From Asterochloris sp. CNOR1 (lineage: Eukaryota; Chlorophyta; Trebouxiophyceae; Trebouxiales; Trebouxiaceae): 64,000 nucleotides of DNA. Made by a program: the position numbers and the translations under genes. The DNA is taken from positions 1,674,001-1,738,000 of the forward strand of contig OZ017749.1 of NCBI GenBank assembly GCA_963969365.1, read 5' to 3'. The notes beneath the pieces were generated by a model. The model had not been told where the DNA came from. It saw only the letters and a program-made list of their open reading frames with translations, and searched no databases. This document shows positions 1-64,000 of this stretch, piece by piece (the first letter of the stretch is position 1; each line of letters opens with the position of its first letter).

Positions 1-407
1 GAGCGCTGCGGCAGCCACTCGATGCAAATCAACCTCGCGCAGCACTGCAGCTGCCCCCAAGGGCCTGAGGGCTGCAGAATGCATCTCCTGATGCAGGTGC
101 ATGCTACTGGCCACTGCAGCGCACCAAGGTCCGGTGTATGCAAAGGTTGCTTGGTGGAGACGCACCAGGTGTCCGGCAGGCCATCCTTCCAGGATATGAG
201 GTATTGGACCTCTGGGCGCTGCTTACCCTCCCCAAGCTCTATTGGCACAATCCTGACGCCCTTCAGCTCCTTCACTTCCACAATTTCTCCCTTGCCAAAT
301 GCCGCCGCTGAGGTCGCGAGTTTGTGTGCACGTCTATGGTGGTGGGGCCTGCTGTGGCAGCAGGGCTGGGAGGTGCCTGCCCAGGATCTTCTGAGCTGTC
401 TGCTCAT
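1..407 (-). CDS. CAO: Chloroplast signal recognition particle 43 kDa protein (cpSRP43), N-terminal part, runs off the left edge
   Basis: cpSRP43 is a stromal chaperone that, with cpSRP54, carries light-harvesting chlorophyll proteins to the thylakoid translocase Alb3. From ATG 407 the frame gives an Arg/Ser/His-rich transit-like leader (about 35 residues), then a chromodomain-like segment containing GEIVEVKEL, GVRIVPIELGEGK and YLISWKDGLPDTW. The last resembles the YLIEWKDGHSPSW stretch of plant cpSRP43 chromodomain 1. About 75 bases from the left edge another frame on the same strand reads VLREVDLHRVAAAAL, which looks like the ADVVAEYE-type end of that domain, so an intron lies between them; its boundaries are unresolved. 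Ankyrin repeats and the later chromodomains lie outside the window. The gene diverges from the acyl-CoA oxidase. Another chromodomain protein is the main alternative. Confidence 0.72.
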   Translation of the reverse strand, partial: MSRQLRRSWAGTSQPCCHSRPHHHRRAHKLATSAAAFGKGEIVEVKELKGVRIVPIELGEGKQRPEVQYLISWKDGLPDTWCVSTKQPLHTPDLGALQWPVACTCIRRCILQPSGPWGQLQCCARLICIEWLPQR

Positions 408-1061
408 GCGGTGCTGGATTGCTCTGGCAGAGGGCTGCTGCACATGGTGCATGCAGGTGGGGCCAGGCAGCGGCGGTTGCTGGCGCTGGATTGAGGGCAA
501 CATGTTGTTGAGCTGTCAAATCCAACAGCTGCTTGGGCAGATCAGGCTAGGTCATCAGACTGGGCAAGCCTACCTGTATTTGAGCCCCTTGTGCAAGAAA
601 CCTGAAACGCAAGCCACTTCATACATTTTGGCTCTCCACCATTCCACACAGCAGCAGGACGCTGCTACACATTGATATGCAGGCCCCCGCCAACCGCAGG
701 TGAGCTGGCTGCCGCTGTGTAATTGGCTCTGTGGTCTGCATCATGCAGCGAACACACTGGCTGCCTTTCAAGACAGCACATGAGGGCGATGTGGCAAATC
801 CTGACAATAATGCTGACCTGGCACCCCTGTTGTCGAGATTTTGCATGTGGAACTGAGCTCCTGCACAGAGAGCTGCAGATGCCTTCCTGAGTACATCTAA
901 TAGCAGGGCAGACATCCATACGGCCACTTCACAGCAGCTATGCTGCTGCACGCTGCTCCATCAGGCCACATGGACCCATCAATGAGAGTGCTGGGCGCCT
1001 CAGCTGCTGAAGGATGGCTGCCCGACGGCCTCCACCATGACCAGCCAGCACCAGCGCTGCG
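408..1061. promoter_or_regulatory. Divergent intergenic region between cpSRP43 and acyl-CoA oxidase
   Basis: 654 bases separate the two predicted start codons, so both promoters and 5' leaders must lie here. I see no TATA box at a convincing distance from either start and no recognisable motif. Open frames crossing it on both strands show no family resemblance. Confidence 0.4.
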
Positions 1062-4000
1062 ATGTTGTGCACCTTGGCAGTGAGGCCTGCACTGTGCTGC
1101 AGGATTGCTGCCCTGCAGCGGCACTTTGACCTCACCAGCCGCAGGCCGGAGCAGCATCTGGGCAGCGATGGCATCCAATTTGACATGGAGGCCCTGCAGC
1201 ACATGCTGGAGCACGATAACTGGGAAACGCGACGCCAGCTGAAGGAGCTCATGAAGGATGACCTCTTCATTCCGTAAGTGTACGTGTGAGGCACATGTAG
1301 GATGCAGCTCTGCTTGGACGCGCACAGGGGAAGGCGGCTTGCCCATCTGCAGAGCTGCACAACGCCGAGCATGGCCGTGCAGTACCCAGCTCTGCTATAC
1401 TGCTTCACCCAAGGCGACTGACTGCGTGCCTGCCCTGCATGAGGACTCTGCATGGGCCAGCTCTGCTTTGGCAGAGCAGACCGTTTACCGAGCCGTAAGG
1501 AGCATGTCTGCAACCCTGAACCTGCTGTCTGCTGGGCAGTGCAGAACTGCTGGCAAGCATGCTACAGCAGCAACTTGCGTGCATCCAGGAGCCCAAGCAT
1601 GGCCAGTGGTACCAGACTAGTCGTGTGTTTCCCCTTGACAATCCACAGTCCCCTCTGCAGCATGCTGGTCTCCGCGCCTGCTTTATAGTGTGGGGCCTCA
1701 TGCACCCCAAATCTGCAGCAGACAACCTGTCTCTCCTCCCTCAAGCAGACCCTTTTTCTGACTGCTCTGCAGCAGTCGTGTTGCCATGTCACATCGCCTA
1801 TGACAGCACTTGCCCTTGCTGCAGGCGGTACGACATTGACCTGCGGGAAGAGAGGGAGCTGGCGCTGCAGCGTCTGTCCTGCCTGTGCCGCTCTGGCCTT
1901 TTCTCCATCACAGACTTCAGGTGGGCCTCCGCTCCCATCAGTTCCAGCTTGCTGTCTGCGTTGTGGCGGTCTGCCTGGCTCTGGTCTTGCTGCGCCAGGC
2001 TGTTGACGATGACGGTCACCCCTGAGACCCTGGCTACGCAGTGTCGTGTGCACAGACCCTGAGGCGGGGAGGTGGGAGGGGGCGCTTCTGCCTCGCAGGC
2101 CTTGCAGCGCAAGCATAGTGGCTGCAATGCTGCTTACCCCTGTGCGCTTGTAGCCTAAGGCAGCCATGCCTGGCCATACGGCACAGGCGCTGATGGTTTG
2201 CTTCGGGATCCCAAAGCTGGCATTCCCACTTTTTCATAATGACAGGGCCGGTCACGTAGCTGCCTGGAAGACATATATGGGCATTTTGGGTGAACTATCC
2301 TCCCAGCACCTTCTGGACTGTCAAGCTAGCAGCTGCACCCGATGAGTACCAGCATGTCCATTTCCTGAATGTGGTTGATACCCTGGTGCTTGCTGCAGAC
2401 ACAACCCTCTCAACATCTTTGCAGCGCACGAGGTGGCAGGATTTTGCGACGGGTCCATGGCAACCAAAATGACAGTGCAGTTCAACCTGTTTGGAGGTAG
2501 GCCATGGGCAGTCTATTGTTTTGCTGACTGGGTTTTGCAAGGTGGGGCGGGCAATGCGGCAGCCCGAAAAGATGCTGAATCAGACTGCACTGGTGAGACG
2601 CGCGTTCGTTGGCTGGCATTGCCTGCAGCTGCTGCAGTCGCTGGCCCTCTTCAAGTGGACCCCTTCTGCCCCTCATGAGGCGCGATGTGGAAGCAGGAAT
2701 TTTCTGGTCCCCAACTGCTGCCCTCCTTGCTACCTTGCCTGTGGTGGCTCCCTGGCCCCCGTGCAGGCCTTGTGCAAGCCCAGTGCATCCTTCTGTCCCT
2801 CACCAGGTTGTGCATTCTGCGCAGCAACCGACCTCCCGGCCTCTGCCGCCCCTATCAACACATTTGAGACTGCTTCCTACCCCATGCGCAGGCTCTGTGC
2901 TGCAACCCCTCTGGACTTGGCTAACTGACCCTACTTTGAACCCTCTTCATCTTACACCACCCCTGTGCAGGCACTGTGCTGAAGCTGGGCACAAAACTAC
3001 ACCACGACATGCTGCTCAGGGGCATTGACTCCCTGGAGGCTGTGGGTTGCTTTGGCCTGACCGAGCTGGGCTTTGGTGAGTCTGTGCGCTCCAGGGCTGG
3101 CTTCTGTTGGATAGTTTGCATAAAGAGAGCTGCAGCATTGCCTAAGTGTACCAGAAGCTGCATATCTGTGCAGCAGAATATTGGGGCTGCAGTTGATGCC
3201 CTACATAAGGTGCCTGCATGAAGGACGACCACCAATGGCTGCTCTTATGCAGCAGTGTGACATGCATGTTACACTGCTGCATTGTAACGAGTCCAGCTGA
3301 CAGCACTGCCCCTGCTGTTGCTACTGCTGGCCTGTCTGAGTCAATGAAACAAAATTGCAGACCACAGCAGTCTCTGGCAAGGCAGGAATCTAGCTGAGTG
3401 CATGTGCATTCTGCAGGCAACAATGCGGTGGAAATGCAAACCACAGCAGTGTATGACAAGGATGCTCAGGAGTTTATCATCCACACCCCCAGCGCTCTGG
3501 CTCAGAAGTACTGGATCACCAACAGCGCGGTGCACGCCAAGTGGTGCGTGGTGTTTGCCCAGCTCTTGATTGAGGGCACCAACCACGGCATCCATGGCTT
3601 CCTGGTACGCATCAGGAATGAGGTGAGGCCACAAGGGTGTTTGTCATACTGCTTGCCTTGCAGAGGCAGGGGCTGGTCACCGGCAGTCCTTCCTGCCAGA
3701 ACATCTGTGATGGCTGGCGGCTACTTTCTGCCGCTGCCAGCAACTTCATCATCTGCGCAAGCAGACATTGGCTTCTAAGGCACAGACATGTAGCTGAACT
3801 TGGCAGCACTGCGTGTGCCAGCAGCGCAATCTGGCTGCTATACACTCGCCACACGGCATTCAGCGACCAACCACGCATTGGGTGTGTCTGGCAGCCAGCG
3901 CAGCAGACAGTCCACGCAGAGCCCCTAAGCTGCCCCAGCCTGCCTGCAGGACATGAGCATCTGCCAGAATGTGCGTGTCGAGGATATGGGGCACAAGCAG

Positions 4001-7000
4001 GGCTGCAATGGGGTGGACAACGGGAAGCTGTGGTTCAACCGTGAGCTTTCCACGCTGCGAGTGGCGCTCAGCGCATCACGAAATAGGCCTGCTGCTGCAG
4101 AGCGACTGCCAGGCTGCTCAGGTGCAAAACAGCCATGCCATCTGCAGCTGCTGGATGTGAGGCCTGGGGGTGCTAGCACAAGTACTTGCGTTTGCTGCGC
4201 ACCTGCTGCAGCCCATACACTGGCTGCAGTCCAGCACCCCTCTTTAGCTCGATGATTTGCTGCCCTGTAGATGTCAGAGTTCCCAGGACTCACCTACTCA
4301 ATGCCTCGTCGAATGTCGAGGCTGATGGCACCTTCCAGTCTTCCATCTCAAGGCCTCGCGACAGGTATGCAACTCAGACGCTGCGCTGCACTGGCAGGAA
4401 ATGCCACTCATGAGGCCTGGCCCTGGACAGGTTGGGCTTACGCTGCACGTGCACCGCCGCACAGCTCTCTGGCCAGCACAGGAAGGGCTGGCAGTCTATC
4501 ATGAGGTCATATGACAGGTGCACGCTTCTCTGCACCAGATGCAGCACTGGAACGAGTTAGCCTGCATATGTGCCAGCATTTGGCAGGGTGGGTGCATTGC
4601 AACAACATGATGCCTCAGCTGTACCTGAATCAATGCAGTTCTGGCATGCCCCTCAGGGCGTCAGGCACATACACTCCAGAGAGGCAGTCAGTCCTTGAGG
4701 CAGTCAGTCCCTGAGGCCTTGCATTAGGTTTGCGCTGCAAAACAGAACCAGCGCACGTTTTGCGGGCAGCCAAGCTGCTGAGCAGCGTCCTACGGCAGAT
4801 CAGCTCACCTAGGCATGCAAACAGAGTAACTGAATGACTGCCTGGCAGGCTGCCATCACCAGCCACTGCCCCCTCGGAGGGATACACACTGACGGCGCAG
4901 CCACTGTACAGCCAGCCTGCAAGTCTGGCTGGGTGGCCTCATCCCTGCTGTCTGGCTATCACAGCCACGCTACAACTACCAGGCCCCTGTCGTCTCAGCC
5001 CTCAACCCCGCTCAAATCAGCAGCAACAAACCTGTCGACTGCCCTGCCAACCTGTAGGTTTCTGAAAGTGGCCGACCAGTTGCTGAGTGGTCGCATTTGC
5101 ATCGCCAGCATGATGCAGAGCGCGTCCAAGGAGGCTTTGGTCATCGCCTTCCGCTATGCAGTCAGCCGCCTGGCTGTGGGGCCCAAGTGAGCGCTGCTGT
5201 CCTGCAAGCATGTTGCAGCCAGCGCAGCGCTTTCAGGTGCCTGTGCAGCCGACAGCTACCACAATGTTCTGGCCGCGGCAGGCAGTTCACTCATGACAGA
5301 CATGGAGAGATCCCTGTCTCTCCTATTGCAGGGGTCGCAGCGACACAGCCATCCTGGACTACCAGCTGCAGCAGAGGGCTCTGCTACCCCTGCTGGCCCA
5401 GACCATCTGCCTCAACCTGGGCCTCAACTATGTCAAGGACAGGTGGGCCCCTTTTGGCAACCTTTCCATTATGCAGTGGTTTGTAGCATGCTTGGTTGAA
5501 CACGGACCACGTCAGACCGCAGCCTGACCTATATCGCCTGCCCCATCTGAACCTCAGCCAGCGCAAGTGCAGCTGCCCCATTGGCTGTATACAAAGTCGT
5601 TGCAGGCTGAGCTGTAGGCAAGCATTGCAACAGAGGCGTGCACCAATGGGGCAAAGGCCATCCTCATGGAGCCTCTTTCTGACTGGGCCAGGCAGCATGA
5701 AAACCGGCAGGGCTTGAAACCAAAGCAGTACAGGCTGGGCTGTGGGCTGCAAGCTGCCACACGTTGCTGTAGATGGCAGGTCCCCCTGGAGCATGCCTGC
5801 AGAAGGCCACCGCTTGCTGGGTGCTGCAGTGATCCCCTCGAGACTCCCTGAATGTGGTCGTGCACCATCACCTCTGCAGGCTCCTGCATGCCAGGGTTGC
5901 CCTGCGGTCGGAATCAGCCAGCGCACTTCAGCACTGCTCATTGGCGCTGCGCCCCTGCAGGTGGGCAAAGGCCAGTGGCTTTGATGGGGTGACCGTGGAG
6001 ACAGAGACGATGCGGGAGGTCATCATGCTGTGCTGCGCTATCAAGCCGCTGTGTGCCTGGAATGGGCAGGTGGGCCTTCTCCCTTTTCACTGCGACACGC
6101 TACCTGTCATGGGTTGCGCTGGATGATTTGAGAATGCAGCAGGTGTAGACCTGCCGCAATACATAGATGTGCTGGTGTGCTCAATGCTGGGCATCACATT
6201 GTAATCTGCAGCATGCTGCGTGTTGCCTGCATGCGAAGACTTCTTGTGGGCTCAGCAGCTGCCTGTGTCAGCTGCGCCCCTGTCTTGGCAAGGTTCACAC
6301 AGCACTGAGCAGGCCCAACAATTGCCTGCTACAGCTGTGCCTTTGTGCCTGGCACACACATACAGTAAGGAGCAGCATCCGCAGCTGCTTGTGCCTGCCG
6401 GCGCCTGCTGCGCCTGCGCCACTGCCTCTGTAATGCAGCACGAGCAGGCTCAGCAGCTGTCAACACCTGCCATATATCTGCCCCTGCCTGGTGCATGCAG
6501 CAATGGGCAGACTAAGTAGCTGCCTGCACCAGTGCTTGGCCTTGCTTGATGCACACAATTTAATATCACTAAGCTGACTGCTGCAGATGACTGGCGCTAC
6601 CTTGCATGTTTTGGACGCCGTCTGTGACCACCATACACGCACGCTGGAACCTTGCACAAACTCGATGCTGTATTGACTGTTGACTCTGCAAGCACTAATG
6701 GCTCTTTTCTGTGCACTTGTTCACATGTAGCAGGTGCTGCCTGCCGCTGATGTGGCCAGTGGCTGAGCCACCATGGTCCTTGCTGCAGGTGACAGGCACA
6801 ACGTGCAGGGAACGCTGCGGTGGCCAGGGTTACCTTAGCTGCAACCGCTTTGGCCACATCATTGGCTTCTCTCATGCAGGCATGACTGCCGAGGGCGACA
6901 ACAGGCAGGCTGCAGCTCATGCATGAGGAAGCAGGGTTACTGAACTGCAAATCAGCATCTCAGAACGCCAACTGTTCTGCCATGCATTCCGTTTACCTGT

Positions 7001-9205
7001 GCACTGCTGCCATCAGCGCGGCTTTGTGAGTGGCGTCCTGACAGCCCAGTGGTATGCACAAGCCCTGGTCATCGTTCACATGGCCCTGCTGGTCAAGCTG
7101 CACACTGCTGCTGCTGCTGCTTTTCTACATGTCTGTTGCTAGCTCGACTGCTGCTCTTCTTGCATTGCTCTTCAATGCAGTGCTGTCTGCAGAGTGCTCA
7201 TGCAAAAGGTGGCAAAGGAGTACATGGCCACACTCAAGAGCCCACAGGTCAGCTGACAGTGTGTGCTCTGCTGTACCTTGTAAGAGCGCTGAAGTTGTGT
7301 AGCGCAATGCTCTGGCTAAGTCACAGCATCACACCCTTTCCCTGTGCAGGTCAAGGTCCGCCTCCAAGCGGGGCAGGCAGGCGTGGCCGCCACTGCAGAC
7401 AGCATTGCCCAGCTGGAGACGTTGCAGCAGCTATTCGTCGCCAGAGACGGGCGCCTGCTGTCCACACTGGCACAGAAGATGGCGGCCGCAGGTCAGTGCA
7501 CCGTGCTGCTGTGCAGTGCAGACCAGGCACACCCGGAAGCAGATGACAGACCACCCCATGCCTTCACTGGTGGCTGCCTTTGTGCAGCCCTGACACAGCT
7601 GCCTTAAGTGCCTCTGGCGCTCAGACATGTGCTCCTTCAGGGGTTTTCAGGCGCGGCTGCAGTCCCGTTGTCTGATGCTTGTTCACTCTGCACATGGTCC
7701 CAATATGGCTACAGGTGCCAAGGAGGACACATTCGATGTCTGGATGAAGCAGGAAAGCGACACTGTCCAGGTGACATCTTTGCCGCACGTCGGGGACGAC
7801 AGTCAATTGTAATGCTGTCCTCTAGGCTCTCTTGCCCCTATGCCTGCTCGGCATGTGCGGTGACAATGCAGCAAGTGAAGCCCTATTTTCGCTGCCGTCT
7901 TTACTGGGCTGCCTGCCTGCAGGCTGTGGGTGTCTCATACGCTGAGAGGGAGACCCTGGAGGCCTGTGTGAGGACCATACAGCAGGTGACACCTGCTGCT
8001 GGCCTTCACCCTGGCAATACAGCCCTACCTGCATGTTCGACTTGAGTGCTTGAGGGATTGACACTGCAGTAAAGCCTTTCGCTGTTGCTGCAGGCCCCGG
8101 AGTCTGTGGCGCGCATCCTGAAGCCAGTGGTTGCTCTGTGGGGTCTGAAGCAGGTGGAGCAGTACCTGGGGTGGTACCTGTCAGAGGGCATGCTCAAGCC
8201 AGATGTGGGCAAGGCAGTCTCCCAGCACATCAGGTGGGTGGTCCAGGCCTGCTCAGCCTTCGTAACAGGGGAGGGCATTCTCAGGCCAAATCTGGCAAGG
8301 CCCTTTCGCAGCATGTTGGGTAGGCACTGTGCTTTGGTCAGAAGTTGCAGAGCAGGTGTCACTGCTGCCTTGCGTCACCTTGCACTGCTGGCTGAGAGGT
8401 GGGGTCCAAGCCAGATGTGGGTCGGCAATGCAGTATATCCAGTGGGTATCTCGGGCCTGTGATGGTGCTGCTTAACATCACTTGCTCTCTGGCCTGAGAA
8501 GGGCAGGGGCATGCTGCAACAAAGCGTGAGCAGAGTGGCGCGGCAGCACAGCATGGCTATAGGCTAGGGCTGCTGCTTGGGGTTTCAGTGACTGGCCTGA
8601 CAAGGGAAGCAGTAGCCGCAGGTCATATCTGGGCCTTGTCATGAACAGGGTGGCAGCCAAGGGCAGACAGCTCTGCCGCGCTGCCAATGATCAAGTACCT
8701 ATAATTGCTGTTGACTTTCAAGATATCTGCTGCGCAGATCCCTGTGCCATGAGCTGGCTCCCTCCTCTCAACGCTTATGTGAGTCCTTTGGCATCCCAGA
8801 TCACCTCATTGCAGCACCCATCGCTGGAGGTAAGCGTTGCTACCTGCACATCTGAGCAGATGGGACACAGCCCCATCTATGCACCTGGGGTGTGTGGACC
8901 AGGCACGTTCCCTTTTTTGCCCTGGCTGTGCTGCTCCTGGTCTGCTTCTGCAGATCAGGCAGGCACCGAGCCAGATGTACGCAGAGAGCACACATGTGAA
9001 GCTTTGTATGCAGGCACCGCCATTGCACACTTCACGCATGCAGCCAGGCCGCAGCTTTCTCTCCGGCATGTGCCTTATTGGAAAGCAAACAGTGCCTTGC
9101 GATATAGCTCGCCTCTGAGCTAGATGACTTCCTTTTCATGCAGATTGGGTCAAGTACAATGAGGTGGACAATAAGGGAGAGCTCATTGGTAGCGTCTTTG
9201 CTTAA
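1062..9205 (+). CDS. ACX: Peroxisomal acyl-CoA oxidase, ACX3-like, 18 exons
   Basis: Flavoprotein of the first step of peroxisomal beta-oxidation (acyl-CoA + O2 to trans-2-enoyl-CoA + H2O2). Exons: 1062-1273, 1825-1920, 2399-2496, 2971-3075, 3417-3622, 3950-4040, 4271-4364, 5058-5186, 5332-5442, 5961-6069, 6789-6904, 7193-7247, 7350-7491, 7715-7770, 7923-7985, 8094-8233, 8738-8829, 9144-9205. They sum to 1977 nt in one frame: 658 residues plus stop, near the 675 of Arabidopsis ACX3. Visible blocks: [13 protein letters not shown], the flavin-domain run [31 protein letters not shown], and [13 protein letters not shown], whose Glu (about residue 425) aligns with the catalytic base. Residues 14-22 (RIAALQRHF) fit a PTS2 signal; the C terminus (GSVFA) is not a PTS1. 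Intron 11 has a GC donor. An in-frame start further upstream is not excluded. Confidence 0.95.
4681..4712 (+). repeat. Short tandem duplication in acyl-CoA oxidase intron 7
   Basis: A 16-base unit beginning GAGGCAGTCAGTCC occurs twice head to tail with one mismatch. It has no evident function. Confidence 0.7.
6247..6555 (+). repeat. Degenerate tandem repeat (about five copies of 53-71 bp) in acyl-CoA oxidase intron 10
   Basis: Units start near 6247, 6307, 6370, 6441 and 6503. Each opens with a variant of GAGCAGGCTCAGCAGCTG, followed by a C/T-rich TGCC stretch and a CACA or GCAGCA tail. The copies are strongly diverged, and the array fills part of the intron between the exons ending at 6069 and starting at 6789. 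Confidence 0.6.
6905..7192 (+). other. Non-canonical GC-AG intron (acyl-CoA oxidase intron 11)
   Basis: The preceding exon ends GAC AAC AG and the next begins A GTG CTC ATG, giving the conserved EGDNRVLMQKV. At that exact position the genomic donor is GCAGGC rather than GT. No GT dinucleotide occurs between the conserved codons and the first in-frame stop downstream, so a GT donor cannot be substituted. Confidence 0.8.
8185..8465 (+). repeat. Three copies of the end of acyl-CoA oxidase exon 16 plus its donor
   Basis: The true exon end (8185-8233, reading [17 protein letters not shown], then gtgggt) is followed in the intron by decayed copies at about 8271-8340 (reading [12 protein letters not shown]) and 8396-8460 (sharing AAGCCAGATGTGGG and a downstream GGGCCTG). 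Starts are 86 and then about 125 bases apart. The second copy still translates into related residues; the third does not stay in frame. Confidence 0.7.
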
Positions 9206-11358
9206 TGCCACAGTTACTCCCCTGGCACTACACAGCGCACTCTAAATCTATGTTTGCTTTTTGATCAGGTCTTGTCTTGGCCTGCAACTCAATAGTGTCA
9301 GTCATGTCTGACCCCTTGTCGTCTGACACCATTATGAATCTTGCTGTGACCGCATGTTTGTAGACTCACCTTGTCTGGTGATGACTTGCCGTCTGCAGAC
9401 TTTCAGCCCCAGTCCAGCATGCCAAAACATCGCTGGCCACACCCTCCTCTCCAGAAAGCACCACTGAGCTGCCGCTGTTCAGCTCCATGCACAAGGCCAC
9501 GGAAAGCAGTGCGCCTGGTCCCTGAGTTGTCCCCTGAGCACATATGCACAGCCTTGACTCGTCTGTGGCAAACAGTCTGACTCCAGCTAGATGCTGCCTG
9601 TCAGTGCAGGTGTTGTGAGGCCTTAGTCACTAAAGTGAGGCCTCCCATGCCAGCGACCAGGCTCTCTGTAGCAGAAAGTGGTGGCACGCTCTCTGGTCCA
9701 CCGATGCTGAGCAATAATTTTGAGGTTGGCAGCCTGGCCATGACCTCCACCAAGACGCACGCCTTCTGCCAAATGTCTTTGTGGCACGCAGACACACCGT
9801 TGTTTGGTGCAAAGCATTGGGCTGGCGCATCAACTTGGCAAGCATGAATTGGCAATACTCAGGTGGCTTGCTGAGAGTTGCCGTAATATAGCACTGCGTC
9901 CAGTTGAAGGGCTACAACGCTGCTGGGCCAATCATCCTAGGCAAGGTTCGCATCGTGCAGCAGAGGCCTGGTCTGCTACGTTGTGCAAGATGGTTGGCAA
10001 ATGCAATGGCCCTGTCTCCCAGACTGGTGCCACATCAACGAGTAGTGCCGTCTGGCCCTGTCGTGACAGCAAACAATTGACCGGTAAATTAGGCCTGATT
10101 CTGTAGCTGCGGCACCAGGGGTGGAGTAGGTCAACCAACATAACCGCTTGGAATCTGCTGGCCAGCAGAAACGGGGTCGGCCCTGGCAGCACCAACAGCT
10201 CTCCACCCGATTCCGGCTCTCACGGCGGCAGGTGAACGTGCATGCCGCACCACCTGTCTGGCTGCCACTGCTCATCCTGCACAAGCGTTGTTCCGAACAG
10301 CTATTGCCTTGGGCTTTGCATGATGTACTGGAGCCCTTTCTGCCATTGGTCGTGCACAGTGCGACCTGGTGAGCTGGCCCCAAACCTAGCGCTGCCAACT
10401 GCAGACCACTGTAAAGCGCCTGACAAATCCCAAAAGGGCTCATAGAGACAGCAGCTGAACAAGCTGAGCCTGCGGGACGCAGACCTGTGAAAGAGCAGCC
10501 CTGAGCCGTCTTGGGCTGAGCTAGCGGCAGCTGCGATGGGCTCACGGCCTGGCAGTGTCAGCAAGGACTCGTGGAAGGCCAAGTCCCTGAGGACCACGTT
10601 TGGCAGCCAGTGCCTCAGCAGCCTCCCCACATCCCCGTCTTGCGGCTTTGGTAGCTCTCTCAGAGAAGCCAGCTCTCGGGTGAGGCCCCTGGTGGGCAGG
10701 GTTGCCTGCTTGCCCACTATGACCACCATGACACTGCTGGCTGCGTCCTGATGTGGGCAGGTTACTGGTCCTGATGCTTGGTGCATGTACAGTGTTTTCA
10801 AGGCGACGGCACACACAAAGCTCACAGCTTCTGTCAGCAACCAAAGTCCTTCATCACTTTGCCTGACAGCTCACAGGACTCAGCACACATAAGCTGCTTG
10901 CAAATGATGGCTCCAGGATGCACGCGACTCTGCTTCCAGCTTGAGCCAAGCCAGAGAGCAGCCGCTTCCAAGAAATGCCCGCTGCAATTCGCTTGCAATG
11001 TTCAAGTTCCTGCCTGTGGCACTTCCTGCTGCAGCGACTCCCTGCTTGCAGAAACACATCTCTCAATAAACAGACTGCGCCACCTCCTGGGACAGCCTGA
11101 CTACCCCTGTGAAGCTCCATGCTTCACACACATAGAGCAGGCATTGCTTGCCCTCTGCTTGCAGATGTATGTCTCGCTCAATGCACGGACACCAAATGAA
11201 CTGCGAGGCCAGAAGCAGCTCCCGGGCACAAAGCAGCCACCGCGCTTGCACTGCCTGCAGCCCTCCAGGGTGGACTGTGCCAAATGCACGGCAACCACCG
11301 GTCAAAGCCCTCAGTTCCAAAGGCACACAGCAGCCACTGCCCTTCCCCCTGCCTGCAG
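9206..11358. other. Poorly explained region between acyl-CoA oxidase and the STPGR gene
   Basis: It holds the 3' end of the acyl-CoA oxidase transcript, probably one or more 5' exons of the STPGR gene that I could not place, and the possible minus-strand gene listed at 9600-10845. I did not find a TGTAA poly(A) signal close after the stop at 9205. Nothing else could be recognised. Confidence 0.4.
9600..10845 (-). CDS. Possible unrecognised minus-strand gene
   Basis: Three minus-strand stretches have protein-like composition and plausible splice sites, but no family was recognised. The first, near 10530-10720, starts MVVIVGKQATLPTRGL, continues RLLRHWLPNVVLRDLAFHES and ends at a gtgagc donor after LLTLPGR. 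A short one near 10380 reads WSAVGSARFGASSP. A third (about 9640-9790) follows a CAG acceptor and reads KACVLVEVMARLPTSKLLL then IGGPESVPPLSATESLV. Order and junctions were not resolved and no clear terminal stop was fixed. The stretches could instead be noncoding sequence upstream of the STPGR gene. Confidence 0.25.
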
Positions 11359-11400
11359 ACGTATGTCTCCCCCGAGGTGGACCGTGCCAACTGCAAGGCC
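11224..11400 (+). repeat. Duplicated acceptor and exon start in the STPGR gene
   Basis: A block at about 11224-11290 (GGGCACAAAGCAGCCACCG, later TGCCTGCAG and TGGACTGTGCCAA) recurs at 11321-11400 (AGGCACACAGCAGCCACTG, TGCCTGCAG, TGGACCGTGCCAA). The offset is 97 bp, growing to 107 bp after a 10-bp indel. The second copy holds the working acceptor and exon start at 11359. A looser related copy (GCAGATGTATGTCTC) occurs near 11161. Confidence 0.65.
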
Positions 11401-14020
11401 ACGGGCGGCAACAACTCCCAGGGCGCCATCTACAAAGTGCCCAATGCGCTGGGACCCCAGTTCCTGTCCACCCTGGAGAGCGCGCCCATGACCGGGTTTG
11501 GGGGTTCGCAGCGTCCCAGCATGGCCACCAAGAGCGGCTTCCCAGGGCCGGGGGCCTACAAAGTCAAGCCGGGCGTGGGTGAGCCCTGCAGCCAGGGTCA
11601 AATGCCCTGCACCTGAATCTTGCATTCCGTGGCCAGTGGCAAGCTGTGCCCGGGCAAATTGCGATTGCGGGCATGTAATGTCAAGCACAGCGTACCTGGC
11701 CCTGCAGCTGATGCTCAGTTCCTGCATTTGCGGCCCTGCATCCAGCGGCCAGTCGTTGCCATGCGCTGCAGATGTGTGGACACAGGCCGCAAACCTCACC
11801 TGTTGCCTGGCTGTGTTGCCGCCTGCATCTGGGGTCCTACCAAGTCGAGTCAGGTGTACATCTGTTTGTGGCGGTTAGCTGGTGGCTGTCCCTGCTGAGA
11901 GGGTGTACAGCACTTGCTCCAGCATGCTGCAAGGGCCTACCATGTCAGGCCGAGCAGGCTAACACTTGGGGCAGTGCACTGGCAGCAGTGAGCAGCTTTT
12001 GGCTGAAGAAGCCTCGCTCTTTCGCAGTCGTACAACTGTGTCAGTCGCTCTGCCCGAAGTGCCCAGTGGCAGCCTTCTGTCTGAACTGGATAGGCGCATG
12101 CTCAGCACGAACTAAAAGCCTTATGATGGGGGCCAAGCGCATGTGGCACAACAAGCTGCAGCTCTGCATGCGCCTGCGGCATGAAGTAGGATGCAGCGGG
12201 CCTGGTGCATACCTGCAGTCCCAGCGTGCAGCAAAGGAGCAGGAGCAAGGTACTTGCATGTCTGTGGCTGGTGACAATCCTGGCTGGCCTGCAACCTGCC
12301 CCAGTGCCCAAGGCTGCCCTGCAGGCGATCTCTTCGAGTCCACCAAGCAAAACTCCCCCAAGCTACGCTTTGGCACCTCCCAAAGGGACGCTGCAGAGAA
12401 GGTCTTCATATCTGCAGACCACGAGAAGTCAGGGTGAGTTAGCAGCCGTGCACTGCTTGTGCACTCCCACAACATCGCATGCTGGGCTCAGCTGCCCACA
12501 TGCACCAAACCCTCATGCCTCTGGTGCACAAAATGAACATGCCCTAGCCACACCTTGCAGCAGCCATACCCTGGCACAGCAGGCTTAGGGGCTGCTGCAC
12601 AATACCTCACTGCTCACTCTGATGACATCCCTTCAGTGGACACTTGGAGTGGGTGGACTGCACAATAGAGATAGGAGAGATGTCCCGTAAGTGGGCTGCA
12701 GGTATGGGAAGGAGAGCCCAGGCCCTGCAGCATACAACAACCGGGGCGGCCTGGGCAAGCAGTACCTGTCTGATCGGGAGAGCCTGCCCGCATGGCAGAT
12801 GGGCAGCGAGAAGCGCTTCCAGTATGACTTTGTGAAGCGGGCGCTGGGCAGCCCCGGGCCAGGTGAGGGACCTGGGTGGGCACTGTGAGACAGGCATGCA
12901 GCAGGTGCCCAGTGTGAGGACCTCATGCAGGGCACTTGTCCCATGCGGGCAACAGCTGCATGTTGCGGGCGTTAGCTGCAGCGAGTGGGCAGGACAGCCC
13001 CGAAGCACCCTCAAAGGCGTGCTGATGAAGCAGGGCGCACCAGTGCACGTGCTCATCCTGGGGTACTGTGCATTAGGTCTGTGGCATGTCCGTGCATTCC
13101 AGATCGCATCTACTTGCCCTCACCCTCTGCCTGGGCACCTCCATTCTAATTCCTGGGCATGCGCTTGTCTTGCTGCTGCACTAGAAGCCTGGCCCTACTC
13201 TCTCACGCTACTACATGCGCATGTGCCCACTCCCACCCAGGTATGCAGTTCGGCCAACCTCACATTTCCTTTCAACTCTGTGCAAGCACCTACTGGCAGG
13301 CTTCAGGCAGGTGAGCTTCACCACGAAGCTGCCTCATATCACTGCATCTGGCTACGCCAGTATAGCGCCCAGTGCCTGCAGGTGCCTGCCAGTCTTGCAG
13401 CGCTGCTGACAAGGAGGTGCTGACAAGAAGGTGTTCTTCACCAGGGAGAGGTCCCTGCGAGGTCCCCCACATGTGCACACTGCATCTTGCTGGGTTGCTT
13501 TGATTACCAGCTTGATGCCCTGCAGGTGCCTACCGGTCGTCCAGTGCTGCTGGCAAGCAGGTGTTCTCCACAAAAAAGACGGCCCCAATCGTTGCATTTG
13601 GCTCTTCCACGAGGGACCAGACCAAGAAGATGTTCATCTCTGTGGATCATGAGAAGAGCAACTATGGCGAAGGATCACCAGGTCAGCAACATGGTGCTCG
13701 TCCGAATGCAGTGCTGTGCTTTTCTCAAGTGCAGCTGCCCCAGAAGGGTGAGTCTGGCAGACTGCTTGGCTGACTTGCTTGAACGGGCCATTGCCCTTTG
13801 TCACAGCTGTCATGCACTGCAGAGCCTGAGCGATCTGCAATACACTGAGGTGGGCATGTGTGTCTGATCTGTAGGCCCTGCCACTGCCAACCCTCCAGAA
13901 GGCATTGGCAACCAGCTGTTGTCCACAAATGAGAACTCCCCCAAGTGGGGCTTTGGCACTGGAAGGCGCCTAGGTACCTACGTCACAGACACTCCTGGGC
14001 CTGGAAACTACTACGCATAG
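11359..14020 (+). CDS. SHIPPO / sperm-tail PG-rich repeat (STPGR, ODF3-like) protein, 5' end unresolved
   Basis: STPGR proteins bind microtubules, commonly in axonemes or as microtubule-inner proteins. Exons seen: 11359-11578; one ending near 12434 whose 5' border follows a GCAG near 12325; 12702-12862; 13525-13681; 13875-14020. They join in phase. Repeats carry the signature PGP-x-(A/G)Y: SGFPGPGAYKV, SPGPAAYNN, SPGPGAYRSS, TPGPGNYYA-stop. The repeat body also recurs: RFGTSQRDAAEKVFISADHEKS beside AFGSSTRDQTKKMFISVDHEKS. A further SGPGAY motif near 12195 may be an exon I could not join. The N terminus must lie upstream of 11359 in an unplaced exon. TGTAA at 14175 is a candidate poly(A) signal. 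Confidence 0.85.
13274..13600 (+). repeat. Decayed tandem copies of an STPGR exon start inside the preceding intron
   Basis: The true exon beginning at 13525 (GTGCCTACCGGTCG, then GCAAGCAGGTGTTCTCCAC) has a decayed copy at about 13376-13455 (GTGCCTGCCAGTC, then GAAGGTGTTCTTCACC). An older copy lies at about 13274-13345 (GCACCTACTGGCAGG, then GGTGAGCTTCACCACGAAG), whose continuation VSFTTKLPHITASG matches VFSTKKTAPIVAFG of the real exon. The old copies contain in-frame stops. Confidence 0.7.
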
Positions 14021-14257
14021 GCAGCCAGAATTGTGGTCTTCAGCAGCCTGTGTGAACAGCATTGCAGCCCTCAACGTCCCCCAGGCTGCCTGCTTCCAGC
14101 AAGCTAGCATCCCTCAAATGTTCCTTTCTCATCTCACGACCTGCCCAGCCCAGGAAATGTGCAAACTCATCAGGTGTAACAGCGGTTGCAGCCTCTCAAG
14201 TTGCATGGGCATGCGTGCTGGTGGGGAGGGGCCAGAAACAGGGCAAAGTAAGGGCGG
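14021..14257. terminator. Convergent 3' region of the STPGR gene (+) and Ku70 (-)
   Basis: 237 bases separate the two stop codons. TGTAA at 14175-14179 on the plus strand is the expected chlorophyte poly(A) signal, 155 bases after the STPGR stop. I did not see the matching signal for Ku70 here, so Ku70 may use a variant or end further left. Confidence 0.55.
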
Positions 14258-17200
14258 TCAAACGGCTCCTAGATGAGCTTGTATTCTCTCGACCAGCTCA
14301 GCCTTCTTCCCGGTCTTCTTCAGGCTGTTGGCTTCAAGGTAGAGCTTGAGCTTGTCCACAGTAAGTGTCCCCAATGTGTTGGCAGCTGCCAGGGCCTGCA
14401 TGGTTCAGTAGCTGGCTGAGAGGAGCGCAAGGGTGCACCTGAATCACACAGACCATGCAGGTCTTGTCAAATGACAAGCTGCCAACTGCAGCCTGGAGCA
14501 ACAGCACAGCTGCCCCTGCTATTGCCTCAGGGCACGCGTTTCTCCTGGCCAGCCCTCCACCTGGAATCACCAGCATCCAGCAGACAGTACAATTGCAATA
14601 GAGTGCTTCTCAACCAGAGTCCAGCATGCCGCTCTCTGCCGAGGCAACAATATACAAGCCAACTTCAGCTCTGCTGCAAATTTTCGCCTCACTGTCTCTC
14701 CAACTCTGCCGTTATCTCTTTTCTAGGCAAACCAGCTCAGCAAATAGACAAACCAGTAGCAGCACGCACCTTTATGTCCCTAGTTGAGATTTTCCAGGCG
14801 CTCAAGAGGCTTTGTGTTCGGGTACTGATAGTCCTTTCAGGGAATACAGGCCACAAAGCACCTGGTGGCTATGTTCTGTGAGGAGGCAGCCCCTTTCCAC
14901 CTTGAATCGACTGCGCAGCCTCTGCAAAACCTTGTTCAGCTCCTCAGGAGCCTTGCGATGATGCATGGGTAGGTGTGCTTGAATCTACAGCCCAGAATGC
15001 AACCTGGAAGGAAGGAGGCAGCCTCTCCCGCCTCAACCGCCTCAACTGCGGCTCACCTTCAGCCCTGGCCTTGCAGTTGGCGGCTGGTTGAGTGTGCTTG
15101 GTACTACAGGCCAAAGTCAGCAAATGTCGGCAGCCATGCCCTACCTTGAAGCCCAGCTCCTCAACCTCTGCCTTAACCTTGTCCTCAGGGGCCTTGCGCT
15201 TAGCGCCTGCAGCCTTGGGCTTGGGCGGTGGAGAGACCTGCCAGCCGACTGATGCCTTCAGGGCAGGTACAGATAGGAGTGTGAGCTTGCTGCTCAGCAT
15301 CCCTGGACCTGGGCAGTGACAAGGCGTCCCCACCAGAAATGCCTGCCTGGCAGGCACACATGAATCTGTGACATTGCCAATGAGCAGCCTAGGGCTTGTT
15401 CAGCAGGGGCGCCTGCCAGCCAAGTGATGCTCACAGCCGCTCTCATTCTCCAACACTACCAGCCTTCGGCGCTGAGCTCTGCAGCTGTGTCTACCAAGCA
15501 GGGCCAGGGCCCCAAGATGAGTGCCTTAACCCTGTGACAGAACCCAGTCTTGGCAGCATTGTCCGTACGGTCTCACTTTGAACGCGTCTGCCCGCTGCAG
15601 GCGACTTGCATCCAGCACCTCTGGCTGAGTCATGTCCTCAAACTCCTCCAGACTTGAGGGCTCCTCATTCAGGGCAAATGCCTCCAGAGCCTGCAGAGGC
15701 AAGCACTTGCATCCCCCATCAGCCTGGCCGGAGGCCCTGTGGCACAAGGCCGCTTTTGGCCGGGCATGCAGCCCTATCAGAGGGAAAGTCTAGACAGTGT
15801 GACAGCCTCTACACGAGGGCAGACGCCTCCAGCGCCTGCTTCAGCAGGCAACTGGCTCAACAAAGAGCTGCCACATCTGCTGCAGCACAACCACGGTGAA
15901 GAGGTGTGCAGTCATGCATCATGATGACACTGCTTGCACATCTACATCGGATAGCACCCCTGCTTGCTGCAGCACATTGACGCGGCATGGGAGGGTTGCT
16001 TCCTGCAGCAGCCAGCACAGCAAGGCACACCTGGCGGCAGCAGGGACCAGTGCCAGGCAGACTAGATCCCAGCTCAGGCAGCCACCTCACATGGCACTGC
16101 AGCTTTGAGTTGCGGCATAGGCTGCGCTGCAGTCGTTCAGAGCTGGTGTGTGTCAAACCCTTTGAAGTGGACTACATAATGCGTACATGCAAACAAGGAC
16201 CACCTGGACGTCCATATGCAACTTACCGTGAGTTGCAGCCTTGCAGCAGGCGCCCACATGCACCTCCCTCTAGGTCTTGACAAGCCTGGGCAGAAGTGCA
16301 ATTCCAAATCAAACATGCTGCTCCCCCCTGTGGTGAAGCTGCACGGTGAAACTCTGCATCGCACCTCTCCAAGACGAGTACTTTGCACTCTACTGGTGAC
16401 AAGCAACCCCTTTCCGGTGTCCCACACACCTGACAAACAAAGTGCTCTCGTAATCAAAGTGAATGCCTTCACCAACCTCATAGTGGCGCTGCAGCCTAGG
16501 GTTGGGAAAGTCATCTACGCTGTACTCCAGCAAAGCCATCCCATCCAGCATGTAGGCAGCTGCCTCAACCTGGTTGAGCTCAGCATATGGGGCGTCGAAG
16601 CCCACGTAGCTGCTGTCTCGCTCAGGTTCGCGGATGTCGTCGCCGTAGGGCATGAACAGCATATGCATGCCAGGAGCAGCAAGCTGCGCAGCAACAATGA
16701 AGAAGTGAGCTCGACAAGCCTCCTTGTGGAGCTCAAGACAGAGAGGCACCCATGTGGGAGTGCGTCACCAGCTCAGGTGGAGAGTCAACATCTGCCTGCT
16801 GGGGGCGTCCACCTGCATTGACAGGACACCAGGGGAGTCAGCGATGGTGTGACACGACCTCCTGCAGAACAGAAGAAAGGTTGCTCCAATCAATCATCAT
16901 CTGGACAGCATCCGCATGGCAGGGTCACCAAAGAATAGAGGCAGCAAAGCAGAGCTGCGCTGTCTGTAGGTGAGTTGAGCCCCTGTGAAAGAGGGGCAGC
17001 ATGGCCCCAAGCGTGTGCAGGTGTTTACAGACAGTACGACCACCCAAGGAGGCAAATTGTGCAGGCAGCATGGGCTCAGACCAACACAGCAAGGCTGAAC
17101 GACAGTATGTGCATGTCAGACGCTTGTCCACAATGGCAGAGAGCAGGGGGGGTGTACATACCCACTGACCTGCGCAGTCAACCCTCTGGCAGGCTGCACC

Positions 17201-20200
17201 ACAGGCAAACCTGAGCAGTGTGTGGATGCCATTGTTGCTGATCTGCAGGTGCAATCTGGGCAGCAGGGCTTGGGTCATGAAGGGTGCCCACACCTGTGGT
17301 GCAGACCACAGGGCAGGCTACCATGGAGCCAAGGCAGTAAGGCAGGCACCCCACGCCCCCCAACGTCCCTGCAGGCGCCTCCTGCACGCCATTGAAGCCT
17401 AGACGCTCCTCCTGCCCCCACACGCCAAGCATGCTCTTCAACACATGGTGGCCCCAAAAGCCACAAGGTGGCCAACTGTGATCGGATGGCCCAGGCTCCT
17501 TCACACGCTGTAGTGTGCAACCAGAAGCTTGCAGGATCCCAGCTTGAAGCGCTGTCTGAGCGATGGTGCTGCCCAAACATCCTGCCCGGCCTGCAGGATG
17601 CCATGACTCAGCACGCTGCCCTGCTTACAGGATGCCGCTACCCAGCACCCTGTCCTGCCAAAACCCAGCGCCCTGTCCAGCAACCACATGTATGACACTG
17701 GGCACACAGCATCTCTGCAGACTCCGGGCAGGTCCTGCTTGCAGGCAACCGACGCCTAGAAATCACCTCCTGCAGTCACCAAAGGAGCCCGCGCAACTAC
17801 CTGCAGGGACCAGCTCACATGCTTGTGCTGCCAAGCGCTTTTCGGGCGGCTGCAGGGCCCCGATGAACACAGCACCCTCCCTCAGGCCACCTTCACCGCG
17901 CACCTGCAGGCCATCACTGCCCAGAAGCTCCTCCTGCGGGCACAGCGCCACCAGTGCCGGCTTGGCCCCGTCCACTCGTGTGTATGAGCAGATGGCCACC
18001 TTGTTCGAGTTCACCAGCACGTGGTGCAGAGCGATGAAGGCAGCTGTGCTGCCGGCCAGAGAGCGCTCATCAGGGTAAACAAAGTAGGAGTGCTTGATCT
18101 GATGGTGATCCCTCACCAGGCTGCGACGCTTGAAGCCCAGCAGGCGCAGTCCTGCAGGCTGTTAAAGTTGCTCAGAGACAGGAAACTCAATCTGACAGAG
18201 CTGTCAGGGGGTCTGAGGCTACAAACGTAGCACTGCTGGGCTAATGCCTGCGCGCAGGTTGGGAGGAGGTATCAGATGTGCAGCAGCATGTGACCTGATG
18301 CAAAGGCAAAGTCACGACGTCACATCAGGATTGCAGGACTCGGAACAGCACAAGTTGCTGGCCTGCGCCAGCAGTATGGAGGCTCAGCAACAGGTGGCCA
18401 TAGTGCACCTGTGCGCAGGGGTTCAGCTCCCAATGGGTGCAGCCCTGCAGGGTCTTATGAATTTGCTTGAAGACAAACAGGTGCATGCACAGGCCCTGCA
18501 AGGTCGAGGGCATGTGCAGACAGGGCTCACAATGTGGCCCAGGGCTTTGCAGTGGGACTGCAGCATGGCAGCCCTGCGCAGCAATAAGGGGTGAGTGGGC
18601 ATCTTGCAGGCAGCGTGACAGCCTGAATATATGCCAGCAAGAAGCCAGGGCTTTGCAGCCGTGCAGGCAGGCATGAGCTTTCTCAGGATCATGCAGGATG
18701 ACAGCTAACATGGCTTGTGCTGGCCAAAGGGAGCTTGCTGCTTCAGAGCAGACAGTTTGAACCAGCTGACACACCAAACGAGGTCTCAGTCCGGCTGCCA
18801 TAGGCATGGTTCACTGGTGTCCAGGGTGAGGGCACAGGCCCAAGGCTCAGCAAGTTGTGGATTTGCTTACAAAGGCTTTTGCTGGGCCCCCTGTGGGCAA
18901 GCAATGTGGCTGTTGTGGATTGAGCACAGCGCTCATTCTTGATCTTGACGCGCTTTGGCACTGCCAGCTAGTCTGGTCCAGCACGCAGCTCAAACCTGTG
19001 GCCCGGAGGGGCAATGTCAGGAGGAGCCCCCACCCTTGCACAGGGTGCTGACTGTGTGCCCGAGCCCCCACTTCTTGCCAGCAGCACTCTTAAGTCATGT
19101 TCAGTGAGGAGATTCACAGAATTTACTTAAGCCCCTAAACACTACCAGGACCTCCTTCAGTTTCAGCACTCACCCTTAGGCAGGGTGCGCTTTAGCTCGA
19201 CCAGCTCAGTCTTGTCCAGCAGCACTCTGGGGAAGCGCTGGGTAACGGGGCCTCTGTCCTTGGGTTGAGGGAACTGAACCTTGTGCACTGAAGTCACCAC
19301 AGCACCTGCAGCCACATCAGGCAAGGCCTGCTGGCAACTCTGCTTGCATGGAGGGACCAGGCCCCACGGCAGAGGAGCTCGTAGCTGTGCCTGCAAGTGT
19401 GTTCTGCAAAGGAATCTCACCCCTGAAAGGGTCCTGGCCTGCACATGTCCCGCCCTGGGGGCCCAAAGGCTGCACCAACTGCAGCATGGTCGCAAAGACA
19501 TGCCCAGGTGCAGCATGGTCACAAAGATAAGCCCCTGTGGGGTCCACCTGGGCAACAACAGAACTCCAGCCATCTGCTGTGCAAGCTGGACTCACTGCAA
19601 CACAATCTCTGGGACAGTTGAGCCAGAGTCCTCAGGCGTTGCCAGTGCAGGACCGACTAACCTGAATCTGCACAGATCATCGCTGACTCGCGCTTCAGCT
19701 CTGTGTTGGTGCGGGCCTCCACCAACACAGAGGTGGGGACACGGGCTTTGGAGAACAGGATGTACAGGGACACTGCAATCTCAAAGTCGCCACCAATCTG
19801 CCAGCGAACGCCCTTCTGGAAGGCGCGCTTGCGGTGGGCCTTCTGGCGTACAGCCTGGGCCATGTCCTGCAGAGAGGCAGCCGCGCCAGAGGCCTTATGG
19901 GTGCTTGCGATGCGCAGCTGACAGGTGGTGCTTGCCTGGGCTGCATGCTGCAGCTGCTGTACTATCATTCCAGCATCAGCAATGCTGCCCACATCAACAG
20001 CTGTGCAACCCAGGCCCAAACACAGCATCGGGCCTCACAGATGTGGGCACTGTGATACAGTCAGTGCCCTGCTGGGGCCATTAGACGTGCTGACAGCCTG
20101 GGCGATATTCTGCACAGACCAGCAGGATTTGAATGGCCAACAAGGCGGAGATTGGTGGCCGCCAAAATCACTGGAACGTACTGTGATACCACAGCCTGCA

Positions 20201-23200
20201 GCAGCGGCAGTAGGCCCCATATATGCGCGCCCTGGGCATTGTGCAGGCCAATCACATTGCAGGCAGGACACAAGGCCCAGCTTGTGAAGGGGAAGGAATA
20301 GGCCACCCCAGCCAGACACTGGGCCAGCATGGATCATGAGGGCATGCAGGCACCTTTCAGCCACCCCAGCATAATCAAGTTGGAGTTAAGGCATGACTTG
20401 ACCCAACAAAGTTGCTGCAGCAGGTCCCTGCTCTAGCTGAGACCACTGCTGACTGCTGCCATACCACAGCTCAGACGGCGACCAGGCAGCCACCACCACT
20501 GCTCAGCGTGCTCCCATCCTGGCAGGATTGCAGATGCAAGAGTGGCAGACCTGCAGTCTGAATATTGTGCCCCAGGTGCTGTCCTCACTGTCAGCAAAGG
20601 GATTGCTGTGCTCATCCTGGCCCTCATGTGGTGGGGGCAGGGCGTCTGCCCAGAAGGCAGTGTTGTTCCAGGGGGCCCCCGCGTCCACCATAGAGAACAG
20701 CTCCAGGCGCACGCCTGACTGGGCCAGGCGATCCAGCTGGCCGATTGTCTGTTCCCTGCAGCCATGCCAGGCAGTTTGGTACACTGAGCAAGTCAGGCTG
20801 CCTATCATGGTAGGCTGGCCGCCTGTTCCACCCCGGTGGGGGACCCTTGACAGTGTGTGTTGGCAAGTGGGTGCCCTGCGCTGAAGGGCCCAGCTGCCTG
20901 CTCCCTGCAGCTTGGAGGCCTTTGATTGACTTGACTTGACAAGGGGCTGCCTTCATGCTTGATGGGTGTCAGCTGGTTGTGCCCTGCAGCCAGGCTAAGG
21001 GGGACGATGGGACAGCAAGTTGGCAAGTGGCTCGCGCTGGCAGGCTTCCCCTGACTGCAGTCGACAGGTGGCACAGCAGCCAGCATGAACTTAGCCCAGA
21101 TATGCACCTTGGCCTGGCCGTAGGCGGCCTATAGCCATGCTGGTTGACGCTAAACTGAAGCAACTTTACAAATTCAGCGTGACGTGTCACTTGTAATCTG
21201 CAGTCAGGGAGGGTTCTGATAAGCAGAGCAAGCAGGGGGCTGTGTTGAGGCTGGAGCTCTGGGTGATCACCATCTGCCTGCGGCCTTTGCACTGAATGAA
21301 CAGCAACGGTTACGTCAATGTCAGCAGGCCACCGACAGGGCCAGGACAAGGCTGCTCCTGGATGAAAGGGAAGCGGGGCCAGCAGTTGCAGTCTACAGTG
21401 GATGGCAGGTGGAGCTCTGCTGCTCCATGTTGCTGCCGGTGGGATTGAGCAGAAGCAGCTTGCCTGCGGCTGCAGTGTCGTCTTTGACACCCGAGCATTC
21501 CCTGGTGGTCATCTCACATGTGCTGCAGAGCCAAGTGACGCGCTGCTCTTGGCCATTCACCGGCCCTGCAGGCTGCGCCTTGCGAGCAGCAAGTGCAGCA
21601 GAGGCATGTCAAGCACAGCTCTCCAGGCTCACCACCCCTGCGCCTGTAAATCACCTCTCCACGGCTGACTTGAAGGAGGTTCTCTTTGGTGAGTGGATTA
21701 GATCTGTGGACAGGTCCCAGAGTACCACCCAGCGGCAGGCAGGCAGCACTCTGCCACTACCTGACCAGGCGTGCAGGCAGCCCCAGAGAGTCACAACCGG
21801 GCGCAGGCAGCTTGACGCTCACCACCCCTGCGCCTGCATCTCACCTCTCCACGGCTGTCTTGCAGGGATTCTCGGCCCGCGTGAAGATCATGAGGCGCTT
21901 GTTGAGCGCTTTGCCAAGCCCTGTGGACTCCCAGGCTGTGCCAGCAACCCACAGGCCGTACTTCAGGTCTTCTGGTACAGCCTCCCGGAACGCGCCCATG
22001 GTATTCTCAAAGGTGGATCCTGCACGTGCCGCATGCAGGCATCAACCTGCAGGGATGGGGGCAGAGGACTTGCCTCAGCATAGCCACAGGCCTTGACTTC
22101 CCCGCAGTGGTGGGGCAGCATACCATCCCTGCCTTCTCCATCATCAGCTAGAGCTACTTCACAGACGTGCTGGACCTGGCAATAGGTTTGGCATATGTAA
22201 GCTGTGGGGCCCAATCCACCCAGAAACAGCAACTCAATGCTGACGCGCACTGGTTGATACAAGCCATGTGATCCTCTTGATCCAGACTGCAGGCCATGCG
22301 CTGCCTAGTGCTACCCTGCAGATGCAGCAGACTGCTGCCAGTGCCCATGAGGAGTGTCGTGGGATGCGACCTCTGTCAGGCACTCACCTTCTCGCAGATT
22401 CTCCAGGTCTCTGATAAGCTTGGCGTCTGGCTCTTTCAGCGCCTGGAACTCATAGACGCCGTCAAAATTGTTGTCGTTTTTTCTGTTGCCCTGCACCAGG
22501 AAGAACACGTGTCTGGTGGTGCTGTTGCCAGCGGAGGGGAGCAGATGCGGACTGCGCTGCATGCATTTTCTCTACAGCAGTAACAGCAGTTGAGGCAGGG
22601 AGCACGAGCAGGCCGACCTGGCCGCAATTTTGCTGCAGCAAGTCAGGTGCAGCTACTCAAAACATAGCGCAACACCAATATGCGATATAACACAATGCAG
22701 ACCTTGATAATACGGCTTGTAAGGAACAGGTGAGCCACTCACAGTGCCATAGAAAACAATGCAGACTCTGTCCATGCTGCCGCTGATGATCAACCTCTTG
22801 ATGAAGGCCACAAGGCAGGTTAGTGTGATGGTCATCCAAGATGCTGCTTTGTCCACTTTCAGCGCCTGCATACAGTGCAGCTTCTGTGAGGCTCCAGCTA
22901 GAAAGTTCACACAGTGCAGGTTGGCCCTGAAACATGTCCTGCTCCAGCTTCCTCTGCATCATTCTGTCCAAGAACAGCCAGATCACCCTGTAGATGCTGA
23001 TGCAGAGGGTCAGCAAGTTTCATCACCTCTGGATCAGAAATGTTTGCTGCTATATGCATTGGTGCAGAGGCATCTACAAGGAACACAATATGATCCTTCG
23101 AAGACTGGGACTTCTGCAGCCAACGAAGCAACATGTCTGCACGGTGCTATTTGGGAGGCTCCTGTCCAAAAGCAAGATTCCAGCATGCACCTCCAGGCTG

Positions 23201-23250
23201 TCGAGCTCATCCTCTTCAGCCTCATCTCCAGGAGCATAGAAATCCGACAT
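14258..23250 (-). CDS. KU70: ATP-dependent DNA helicase 2 subunit KU70 (XRCC6 family)
   Basis: KU70 pairs with KU80 to bind DNA ends in nonhomologous end joining and at telomeres. The start at 23250 (MSDFYAPGDEAEEDE) gives the usual acidic leader. Then come the von Willebrand-like domain (KDHIVFLVDASAPMH near 23050; MDRVCIVFYGTV near 22760; KRLMIFTRAENP near 21880), the beta-barrel (GGDFEIAVSLYILFSK near 19780; LLDKTELVELKRTLPKG near 19190; KHSYFVYPDERSLAGST near 18080; KPALVALCPQEEL near 17950; PGMHMLFMPYGDDIREPE near 16660), the C-terminal arm (ALEAFALNEEPSSLEEFED near 15660) and a final SAP domain (LTVDKLKLYLEANSLKKTGK near 14310). Every block aligns in order with human and plant KU70. Not all junctions were resolved. 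The gene diverges from the plastid protein at 23369 and converges on the STPGR gene. Confidence 0.93.
19480..19536 (+). repeat. Tandem duplication in a Ku70 intron
   Basis: TGCAGCATGGTCGCAAAGA at 19480 and TGCAGCATGGTCACAAAGA at 19509 begin two adjacent units about 29 bases long that differ at a few bases. Confidence 0.7.
21627..21866 (-). repeat. Duplicated Ku70 exon end and splice donor
   Basis: The stretch at 21817-21862 covers the last codons of a Ku70 exon (…CKTAVER) and its GTGAGA donor. It recurs at 21627-21672 with four mismatches over 46 bases, 190 bases deeper into the intron. The copy keeps a donor-like GTGATT. Confidence 0.8.
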
Positions 23251-23368
23251 GTTTGCCAGCAATCCTAGGCAACAGGCTTGCACAAAACTGTAGTGGGCCA
23301 CTGTTCCCAGCAGGCACCTTGGAGGTGGCCACCCTCGAAATTTCTGCTTTATCGCGACTCCTGAGACC
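23251..23368. promoter_or_regulatory. 118-bp divergent promoter between Ku70 and the plastid membrane protein
   Basis: Only 118 bases separate the two start codons, which point away from each other, so both core promoters and leaders must fit here or overlap the other gene. No TATA box is evident. Confidence 0.6.
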
Positions 23369-26300
23369 ATGCAGGCCAATATCAGTGCCTCCCCCAGGCT
23401 GAGACCACTCCAGGCACCCTGCACAGCGCCATGCAGCAGGCGGGCAGCCTCTATGCAGGCGGCAGCAAGGCAGTCGGAGGACACTCAGGTTGCAATTTGG
23501 CAGCAGCTCTGCCAAAAGCTGCAGAGCAACAGAGCGTTGTCCAGAAGAAGCCTGCTCCAGCTTTTGCTATGCATGTGCATGCTGCATGGCTATGGCATCT
23601 ACCTCCAGATTTGTGCTGCCTGCGGCTTCCCGCAGGTACAGAGCTTTAGACAGAAGGCAGCAGCTGCGGCGTTGGCTGCAACGCTATTCACAGGCTGGAC
23701 TGGACTAGATGCTGGGCTGGTGCCACCAGCACACGCTAATGAAGAGGGCAACATGTCCCCTTCAGAGCGGCGCAAAATGCAGATGCAGAAGCGCAAGCAG
23801 CTGCTCTCAGAAGCGTGAGCGTTGCTAGCCACGAATGAAAACTGCTGTTGTCATGTAGGCAGAGGCAGATGCACCAGCATCTGTCAGGAGCTTGGGCGCT
23901 GCCAGCACGCAGATCGACTCTGCTTCCCTTCCAGCCGAGCAGCGTGCTGTGCAAGTGTCTTCAAAAGCACGTTCAGTTGTGCTCTGGGCATGAGCGGACT
24001 TCAAGCAGCTTCTGGCAAAGGCGTCAGCGGCTTGAGCCACAGAGTGCATGGCTGCGTGAAGCACGCTGAGCAAACCTTCTGGACTGCTCCTGTGTCCCCT
24101 GAACAGCTTGCTGTCTTTGCTCTGCCTGGAGGCTTGGCCAGCTGGAGCTGCAATTACAGCAGGCCTCTTGTTGGTCTCAGCACTGCTTCGTGCTGCCTTG
24201 GCCCTGTTCTGCCATGATGAGGTGCAGAGCTGTCTGGTGTGCAGTGCTGGACAGTACTGAGCCCCAACAGTGTCTGCCAGACCTGGATGCTGTGCAGTTT
24301 ACTGTGAAGCTTCTGTGGGGTCTGTTGCTGAGGTGCACTGCGCCCCTGCAGGCGCGAGAAGGCACTAAACAAGCAGGGTGGGCGTCTTGGCAGCGTTTCA
24401 GAGGAGACAGAGGGAGCAGCCAAGCCTGTGGACCCAGAGGTGGGCTACCGTGAGCCTACAACTCGTCCAGTTACACAATCCTTTGCCATGGTGCTGCATG
24501 CCCAGAGGTCAGGTCGGTGCTGCTCAGGCACTTGCCAGGGATGGGTGAGGCAGCTGCTCTGAATGCAGGGCACACCAGCACAGTTGCAGGATGCAAAGGT
24601 GAGTTCACATTGGCCTGCGATGCATGTCCATAGCCATTACCAGTGCTGGCGCATGCCTGAAGGTCAGACATCAGTAAGGCCATCAAGACTGTTGCAGGCG
24701 TCAGGCACTGTATTGATCAGGTGTCAGCCATCTCCTACATGAAGCATCGGCAGCAACCAGCTTCGTCAGAGTATGCTAGCACCATGCTCTTGTTGGCCCC
24801 ATGAACCTGCTCCCTGGCGCTGTGTGGCTGCAATGCACTGAGGATGTCCGAGCTGCAGGTGCTGAGGCTGAGGCAAATTGCCAAATGTGGGCTTGAGAGG
24901 GCTCCCAGAAGCCCTCCATCCCCCTGGTGGCTGCAGGTGGCTGAGCCCAAGAAGGTGGAGCGCAAGGAGGAGGGTTGGCGCATCGAGTTTTTGGGATGAC
25001 TTGGGTTGCTGCTGTGTGCAGGGAAGCCAAAAAGAGCAAAGCAACAAACAAGCCATTCCTGATTGTCCTCCTGCTGCAGTAACTGAGGCCAGGATCCAGG
25101 CCAAAAGAAAGTACATCAGAGCTCACCAATGGTGGGTGCTCCCAGCCCTGCACATCCTTTTGCTGCAGGTCACTTAAGCCTGTGCTGAGTTGGCTACAAG
25201 CGCCCCGACCCTGTGCTGGTTCTCTGACGTCTTGAGTCCCCTGCTGCGCAGATTGCTGAGGCAAATGCTGAGGTGGAGCGCAAAAATGAGGAGCGCCGCA
25301 TAGAGTCCCAGCGGGCTCTGGGGGGGCTGAAGATGCAGGACTATGGCTCCCAGTCCAAGAAGACCTTCACCCTCAAGGGGGTCTCTGGCGGCAGTGAGGT
25401 GGGACAGGCTGACCAGGGCAGCACAGGTGGCGGCGGCTTCTTGTTTGACAGCTTCAGAAGCCAGCAGCAGGTGACTACCCTGGATGCCTGAGGTGGCCCG
25501 GCAGCCGCCACTCGGGGAGAGTGCGCCTGGCCAGAGACCAGGATGAGAGAGACGTGATCCACTCGACCTTGTTGCTTTGAGCGCACATCTGACTGTGCTG
25601 TCTTTGCACTTTCAACAGTTTTGAATATCTGCATTGATCCTTGCTTTAATTTTGTCTTCAAAAGTCAGGTTGTTGCATGGCATGAGGTGCAGTTGCAGAT
25701 ACTCATCTTGCGGCAGCTCTGGCTCTACTCATCTGCTCGCTGCTTCAGCAAGCGACCACAACATGCAGCACATCATCGGCAGCTTTATCATTCATCCAGG
25801 AGTGTGCATAAAGCCTCCGTCACTAAGCAAAACCCAGTGCACGTCTTGCTTGCCAGGACTTGCCGGTGGCGCTCAACCAAGCAGAGGCTTCAGAGCCAGA
25901 CAGCAAGGAGCCTCTTCCTCAGGCGCTTCAGAGCTCGTTTGCCGCCTTCCGCTTGCAGCAGGACCCACCCAAGCAGGAGCAGCCCACGCCTGCGCCCGCG
26001 CCAGAGGCCCCCACTCCCCCAGCACCAGTCAGCAAGCCTCAGAGCAACCCCTACCTCAATTTCCGCAGCAAAGAGGCCGTCCCAGCCCAGCCTGAGGTGC
26101 CTGAGCCTGCCCTGAAGGCCGAGCCGCAGAAGCAGGCAGCTGATCGGGGTGGGCCTGTGGGGCCAGCCCCCAAGCAGAAGGCATTCTCATCTGGGCGCTC
26201 GGACACCAAGCTGGACGCAGATGAGCCTGCCAAGGCTGCGGAGGAGCCCAAGGCCAGCATCCCGCCGCCCCCAGAGCCCGTCCCAGGGCAGGAGCAGCCC

Positions 26301-27032
26301 AAGAACGGGTTCAGCTTCTCTGCCCCCAAGCCAGAGGCCCCCAAGCCGGCGCTGCCCAAGCCAGGTGAGCAGGAATGCACCGTGCGTCTTGCAGTGGCAT
26401 GTCAACTAAACAGCTTTGCCAAAGTCAGAGGTGCCAAACTCTGAGCCAGGCAAGCAGCATGGCACAGTGTACTTGACATGTGGGTGTTCCAGGGCTTGGC
26501 TTCAGGTGGCTGCTTGCTGATGATAGGCTGGTCATGTACAGCGTGTTGGGTGGCCGGCACCTAGATGCAGCGAAGGCCACCAATGCGCTTCACTCAAAGT
26601 GCTCTCTGTCTCACTGCAGCAGTGGAAGTGGAGGGGCCCAAGCTGTCTGGGGGCCTTCCCCAGTCTGATCAGCCGCAGATGCAGGTGGGCTCTTGTTGGG
26701 TGTGCACAGCTAGGTCAGCACTTGCTGTCCTGAACATGAGAACACATCTTTTCACTGCTCTGCACTGGGCCCAGCATTACTGCAACCCACTTGTTGCCAC
26801 TGCAAAATGCGTCAACCATTCCAGCCGCATGGTGCTGCAGGTGACCGGCAAGGCTGCAAGGCAGAAGGGACCACTGCCTCTGTGGCTAGCGCAACTCCTG
26901 CTGGTGGGAGTGTATGGCGCAGTGGGATTTGCAGTATTCCAGGCTCAGGTAGAGGGCTCAGGTGTCAGCAATACCGCAAAGCTGATGTCCAGGCGCATCC
27001 AGGATTACTTGAATAAGCCCCAAGGGTCTTGA
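23369..27032 (+). CDS. Unnamed predicted chloroplast (probably thylakoid) membrane protein, Pro/Glu-rich
   Basis: No family recognised. Resolved exons: 23369-23488, 23636-23814, 25252-25470, 25857-26364, 26620-26684 and 26841-27032; the phases of the last four agree. One or more exons between 23815 and 25251 are unresolved (REAKKSKATNK near 25025 is a candidate). The N terminus is transit-like (MQANISASPRLRPLQAP). A hydrophobic Ala-rich stretch ending LVPPAHA, then NEEG, resembles a lumen-targeting signal. Next come a charged, probably coiled-coil part (SPSERRKMQMQKRKQLL; EVERKNEERRIESQ), a Gly-rich turn (STGGGGFLFDSFRS), about 170 residues rich in Pro, Ala, Glu and Lys, and a C-terminal membrane helix (LAQLLLVGVYGAVGFAVFQ) with a short basic tail. 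It may sit in the thylakoid with a long flexible arm. The donor of intron 1 (gttgca) is weak. Confidence 0.7.
24955..25308 (+). repeat. Related charged segments in the plastid protein gene
   Basis: GTGGAGCGCAAGGAGGAG, then GGCGCATCGAGTTT (24955-24990), resembles GTGGAGCGCAAAAATGAGGA, then GCCGCATAGAGTCC (25273-25308). The second is in a well-supported exon. The first could be a second exon of the coiled-coil part or a decayed duplicate. Confidence 0.5.
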
Positions 27033-27212
27033 GTGGCTTTTGGTGAATGCTCCGCCCCGCACCCCAAGTGTCAGACTGCAGTGTTTGATCTATAGATTTT
27101 GCAGCAAGCTTCTTGATCAGGCAATCCATTCAGGTCTGCCTTGCAGTCAGGCAGGCGTTCGCTCTATCTAGCAGCCCGCCAAGTAATGCCAGGAATGAGA
27201 GCAGAGCATGAA
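27033..27212. terminator. Convergent 3' region between the plastid protein (+) and LysM (-) genes
   Basis: 180 bases lie between the two stop codons and must hold both 3' ends. No TGTAA signal was seen on either strand. Confidence 0.4.
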
Positions 27213-29904
27213 TCAGTCGCTTCCATTGGCATCGTTGTCACGCTTCTGACGCCAGAGCCAGAAGGAGTAAGCAACTCCGACAAATACAACTGCAGAATGG
27301 CAGGTGCAAGCTGGTCAGCAGGCCATACAAAGCCAGCAGGTGCAGCCAGGTAACACAGCAAACTCTCCTTGTCAAACATCTGATCAAGAGGCCTTCTGCA
27401 TAGCCGACAGGCAGTGCTAGTGTGTGGAGGACAGAGCAAACCACCATGCTGCACCAGTGGCAACAGCCCTCAGCAACAGCAAAGCATCCTCTGGATGCAC
27501 AGCAACTGGGCAAAGCCGACTCACATCCAATCACGGCCTTGGACAGCGAGCTGCCCGCAGTAAAGAAGTCGGCTGGCACCAGGCCACTGCCTGTCAGCAT
27601 TTCACGCTCCCGTACAGTGTACTTCCCGGCAGGCAGCTTGATGACTTGGCGGGCTGCAGGCACATGGAGGTCTTTATGTCCATGGCAAATGCTGTTGAGT
27701 TCATGGTAGAGGCATCACAGTTCTGTGGTATCATGCAGGCTGCAGCTCACACCCTGTCTGAATGGCTACACAGCAGCGGTCAAAAAGCCTGCTGCACACC
27801 AGACGTGGACAGCAGGGCACACTGGCAAGGCAGCCCTCCCACCATGAGACTCGCTGCCCGTCTGCAGTGAGCTGTGGTCGTTGTGCCCCACCTGTCAGCT
27901 CGCCTAGCTGGGCCCCTCTGCCAGGCTTCCCAGCCAGCTCGATAACTAAATTTCATGACCACTGCTCTGCTGCTGCCCGGCAGCGCTTGACTCCTGCTCG
28001 TCATTGGTCCAGCTTAATTTGACAGGTTCAATAGGCTAGGTGGTATGCCTTTGCTGCAGCCTGGCGCAGCCCCACTTGTCAGCTCGTCCAGGTTGCACCA
28101 TCTGTCAGACTCCCCAGCCAGCGCAACTGTCAGACCACATGACCCTTGCTCTGCTGCTACCCTGTTGGTTGTGCAGCCTCGTTACCAGCTCTGGACAGCC
28201 AGCTTGACCTTGCCGGTCGACATGCGAGCGGCAATTGTATGCTACAGGCCTGCGCAGCCCCACCTGTCAGCTTGTCCAGGTTGACCCCTGGGTTGAGCGC
28301 TTTCATCTCCTCTCGGGAAATATTGCGCTTCAGGATGATGTCACTCAACACCTCTCCCTCCCGCACAGGATATGTCCTGCAGCCAAGACAGGCAAAGCTT
28401 AGCCGATGATCGAAATTGAGGAAGGGCTTGCTCGCAAGCCGTGTCTGTTGGGACAGACTGTTCACAGCCTCCCAACCAGGCAGGGTGTGTCCTGAAGTCA
28501 AGGGGAGTCTGGCTTGAGCCTTGGCCACCGGGGGAGACACGCTCATTTTTGGGCCGAGTCTGCTGTTTGAGGCTGTGAGCACCTCCCAGAGTTGGCCTGG
28601 TGAGGTGGCAATGTTGCATGGCTTGTGCTTAGCAAGTGTACCACAGCCAATCTCACCATGCAGAGCTGCTGTGCAGTGCGCATGGCAAGCTCAGAGTGGT
28701 GTGGAAACACCAGAAGCTGCTCTGCATTGCAATCTTCGGGGCTTCCAGCCCAAAGGCTGCACATGCTGTCATCACGCTATGCAGATGCCAACATGCAGGG
28801 CAAGTCTGCAGCTGTCTAGGCCTGCTCTTAGCATGCTTCTGAGTGGTGGGCCAATGCCGACCAGAATGTTGCGGCCCCTCCTGGTGGTTCGGGCAGGGCA
28901 TAGTATAGGGTCTTGGGGAGATGCCAGCTAGAGTGTCAGAGTGCTGCTTGTGCATGACGTATGTGTGCATGGCCTGCCCAGTGTGCATGCAGGGCCTGGA
29001 ATGTTGTTGACAGCACGGAGCCATACACCATACAGAGCCGTGCAGCACACAGAGCTGCGCATGGCAACTTCAAGCAGGCACATCTGCAGTTCATGGGGCC
29101 GGACTGCGCGTCATGCCCACAGCCACTGGCTGGCTGTGCAACAAGAGGGTCCGCAAGCATGCTGACACGCTTGCGCCTGCCAGCGTACCTGTAGGTCGTG
29201 GGGCCGATGCCAGCCAGGATGTCGTGGTCCCTGTCGGACAGCTTGCCGCCGGGCATGAGGATGGTCTGCCCCTCCACCAGCCGGTCTGGGTTGATGTCAT
29301 GGTTCAATGCCTTCAGCTCGGGCAGGGAGATCTCTGCAGCAAGGGGGGTGGTACAGCCCTGTCGTGAGGGCGCCTGAGCACCAGTGGACTCGCTTGCATG
29401 AGCAGGGGCATGGCTAGAGTGCCTGCTGGCATGCCTGTCTGCACAGGCATTGCCGGCAGTCATAGGCAGGCAGGCTGCAGCACCAGATGGTAGCTAGATG
29501 GTGAAGCCTGGGGCTGCAGGGATACACCCACAGAAGGTCCATGCCCAGCACAGGGTGCCTCTGTGGCGATGCTCCCCTGCTGAGCTGATAATGACCTGCG
29601 CATCCTCAACAATGCTGATGGTCACCCTCGCCCCATCTCATGGGCGAGGCACCTCAGCTGGCATCGCTTCTGCTAGCTATTGGCAAACAGCAGGCATGAG
29701 CACCCTGCCAGCCTTTTAGTTCAGAGTTGCCTTGCCTCTTTTCTGAGCGATGGAGGCAAGTGTGTCTCCCTTCCGCACTGTGTAGGGCCGAATCTTGAGT
29801 GTGGCTGAGACCTGTACGGTCCCCTGGCGTCCTTTGCTGCCCTTGATTGACCGGGTCTGCCTGAGCAGGGTGCTGCGCCCATGCAGGGCCCCTAGCTGGT
29901 GCAT
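27213..29904 (-). CDS. Plastid-targeted LysM-domain protein with a C-terminal membrane anchor
   Basis: LysM domains bind GlcNAc-containing glycans such as peptidoglycan or chitin. ATG 29904 starts MHQLGALHGRSTLLRQTRS, a transit-like leader without acidic residues. LysM 1 starts PYTVRKGDTLASIAQKRG (near 29770) and continues on another exon as ISLPELKALNHDINPDRL and VEGQTILMPGGKLS (near 29260). LysM 2 starts TYPVREGEVLSDIILKRN (near 28360), continues SREEMKALNPGVNLDKLT (to about 28267), then VIKLPAGKYTVREREML (near 27620). The last exon encodes VVFVGVAYSFWLW followed by RQKRDNDANGSD-stop: one membrane helix with a short charged tail. The gene diverges from UROD across about 1.6 kb. A plastid site is inferred from the leader; a cell-surface site is the alternative. 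Confidence 0.83.
27881..28300 (-). repeat. Three copies of a LysM exon end with its splice donor
   Basis: The true junction (28251-28290: GGTCAACCTGGACAAGCTG, then ACAG|GTGGGG on the minus strand, reading VNLDKLT) recurs at 28062-28100 (GCAACCTGGACGAGCTGACA) and at 27881-27916 (GCGAGCTGACAGGTGGGG), each about 185 bases deeper in the intron. The lower two copies also share sequence beyond the junction (CATGACC…TGCTCTGCTGCT at 28114-28165 and 27930-27982). Confidence 0.8.
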
Positions 29905-31519
29905 CTTGGATTGCTCCAGCAACCGCAAAGGTTTGCCAGCTGCAGAATATCAAAATATGTTTATACTGCAAATGATGTGCCTGTCAGTCCAGGTGCCTGT
30001 GAGCTGTCACCATTGAGACAGTGTACCCCACTCAGATGGCAGCTTGTTCAGCAGCTGCAATGGCAAAAGGTTAGTACCCTATGAATCTTGCAGGCAAGCT
30101 GAGCTGTGGTGGCCAGCAGGGAGTCCATATCGAAGTGGTACCTGCTGGAGAGGGTGTACAGACAGATAGGCAAGGGCTCATTTGAAACGTGGGGACAATC
30201 AGGATCCTGCTGCATCTGCCAGACAAGCTCCTGCACATGCCGCTCCGCTCAGCCCCTGCTTGTCTTGCATGGCTGCCCGCCAACATGGGACATACCCAGG
30301 ACTCCTGCCAAACTTGAGAGGAGCCAAAAGCGGTGCTGCTGGCTTGGGCCACGAGGTGGGCCCCAGGAGCCAACCCTGGATGCACGTGCGGCAGCTGTTG
30401 ACAGTGTGCAGAAGGATGGCCTTCATATTGCAAGTCTCCCTTGATGGGGCTGGCCTCTCTTGCATCTGGCAGGCCCTAAGGCTCTCTGAAGACTTCAGAG
30501 AGGGTCCCTGTACCTCTACAGGCATCCCAAGCAGCCTGCCAATACGATGGACAACCCCACCATGTCTGAGGCAAACCCTGGCATGTGTTGTTTAGCCACC
30601 CAGGAGGTGACCGGTGTTCATGTTCGGGCTGTGGCAGATGAGGCACTCAGAGGCAGGGGCTTTGCAGCCAATTCTGTGTTTGCAGGACAATGACATTTTG
30701 TCACATTGAAAGCCAGCCAGAGTGTAAGGCTACATCAAGGTTCGTGACCACAAAGCTGTGAGCTGTAGACATTGTGCAAACCGTGTTAACGCCTGTGATG
30801 CAAGTTTAGCACAGCCAACCTTAGCGCAAACATGAGCAATGTTAGCTGCCCTGAGCAACAAAGCATAGACAGCCAAAGATGGTTCTGGAGAGGCACAGAT
30901 GTCAAAGGAGCTATATTGTGTACACAGGCTGGCAGCTGCATATTGCTGACACGGAGGGAAAGACGGTTGCAGCACATGGAAGATTCGGCTGCAGCAATAC
31001 AAGTTGACCAAACCATGGAAGTGTACCACAAGGGCAGAACGGCCAGAGCAGGCAGAGGACTTGGGTGAAGCGGAGGAGGTCCATAAATGTCATTACCCTG
31101 GCAGTGGTCTGCTAGCTGCTGTGGATTGCCCCTTCTGTGCTTGTGCAGTACACAATGGGCCGCAAGTGGCACATAAGCTGTGACTGTCACAAACAACGCA
31201 TCAGAAAACATCAGAGAGGCAAGGTCCCGTCTGACTGTCACATTTTATGGGGCTTTGAAGGCAGCACATCACCTTCAGCAGGCCGTAAGGTGTCAGGTGT
31301 TGTGCAGTCAGCTCTGTCAAGCTCCGATGAACGCAATCTGGGGAGAGCTGAGGTGTCATGATCTGACATCTTTGCTTCAGGAGATGCGCTGAGCTCGAGG
31401 GGCTTGCTGCTGAGTATCAGCTGGCCCCTCGGTGCAGGCTGTTTTTCTTGTACGTATACAAAGAAATCAAGGCACATCAGATGAGGGTAGGTCATTATCT
31501 AGACTTGGAGATTGGCAGT
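29905..31519. promoter_or_regulatory. Divergent region between the LysM and UROD genes
   Basis: It must contain both promoters. It also carries the doubtful minus-strand gene at 30007-31495. At 1.6 kb it is far longer than the other intergenic gaps in this half of the window, which is a reason to suspect an unrecognised gene. No core promoter element was identified. Confidence 0.35.
30007..31495 (-). CDS. Possible unrecognised minus-strand gene between LysM and UROD
   Basis: A minus-strand frame from ATG 31495 reads MTYPHLMCLDFFVYVQEKQP and, after an internal Met, MSDHDTSALPRLRSSELDRA. It has natural composition and a possible gtgatg donor after DTLRPAEG. Near 30100-30190 a stretch reads LPICLYTLSSRYHFDMDSLL then ATTAQLACK. 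A possible last exon reads LLNKLPSEWGTLSQW and stops at 30007. The part between 30300 and 31200 is ambiguous in every frame. No homolog was recognised, and these could be isolated open frames in an intergenic region. Confidence 0.3.
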
Positions 31520-34500
31520 ATGGTGGCCCCCCAGATGCAAGGACAACAACTACAACAGCACCTCAATGATAGGCTGTGTGGCACTTGGCGGCCACGGCAG
31601 GTGTGATCTCGCCTGCTCACCTTTACTGGAAAGCACATCAGCATCTTTGTTAGGCACCTTGCAGCTCGATATGATGGGTTGCAGGCAAGCTTGGAGCCCT
31701 CGAGACAGCGGAGAATTGTCACATATCAGGCACCATCTTCCGTGGCCGCAGCAGAGGCTCCACCGGCACCAGCACAGCAGCAGGTAAGCAAGCGCGTCAG
31801 CGCTTGAGTACTATCCGCCACCCCACAGTGTAAATTGTCCTGTTCATGGCTGCTGTCAGCGGACCCCTGCGCGCCAGCGGCAGTTGTCGTCACTCAGCAG
31901 CGACTCGCCTTGCGGCATCTGGTCTGGGCACAGGAAGCGTAGCACCACTACTGTGCCCCTCCCAGGATATGGCCTCGTCATGGCATGCCAGTGTACCAAA
32001 TCCAAACCTGGCTGCAGGGTTCACAGGAGCCCTTGCTGCTGCGGGCCATACGTGGCGAGCCAGTGGAGCGGCCGCCTGTGTGGATGATGAGGCAAGCAGG
32101 ACGCTACATGAGGGTGAGATCTGAGTCAAGCATAACTTTTCTGAAAAAGGCATGCATCTGCTTGGGCTTGACGGCCCGGGGCTGAAGTGCCTATCCTGCT
32201 CAAGGGTGAGCCATACAGGTCTGCCAAAAGCCTGGGCGGGCAGGGTGTTACATGAGGATGCGACTCAAAATGCAGGGGCCAATCTGAAGGGTGCACTGTT
32301 TTCCTCTGGCCCCAGCCATGGGTTAAGGCACAATCACAATGTCAGCAAGGGCCTTGTGTGACCATGGCTTTCGCTTGCTCTGGTCTGCCAGCAGCTGGAT
32401 GGCGGGTGCTACATGTTGATGAGACATTTGTGCAGGGATTTTGATGGATGAGGCACTGCTTTGCCCTGGGCTTCTCATGGCCTGGGCCTGAAGCCTGTTT
32501 TACAAGCTTACGCGCTGCCGTGGGGCTGTCAGCGGCTGGTCAGGCAGGGCACCACATAACAGCAAAACGCATACACAGCTCCAGAGGGAATTTGGTGTGA
32601 GCTGCCTGAGCCATCTGCAGGTGCCACACACAACTCATCAAGCCATGTATCGCTGCTGGTTTTAAATTGTGTTCTTTGCTGCAATGGTATGTGGGATTGC
32701 ACAGTGGGGCCCAAAAGTGACCGATGCTCAGGGCTGCCAGTGTGCTGGCGGTTTGCTACTGCCTTGATTGGCTGGGCTTGTGCATGATCAGGCGCAACAG
32801 GGTGGTTTTAATGATGTGCAGATGGCCCACAAACGGGTCCTTCTGGAGGCTGCCTTGGGGTTGATGATGGAAATCCCAACCTGCAGCAGCAGGCAGCTTG
32901 TGGGCATTCCATCACTTGCAGCAAGCTGACTTGTAACTGCAGTGCTGTGCCTGTGTGCAGAGCTACCAGGACCTGTGCCAGACATACAAGACCTTCAGGG
33001 AGCGGTCGGAGAACACTGACATTGCGGTGAGCACTGTGATGGCGGCCTCTGCCTGCATCAACAATGGCAGCAGAGCCTAGCAGCGGGGTCAGGAGCCTGG
33101 CAGCTCTTGACTGCCACTGATGAGGGCTCCATGCTACCCTGTGCTGGAGCTGTGCTGCTGTCTGCCTGTGTCAAAGCCTTGCAGAGGCCGTCCTGGCCAC
33201 GGCAATGCCTCACACAGCTCACGGCTGTGGTGTCACCCTGCCCTGCCTTCCCTGTTGGTGGCTGCAGGGGCCCTGCAGATGCTGCCCCAGCTGCTCCTGG
33301 CAGCGGCTGAGCTGTACACAGCATTGTGGCTGTGCGGGTACCCTGCTGTACCTCTGCCTACTCCTATGTGCAAGCCTTACGAATGCTGCTCTGGCGTCCC
33401 CTGGCAACGGCTGAGCGTCGTTACCATCTGACGGAGCTGGCGGCCCACCTTGTCTGCACCTGCAGGTCGAGATCTCCCTGCAGCCGTGGCACGCATTCAG
33501 GCCAGATGGAGTCATCCTGTTTTCAGACATCCTGACCCCGCTCACAGGCATGAACATCCCCTTTGACATTGTCAAGGGGCATGGCCCCCTCATCAAGGAC
33601 CCCATCAGGACCATGAAGGTCAGCCTCAACCATGCATTTCACACACAGCACAACCAACATTGGCAGCGAAGCTCTGGCTCAAAAGGGCAAAGGCTGCCTG
33701 CCTGGTTTGTGTCCATGCTGCCGATGTGCTGGTGCCCTGTGTCCGGCTGGAGTCCCGTGTCCCTGGCTGCTTGGCAGGGCATGCCTGCCATGCCAGGGTA
33801 TCAGCAGTGCCCTGCTGTTGTGGGTCCAGGGCTGTGCTGTTGGCAAGCTATCTCGTCTGCTGCATTCTCCGGCAGGGACTGCATTGCCCACATTGTGGGT
33901 GCCGCACAGGCTGGGCCTCACCTCCCAGCTGCTGTGCCTGCATGCAGCAAGTGGATGAGGTCACAACGCTGGACGCAGAGGGCAGCTGCCCCTTTGTGGC
34001 AGAGGCCCTTACAGCGCTGTGCCAGGAAGTTGGCAACGCCACCACCGTGCTGGGCTTTGTAGGGGCCCCCTTCACCCTGGCCTGCTACATTGTGGAGGTC
34101 AGTCCGGCAGACAAGCCTGGCACTGAGTTCACAACTCTAAGTCCCTGGATTCAGCCAGCTGCTGTTGGCTTGCTGTCTCCCAGCAGAGTCGTACAGCTGC
34201 CAAGCTTGTTGGACAGGGGCACCAGAGCATCAGGTTCTTCCATTCATCCAGTGTATTGCGTAGCCCAGCACTGCTGCTGCTGACCTTCATATATTTTGCA
34301 GGGCGGCAGTAGCAAAAACTACACCAAAGTGAAGCATATGTGCTTCCATGAGCCGGCCATCATGCATGCCCTGCTGTCCAAGTTGGCTGACAACGTGGCA
34401 GACTATGTGCGGTACCAGGTGAGGCACCCTGTGTGCTTGCTGCAGTATGGACACTGGTTCTGGTGACTGTCTTGTCTGCTGCAGCCGGCTGCAAGTTTGC

Positions 34501-35354
34501 AAGATGCAATCTGACAGTCTGCCTATCATCAAGCTGCCTTGTCGTCGGCCGGCGCCGACCGGCTGCAGGGAGGGCTGTGGAGGGAGAAACGCTGTTTACA
34601 TACAGATGCTTCCCAGCTCAGGCCTCCACCCACCCATGCTGCAGGCCGATGCTGGTGCTCAGGTGGTCCAGATTTTTGACAGCTGGGCCTCCCACCTGTC
34701 CCCCCAGGACTTTGACGTCTTCTGCGCCCCCTACATCAAGCAGATTGTGGACTCAGTCAAGCAGTCTCACCCCGACCTCCCCCTCATCCTGTACATTAGT
34801 GGCAGTGGAGGCCTGCTGGAACGCATGACCAAGTGCGGCACTGACGTCATCTCAGTGGACCAGAGCGTGGACCTGCGCGACGCCATCCAACGCATTGGCC
34901 CCCATTTTGCTGTCCAGGTGAACATGGTTGCAGCCACAGCTGGTGCTGGACGCAGGAGCCTGGCAGTCAGGCCCAGCTATGCATTGTGGGGGTGGCCAGC
35001 CTTAGCCTGGCTATTGAGGGTGCTGTGTAGGCCTGACAATGGTGCTGATCTGGCTGTTCTGGTGACTCCAGGCTTGGCCTGCAGCCTTTGTTGGGGTTGC
35101 TGCATTGTTTTGTGTAACAGTCATGTTTGTAAAATGCACACTAATTGACTGTGACCTATCAGGAGTTGGGCTTGCAGGGTAATCTGGACCCTGGAGTTCT
35201 GTTTGCCCCCAAGGAGTTCATCACGCAACGCATTCACGACACTGTTGCAGCAGCCAAAGGCACCAGCCACATTCTGAACCTTGGCCACGGTGTTTTCCCA
35301 GACACTCCTGAAGAGAATGTTGCCCATTTCTTTGAGGTGGCCAGGTCTTTATAG
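31520..35354 (+). CDS. HEME: Uroporphyrinogen III decarboxylase, plastid type
   Basis: Decarboxylates the four acetate side chains of uroporphyrinogen III to give coproporphyrinogen III, in chlorophyll and haem synthesis in the plastid. Nine exons: 31520-31600, 31685-31783, 32027-32113, 32961-33026, 33466-33618, 33948-34097, 34302-34418, 34645-34917, 35178-35354. All junctions are phase 0, and the total of 1203 nt gives 400 residues, the normal plant length. Blocks seen: [15 protein letters not shown], whose Arg residues bind substrate; the catalytic-loop region [16 protein letters not shown] with its Asp; [47 protein letters not shown]. The first two exons give a transit peptide ending in a Pro/Ala/Gln linker. 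That start is a model, and Met at 31481 is an in-frame alternative. TGTAA at 35407 is the likely poly(A) signal. Confidence 0.96.
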
Positions 35355-35579
35355 CAATGAGCTCTTACAGTATGCAAAGTCTGTGTTCCTGAAAGGGCCG
35401 TTTAGCTGTAAGCATGTCTGTTCAAGGGCACAGCGTGCAGCAGGATGGCCTACGCACACAAGCAACAGCACTATCTTTGCAAGTATGAGGTGACAAGTGC
35501 AAGCATCCCTGCAGGGCATTCATCTGCAAAACCAGAGGCACAAGCGCAAAATGGCAATCTCTCTGCTGCTGAGTCACAG
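35355..35579. terminator. Convergent 3' region of UROD (+) and the next minus-strand gene, with crossed poly(A) signals
   Basis: The plus-strand TGTAA (35407-35411) lies 53 bases after the UROD stop. The minus-strand TGTAA (35365-35369 read in reverse) lies 211 bases after the stop at 35580 and only 11 bases from the UROD stop. Transcripts ended by these signals would overlap in antisense. Confidence 0.6.
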
Positions 35580-36066
35580 TCAAGATTCAAGCTGCTCATG
35601 CATGTGGTAGATGTTTGCCATTGCAAAGTGGGTGGAGGAGTTTGGGGTGATGTTGCGCTGCTCACAGGCTGCCTCAACCAGCTCCTCGGCCTCTCGGGGG
35701 TCAGCTGCCAGCCTGCACATGTTCCTGCACACAACAGGGAGAGTCACTCAGCGTCATCTGTTGGCCTGCACGTGACAAAGCCTGCTTCCATGCTTTGTGA
35801 ATGTGCGTGCTGACAAGGTCAGCATGTTGACATGTCAAGTTGGCCTTCCAACAGTGCATTGCTTCAGAAGATAGCATCAGATGTATACAGCCGTGACTTG
35901 CCTTCCGGGTGATGAGGCGTGTCGCAGGAGCCAAAGCGCACCTGAGCATGACGTTCAGGTCATTGATGTCACAAACTTGGTCAAGCGCTGGGGATGCAGC
36001 CAGGGGCGCCACAGCAGGGGAAGGGAGTGTGCTGGGCTGGCCCTGTCGTCCAGGGCCAAAGTCCAT
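35580..36066 (-). CDS. Unrecognised small protein, or the last two exons of the gene upstream
   Basis: Two exons join in phase. One covers about 35937-36066 (MDFGPGRQGQPSTLPSP, then CDINDLNVMLR, donor gtgcgc). The other runs from about 35718 to the stop at 35580 (NMCRLAADPREAEELVEAAC, then EQRNITPNSSTHFAMANIYH, ending MHEQLES). The second has a faint helical-repeat (TPR/PPR) look, but one repeat is not enough to call. If Met 36061 is the start, the product is about 95 residues. If instead a non-GT donor joins it to the exon ending near 36285, it is the C terminus of the large gene upstream. Confidence 0.5.
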
Positions 36067-36284
36067 CTTGACCTGCAGGCAATGCCCTATGCTGCATGGG
36101 ACTGGTCTCAGCTGCTGCGAATGAGCTGCAAATCATCAATCTAATCCCTGCAAGTAGACAGGCAAGCATGCTAACAATGCAGAAACGGCCAGGGGTTCTG
36201 CTGCAGGCTAGCAGGCGAATGATCCCAGCATCTCTAGCACCTGACACAGCCCTCAAGCGTTGCTGACATGTCAAATTATGCTGG

Positions 36285-39200
36285 TCAGGAGCTCAGCCTC
36301 CCAGCCCAAGCTGCCGCTTCTGGCATTATCCCCTGGCTCTGGAGCAGCCGCTTGAAGTTCCTAGCAGGGCAGTGACAGCACTGTCACCATTTCCTGGGGC
36401 GTTCCCCGTCTGCAAGGCTTGCCTCGGTCCCAAGCGCAGCCAGGCGGTTCAGAGGTCCCGGCACCATGCTCCTGTCGCTAGGGCTGTCTGGCGATGCGCA
36501 GCCGCCCCCGCCTCCCGCCAACGAGGCCTCTGAGTCGCTGCGCACCAGCGCGCTGCGCAGCTCAAAGCCGTCCGCCTGTGTGCTGCTGCCCCGGCTGGCG
36601 CGTGGTGAGGCGCTTGCCCGCTCCCCTGGCACTGAATTGTTGGCGTCCTTGCCATGTAGGAGCTTGCTGACATCACGGCCGCATCGGAACGCCTCTTCAG
36701 CAGGCTGCTCCAGGCTACTGTCATTCCCCAACCTCCGCCGCGTGCTGCCAGGGTCCCTGCTGCCTCCTGCCATCATGCCTGCCTGAGTCTTGCCTGCATG
36801 ACCTGCAGACAAAGCAGGGCAGCCTTCTGAGCATAGAGTGGGCCTTACAAGCGCCTTGAGACGGGAGTTGACTTCAGTCCATTGCTGGCTGTGCATGCCA
36901 GGACACGACCTCAATAATTGTCTTGGCGGCCCAATTATGTCATGCTTTCAGAGCAGAAAGTCTGTTACAGCCCATTGCCCACCAGGAGGGTGAGGCAGGA
37001 GGGGGAGAACCGCCGAGATCTGCTTCTGCCTGCAGCCTTTCGAGAGCCACCAGGACGAAAGGGGTCTGCTTGAAGTTGTACGCTTGTACTAGGAATGGTG
37101 AGCACCAGGCCCAGGCACCAGTGGATGCTGCTGCACCAAGGCATGTTCCAGCCACGCTCTCTGCCATGAGCAAGCAACCAGGGCTGCCAGATTGAGGGCT
37201 GAAAAGCGAGCTTGTCCACAGAGGTGCAGCGTTCACTGGAAAAAATTTCCCGCTTGCTGCAACAAGCATGTGCCGGGCAGACATGGCCTGCAGCGCATGA
37301 CTGATGCCTAGCCATCTAGAACAACATTCAAAGGCAGCATGATGGCTGCTGGCTTACATGGGGACACCTGTAGATGTCAACAGGAGCTGCAGTGCTACTG
37401 TCAAAACCCTGGGTTGCTGGTGCGTGCATAGCACGCCAGGCAGCTTGGCGTGCTGATGTGCTAAGTTGTGGACCTCAAGAGTTCAATTTGCAAAGCTCAC
37501 CTGCAGCATTCAGGCCCACCAGGTGAAACGGGGACACCTGCATGTCCTGGGGCTCCTCATCAGCCAGCAGGGTCGACGCACTGTGAGTTCCCTGGGCTGC
37601 TTTGGCCGCGCCAAGCGCCTTCTGGCAGGGCGATTGCAATTGATGCAGGGCATGTCTGCGCCGGTGTGCAAATGCAGCTGCCACCGCGGGGCTGTTGCAG
37701 GGTATGGGCAGCATGCAGACATCCTCGTCCTGCATCGCGTTCAGCTCTGCCGCACCCTCGACCACGGGCATATCTGCAATCAGTAAGCAGTGCAAGTCAG
37801 GCTGGCTGGCAGCCTTGAGGAATTGAGTGCCTGAGGTCTCAGCTTTGCCAGACGCAACACATCTGCAGGCCAGCCAAGCATTATTTGCCTTGAACCTCTT
37901 CAAGATAGCAGGAGTTGCCAGGAGAGGATATGCCACAACACAAGCTGAATCGCCTGCCTCTCCAGTGAGCAGTGCCTCACCTGTGGACGCTGGCAGCTTC
38001 AGAGCCATGGTCACACTATCACTCTCCAGTGCGGTCCTCCTGCAGATAGTCAGCAGCAGCATTGATCAACAGGCTCCACTAGATTAGGGCAAAGGGGTCA
38101 AGATGCTGCAGCTGAAGGCTGGAGTAGGTCTCAGCAGGGACTCCCGCCCTCAGCACCAGGGCTGCAACTGCGCAGGTTGTGCAGGGCAGTCACCTCTGCA
38201 GAGCTGCCAGCATGACATCGTTGTCCAAGGATGATGCTGGGCCAGCAGAGTCCATGTGGTCAGGCAGGGCACCTGCAGTCCAGCCAAATCAAGTCTTGCA
38301 GGCACCAGGGTTGGCTCCAGTCCATGGAATTGTGTTGCATGTCAGGACAGGGTCATGAGATACCATCAGGGCGCAGGCTCCTACCTGGCGTCCACATGCA
38401 CTGGCACCAGAGACCTTGCTTGAATGCAGTGGCAGTGCTCGATGGAGTTGTAAGAGAGCTGTATCAGACTGCATGACTCACTTGTGCTGAAGCTGGCGAG
38501 GGCATGCTGCCCCAGGGGGACCACAGGTGGCCCCGCATGCACAGCTGGGGGCGGCCATGACAGTATGGTGCAGGCCTCAGCTGAGCTCAGGGTCGCCCTG
38601 GTTCCAGCCTCCGCCCAAGCAGGCTGCCACCCAAAGCCCGCAGGTGGCAGGTCTGCGTCCCGCTGACCCATCTAGTAGACAGTAGGTGGACAGACAGCTC
38701 TTACAATCTGAGGCAAGCCAGCACAAGGAAGCTGCTGATCCAACTTTCTCGCAGCACGGCGCAGCACAAAGCTGTGCACAGAGCTCTGGCAAACCTCTGC
38801 CCACTGCTGCGTGACAGGGGAAGCCAGCAGGTCATGACTGCCGCTTTGCAGCAAAGAACCTTAAGCATTGCGCACTGGTATGTGGCAACATCAGACACGG
38901 TGTAGCTAGCAGTGAAGGCCATCAGCATCTCAAGCGTGCCAAGCAATTCTAGCAACAAACAGACAGACAAGCCAGCCTTAAGCATGTCCAGGCTTTGCAG
39001 CATTAGGGTTGACTCAAACACTGCCATGAGCCCAAGGCCATCTCTTTCCACCAAAGCCTGTACCTGTCAATCTGAGAGACGCTATAAAGCAGCACATCAT
39101 GTCACTGAGACAAATGGAGTGCAACCCACATCTTGATGCCTCTGCGCCTTTGCCTGGCTGGCTGGCACCTCAGCGCTGCGAAGGGCTGCTTGCGCCTCTG

Positions 39201-41015
39201 CCTGCTGCAGTACATTGGCGTTCAGCATGCGCTGCAGGTTTATCTGGGGCCGACCCTGCTGATTGCTGAGAAGGCTGACATTCTCAGCCCCTGCCAGCAT
39301 GACTGTGCTGCTGGGCTGCACGCCTGAGGTGCTGGTGCTACTGATGGCCTTGGCGCTGCTAGTGCGCTGCAGCCTTTGGGCGCTGCTACCCCCGCTGTTT
39401 CGCCTGCAAAAGGGCACCACAGCAGGCGTGCCTCCCCATCACTCGTATGGCTCAGCTGCTCCTTGCCAGCATGCCTCCCATTGTGTGCTGCAGGCATACC
39501 AGTCAAACAGTACAACATTACGGCCAGCTCATGTCACCGGAGCACCTGTCCCATCTGGGCCCTGTCTGCACAAGCTGCTCCTTGTCAGCGCCATGCAGGC
39601 CTGCGCCAGACTGCCCACTATCTCAAAGCCATCTTGTTCACTTGAGCGCCTGGCCCCGTTGCGCAGCTGCTGGTTGCCAGCTCACTCAGGGAGCTAAACA
39701 ATGTAGGGCACATGGGCCAGCATGTCTAAGCGCTCTCTCAGCGCCCTGGTTTGCTCAAGCTGCTCCTGTACTCAGACTGAGACGGGCCAACTCGGGACTG
39801 GCTTCATCTCAAGGCTGTCCTGCCTGACCTGAGTGCCTGCCCTCTCCGCGCCCTGACCTGCACCAGCAGCGCCGCCCTGTGCGCCTCAGCAGCCGTCTTG
39901 GGTATCTGCCTGACCTGGGCCACGCGCTTGGGGCTGGCCGCAAAATGAAAGGTCCCTGGCCTGACAGCTGGCTCCTGCAGATGCACCATACAATGTCCAG
40001 CTCCCCAGGCACAGAAAGTGGAGTGGTCTCCCTGGCTTGCAAGCTGTGGCACACCAAAAGTGCTTGTATCTCACAGCTGGCTCCTCACGACTTGAGAGCA
40101 GGATGTTACTGCCGGGGATGAACAAACAAATAACACAGCTGGATGTTAGATGATTCCACTCACAAGGCCTCAAAGCTGGCACCTGCAGAATGCAGAGCGC
40201 TGCCATGCTCAGCCAAGCAGCATTGCTCCATTTGGATGGAGCATGCGCATCCAGACGTTGCTGGCCCCAGTGCAATCTCATTGCCTCACTCTGCAGGGGA
40301 AGCCAAAGCTATGAGACAAGGAAAGGTCAAACAAAGCTGCTGACATACTACCTGGGACAAAGGATGCTCCGAAGCAGATTCTGCAAACGTGCGGGCGTCT
40401 CTGAATCCGCTGAATCGCTCGCTCATATCATCTGCGCTGAACCTGGTGTCCAGCTGTGTTTCACAGGCTGCACATGGCAGGTGAAGGTCAAATTCAACAG
40501 GCAAGCACTGCAGCAGCCTTTCAGTGAGCTCTGCCACTGAGCTACAGCCTGCAGGTGAGCAGGGCCGCAGATCAGCGGCCTGGAGCGGCAGGCCTGTTGG
40601 GAGACCACTGCTGGCCTTATGTTGACCTTGTGAGCTGCACACACCTGCATGGCCATCCACTTGCTCCTCTGCCACCTCTGGAAGCTTCCCAGGGGGGCTG
40701 GTTTTGGATTTCTTCTTGTGACGGTCTGCTGTCCAAGGGGAGCGCTGATGCAGGTGTGCCATCTGCACAGGAAGACATCAGCCTCTGGCTGTCTGCTGGC
40801 CGTTTGCCATTGGATCCAAGCTGTGCGCGCCCACGGCAGCATCTGTGCTGATCATGTGATTGGCAGATCTCACAACAACAGGACTTCTTAGCTGCATGAG
40901 GGTGCAAGCACTCACGCTGCCACGCCCGGGAGACGGAGTGTCCATGTCTGAGAAGCGCCTGGCAGTCAATAGTGGTTATCAAAGCAGCTTTAGGTGCACT
41001 GTCCCGTGAGGCCAT
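36285..41015 (-). CDS. Unrecognised large multi-exon gene, partly coiled-coil and Ser-rich
   Basis: No family recognised. ATG 41015 (MASRDSAPKAALITTIDCQ) is the likely first codon, 210 bases after the GAD stop. Convincing coding stretches downstream: LTERLLQCLPVEFDLHLPC, then SADDMSERFSGFRDARTF (about 40350-40550); FHFAASPKRVAQ, then KTAAEAHRAALLVQ (about 39855-39960); EQLEQTRALRERLDMLAHV, coiled-coil-like (near 39740); DGFEIVGSLAQACMALTRSS (near 39600); INLQRMLNANVLQQAEAQAA (near 39220); GLGLMAVFESTLMLQSLDML (near 39020); VTQQWAEVCQSSVHSFVLRR (near 38780); DMPVVEGAAELNAMQDEDV (near 37750); YNFKQTPFVLVALERLQAE (near 37050); a Ser/Gly-rich exon to 36390; NFKRLLQSQGIMPEAAAWAG, then a stop at 36285. 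Junctions are mostly unresolved, and two genes may be merged here. Confidence 0.55.
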
Positions 41016-41224
41016 CGTCCATCTTTTGCAAGAGCAATCTTGGAGATATAGAGGAGCTTCATGAACCCAAGAAGATAAGTATTGCTTCGATGATCAGTTG
41101 TAGTGCAACTCAGCGGAGTGGGTTTGTGGTGATGCCATTCTTCATGCCCTCGGTGGAGGGTTGGAGGTTCAAGAGAGACCAATGCAATGGGACTTCTGGG
41201 TGACTTGATGAAGTGAGCACATGT
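41016..41224. other. Short gap between GAD and the next co-oriented gene
   Basis: 209 bases hold the GAD 3' end and the start region of the gene beginning at 41015. No TGTAA on the minus strand and no promoter motif was seen. Confidence 0.4.
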
Positions 41225-44200
41225 CTAGCAGACGCCATTGTGCTTGTGCGTTCTTGTCTTGTTGGGGTGCTTCTCTGAATCATGGTGCTCTGCCTTGAGC
41301 ACCGCCAGGCGAGGCCGCTTGCCTGGGTGATGGGGCAGAACTGTCTCCTTCAGCTCCTGAGGCAGCTTGCCAGCCTCCAGAGCCTTCAGCTGCAGCACAC
41401 CAAGGTGGGAGGAATGAGCTCACATCACGGCAGCAGTGAAGGAAGGCATCACACAACAACGCAAGCAACTTGCCAGCCTGGTGCGTCCAACAGCACCAGG
41501 CAGCCATTGAGAAATATGAGCATCCTCAGCACCTGTGAGACTTAAAACCCACAATATGCCCACCAGCACCATGATTCAGCTTCCCAACAATCACTGACAA
41601 GTAGACTGTGCCCCAAGCTATGCTGATCGTGCACAGGCTGAGCACCTGCCAGCCCATCTATGAAGCCAGCTACATGCTCAGGCGTTCCAAACATGCCAGG
41701 CCCTTGCAAAAGCTGAGCACACCTGACTCAAGCCAAAGGCGAACCCCAAGCATTGGCCGCAAAGCTGCAGTGACCTACCTGATCGTCTGTGAAGCTGAAG
41801 TGGTGATCTAAATACTCCACCACGCGCACGAAGTCCTTGATCAGCTCCTCTGCCATGGACATGCTCAAGTCTTCCCGAATGACCACCCGCAGCAGCTTGA
41901 TGTGTCTGCAGGGGACACAGCAGGGGTGAGCACCCAAAAGCAGCAACAGGTGCCCTGCTTCTCTGCCACGGACATCCTTGACACCGCGGCAACGCAGCAT
42001 AGCTCAACATGCCTGCAGAGGTGATGAGAGGGGTGCCCCTCCATGCCAGCAGCATGGAGTGGCCTGCTCTTGCCTTGAAAATCTCAAGCAGTGGCAAAGC
42101 CTTAGCTGCCGCAGGCAGTTGCACGAGGTCCTACACTAGATGCATCAAGGCTGCTCCTGACAGCTGCATTGCCAAGCAGGGAAGGCGGTCACTCGCAGCA
42201 CAAGCGCATGGTGGCCTGAGGGCGCAGCTGCAATGCCAGGCAGGGAAGGCAGTATCGTCCAGCTCTGACCTGATGTCTGGCGCCATCGTGTAGGCAGGCA
42301 CAGTCCATCCCCGTGCCTTCAGCTTGTCACTCACGTCAAACTCGTTGTACCTGCACAGGCCAGTAGGCTCTCAAGTGCGGTCACCACTTCCGGGCCATAT
42401 GCTGGGGCTGCAGCGCCCATGGCTCCTATTTGCTGTGCTTCTCAATGTCTTCCCCTGGCAGGGCAGACAAGCAGGTTTTACAACAGCTTCCCTACTGCAA
42501 ACAATGAAGAGCAGAGGCTCTGCAACAGCCAGCTGCCTGCAGCCATCTGGGGAGACCCCAAGATGTCAGTGACCTTACCTGCGCTCTGCTGGCGTGCCAT
42601 CCTTGTCCGTCACCGTGTTCAGGCGGCAGGCCACCAGGGGCAGAGCGTTGGAGGAGCTCATGATGGTGAAGTGGCCTGCAACGACATCAGGGCAGCTCAC
42701 ACCTCCCATGTGGCAAAGCATCTCCAAATGGGCTGTGAGGCAGCTGATGGTTCATCACGCAATGAGACAACGCAGCAATGCTCAGCTGTCAATAAAGCCT
42801 GCACTATAGAAATCAGCCGGCCACCTGGTGCTGCAATGCGCTTAGTTGCAGAAGACAACACATGGCTCTGGCATGGCAGGTTCAGTATGTATGCCTTGAG
42901 TTCACGCACCTGTCTCCTCAAGGCCTGTCCTAAGGTGGTGTGCCACAGCCATCAGGTTCTTCATAATTTTGGTGTAGCCATTCTTGCCAAGCCTCAGGAA
43001 CTGCTTGCATAAAAAACAGGTTATGAGGGGAAGGCTGCATTGTTGGGCATGCACTGCACCATGCACTGACCTTCCCAGCCTGAGCAAGTGCTGACGCCAA
43101 GGACAGCCCTGATTTGCACGCACTGCATACACCCATAAATGTGGCTGATAGAGCACCCTGATCAGGCCCAAGCACCTGAGCTATAGGCAATCCTCCCATG
43201 TTGCAGCCCCTGTATTAAAGCTGGCATGTATACGGCGTGCCACGCCGCCCCAAGATTTCTGACAATGTATAGACTGTTCTGAGGCAATGCACAAGAGCGG
43301 TGCAGCCCCTGCTTGCCTGGTAGTACTGGGCCAGGACGTGGGCGGCCCCCCGAGAGAAGTTGAGGGTCATTGACGGCTGGTCACTGCCCAGGTAGTTGAC
43401 CTGCAGGCCGGACGCAGCCTTCAGGGGTTCCGAATGGGCGCAAAGGTGGACTAACAAGAGTCTCTATATCACATAGAATGTCTTGCTTCAGCATGCCTCT
43501 CAGCCAAGCAACATTGTGTGCTTGTAGCAGTGCACTGCTATTGAGCTGGCTGCCCTTGCATACAGCTGGGCGCCCCGAGGCAAGCAAGCAGAGCTGTGTG
43601 ATGGCCTCAAGCTCCCACGGAAGTATCTGCCTGCCTGTGCCTTCATGCCACATGCCCCTGCCCAGCAGGGAGCAGTGGTGGGGCACACAGGGCCTGACAA
43701 GCATCTGACCAAACTGGGCCTCCAGTGGGCAAAACTGTAGACCTGGGGTCAGGCAGCAGATCAGCAAACAGGCACTCACGTGGAAGATAATCTCCTCAGG
43801 GACATACTCCTTGCTGCGGAAAATGACCCAGCCAACACCTGCATACCACAATGGACCTCTCCATAACACCTGGTGCGGAGGAGGTGGTCCAGTCCAAGAC
43901 GTGCACACCACGCAGAGCTCTCAACAAGGCCTAGCGCTGATCTGAACATGGTGGTTGGCAGTACACAGCCCGGAACAGGCAAGAATACAGGGTGCAAAGC
44001 CTGAGTGCAGCAGCATCTGCAGAGGGTGGAAGCAGCAGCAAGCAGGCAGCACTATGCCCTGCTGCTTGTGTTGCACATGCGGGCCATAGCACTGCAAGCT
44101 GACAGGTCAAGGCTTAATGCCTGTCCTGCAGTACAACATCGGCCTGATATGAGCACCAGGCCGGACTCAAACCGCTGGCGCTGGCAGCACATGACCAGGC

Positions 44201-47200
44201 TTCAGGCTCCACGTCACAGGTGCAGCAGCCCAAAATTGCTCCTCAGGGTTCACGGGGCCAGAGACATCAGCCCTTTGCTCAGCCTCAAAAGGCATTGCAG
44301 TGGAGCAGCAGCTGCCAGATGCGAACCTGGGTACACGAGGCCATACTTGTGGCCAGAGGCATTAATGGACACCACGTTCTTGAGGCGGAAGTCCCACTTC
44401 AGGTCTGGCTGCACAAATGGCGCCACAAAGCCCCCGCTGGCTCCGTCAACATGGATGCCCACGCTGAAGCCCTGCAGGAAGGCAGTGAACTCAGTGCGTC
44501 CTTGAAAAGGGCTGCCCTGTGCAAGCCAACCAGATCTGGGAATGCAGGCCTGTGCATATTGGATGGAGTGCTGTACTGACTATCTGGAAAGGACAGGGCC
44601 TGCTTTGCAGCTTTATATGAGCTAACAGGCTGGCATGGAGATCGACTTTTTGGTCAGCTTAAGAGCATGATTTGCAAGCAGAGAGCGCCACCAATCTGTC
44701 GGTGATGCATTGCAAGCCTTTCCAGAGCTGCCTGACATCAGGCTTGAGTCTCCGCTAGCCTACCTTGTCCTTGTTTAGCTTGGTGACCAGCTTGTCCAGC
44801 TTCTCAACATCCTGAAGCACACAGGCATGCAGCAATGAGACCAGCATATCCTGCTGCACACCCTAGTGCTGCGTCATGCTCGGTTTGGGTGTCACTGACA
44901 CACAGCTGCTGTGCTGCCGGTGCGAAATGGACGCAAAGGCCTCCGCCAGGCAGCCAGCACGATACGCAAACAGATGGCGCTTCCCCAACAGGGATTCGCC
45001 ATGCCATGCGATGCACTCAGCGAGGCAGGTATTGGACTGAGCATGCGGGTTTCAGCTTTTCTAACCTCATACTCTCCAGTGTAAGTGGAGCCCAGGATAG
45101 CACAGATGCCTGCACAGCCAAGGCAACCACTCAGTGGCACCAGAGACAGCACTTGATACAAGGCTTGGCAGCAAGACCCCGACCCCCCCCCCCCTCCCCC
45201 ACCCCCCCCCCCCCCTCTGCCAGGTTAAGGCTTGAACATGTTCTCCTGTTTTGCGCCTGTCAGCCCCCGCTCTGCACCCACCACTCTGGCAGCAGCTCGA
45301 GCTGCCTCTTGAGGCCAGTCAAAGCTGCCAACCACTGTTGCCAGAGCAGCGCCTTGCAGGGTGGCAGTGGCAGCCATGCCCCACCAGAGGCCTGCCACAC
45401 CCAGACCCACAGCGAACCCAAGCACACTGTCTGCTGTCTGGCAGTGCCAGCTCTCAAGCATTCAAATGTGGGTCTTTGGCAAACAGTGGGAGGCCAGAGA
45501 GCAGGGCCTGCCATCGCGGATGCAAGCTCAGGACAAAGATAAAACGCCTCAGATGTACCAGGTACCCACCAATGGTATTCTCGTCGCAGGCCTCTATGGC
45601 TGCCTCAGGTCGCATGACGTACGAGTCTTCAGTCAGGGGGATGAAGTGCTCCTCCACATCAAAGTACCGGGTAAACTTCTCCCAGCAAACCCTGCAGCAT
45701 AGTACATCACAACTTAATTCTGACCGCCTGCTGGGAGCTGTGACTTTTGGCAGTCTGCACCCAATGCAGCCGGTCATGGCGAAGCCTTTTGGCCCTGAAC
45801 AGTTGAAAATTTTATTCCAACAGGCCCGGCTGGAGAGGCAAGGGCTCCTCAGAACAGCATTTTTAGGGGATGCAGCTGCCTGCCCTGCAGTGCTGCTGCG
45901 CGTTAGTGCCTGACTGCAGCCTTGCCATCCAGGACGCAGTCCTGGCAGCTGCTGCTAGGTGGCCTGCTGTCTGCCAGGCGCAAATCCCAGCAGGTTCTCA
46001 GCACAGTCAGCTGACTGCACAGCATACAGCAGCAGCAGCCACAGCCTGCGCCTAGTCATCTGACCACATGCAACAGACACACATGCAAGCAGGTCCCGTT
46101 GTGAGATGCATTGGACCTAGCAGCTCCTGAGTAAGGGGCCTTGCTGTGGTCCTTTCCGGCGGACTTGGGCAGCCAGCAGTCGTCAAGGAACCAGAACATG
46201 CAACTGTGCGGAGTCTGACTCAACACAGCAAAGCGGTTCCACTTATACGATTCACAGGAGAAACCCAACCCCTCAGGGCCTGTGACTGTGCAGCAACAAC
46301 AACTCACTGGACATTGTAGCCCATGACCAGGTTGGGCTTGCTGTAGTCCTTGCCCTCAGCCTTCCGCTTAGCCTGCCAGCGCTTCTTCATGGCCAGCCCC
46401 GCCAGCATGATGGCCTCGCTGCTGCCCACTGTAGATGTGCCAATGGTTTCCTCAGGCTTGGCGGGGGAGTGGTAGAGGTCAGCCAGCATGGCAACACACC
46501 TGCAGGGCGGTGTGGCAGCTCATTGCACTCTACTCTTCTGTCAGGCTCAACAGGAGAATGGCACAGGTGATCTGCACAGCGTCATGCCAGCAGGCCAGCC
46601 ATAGAGACAGCTTGGTGGGCAGCTACCATGGCGCAGACCTGCAGGGCAGTGTGCAAGTGATGACAGTTGGTCCTTGTCAGGTACGGCTGAGGAGGGGTAC
46701 AGCGTTGGCCAGCACTGGCTGAGGAGGGTACAGCTTCAGCCAGCACACCTGCAAAATAGTCCTGCAGCAGCTTGCTGGGCAGCCAGCATAGCGGCACCTC
46801 CTGCAGATGGCTCAACGCCCGCAGAGCAGGGTTCAGCAGCAGCCCACATGGGCAGCTGCTACACCCACAGAGCAAGAAGTCTCCACATGTGGGGTGCTGG
46901 ATGGAGCAGGCCGGAGGGGGTCCGTCATGCTGAGTTAGCAGTCAAAGTAGGGGTTGGAAGTTACTCAATGGCAGGCCGCAATACTTCAACCAGCCAAAAC
47001 TGCAACGCTGCAGATGCAGGTCACACACAACATTAAGGAAGCAGCGCTGCAGCATCAGGTGCAGCATTCCAGAAAAGCTGCACCTGTTGGCAATCTCGGT
47101 GGATGAAGGGTAGATCTCCATGTCCACAAAGTTGACGTTGAGGGACTCGGCGATGAGTTTCTCAGCCTCAGGCTCCATCCAGGTGGTGCAGAAGGAGGCC

Positions 47201-48138
47201 AGGTTCAGGCGAGGGTTTGCATCCAGCTGGCGCATGTCCTTCACCATCTGGTAGGCCACGGCAGCTGGCATCTCCGACTGGGGCATCCTGCACAGTGGGC
47301 CTGCCAGTCGGGCAGTGGCAGCAGGGGCAGCACTAGCGACAGCACTTCAAGCAGGGTTTAAAGCTGACATGCAGCATCTTGCATGCCTAAGCGCGGCATC
47401 CTGCAGGGACTGCAGCGGAGGTGAGTGGCTGCAGCCGCACATGCATCCCGCTTCAGAGCCTGCAAAGGGGGCATGCAGGTTTTGGTCGTGACACATGATG
47501 GCAATGCTGGCGTCCCTCTGGCACCTGGAGGGCAGCAGAAGGCATCTGGGACAGCGTCGTCTTACAGGATGCAGCCTCGGCCATTGCCTGCAGGCCAAAG
47601 CACCTGCCATCTCTGAGGGCGGCACAGTGCAGTGTGATGCTGTGTCGTATACAGTTTCAACCTGTTGTTGCGTCAGCACCCTGCAGGATAGCCAGTTGCA
47701 CCTGCAGCGGGCACAGGCAAGCAGCCTGCGGTGGACAAGTCTAGGGCAGCTAGGCTGTCGAAGCCTGCGCAGTGTGCAGGGAAAGCCGCAGTGGCGAGTT
47801 GATTGGACGGCTGTCAGGCTGATGTCCAGGCTGCCACATGGTCTGCACCCTTGAATGGCATCGACATGCAGCATAGCCAAGTGTCATCATGCGCGCTGTC
47901 CAGAACTGGACAGCAGGCAGGTGCTCTGCCCACACGCAGCACATCTAAGTGCGTTGGAGATGACGCCACACTGATTGGTTGCTGCCACAAACCTATTCTT
48001 TGGAGCAGACTCCACATTGAAGCGGGAGGCATAGGGGCTGTCCAGCCACAAATCATTTCCCTCGTTAGAGACTTTGCCTGTGGCTGAGGCCTTCTCCAGG
48101 GCCTTGGGCTCTTCCAGTTGGCGGGCGCGCTTTGGCAT
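41225..48138 (-). CDS. GAD: Glutamate decarboxylase (PLP-dependent)
   Basis: Converts L-glutamate to GABA and CO2 in the cytosol. The start at 48138 gives [11 protein letters not shown]. Exons in order read: [59 protein letters not shown] (near 47130); [17 protein letters not shown], then [18 protein letters not shown] (near 46420); [20 protein letters not shown] (near 45660); [15 protein letters not shown] (near 45090); [15 protein letters not shown] (near 44790); [16 protein letters not shown] (near 44440); [14 protein letters not shown], whose Lys (44346-44348) is the PLP Schiff-base residue; [16 protein letters not shown] (near 43800); [17 protein letters not shown] (near 43370); and [16 protein letters not shown] (near 42280). 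The final exon ends [20 protein letters not shown] and more His/Lys-rich residues. That tail has no Trp, so the plant-type calmodulin site looks absent. Confidence 0.95.
45177..45218 (+). repeat. Near-pure C tract (G tract in the GAD pre-mRNA)
   Basis: About 40 bases that are C except for single G, A and T interruptions, inside a GAD intron. On the transcribed sense strand this is G-runs broken by single bases, a sequence able to form G-quadruplexes. It is also a likely place for assembly length errors. Confidence 0.85.
46484..46815 (-). repeat. Three copies of a GAD splice acceptor and exon start
   Basis: The true acceptor near 46500 (minus strand CCCTGCAG|GTGTGTTGCCATGCTGG) has copies near 46612-46660 (CCCTGCAG, GTCTGCGCCATGGTAGCTGC) and 46778-46812 (TCTGCAGGAGGTGCCGC, TATGCTGGCTGCC). 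The copies lie upstream, inside the preceding intron, about 130 and 300 bases away. Confidence 0.65.
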
Positions 48139-48695
48139 TTTTAATCACCTGCAGGGTGGGGGTTTTCAGAGAATACATATGGGGGAAGGGGGTCAAGTCT
48201 CAGCCACCTGCATGCAGCTGTAGCCTGTTTTTGGTGACTGCAGCATCACTTCCTAGGATCTGCTGTTTTGGGGCTTACCTGCATGATGGCAGACACCTCA
48301 GGCAGACTGAGCTGCATTGCCATGCATGCCTGACTGCCATGCAGAGATGCTGATGTGATCATATTCGCTTGGCATCAGAACAGGCCATGACGCTGCACAT
48401 CTTGACGCATTTGTGGCCTGTTGAGACGCTGCAAGAAGCGATCGATGGGGGAAGCGATTATTGGGCACTGGCAGGATGAGTGCCATCTCTGGTGGCGCAC
48501 CTCTTTGGTGAGCTTCGGGTTTCCGGCTTCCTCTCAGATGCTGGCAATTGATCTGGATCCTCAAGATCAGTTAGGTTCATCTCCCAATTTCATTGACTCT
48601 TCAAATTCAACGGTCCCTCTGCTTTGCCAACAACCAGGCTGAGTTGATGTGTGCCATCTCTGCTTGCCACCATCCCTCCTCTTGTGTGTGGGTTG
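48139..48695. promoter_or_regulatory. Upstream region of GAD and 3' region of the gene before it
   Basis: 557 bases without a supported gene. It should contain the GAD promoter and leader and the 3' UTR of the co-oriented gene ending at 48696. Several open frames cross it but none shows splice context or a recognisable motif. No core promoter element was identified. Confidence 0.4.
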
Positions 48696-50164
48696 TTATT
48701 TCTTGCCTTTACATGGGGCTGTTTTGCTGACCTCCTTTTTTTTGCTGAAGCCAAAGAAGCTTGACAGCTTTTCCCCAAGGGGAACCTCGTCTTCGTCGAC
48801 CCAGCCATTGTCCACATAGCCACCCCGCAGGTCGAACCTCTCCCCCTCATCATACTCAGGCAATCCTGCAGGGGCAGCTCGTGTTGCAATGGAGGATTTG
48901 CACAACAATGGACTTGCATGCAGGCATGCTGCTGCCGGCAGAGCAGCCTCACCAAATGGAGCTATTGGTACAATAAATCTGCAGGGTGCCGGGGGCAGCC
49001 ATTCAGCGAGGGCAGGCAAGATGGCCAACAGAGCCGACACAGATTGCAGGAGTTGAGCTGCGACCAGGGTGCATGAGAGGGAAGAGTAACCTCGACAGGG
49101 CCCACGCCAAGACCAGAGGCAGGCATGCTGCCTGCAGATGGTGCTCCAAGCTTGCCTTACCGAAAGCCAGACCGCTCTTCCTCCCCCCTCGCCAGCTTGT
49201 CTCTTTTCTTCTGTTCCCTTCGCTCATCATCAACCTGCAGAAAAATGACAGAGTCTCTGACATGCTCTCTTTGAGTTCTGTGCCTTAAAATCAGGCCAGA
49301 GCACCTGCTTGGCATCTGACGTGATACTCTGCTGCAAGCCCCACGATTCCTGCGCAGTACCTGAGGTATGCCGTGGCAGTAGAAGCATACCTGACATGCC
49401 AGACAGGTGCTGTGGGCAGGCAGCAGAAGGGACAACAGAGTGCCAGGCACATGCTGCAGGCATATACTGAAAGGACATAGGGGGCTGTGCAAGGGCATGT
49501 GGTGGGGTGGGCAACTTTAGCCTCAGCCATTGAAGTCTCACCTGCTTCTTGTAGGCGGGGTCTCTGATGTACTTACTGGCGAGGGCTCGACGGTCCTTGA
49601 CTTTCTGCAGCAGGAGAGGCCACATTGAGCAGCTGTTGTGCCTTTGGACATGCAGCAAAGCATGGCATGCCGGCAAGAAGAGTTGCTCCTAGCTGCACGG
49701 CGCACCTGCTGCCAGCTGCCGTCCCTGCGCTTCTTCAAAAGCTCCTGCAGGTCAATGACTGAGCTGGAGCATGCATCCTGGCATCAAACGCGCAGGAATG
49801 AAGCCACTCTCACTGTCTGCTCTGCGACATGCTTTCTCTTACTTTCTGGAGCTCAAATTGCTCCTCCCTCTCTGCTGCTCGCTCCTCTTTTGTCCCCCTG
49901 CACAACTTTGCAACATGAGGACCTGTGCCATGCAGCAGCCTGGGAGTTGTCTGAAAAGCTTGCCCACCAGCCAAATAAGGCCTGAGTGCCGCAGTGCTGC
50001 CTTGCACTCCTTGTGCTCCTGCATTGCACGACATATATCGCTGCAGCAGCTCCATCATGTTAGCGCTCGGAAGTGCTCACTGTCAATCCTCACTTTGAGG
50101 TGCGGGTCGAGGGCCTCAGAACAGCGCCTCTTATGTACTGGGTGTGACCTGGAACAGCCTGCAT
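48696..50164 (-). CDS. Unnamed small charged protein, probably organelle-targeted
   Basis: No family recognised. Met 50164 begins MQAVPGHTQYIRGAVLRPS, a basic Ser/Thr-rich leader suggesting plastid or mitochondrial import. Exons downstream read DICRAMQEHKECKAALRHSG; TKEERAAEREEQFELQK; ELLKKRRDGSWQQ; KVKDRRALASKYIRDPAYKK; DDERREQKKRDKLARGEEER; and a last exon GLPEYDEGERFDLRGGYVDN, then WVDEDEVPLGEKLSSFFGF and a Lys-rich end (stop at 48696). The middle is a continuous charged helix. The GERFDLRGGYVDNGW block is the part most likely to be conserved and would make the best search query. Donors (gtgagg, gtgcgc, gtaagg) are canonical. The first junctions are tentative. Confidence 0.65.
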
Positions 50165-50340
50165 GTCTGCAATGTCCGCCCTGACGTTGCAATATGCAAA
50201 ACTGTAAAGAATAGAATTTAAATGCCTCATCAAAGTGCAAAGGGGTGCAGGACAAGGAGGGAGGGAGATCAGCTGTTCATGGTATCATTGGCAGTCATGC
50301 TGCAGGTCACCAGCTGCACAGTATTGAGACAATAGAGGTG
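50165..50340. other. Short gap between the TLC gene and the next co-oriented gene
   Basis: 176 bases between the TLC stop and the next start codon on the same strand. Nothing recognisable. Confidence 0.35.
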
Positions 50341-51789
50341 CTAATTGACTTTGCCATGAGCAGAGGTTGCCTTGGCATGAATAGCCACTGGCTGGCCTGT
50401 CAGCCGTGCTGGCAGCTCGCTGCCGCAAAACTGAAGTACCCCCTGGAGGGCTTGGGGATTGAGTCGCCGTTTGACAGACGCCCAGAGCATGAGGCAGTTG
50501 AAGCCACAGAGGCCCATTTGTGCCAGTGTCACGCTCCATCTGTCATACCAAGCTGCGTCCTCCAAAATGCTCCAAAACTTGAACTGCAGAAGCAGGAAGC
50601 AGCAGTCAGCACCAGAGTTCTGACAAGCTGGCAGCCCAGATCAGCACTCAGACAGCGTGGCACTGCTACCCTTACCACGAGGTATGGACTCAGCGCAAAT
50701 CTAACAGGGAAAAACGTTGCCCAGTACACGCAGTTGAGCAGATTCCAAAATTGTGGGAACTGCCGTCTGGCAATCTGCAGCAAAAAAGGAACGCTCAATG
50801 CTTGAGTCATGCGACGCTAGGGCGGAAGGGCATCTGCGCCAAAGTTTTAACAGTCAAGCAGGCTTCACAGCCGTTGATGCCATCCAAGGCATCTGTCAGA
50901 CAGTAGCAGCTGAAATTACCAGCAAGGCAGTGTTGAGCTCGACAAGAGCATCAACACAAGTCCAGTAGGCAAAGTCTGGATGCCGCAGGGGGAAGACCAG
51001 CAGCACCAGCGTGATGGCATGATGGCACAGGATGACTGCAGCAGCAGGCAGGAAGCCTCAGATAGATGCTGGGAAGCCACTCAGCGCGCCATGCCAGTCT
51101 TGGAATCTTTCTGACTTGATGCCAAGAGGATCTCAGGGCTTGTGGCTGGCAGCAAGGGTTTGTGCAGCGCTGGGTGCAGCATGCAGGACTGGCTGCAGGC
51201 ACCTGCTGCCACCTGCACAGGACAGCATGGCAGGGCGGCCTACCTGATGGAAGGCTTGGCAGACATTGGGGCTGCCACGCAATCCAAATAAAGTCTGCCA
51301 CAATATAGAGAATCTGCAGACAGGGTGGAGCAATCAGGCCAGCAGGAAACACAGGCATGCCAGCCACCTTACCATGGCTGCTGTGACCGTGAAGGGATCA
51401 AACCAGCCAAGGAGCCCAGACACAGCCATCACAGAGATGAGGGGCAGGGCTAAGAGATTCAGGTAGTCGTGCAGCTGCACAGCAGAAGTCCTGTCCCTCT
51501 TGATTTTCATGTCAGAATCTTTAAGTTGCTTCTCTGCTTCTGACTCTGGTATCACGGTGCCTGTTAGGTGCGGTAGACGCCAGATCGAGGCTCCAGTGTC
51601 AGATGCCTTTAGAATCCACCCATTTGGACAAGGGGAAACATTTGTTGACCAGGATAGCTGTCTCCAAAACCCTAGAAGCACAAAAGCCGTAAGGCAGTCA
51701 GAACCACTGGATGCAATTGAATTCTCAAGGCCGAGAGGAGTCATGGGGCGATGCTGAGAAGCCTCTAAAGCTTCCCTAGGAAGAGGCAT
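50341..51789 (-). CDS. TLC-domain (TRAM/LAG1/CLN8) multi-pass membrane protein
   Basis: TLC-domain proteins are ER or Golgi membrane proteins that synthesise or sense lipids such as ceramide. Five exons: 51373-51789 (139 codons, MPLPREALEASQHRPM to FDPFTVTAAM); 51244-51313 (ILYIVADFIWIAWQPQ); about 50960-51040 (VILCHHAITLVLLVFPLRHP, then ALVELNTALL); about 50685-50780 (RRQFPQFWNLLNCVYWATFF, then PVRFALSPYL); and about 50580 to the stop at 50341 (FKFWSILEDAAWYDRW, then LGCFNC-like helix, ending AHGKVN). The His pair in LCHHA and the E-x-N-T of VELNTA are the usual TLC hallmarks, and five or more hydrophobic segments are visible. Length is about 300 residues. The long N-terminal exon before the domain is not typical. 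It lies 90 bases after the lipoxygenase stop. Confidence 0.78.
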
Positions 51790-51879
51790 GGGGGATGGAA
51801 AGAGTGAAAGGCTGCTACACGGCAGGCATTCGGCTGGTAGCACTTATGCCATTAGTGTCAGAGCATGATGACGGCCTGC
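51790..51879. promoter_or_regulatory. 90-bp gap between the lipoxygenase stop and the TLC gene start
   Basis: Both genes are on the minus strand. The lipoxygenase 3' UTR and the TLC promoter cannot both fit without overlap, so the TLC promoter probably lies within the last lipoxygenase exons, or its start codon is further downstream. Confidence 0.5.
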
Positions 51880-54800
51880 TCAGATAGAGATGCTGTTGGG
51901 CACGCCCCAGCCACGGCGCCCCTTGACAATCTCCTTGGATGGAACTGAGGGACGCAAAATGGTGTAGTCTGGGAAGCGCGCTCTTTTCTGCCTGCAAGAC
52001 AGCACTCTCAAGACACCAGCTTGGCGCGTGAGACTGTGTGCGCCATGCTCTAGTTCAGAAGGACGCATCGAAGGCACGGGCACAGGCAAACGGGATCTCA
52101 CACATGCAGCTGGCGCTGCTTTGCTCCAGCACATGTCACGCATAGCTAGCATGCCAGCTGGCCCCTGAGCCGACCCCTTATTGTGCTGTTCAAAATTGTC
52201 ATGAGGCATCCCAGAGGCTGACGTCAGCCCTGCCCTGACTGCTTGTGTGCGCTGCAGCAGCAAGCTGCAGTACAAACAACATGGCAAGCAGGCAGGGGCC
52301 TGCATCTCTCCTCATTGTGGTGGTCCACCACCTGGCAGCAGACCTTCAGCCAGCACAATTGGCTTCTGAGTGGTGTGCTCCCCCACAGCAATGGTTGCCT
52401 GCTCATAATGCTATGGGTTTCAGCATCTTGGAGGCGGGCGCTGCACCTGCCCTCTGGACTGTCCACAAGCGGACATGTGGTACCGGGAGGCAGGGGCTGT
52501 ACCTGCTCTCGTTGCGCTGACTGGGCGGCCCCCACAGGCCACGCCTTTGTCGCCTCAGATCATGCAGCTGCTGTGCAATGCAGCAATGGGTCATCCATTG
52601 TCCTAGGGTGCTGCAGCTGTCCTTGTTGCAGCAGGGCATGACCTGATGGCAGGTTTTGCATCAGCATGAAGATGTCCTGCCCCTAAACAGCTAAGGTGGC
52701 TGGCTCCATCTGTTCTGAATTGAGCTGCTGTCAGGGTTCAGGTGCTGCACGATACCTGCTCCAGACAAGAGGGCACTGGGGGGCTGCACCTGTCTTCATT
52801 GCGCTGGGCCATGACCTGGTCGCAGCGCGACAGCTCCACGCAGAAGGCGTCCCACTGCTGCAGCACCTGCTGCCCCATGGTCCATCCAGCGGGGCGCTGG
52901 TGCAGGTACTGCTCGTCGGGGTCATGTGTTGATAACAGCTCCAGGGCTGCCATCAGGGCAAGCGTCTCCTCCTGCACGTGCTCAGCACAGTCAGAATGGC
53001 TCAAGAGCTTGTCAGCTTGCCCAGGCCGTACAGGGCATCATTGGTCCATCTCCAGCACTGCCAGGCAGCACTTGTCCCTGCATGGCAGGCGCCCAACTCC
53101 AATTGCAGGCAATTGGAGTCTCCTGCGGCAGATCTGCACAAACGATTTGTCACCGCGCAGGATGGTGAGGACAGCAGGGCAGTAACAGCGCTAGGCAGGG
53201 CAGGTCTCAGACTGTGGCTTCTCAACATGTGCTCAGGCAGCTGCCACCCTGGCAGACACGAGAGACGGTCCAAGGGATTGCGTGCCAGCGGCAGGCAGAC
53301 TTTTACGTGTTTCTGTGCGGCATTGAGTTGTTCAGCCTGTGCTGCACACTATCAGGACATGTCTGCATTGGAGGGACCGACCATGACCAGCATGCCTGCG
53401 CTGCTCAGCAGGGCCGCATGCTGGCCTCAGTCGGGGAAGCTGCAGCCCTGCGGGCAGGCCATCACCTTGCTGGGCAGGCTGTCCAGGAGCTGCCGGTCCG
53501 GGTTGTACAAGTTCTCAGGGCTCTTGAGGTCGCCCGGCTCCAGCATGGGGCTGTGCATGATGGTGGGATGGTTGGGCATGAAAGACCTGCACCAGCAATG
53601 TAGCAAGGTGGGCATCGTGAAGCATCCAGATTGATGTCACACAGTCCTGGAGCAGGAGCTGGTGGCTGCAGTGCCGCAGGGAGTGAGGCATGGTGCGCCT
53701 GCCACAGTCACGCTGGCGTGCCAGAGTTCATAGATGCCAACAGCATGCCCAGCGTTGACGCAGAAAGTTTGCCCTGGATCCAGAACAGTGCTGCTTCAGA
53801 TGCTGGCAGCAGGACTGCAGAGGCAGGAGAAGAGCATCATGTCTGTCCCCAGTCACACGGGGCATTCCAGGCAATGCAACAGCTGCCGCAGGCTGCCACA
53901 CAGAGCACCATCGGCAGCGGATTGCATCTGTCCCCTACCAGTCTGGGACCACAGGGAAGGCAGGCTGAACCTGGCGCGTCTGCACAGTCCATGCTGCTCG
54001 CAGGAGAGAATAGGCAAAAGGCTGCTCACCCGTAGTCATACTGCCCGAAGTTGACGGCTGCATGATGGCAGGACCCCATCCAGATGATGGTGCTCAAAAT
54101 GAGGGCCAGGTCCTGCGGGTGCAGCAGGCACTATTCAAACGTCTGCAGCATGCCTCATGGCTCCTCAGGGCCACACAGCCTCATGCGCTGCAGTCTCCAC
54201 ACACAGCAGACAGACTGCAGCTTTGCTCCCAGCATGCCATCAGGTGAAGCCTGCCTGCAATGATACACAAGGCAGCTTGAGACTCTGTAAAAGCACGATG
54301 ACGCAGCCCCATGACGGCCCCTTGACTGCAGCCTGCAGCTGCGCCCCGCCTGCCCGCAGGGCTGCGGGCAGACCCAGCAGCAGATCCAGTCCTCTGCAGT
54401 CTCAGGCAGGGCCACCTCTTGCCAGATGCCTGAGCCCAGCCCCTAGCACTTATCTGATGCACTACCCAGCACGTCGGCAGCAGCCAGCCACCCCAGCACC
54501 CTCAAGCGGGTGCCCGCCCCTTTCCCCAGCCCTTGTCCGGCATGGCAAACCAACCCAGCCTGTCTGCAGCGCTCATCACGTGCAGGAGCTGTGCACGCAC
54601 CTCGCGCATATAGTGGCTGTCACATAACTACCCAGCACTCCGGCCGCAGAGCCCATGCCCACCTCTGTACCCTCAGGCTCAGGCCATCCCTCTGCCTTGT
54701 CCCTGTGCCCCTCCCTCACATCAGCCCACCACGCCTGCAGCTCTGCGTCACCAGCCAGGTCAGCAGGTCCCTGGTAGTAGATCCTCACATAGCTCTCAGC

Positions 54801-57800
54801 CCACCCATGGATGGCCTTCCACAGCAGGATGCCGTCTGCTGCAAAGGGGTAGTCGTCAAACAGCAGCCTGCAGGCAGCATGCTTCCCCAGTCATCTACAT
54901 GAATGGCACCAAGGCAAGGTCATGTGGCTGCGCAAGTGAGGATCCCTGCACAGAGCAGAGTTCGTACAACATTGCAGGCTGCACCTGTAGTTCTTGCCCT
55001 TGAAGGCGAAGACCTCATCGCTCTCAGGGCTGTCAGAGGTCTCCATGACCATGCCCCTGCACGTCAGGCACAAGCATAAAAGGGCAGCAATGCAGGGAGG
55101 CGCTCAAGTGGAGGCACCAGAACACGCTGACCTTGCGATCAAATTGGCAGGCAGTGCTTGTCCTTCAAATGTCCACAACTTGCCATATACAATGCTGGAG
55201 AGGCCCATGGCATATTTGCCTGCAGTTTGCAGGTCACGGGTCTTCAAGTGATGCATGCAGCTGCAGCTGCAGAGAGCCAGATGCTGGGGGCAAAGCACTG
55301 GGTGACCTACAGCATTTGCAGTGTCTGACGCACTACTTGCACAGCACAAGCAGTGCGCATGCAGAGCCTGGGTGTGCTGCCTGTGCACACACACAATCTA
55401 GCGTACCATATTCAAACCTTGCCCACACACTTACCACCAAAGAAGTTCTTCTCAATCAGACCGCTGCAGTTGACGAGGGTGCCACGAGCCTGTGCGTTTA
55501 TCTGCATGGTGTAACGCAGGTGGGGATGCAGGAGGCGGTGCAGAGGGTGCTGAGCTGATAGCTGGCGGTTTGTTGCAATGACATAAGGTTCCTGGCAGCC
55601 GTGAGTCTGCAGCCTGCACAGCACAGAGCTGTTTCTTCGACAACATGCATCCACGTGGAGGGAGACTAGCAAAGCCCCAAACAGAGACATGGGTCAGGGA
55701 TGGCACCTAGCAGGGTCTGAAGCAAAAGCTGCTGTGCAGCGTTTGCTGCTGGCAACCTAACTGGTCCCTTCCAGTGCTCATGCTTACCAACTGAGAAGGC
55801 AGCGAACAGACAGGTGGAGCTGGTGCAATGTTGATTGCATTCTGACTGTCTGCTGCCAAGCAGATGTCTGGCAGGCAGACTACACAGGGCGCCAGGCACA
55901 CATGCAGTGCTGGCAGTGGGGCTCACCAGTGGCTGATCAGCTGGTGCCAGCCAGCATCCACACATCTGAAGTGGGCCTTGGCCATGCGCCACACCTCAGG
56001 CTCCATCTGGGGCGTGTACACCTGCAAGCCAGATGCACAGCAGAGGTCAGAGAAGCCATCAGTGAAACCATGTAGATGTGCAGGCAATGCAGCTGTACTT
56101 TCAGGGAAATCAGCACGGGTCAGCAGCAGTCCAGTCGTGACTTACAGAGGCATAATGCCTTGCGCACCTTTGCATCTGTGTCCTTGTCTGAGGTGCTGAG
56201 CTCGATGGCGACTGGCACCAGGTGGTCCAACTTACTGCGCCTGCACTGCAGCAGCTTGCGTCCAACAAGGAAGGAATTTGACTCTCATACCACATTTGTC
56301 AGGAGGGCGCAAGAGTAGACAATTGGGTCGCAGCTTGTTGCAGGAGAAAGGGGCTTCAGCTTCCAGCCAGGATTTATAGTTCACCTGAACAGCATGCATC
56401 GTGCAGCATAGACATGCGTGTTGCACTCTGTGCCGTCCCCGTGCAGCTTTTGGTTGTTGATCTCCTCAATGTAGGGCTGCATGCAGCAAAGGAGCAGTAC
56501 ATACGTCTGCTTCAGGCAGTGCCCAGACAACCAGGGCGACATATATCAGACAGGCTCAATGGGATGGGCTCTGGGAAAGGCAAGACTGCTGGCTGTCCAT
56601 GTGTCCACATGCAAGTAGCATGCCATAGGGCAGCTGGAAGAGGCTTTCAGATCAGCCAAGCTCTTGCCTGCAACAGGCTGTAGTCGACCTTGAAGAGGCG
56701 CCCGCCCTCAGCCAGGAGATCCTGCGGGGCAGAGTGCAGGCATTTGGAGCTCAGGCTAGAGCCTGCAGATGCTGGAGGCACAAAGAGCAGGTGGCCCTAA
56801 GGCTTGCACTCATAGAGCAGGCTTGGCTAAGCAATGTGGCCAAGCAGGGTCTACTGCCACCTGTCAGCAAGGGCCACAAAGCGATGTCTTTGCACACAAA
56901 CAGGAAATCCCTGTGCAGCATCACAGTCCAGAGTCGCAAGCCAAAGACATCACACTCTGGAGAATCGCAGCTTTGTACATCAGATAGTGACTGAAGTGGA
57001 CATGGTCCACCACCCAGGCAGCAGCACCAAATAGGGGGAAGATCATTGCATTGGCCTCAAACACCGGTGCGAACCTGGCTGCTCTCTCTGCCGCCTCAGA
57101 GACCTGGGTGTATCCCAAATAGCAGCGCCTTCCGTTAGAGCGCACATTGGTGACTTTACCGTGACAGCGCGTCACGTAGCTCATACAGGATATCAGCGCC
57201 GACATCCCTACACTCACCTTGACAGAGCGCCCCTCCAACAGCTCAGCCACATGATCCTCTGTGATGGTGCCAAAGGGCACCTCAGTGGCAGCCTCAATGA
57301 CGCAGGGGTGCATGCCACTCAGCATCTGACGCCCAAGCTCCACATCCTGGTCCCAGGCAATGTTTCGATCTGCAGCAGCCCAGGCAATGCATTTTTGGCT
57401 GTGCACCTGCTCTGTTGGGCCCTGCCAGATCTGAGGCTGCACAGCACACGGCCGCCCAACTGCAAGTACCTTATGCAGTTGCAGAAACAGGCATTGTGTA
57501 TTGGGACGTGCAGCACAGCCATAGCGCCTAGCATGAAGCCACCTCTGCCGATTTGCTGCATATCGAATGATGCAAGGGCGCATGATGCCCAGCAATCTAT
57601 AATTTCAATACAGGTTCTGGTCCAGAAGGATCTGGATTTTTGCAAAGTGTCGTCGCCGCTCAGAAGAAGTTGGACATCAAGTCAGCCCTGCTTGTGGCAG
57701 CCATGCCTGGCTTGGCATGGGGCCGCCCCAACCCAATGGCTATATACAATGTTGTGCAGTGCGCCTCTGCAGGGGCTTGCACTTGTCACGGACTGCAGCT

Positions 57801-60800
57801 GCCAGTCAGGCTGCGGCAAAGCAAGTCTGGTCCAAGATGCTGCAGGGCCTGCTGCCACAGGCACTTACTCAGCATGCACTCACCGCAAATACAGCCAGCT
57901 GCAGGCCCTGCTGTGGTGTGCAGGCGCTGAATGCAGCACAGTCAATGCCTTCAGCAGCATAGTGTCCAGACAATGCAGCTCGCTGGACTTTTCAGCTGTT
58001 GCATGCGGCAGGCACGGCTCCCAGGCGGTGCAGCCCGGCTGCGCCTGCAAGGGAGCCGCACTAGCCCTGCCCAGGACAGCACGAAGCTGACTCACTCTCC
58101 CAGACCAGAGGCGCAGGGCCCTTTAGCAGCTGAGTGTGTTGCTTGCTGTCATGTGTGTAGTCCCAGACCTGCAAAACAGCCGAGGCTCAGAGAGGGTGAG
58201 TAGTCCTGGTGAACATAGAGCGTGCAGGGGAGACCTGCTTGGTCAGTAGGCAGCTGGTGACAGGCTGTTGCAGGATGCCCCAGGACGTGCTTCCAAAGGG
58301 TGGACTAACAGGAAGATGCTAAAAGTACCGCAGGCCACCTCGGCAAAGACATGCCGTGACAGCATGAAGCAGAGCACTGGGCAGAGTGCTGCAAAGGCTG
58401 AGCACATGCACCGCATGGTCTGCAGAGGCTCACTCCAGCGCCGAACAATGAGTTGATCTCTGCCAATTGATGAAAGGTATCCTTCTGGTCAGTCTTATAG
58501 CCGCTTGTCACCCGGTCACTGTCAGGCATGCTGGGAGCATGCCTGACAGTGATGTCATTGAGTTTGTCCAGACCTGCGGCCGCCAGCTGCATCAGTAGCA
58601 AGTGCGTGTCAGTCTTGCAAATGAGCGCTGAGAGGCTGCCAACCCTGCAACAGATGCTGCCACCCGCAGCCATCCAGGCAAGTCTCCTTTGCTGGCGCTG
58701 CTCCCCCGCCATGTCAGATCCTTGTTGCTCCAGCGGCTGCTGCCATCAAGGCAGGGCTACCAAGCCCTGGCATGGCAGGATCAATCACCTGCTACTATCA
58801 AGGCAAGACCCACAGCTAAGCATAACAAATGCAGGGAGTCTGCAGCAAGATGGTGCAAGACACAAGCTGAAAGTATGTGGTGTTATCATTTGCATGCTAC
58901 CTTTGACCTTGAGGCAGAGCAAGACAGAGTGGCATGAATTGGCAGCTTGAGACCAGGTGTGCTCTCAGGATCACAACAGATATGCAGCATACCGCAGATG
59001 AAAGGCTCCGCAAAGCTTGTACACTGTGCCCTGCACTGGCATTGCACTCACCGCGGGCAGGCCTGCCAGGACCGCCTGCCAGACAAACCCGGTCTGCTTG
59101 CCCGGCTCGAAGTGCTCGTCTGCTGGCAGCCAGGGTCCCACGTAGTTGCCAGTCAGGTCAGGGCTGCGAGCGTCAGGCTGCACCTCCACTGATATAAGCC
59201 GCCCCTCCTCGTCTGCAGCAGCCTCCAAGAGCCTTCTATAGGTAGTTGCAGCACAGCCAAGACCACAGCAGGAAGACAAAACCCTAAAAGGACAGGCTTC
59301 CAACAACCTGGGTACCCTGTAGGGAGCTGCAGCATCATAGTCACCTGAGCAGGGTATCAAACTAGCGTCCCACAAGATGTTTGAGCACAAAACAGGTTGC
59401 ACACTCATGCCAGGGATATCTGTGCCATCAACTTGCCGTGACACTGTCAGCTCTTGTGCAGCTCTGATCACTCTACCAAAATGCTGACATGCTGGTGACA
59501 CAGCAGGTCTGTCGAGACCTGCGCAGGGCTGGCACCACCAGACAGCACATAATGCCTGCACAGCAAAACCCAGCCCCAGAAAACTGAGCATACAACAGGT
59601 TGCCCACCTGCATGCTGCCTCTTGGCACCCCCAGTGCGCAGTCTGCGAGGGTAGGGCCACTCCTGGCTGCCCCCCAGCGTGGGGCGCGCCTTGGCAGGGT
59701 CCCGGCGGTCCGCATCTGTGTAGGATAAGCTGAGGTCATCGTACACATCAAACTGCATGGACAACCTCAGGCTTCGCATTGAGCAAGTGCTTGTCGCGCG
59801 CAAGGTGATGGGCGGGCTCAAGAGCCATCCCGCTCAGCTGTCACCTGTGACCTGTGGTCTCACTCAGGAACAGCCGACCCTCTGACCAGGGCAAAGCACC
59901 TGGGCTACACACACCACTCTGAACACTGCAGGTGCAGCGTCCATGACGCAAGGCAGGCACATGGGCAACCTGGGCGCTGATGCGCAGCTGGGGAGGTCAC
60001 AGGGGCCATGCATGTCACACCAATCCTGGGTGAGGGGAGGTGTGCAGGACCCAGATCCGCGAGGATCGCACACAAGGGTCTGGCAGTGCACATGACACGT
60101 GACAGAAGGCAGCCACAGGCGTGGTCATGCCACTCCCAGCAGCAACTGAGTGGCAGTGTGCATGGCAGGCAACATCTTGTCCCATGTTAGGAGCAGCATG
60201 CAGCATCTGACACAGGTGTCCTCATGTCCCTCGGCAGGGCACCATGAATTCAGCGCTCAGGGCGCAGGGCAGGCATGGTGGTCCCAGGCTGTCCAGGGGG
60301 AAAAACAGTGCTGTACGCTAGCTGCAGAAGGCAGCGATGATCCCAGTGGGGCTGCACGGCCAGCAGTCTGGTGTGCTGCAGGCAGCAGGCGTCCAGACGG
60401 CGCAGCAGTAAAGCTGCCAACATGGTCAACATACTTTGCCAGACCTGATGGCTGACCTGATACACTCTGTCCCACAGTTTGGGCTCAAAGGTGGGCCCCT
60501 TGTCTGTGCCTTGCAATGTGGCAAGCTCCTGCTGCCTTAGCTGGGCCAGCACGCTGCCTGATGGCACCTGAGAGGGCAGCAGTGCCTGCATGGGGCATGT
60601 CAGGCTGAGTGCACCAACAGCAGCCACTGCCTGAGGCAGCCGCTGATGCACTTGCGGTGCAGGCCGGCAAAGGCAACACGCAGCGCCGCAGCTCAGCAGC
60701 TGTGAGCTGCAGCCAATCCAGGTGACCTAAGGGCCTCGTGCAGCTCAGGCTGCAGGGTCTCTGATGCAGCAAATCAGTCAAAACCTCCTGCAGCTTCAGA

Positions 60801-62089
60801 TGCAGAGGATCACCTGGTTCAAGAAGAAGGGACGCTGGCCATGCATGATGTGCAGGTATGAGTTGATGGCTGTCTCATATGTGTACTTCAGGCCACCATT
60901 GGCCTGCTTGCCAGCCTGGGGCAGTCTGCAGTCATAGATCTGCAGCCATCAGGGTTGGTGGTTCAGCAAGGGTTCTGGCTGTGCCGTCATCCTGCCTTAG
61001 GCCTGCTTGTATGCCTGTGGCAGCCTGCTCTTGCGCATGTGCTGCAAAGGCAGTGACGACAGGTCAGTGTCGAGTGCAGCTTGCGGCTGCAGCCTATGCA
61101 TGACCACGGCCTCATGCACAGCAAACACCCCTGGGCAATGGGGCCGACAGGACTCTGTTGCAGCCTGCGTTGTGTGTATAGGGTCGTGCGAGCGGACACC
61201 AGGACTCCCGTTGCATTGCTATGGGTACCCTCAGGCAGCATGTCTGGCCAGATGCAGGCCTGCCAGCTGTTTCTGCTTCATCCTCCCATGCTGACAGGCT
61301 GACCACTGCAGCAGATTGCTCTCAGGCAGTAGATGTGTGCCCCCGACCTGAAGGCCACTCAGCCGTATCTGCTCCACATCTCCCTGCTCCTGCAAACTTA
61401 TGACTGCGGCATATGGCTCCCCAAAGCTCTCGGGCAACTGGACGTCTGCCATCATGCGGGGGTGCCAAGTGTGCTCCTGCTGCTGCTTGACTGCAGCGAT
61501 GATGTCCAGGAGCTTGTCCTTTAGGGCCCTTCCAATGCTACTGAAGGGACTGTGCCTAGCGTCTGTCTCCACAAGCTGCAGCTGCATGGGGCTGGTCCTG
61601 TTGCCTGTAGAGGGTCGGGTGCTACAGCTCAGAGGACACTTCTGCCGCTTGTGGACTACAGAGGGGGCCAGGTGCACGACGGGCTTGATCAGCAACTCTG
61701 GCAGTGCAGAGCTTGCTCAAAGCTGTTGAGTTTGCAACCATTTCATGATGGCTGAATGTGGAGCCAGGCTGGAGGGTCCTGAGCATGCTAGCCTGAATGC
61801 CAAGCCAAGCGCTTCAGGTGGGCCCACCTTCCAGGTCGACCAGGTGCAGATGCAGCACAATGTCCTTCCAGTTTGATTTGTCGTAGGTAGTGAGGACAAG
61901 GGCAGCGCGCAGGATGCCTGGTCCTTGTGAGGCCTGCAGCTCCCGAAGTTGAGCTACGCGTGATGTGCCTGCTGTGTCCTGGAGCATTTTCGCTAGGCAG
62001 CGCGCATGGCTCTTCCCAGCTCTTTGCGGTCTTCCGCATGACGCTCTGCAGGGCCAATGCTCTGCACCTGAGGGAGAGGACAAGTACAT
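51880..62089 (-). CDS. LOX: Plant-type lipoxygenase with PLAT domain, probably plastid
   Basis: Non-haem iron dioxygenase adding O2 to polyunsaturated fatty acids, the entry to oxylipins. A basic leader from Met 62089 (alternative Met 61987) precedes the PLAT domain ([19 protein letters not shown] near 61880; [19 protein letters not shown] near 61400; [19 protein letters not shown] near 60850). Catalytic blocks follow: LWDRVYQ joined to [19 protein letters not shown] (near 59650); [17 protein letters not shown] (near 57350); [12 protein letters not shown] (near 56690); [31 protein letters not shown] (near 56200); WHQLISHW with two iron His; [33 protein letters not shown] (near 54050); [19 protein letters not shown]; and the C terminus GVPNSISI, whose last Ile is an iron ligand. 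All five ligands are present. Ala in INAQARGTL sits at the Coffa position, predicting S products. Some junctions are unresolved. Confidence 0.93.
52287..52820 (-). repeat. Three copies of a lipoxygenase exon end with its donor
   Basis: The true junction (52781-52815; minus strand ATGGCCCAGCGCAATGAAGA, then CAG|GTGCAG, reading MAQRNEDR) recurs at 52493-52525 (CAGCGCAACGAGAGCAGGTA, reading QRNESR) and, more decayed, at 52287-52330 (CACAATGAGGAGAGATGCAG). Distances into the intron are about 300 and 490 bases. A looser pair (ACTACCCAGCAC, then a CGGC-GCAG stretch) occurs at 54468 and 54627 in another intron of the same gene. Confidence 0.7.
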
Positions 62090-62495
62090 GGCAAGAAGCC
62101 ATGGTACCCCCAGACTTGAAAAGGCAGGAAACACAGCAGTTTTGCATCATCTACCGTCTAGAGGAAAGGAGGCGCAGCTCCCTGCACCCGCTGGCCCAAC
62201 TCAGCCATGCCAGGCGCAAGTCAGGCAGAACATCTCCACAACCAGACGGGTGTCGCACTGAATGCATGGCGGCTTTGTTCAGCGGATTCGCAAAGAACTT
62301 CAAAACAATGTGGTTCAGATTCAGGAATTGACACACGTTTAGGTCTGTTGTCAAAACAGATTCAGCTTTCTGCGTGAGCACCTGTGGCTAGGCTGCGACC
62401 TCCCGATTGTTGCTCACCTGCCAGCCTTGGAAACATGCCCAAATGCGATCATTGAGGACCAGATGTTGTCTCCTTGTGCAGCACCGTCTGCCTTC
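62090..62495. promoter_or_regulatory. Upstream region of lipoxygenase
   Basis: 406 bases between the predicted lipoxygenase start and the tentative stop of the gene to the right. A short minus-strand frame (MLTQKAESVLTTDLNVCQF) crosses it without splice support. No promoter element recognised. Confidence 0.35.
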
Positions 62496-64000
62496 TCAAG
62501 CAAATCCAAGACAGACAGCGCCCCCAGTGCTCAACTGGGCCAGCCATTCCTGGGACTTGGTTCTGAAAGCAGTCTTGTTGCTGGCTTGCGCCACAGGCCG
62601 CAACTCATGCATGATCTGCGGTCACCTGTCAATCATATGGTCTTGCAGGAGGGAGCCTCTGGTCTGCTTAGATTGCAAAGCTGGACAGCAGGTGGCAGAC
62701 ATCTGAGGGTCAAGGTGCTGCCAAACACCAAGATGCCCTGGTCAAAGGCCATGACGGTGCGCCATTGCCCACTGTAATGTGTTCAAAACGCATCTGCAAT
62801 GGTTTCACAACATAATTAGGGAACAATTGGTGCGCAAGTCAAGGTCTCAGAAGCTTAACACACAGCATGTCAGCACTGCTGGCAGGTGACCAGCGGTTAG
62901 CCAATCAGCAGCCTGAACCACAACCTCAATACCGTCGGCAGCATCGGGCAGTGGCAGGTCGGTAACTCTGTAGCAGCATGCCACTGCATTGCTCATCCAA
63001 GTCCACGGCTGACGGGCCTGGCTGCAGGCTGGCAGGACACTCAGAAGTGACCGTTGTGGCTGGCCTGCCACGCTAGGGTGGTGCTGACTTGCACAGGGTG
63101 GAGTTCTCCTGCCTGGTCAGAGTGCAAGGCGTTGCCTGCATCCTGCTGCATGGCTCCATACCTTGCAGGTGCTCCAAATGGTGTCCCAGCAAGTCAGTGC
63201 AGCAGCCACTGCTGATGGCTGCCCCAGACCCTGCTGCGCCACTACCAGCTCACCTGCACCTGCCAATATTGCATGCAAGAACCACCTGGGTGTTGACTCT
63301 CCTGTATCTCACTCGGAGACAGACAAAGTGAGGGTACACCTGAGCCAGCAGCCAGTTCTGGCGTCATGCAAACCACATCAAGCAGCATGTCGGCCTCTGC
63401 TTGCTGGACTCATGTTCTCGACCAAAACATCTGCAGGCTGCCGCTACTTTGGTGAGGTAACTCTTTGATGACTCACCAAGGTAGGCCAGCAGAGGGACTG
63501 CAGTGCCAGCAGAGCTGCCTGAGACGCTACAGGCCACTTCCATGCAGCAGACAGTCAGGTGTGCAAAATTGCTGTCTGGAAGTCTGGAAGACGCGGTGGG
63601 ATCGCATAGCGGCACTGAGTCCAGCCAGCTGCCAGCAGCTGAGGTGCCTGCGCCTGCAGCCTGCATGTGGCAGTCAGGGAATCACCCTGCACTTAGCCTG
63701 CACTTTTGCAAGAAAAGAGCTGAGCAGCACAGAACGTTGGCGGCAGCTGTATTCAACCAGACAAGCTATTGGATGAGGCACCCACCAAGGCAACATGCTG
63801 GCCCTGCCAGTGCTGACACTGCTGGAGGCAGCAGGCGCCAGCCTTGCTGCTGGTATAAAACTGAGCAGGGCAGTAGGATGGCTCACCTGTGGCAGCCTTC
63901 AGGCATGCAGGTGCTGCTGAGTGGTCTGTGGCACCCTCCTCTGCAAGGCCCTCAAAAGGCAACGCAAGCCTCTGCCAAGCAGCTCTGCCGGCTGCATGAT
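62496..64000 (-). CDS. Unrecognised gene, 3' part, runs off the right edge
   Basis: No family recognised. An exon from the edge to 63887 reads LALPFEGLAEEGATDHSAAP, then ACLKAATG, with a gtgagc donor. The next (about 63475-63650) reads GTSAAGSWLDSVPLCDPTAS, then HLTVCCMEVACSVSGSSAGT and LLAYLG, again before gtgagt, and the phases agree. Further left come VTDLPLPDAADGIEVVVQAA (near 62940, donor gtcacc) and WRTVMAFDQGILVFGSTLTL (near 62740). A tentative last exon reads MHELRPVAQASNKTAFRTKS and LAQLSTGGAVCLGFA, with a stop at 62496. The product has moderately hydrophobic blocks but no clear membrane span. The last two exons are less certain than the first two. Confidence 0.5.

Follow-up and report, generated by a model that had tools for sequence, protein, structure and literature searches.

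The window, that is, the whole 64-kb stretch of DNA analysed here, covers positions 1674001-1738000 of contig C4 in a 56.4-Mb genome of 21 contigs and has a GC content of 54 to 60% in 2-kb steps. It was studied together with 18 control pieces of 10 kb (L001-L018, one each from C1-C18), which brought the sample to 244 kb from 19 sources. Exons were predicted with an ab initio gene model that was trained on these 244 kb with no RNA input and was checked in part against Pfam. The first free training yielded 19% GC donors as well as short introns, possibly through a drift of the model, and was replaced by nearly GT-only settings for all results; the setting used predicts 413 introns in the sample. 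Under one setting the window gave seven proteins; six of these were searched against Pfam, each with a match: acyl-CoA oxidase, sperm-tail PG-rich repeat (STPGR), Ku70, LysM, URO-D and, as the sixth, a fused model joining lipoxygenase, DUF6823 and GAD. Of 20 control proteins, ten were searched in the same way and every one hit a family. A squalene/phytoene synthase match in one control piece, together with the richness of the genes in introns, points to a green alga as the probable source.

Copies of exon ends in the window genes

A preliminary description of this DNA had named acyl-CoA oxidase, STPGR, Ku70, LysM, lipoxygenase and GAD as genes in which a block containing an exon end and its splice site recurs inside the adjacent intron. 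Gapped self-alignment recovered the repeats in all six, and both kinds that had been reported occur, donor-side (e.g. Ku70) and acceptor-side (e.g. GAD). The list of six was nevertheless incomplete, as 17 of the 98 window exons of at least 40 nt have a copy.

In acyl-CoA oxidase (Pfam ACOX), gapped self-alignment pairs the end of exon 8094-8233 and its donor (8184..8238, + strand) with a decayed copy in the downstream intron (8271..8324, +; offset 87, 75% identity); a genome search with 8255-8335 returned no other matches. In STPGR (Pfam SHIPPO-rpt), the acceptor and start of exon 11359-11578 (11305..11455, +) are preceded by two decayed intron copies within 11112..11343 (+), at 11112-11251 and 11225-11343 (offsets about 194 and 98), and 11110-11260 likewise returned no other matches from the genome. 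Several overlapping decayed copies with offsets of 130-355 lie at 13301-13605 of the same gene; they make the exon model uncertain, and settings a and c disagree there.

The remaining cases are on the minus strand. In Ku70 (Pfam Ku), the end of exon 21845-22019 with its donor (21817..21873, -) has a copy in the downstream intron (21627..21684, -) at an offset of 190, with 88% identity over 58 columns; searched against the genome, 21627-21684 returned the Ku70 exon end as its sole other match. Exon 15145-15255 of Ku70 has an acceptor-side pair (15195..15403, -) at an offset of 87, the match spanning more than one unit. The LysM gene holds a three-copy tandem array (27885..28289, -) with a unit of 184-188, one unit of which contains the end and donor of exon 28264-28376, and the genome search with it returned the array alone. 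In lipoxygenase, the end and donor of exon 52790-52971 (52766..52834, -; Pfam Lipoxygenase in the same predicted protein) recur three times: at 52603..52652 (-; partner 52776-52825, offset 173, 78%), as a shorter copy at 52493..52519 (-; offset 287, 81% over 27) and as a distant copy at 52285..52350 (-; partner 52766-52834, offset 481-484, 71%). GAD exon 46308-46499 (Pfam Pyridoxal_deC in the same predicted protein) is flanked by copies on both sides: its acceptor side (46477..46566, -) matches a decayed copy in the upstream intron (46617..46702, -; offset 140, 68% over 90), and its donor side recurs in the downstream intron at 46109..46177 (-; offset 196). No other matches were returned from the genome by lipoxygenase 52580-52670 or GAD 46600-46720. 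A predicted GAD intron also contains a poly-C run of about 33 bases (45183-45215). For comparison, an intron of URO-D carries a tandem duplication that is wholly intronic (33191..33416, +; unit 104).

Taken together, the genome searches with six window copies returned no matches outside the copy's own locus, at a sensitivity so limited that the diverged neighbour itself was missed in four of the six and distant copies elsewhere could be missed as well. Within this limited sensitivity, a dispersed repeat or introner is unsupported for these six copies. Intron gain according to the AGGT model, in which the duplicated site bounds a new intron, does not describe the copies of the sample either, as they sit in the interior of predicted introns and apart from the predicted splice site in use.

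Excess over chance and arrangement of the copies

Chance recurrence had been judged unlikely, and the counts bear this out. Ungapped pairs with a score of at least 16 and an offset of 20-620 number 54 in the window, against 3.7 on distant diagonals (mean of six ranges) and 4.0 in order-4 Markov sequences (mean of five). The control pieces give 180 such pairs against 8.0 at distant offsets (the latter drawn from less pairable sequence, uncorrected); with a similar excess there, the window is not special.

The preliminary description had proposed a genome-wide comparison of introns with their flanking exons against a control. Run on the 244-kb sample, an exon-end scan that compares each exon end with its own adjacent intron and with length-matched introns elsewhere yielded a strong excess over the other introns. 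It covered 256 of the 413 introns; the other 157 were left out because the introns or the flanking exons were short. At a score of at least 18, 18 of the 256 donor-side ends matched their own intron (0.06 expected), as did 18 of the 256 acceptor-side ends (0.10 expected), and exon sequence alone still gave 15 and 13 matches (0.03 and 0.07 expected). Reverse-complemented ends gave 0 and 0 of 256 at this score and 1 and 0 at a score of at least 16; reversed ends gave none, and dinucleotide shuffles 0.05 to 0.15. The 149 introns backed by all three gene-model settings retain 12 and 11 matches. With intron-interior 60-mers as queries, 7 and 5 of 256 matched, against 0.09 expected for each.

A gapped catalogue of local pairs with offsets of 25-800 comprises 176 pairs in the 244 kb, or 158 after 18 low-complexity pairs were dropped; these are not independent events, since a three-copy array yields up to three pairs. 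Exon-intron pairs account for 93 of them, intron-intron pairs for 31, exon-exon pairs for 16, and 18 are mostly intergenic. Four equally wide distant offset ranges, which hold 0.88 to 0.64 as much pairable sequence as the local range, gave 4, 4, 1 and 2 pairs against the 158 local ones. Copies were found for 55 of the 356 exons of at least 40 nt (40 at a score of at least 25), on 14 of the 19 sources. Roughly every seventh predicted exon is accompanied by a worn duplicate of its end, often including the splice site, in the adjacent intron. Tandem Repeats Finder alone misses most copies, reporting six rows in the window and 21 arrays with a period of 20-500 in the 244 kb.

We give hardly any credence to an artefact caused by composition, by false exons placed in repetitive DNA or by chance recurrence of words like CTGCAG, and for the bulk of the copies it is refuted. 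Short predicted exons do lie inside arrays in a few places (L010 4411-4471; window 13401-13416), but the shuffled, reversed, reverse-complement, other-intron and distant-offset controls are all near zero, the introns common to all settings keep their matches, and in ten control proteins the best Pfam stretch overlaps 18 of the 25 copy-bearing exons. Chance and composition as such are ruled out by the other-intron permutation together with the reversed, reverse-complement and dinucleotide-shuffled queries and the distant offsets. The array around L010 4411-4471 has an offset of 61 bases and a pair coverage of 5.99, and the predicted 61-base exon that it holds is probably false.

The exon-intron pairs follow a strict geometry. 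Matches of 79 of the 93 cross the junction into intron DNA, which rules out RNA-derived exon copies made by reverse splicing; 35 pairs cross the donor only, 34 the acceptor only, 10 both and 14 neither. The copy lies downstream in 34 of the 35 donor-only pairs and upstream in all 34 acceptor-only pairs. One copy had been proposed to be kept as the working site, and this is what was found: in 68 of the 69 one-junction cases, judged by the predicted exons, the junction in use adjoins the exon, with the copy deeper in the intron. A donor-crossing block with an upstream copy was observed once among the 93 pairs, against about 10% when the same offsets are placed randomly. Direct local pairs outnumber inverted ones 125 to 4 (ungapped score of at least 20), and 51 pairs contain at least 15 columns of both exon and intron kind. 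The median offset of the exon-intron pairs is 140, and 31 of 60 well-covered pairs have offsets of 78-120 bases. Well-covered head-to-tail arrays are found in LysM (184-188 nt, three copies), L007 (119 nt), L004 (106 nt) and L002 (65 nt). The observed arrangement is what results when a tandem duplication spans one junction and splicing stays with the exon-side one. The orientation, the extension through the junction and the clean arrays thus favour the earlier proposal of tandem duplication across exon borders, although the borders need not have been targets.

The extent to which the duplicated unit fills the offset is less uniform: coverage is at least.8 in 33 of the 93 exon-intron pairs, and in 35 others, with short blocks, the remainder of the supposed unit matches weakly (mean z +0.39, SE 0.17; p<=.05 in 2/35). 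The Ku70 copy is an example: its 88% block of 58 nt fills part of an offset of 190 nt, and outside the block the match is not significant (p.095). Such cases would be expected if break repair had copied a short nearby block into the intron (repair-mediated proximal duplication or templated filler), so that the copies were not tandem units at all. This explanation, to which the weak remainders and a coverage below.75 in 62% of the 93 pairs both lend weight, appeals to a described process, since local duplications that include splice sites are reported in the consulted part of Pace et al. 2009 (PMC2671141). It would, however, also place copies upstream in donor-only and downstream in acceptor-only pairs, of which 1/69 was seen, and inverted copies are nearly absent here (4 against 125), although the same text of Pace et al. 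reports an inverted exon copy. Moreover, decayed tandem units give similarly low coverage in burst simulations (.59-.67 and.59-.65). On balance, we consider repair copying rather unlikely as the general explanation. In burst runs the remainder z was 1.23 and 1.08, and 0.65 with larger deletions; simple tandem decay by small indels only was accordingly rejected, as its simulated remainder similarity is too high, and larger deletions come nearer. The weak remainder thus points either to strong intron turnover by larger indels or to some events that copied a block together with a spacer, and some events may indeed have been block copying of this kind.

Decay of the copies and the question of targeting

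In exon-intron columns, identity is.764 at the first,.768 at the second and.709 at the third codon position; in the intron-intron columns of 51 of these pairs it is.704. Such values fit an exon that is conserved and a copy that is free to change, and a burst simulation yielded.744,.748 and.683 for the three positions. Of the 93 copies, 44 contain a stop or gaps whose summed length is not divisible by three. Stops number 11 in 1197 codons, against 18.8 expected (P.022) or 14.4 under a model with more transitions (P.19), and 24% of the differing codons are synonymous. With frames broken, stops present and so few changes synonymous, the copies are under no strong coding constraint. We therefore regard it as very unlikely that they function as alternative or mutually exclusive exons or as conserved decoy splice sites. 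Their stops are few under either substitution model, and in acceptor copies TGCAG has been preserved better than the bases around it (182/203 cells against 445/543 simulated), but this excess is modest and may stem from the general frequency of the motif; against function, in addition to the broken frames and the low synonymous share, the donor GT is kept no better than its flanks and only 10 of the 93 pairs span both junctions.

The copies are real, they are directly oriented, and their placement is strict. From this we infer that each event arose as a local tandem duplication at a random position, that the junction beside the exon was kept and the surplus copy decayed neutrally, and that the events belong to an old pulse that has largely ended; as a whole, we think this account is probably correct. 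Local direct duplications would have struck the genome at positions unlinked to splice sites. Those falling inside an intron or across one border would leave the coding sequence unchanged provided that the exon-side junction is still spliced, and such coding-neutral duplications would survive and lengthen the intron, while whole-exon duplications would rarely be retained as decayed copies. Surplus copies would decay more or less neutrally. As the exon copy is under selection, exon-intron pairs would fade more slowly than intron-intron pairs, and the borders would stand out today for that reason. The general mutational process invoked here is reportedly the one described by Messer and Arndt (2007), according to whom short insertions are mostly tandem duplications, and Achaz (2001) is said to treat the same process for intrachromosomal duplications; we know of no claim on exon borders or intron growth in either.

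The account was simulated with tandem duplications at random positions, a filter for unchanged coding sequence and subsequent neutral decay, the settings being adjusted by hand rather than fitted. Three burst runs gave donor/downstream, acceptor/upstream and neither classes of.37/.41/.22,.30/.41/.27 and.41/.20/.38, where.37/.37/.15 plus.11 crossing both were observed. Among the observed pairs, exon-intron ones outnumber intron-intron ones 3.0-fold (93:31). Burst runs range from 1.2 to 4.1 in this ratio depending on settings; a further burst, whose unit length was set after the offsets were known, produced 363 exon-intron to 124 other pairs, the latter including any exon-exon pairs.

These ratios bear on whether duplication was directed at splice junctions or at the transcribed ends of exons, with R-loops or the splicing machinery as conceivable agents. 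Exon-end queries do match their own introns more often than intron-interior ones (18 and 18 against 7 and 5 of 256), and random placement alone predicts 68 exon-intron and 46 intron-intron pairs where 93 and 31 are observed. Nevertheless, slower decay of exon-anchored pairs, together with the geometry, can yield such a ratio without targeting, as the 363:124 run and some of the other bursts illustrate, and the 18 remaining catalogue pairs lie mostly in the 55 kb of predicted intergenic DNA. Targeting is consequently not needed, as random positions, the coding filter and slower exon-anchored decay can suffice, and we hold it to be quite unlikely.

Untargeted tandem duplication accounts less well for pairs within exons. 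Exon-exon pairs number 16, against 6.7 by random placement and 0-3 in the model, and 10 of the 93 exon-intron pairs span a whole exon, against almost none in the model. This surplus suggests that a part of the duplications within exons and of whole exons survived, and some of these pairs may be protein repeats or false exons.

Age of the duplications and growth of introns

The duplications look old rather than ongoing. Young local duplicates are scarce in the assembly: an identity of at least 90% is reached by 1 of the 93 exon-intron pairs and of at least.85 by 6 of 93. Constant-rate duplication was rejected, since all four runs predict too many young copies, with 34/132, 61/297, 24/131 and 76/250 pairs (18 to 30%) at or above.85 identity; for the last of these, the difference from the observed 6/93 has a p of 8e-7. 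A pulse was added to the model because of this failure, and the 363:124 burst setting then gives 19/363 against 6/93 (p.61). An old pulse would be the simplest reading of the scarcity, which is itself the firmer of the two.

To our knowledge, intron growth without transposons is poorly measured, because neutral copies fade fast. Exon ends are held by selection, so their duplicates in introns stay readable for longer. Such duplicates offer a one-genome test of whether tandem duplication adds to the length of introns and whether it does so steadily or in pulses, and the many decayed splice sites left in introns could seed alternative splicing.

That introns can be gained through tandem duplication is accepted, according to the portions consulted of PMC4974935, PMC3443670 and PMC2891723. 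As outlined in PMC3443670, intragenic DNA is duplicated and the coding sequence is kept by splicing out one copy, which resembles the present case, and the potato example of intron gain also crosses an intron-exon boundary; there, however, a new intron is made, whereas here existing introns lengthen, the redundant junction decays and many introns are affected. The Drosophila novel intron positions (PMC2891723) are alike in that exonic sequence is duplicated and one copy turns intronic, but they are a handful of new introns found by species comparison, and decayed exon-end copies in old introns go unmentioned in the part of that paper at hand. Internal gene duplications across eukaryotes, as far as their summaries go, similarly alter gene structure by partial gene duplication; they concern the creation of introns and not decayed exon ends inside pre-existing ones. 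In the human genome, repair-mediated proximal duplications that include splice sites are described in PMC2671141, and these, like the short paired duplications of Thomas 2004 cited there, are short and local and can include exons or splice sites. According to the same excerpts, Pace et al. removed cases of 50 bp or less as tandem, saw an inverted exon copy and had a mean separation of 1.2 kb; here, almost all copies are direct and the median offset is 140. In the literature surveyed, mostly titles and abstract openings, we recognised no paper that treats copies of exon ends as a way for introns to grow, nor one that traces the lengthening of existing introns through decayed exon ends as dense as those described here.

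The preliminary description had further suggested duplication as a general mode of intron growth. By direct measurement, the stretches from the start of one copy to the start of its partner make up 13,197 of 134,876 intron bases (9.8%); a main role in growth would follow from the simulations. Introns adjoining a copy-bearing exon have a median of 333 nt (n=67) against 275 nt for the 346 others, a difference that is due in part to the greater room for detection in longer introns. The density observed in the sample amounts, for each intron, to 0.225 pairs of the exon-intron kind and 0.075 of the intron-intron kind, and two simulated rates that bracket it imply a model-dependent gross addition of 106 to 235 bases per intron, or 51 to 78% of the final intron DNA. 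We therefore put forward, as a tentative idea that may well prove wrong, that a past pulse of tandem duplications of about 100 bases, now nearly silent, could have built a large part of this genome's intron DNA (about half or more in the simulations), and that exon ends, as fixed anchors, would let the pulse be counted and dated from one genome.

Among the arrays with a period of 20-500 that Tandem Repeats Finder reports in the 244 kb, 4 of 21 have a match of at least 90%. One of the few young arrays, at L012 545-748, consists of three copies of a 68-base unit with a 94% match.
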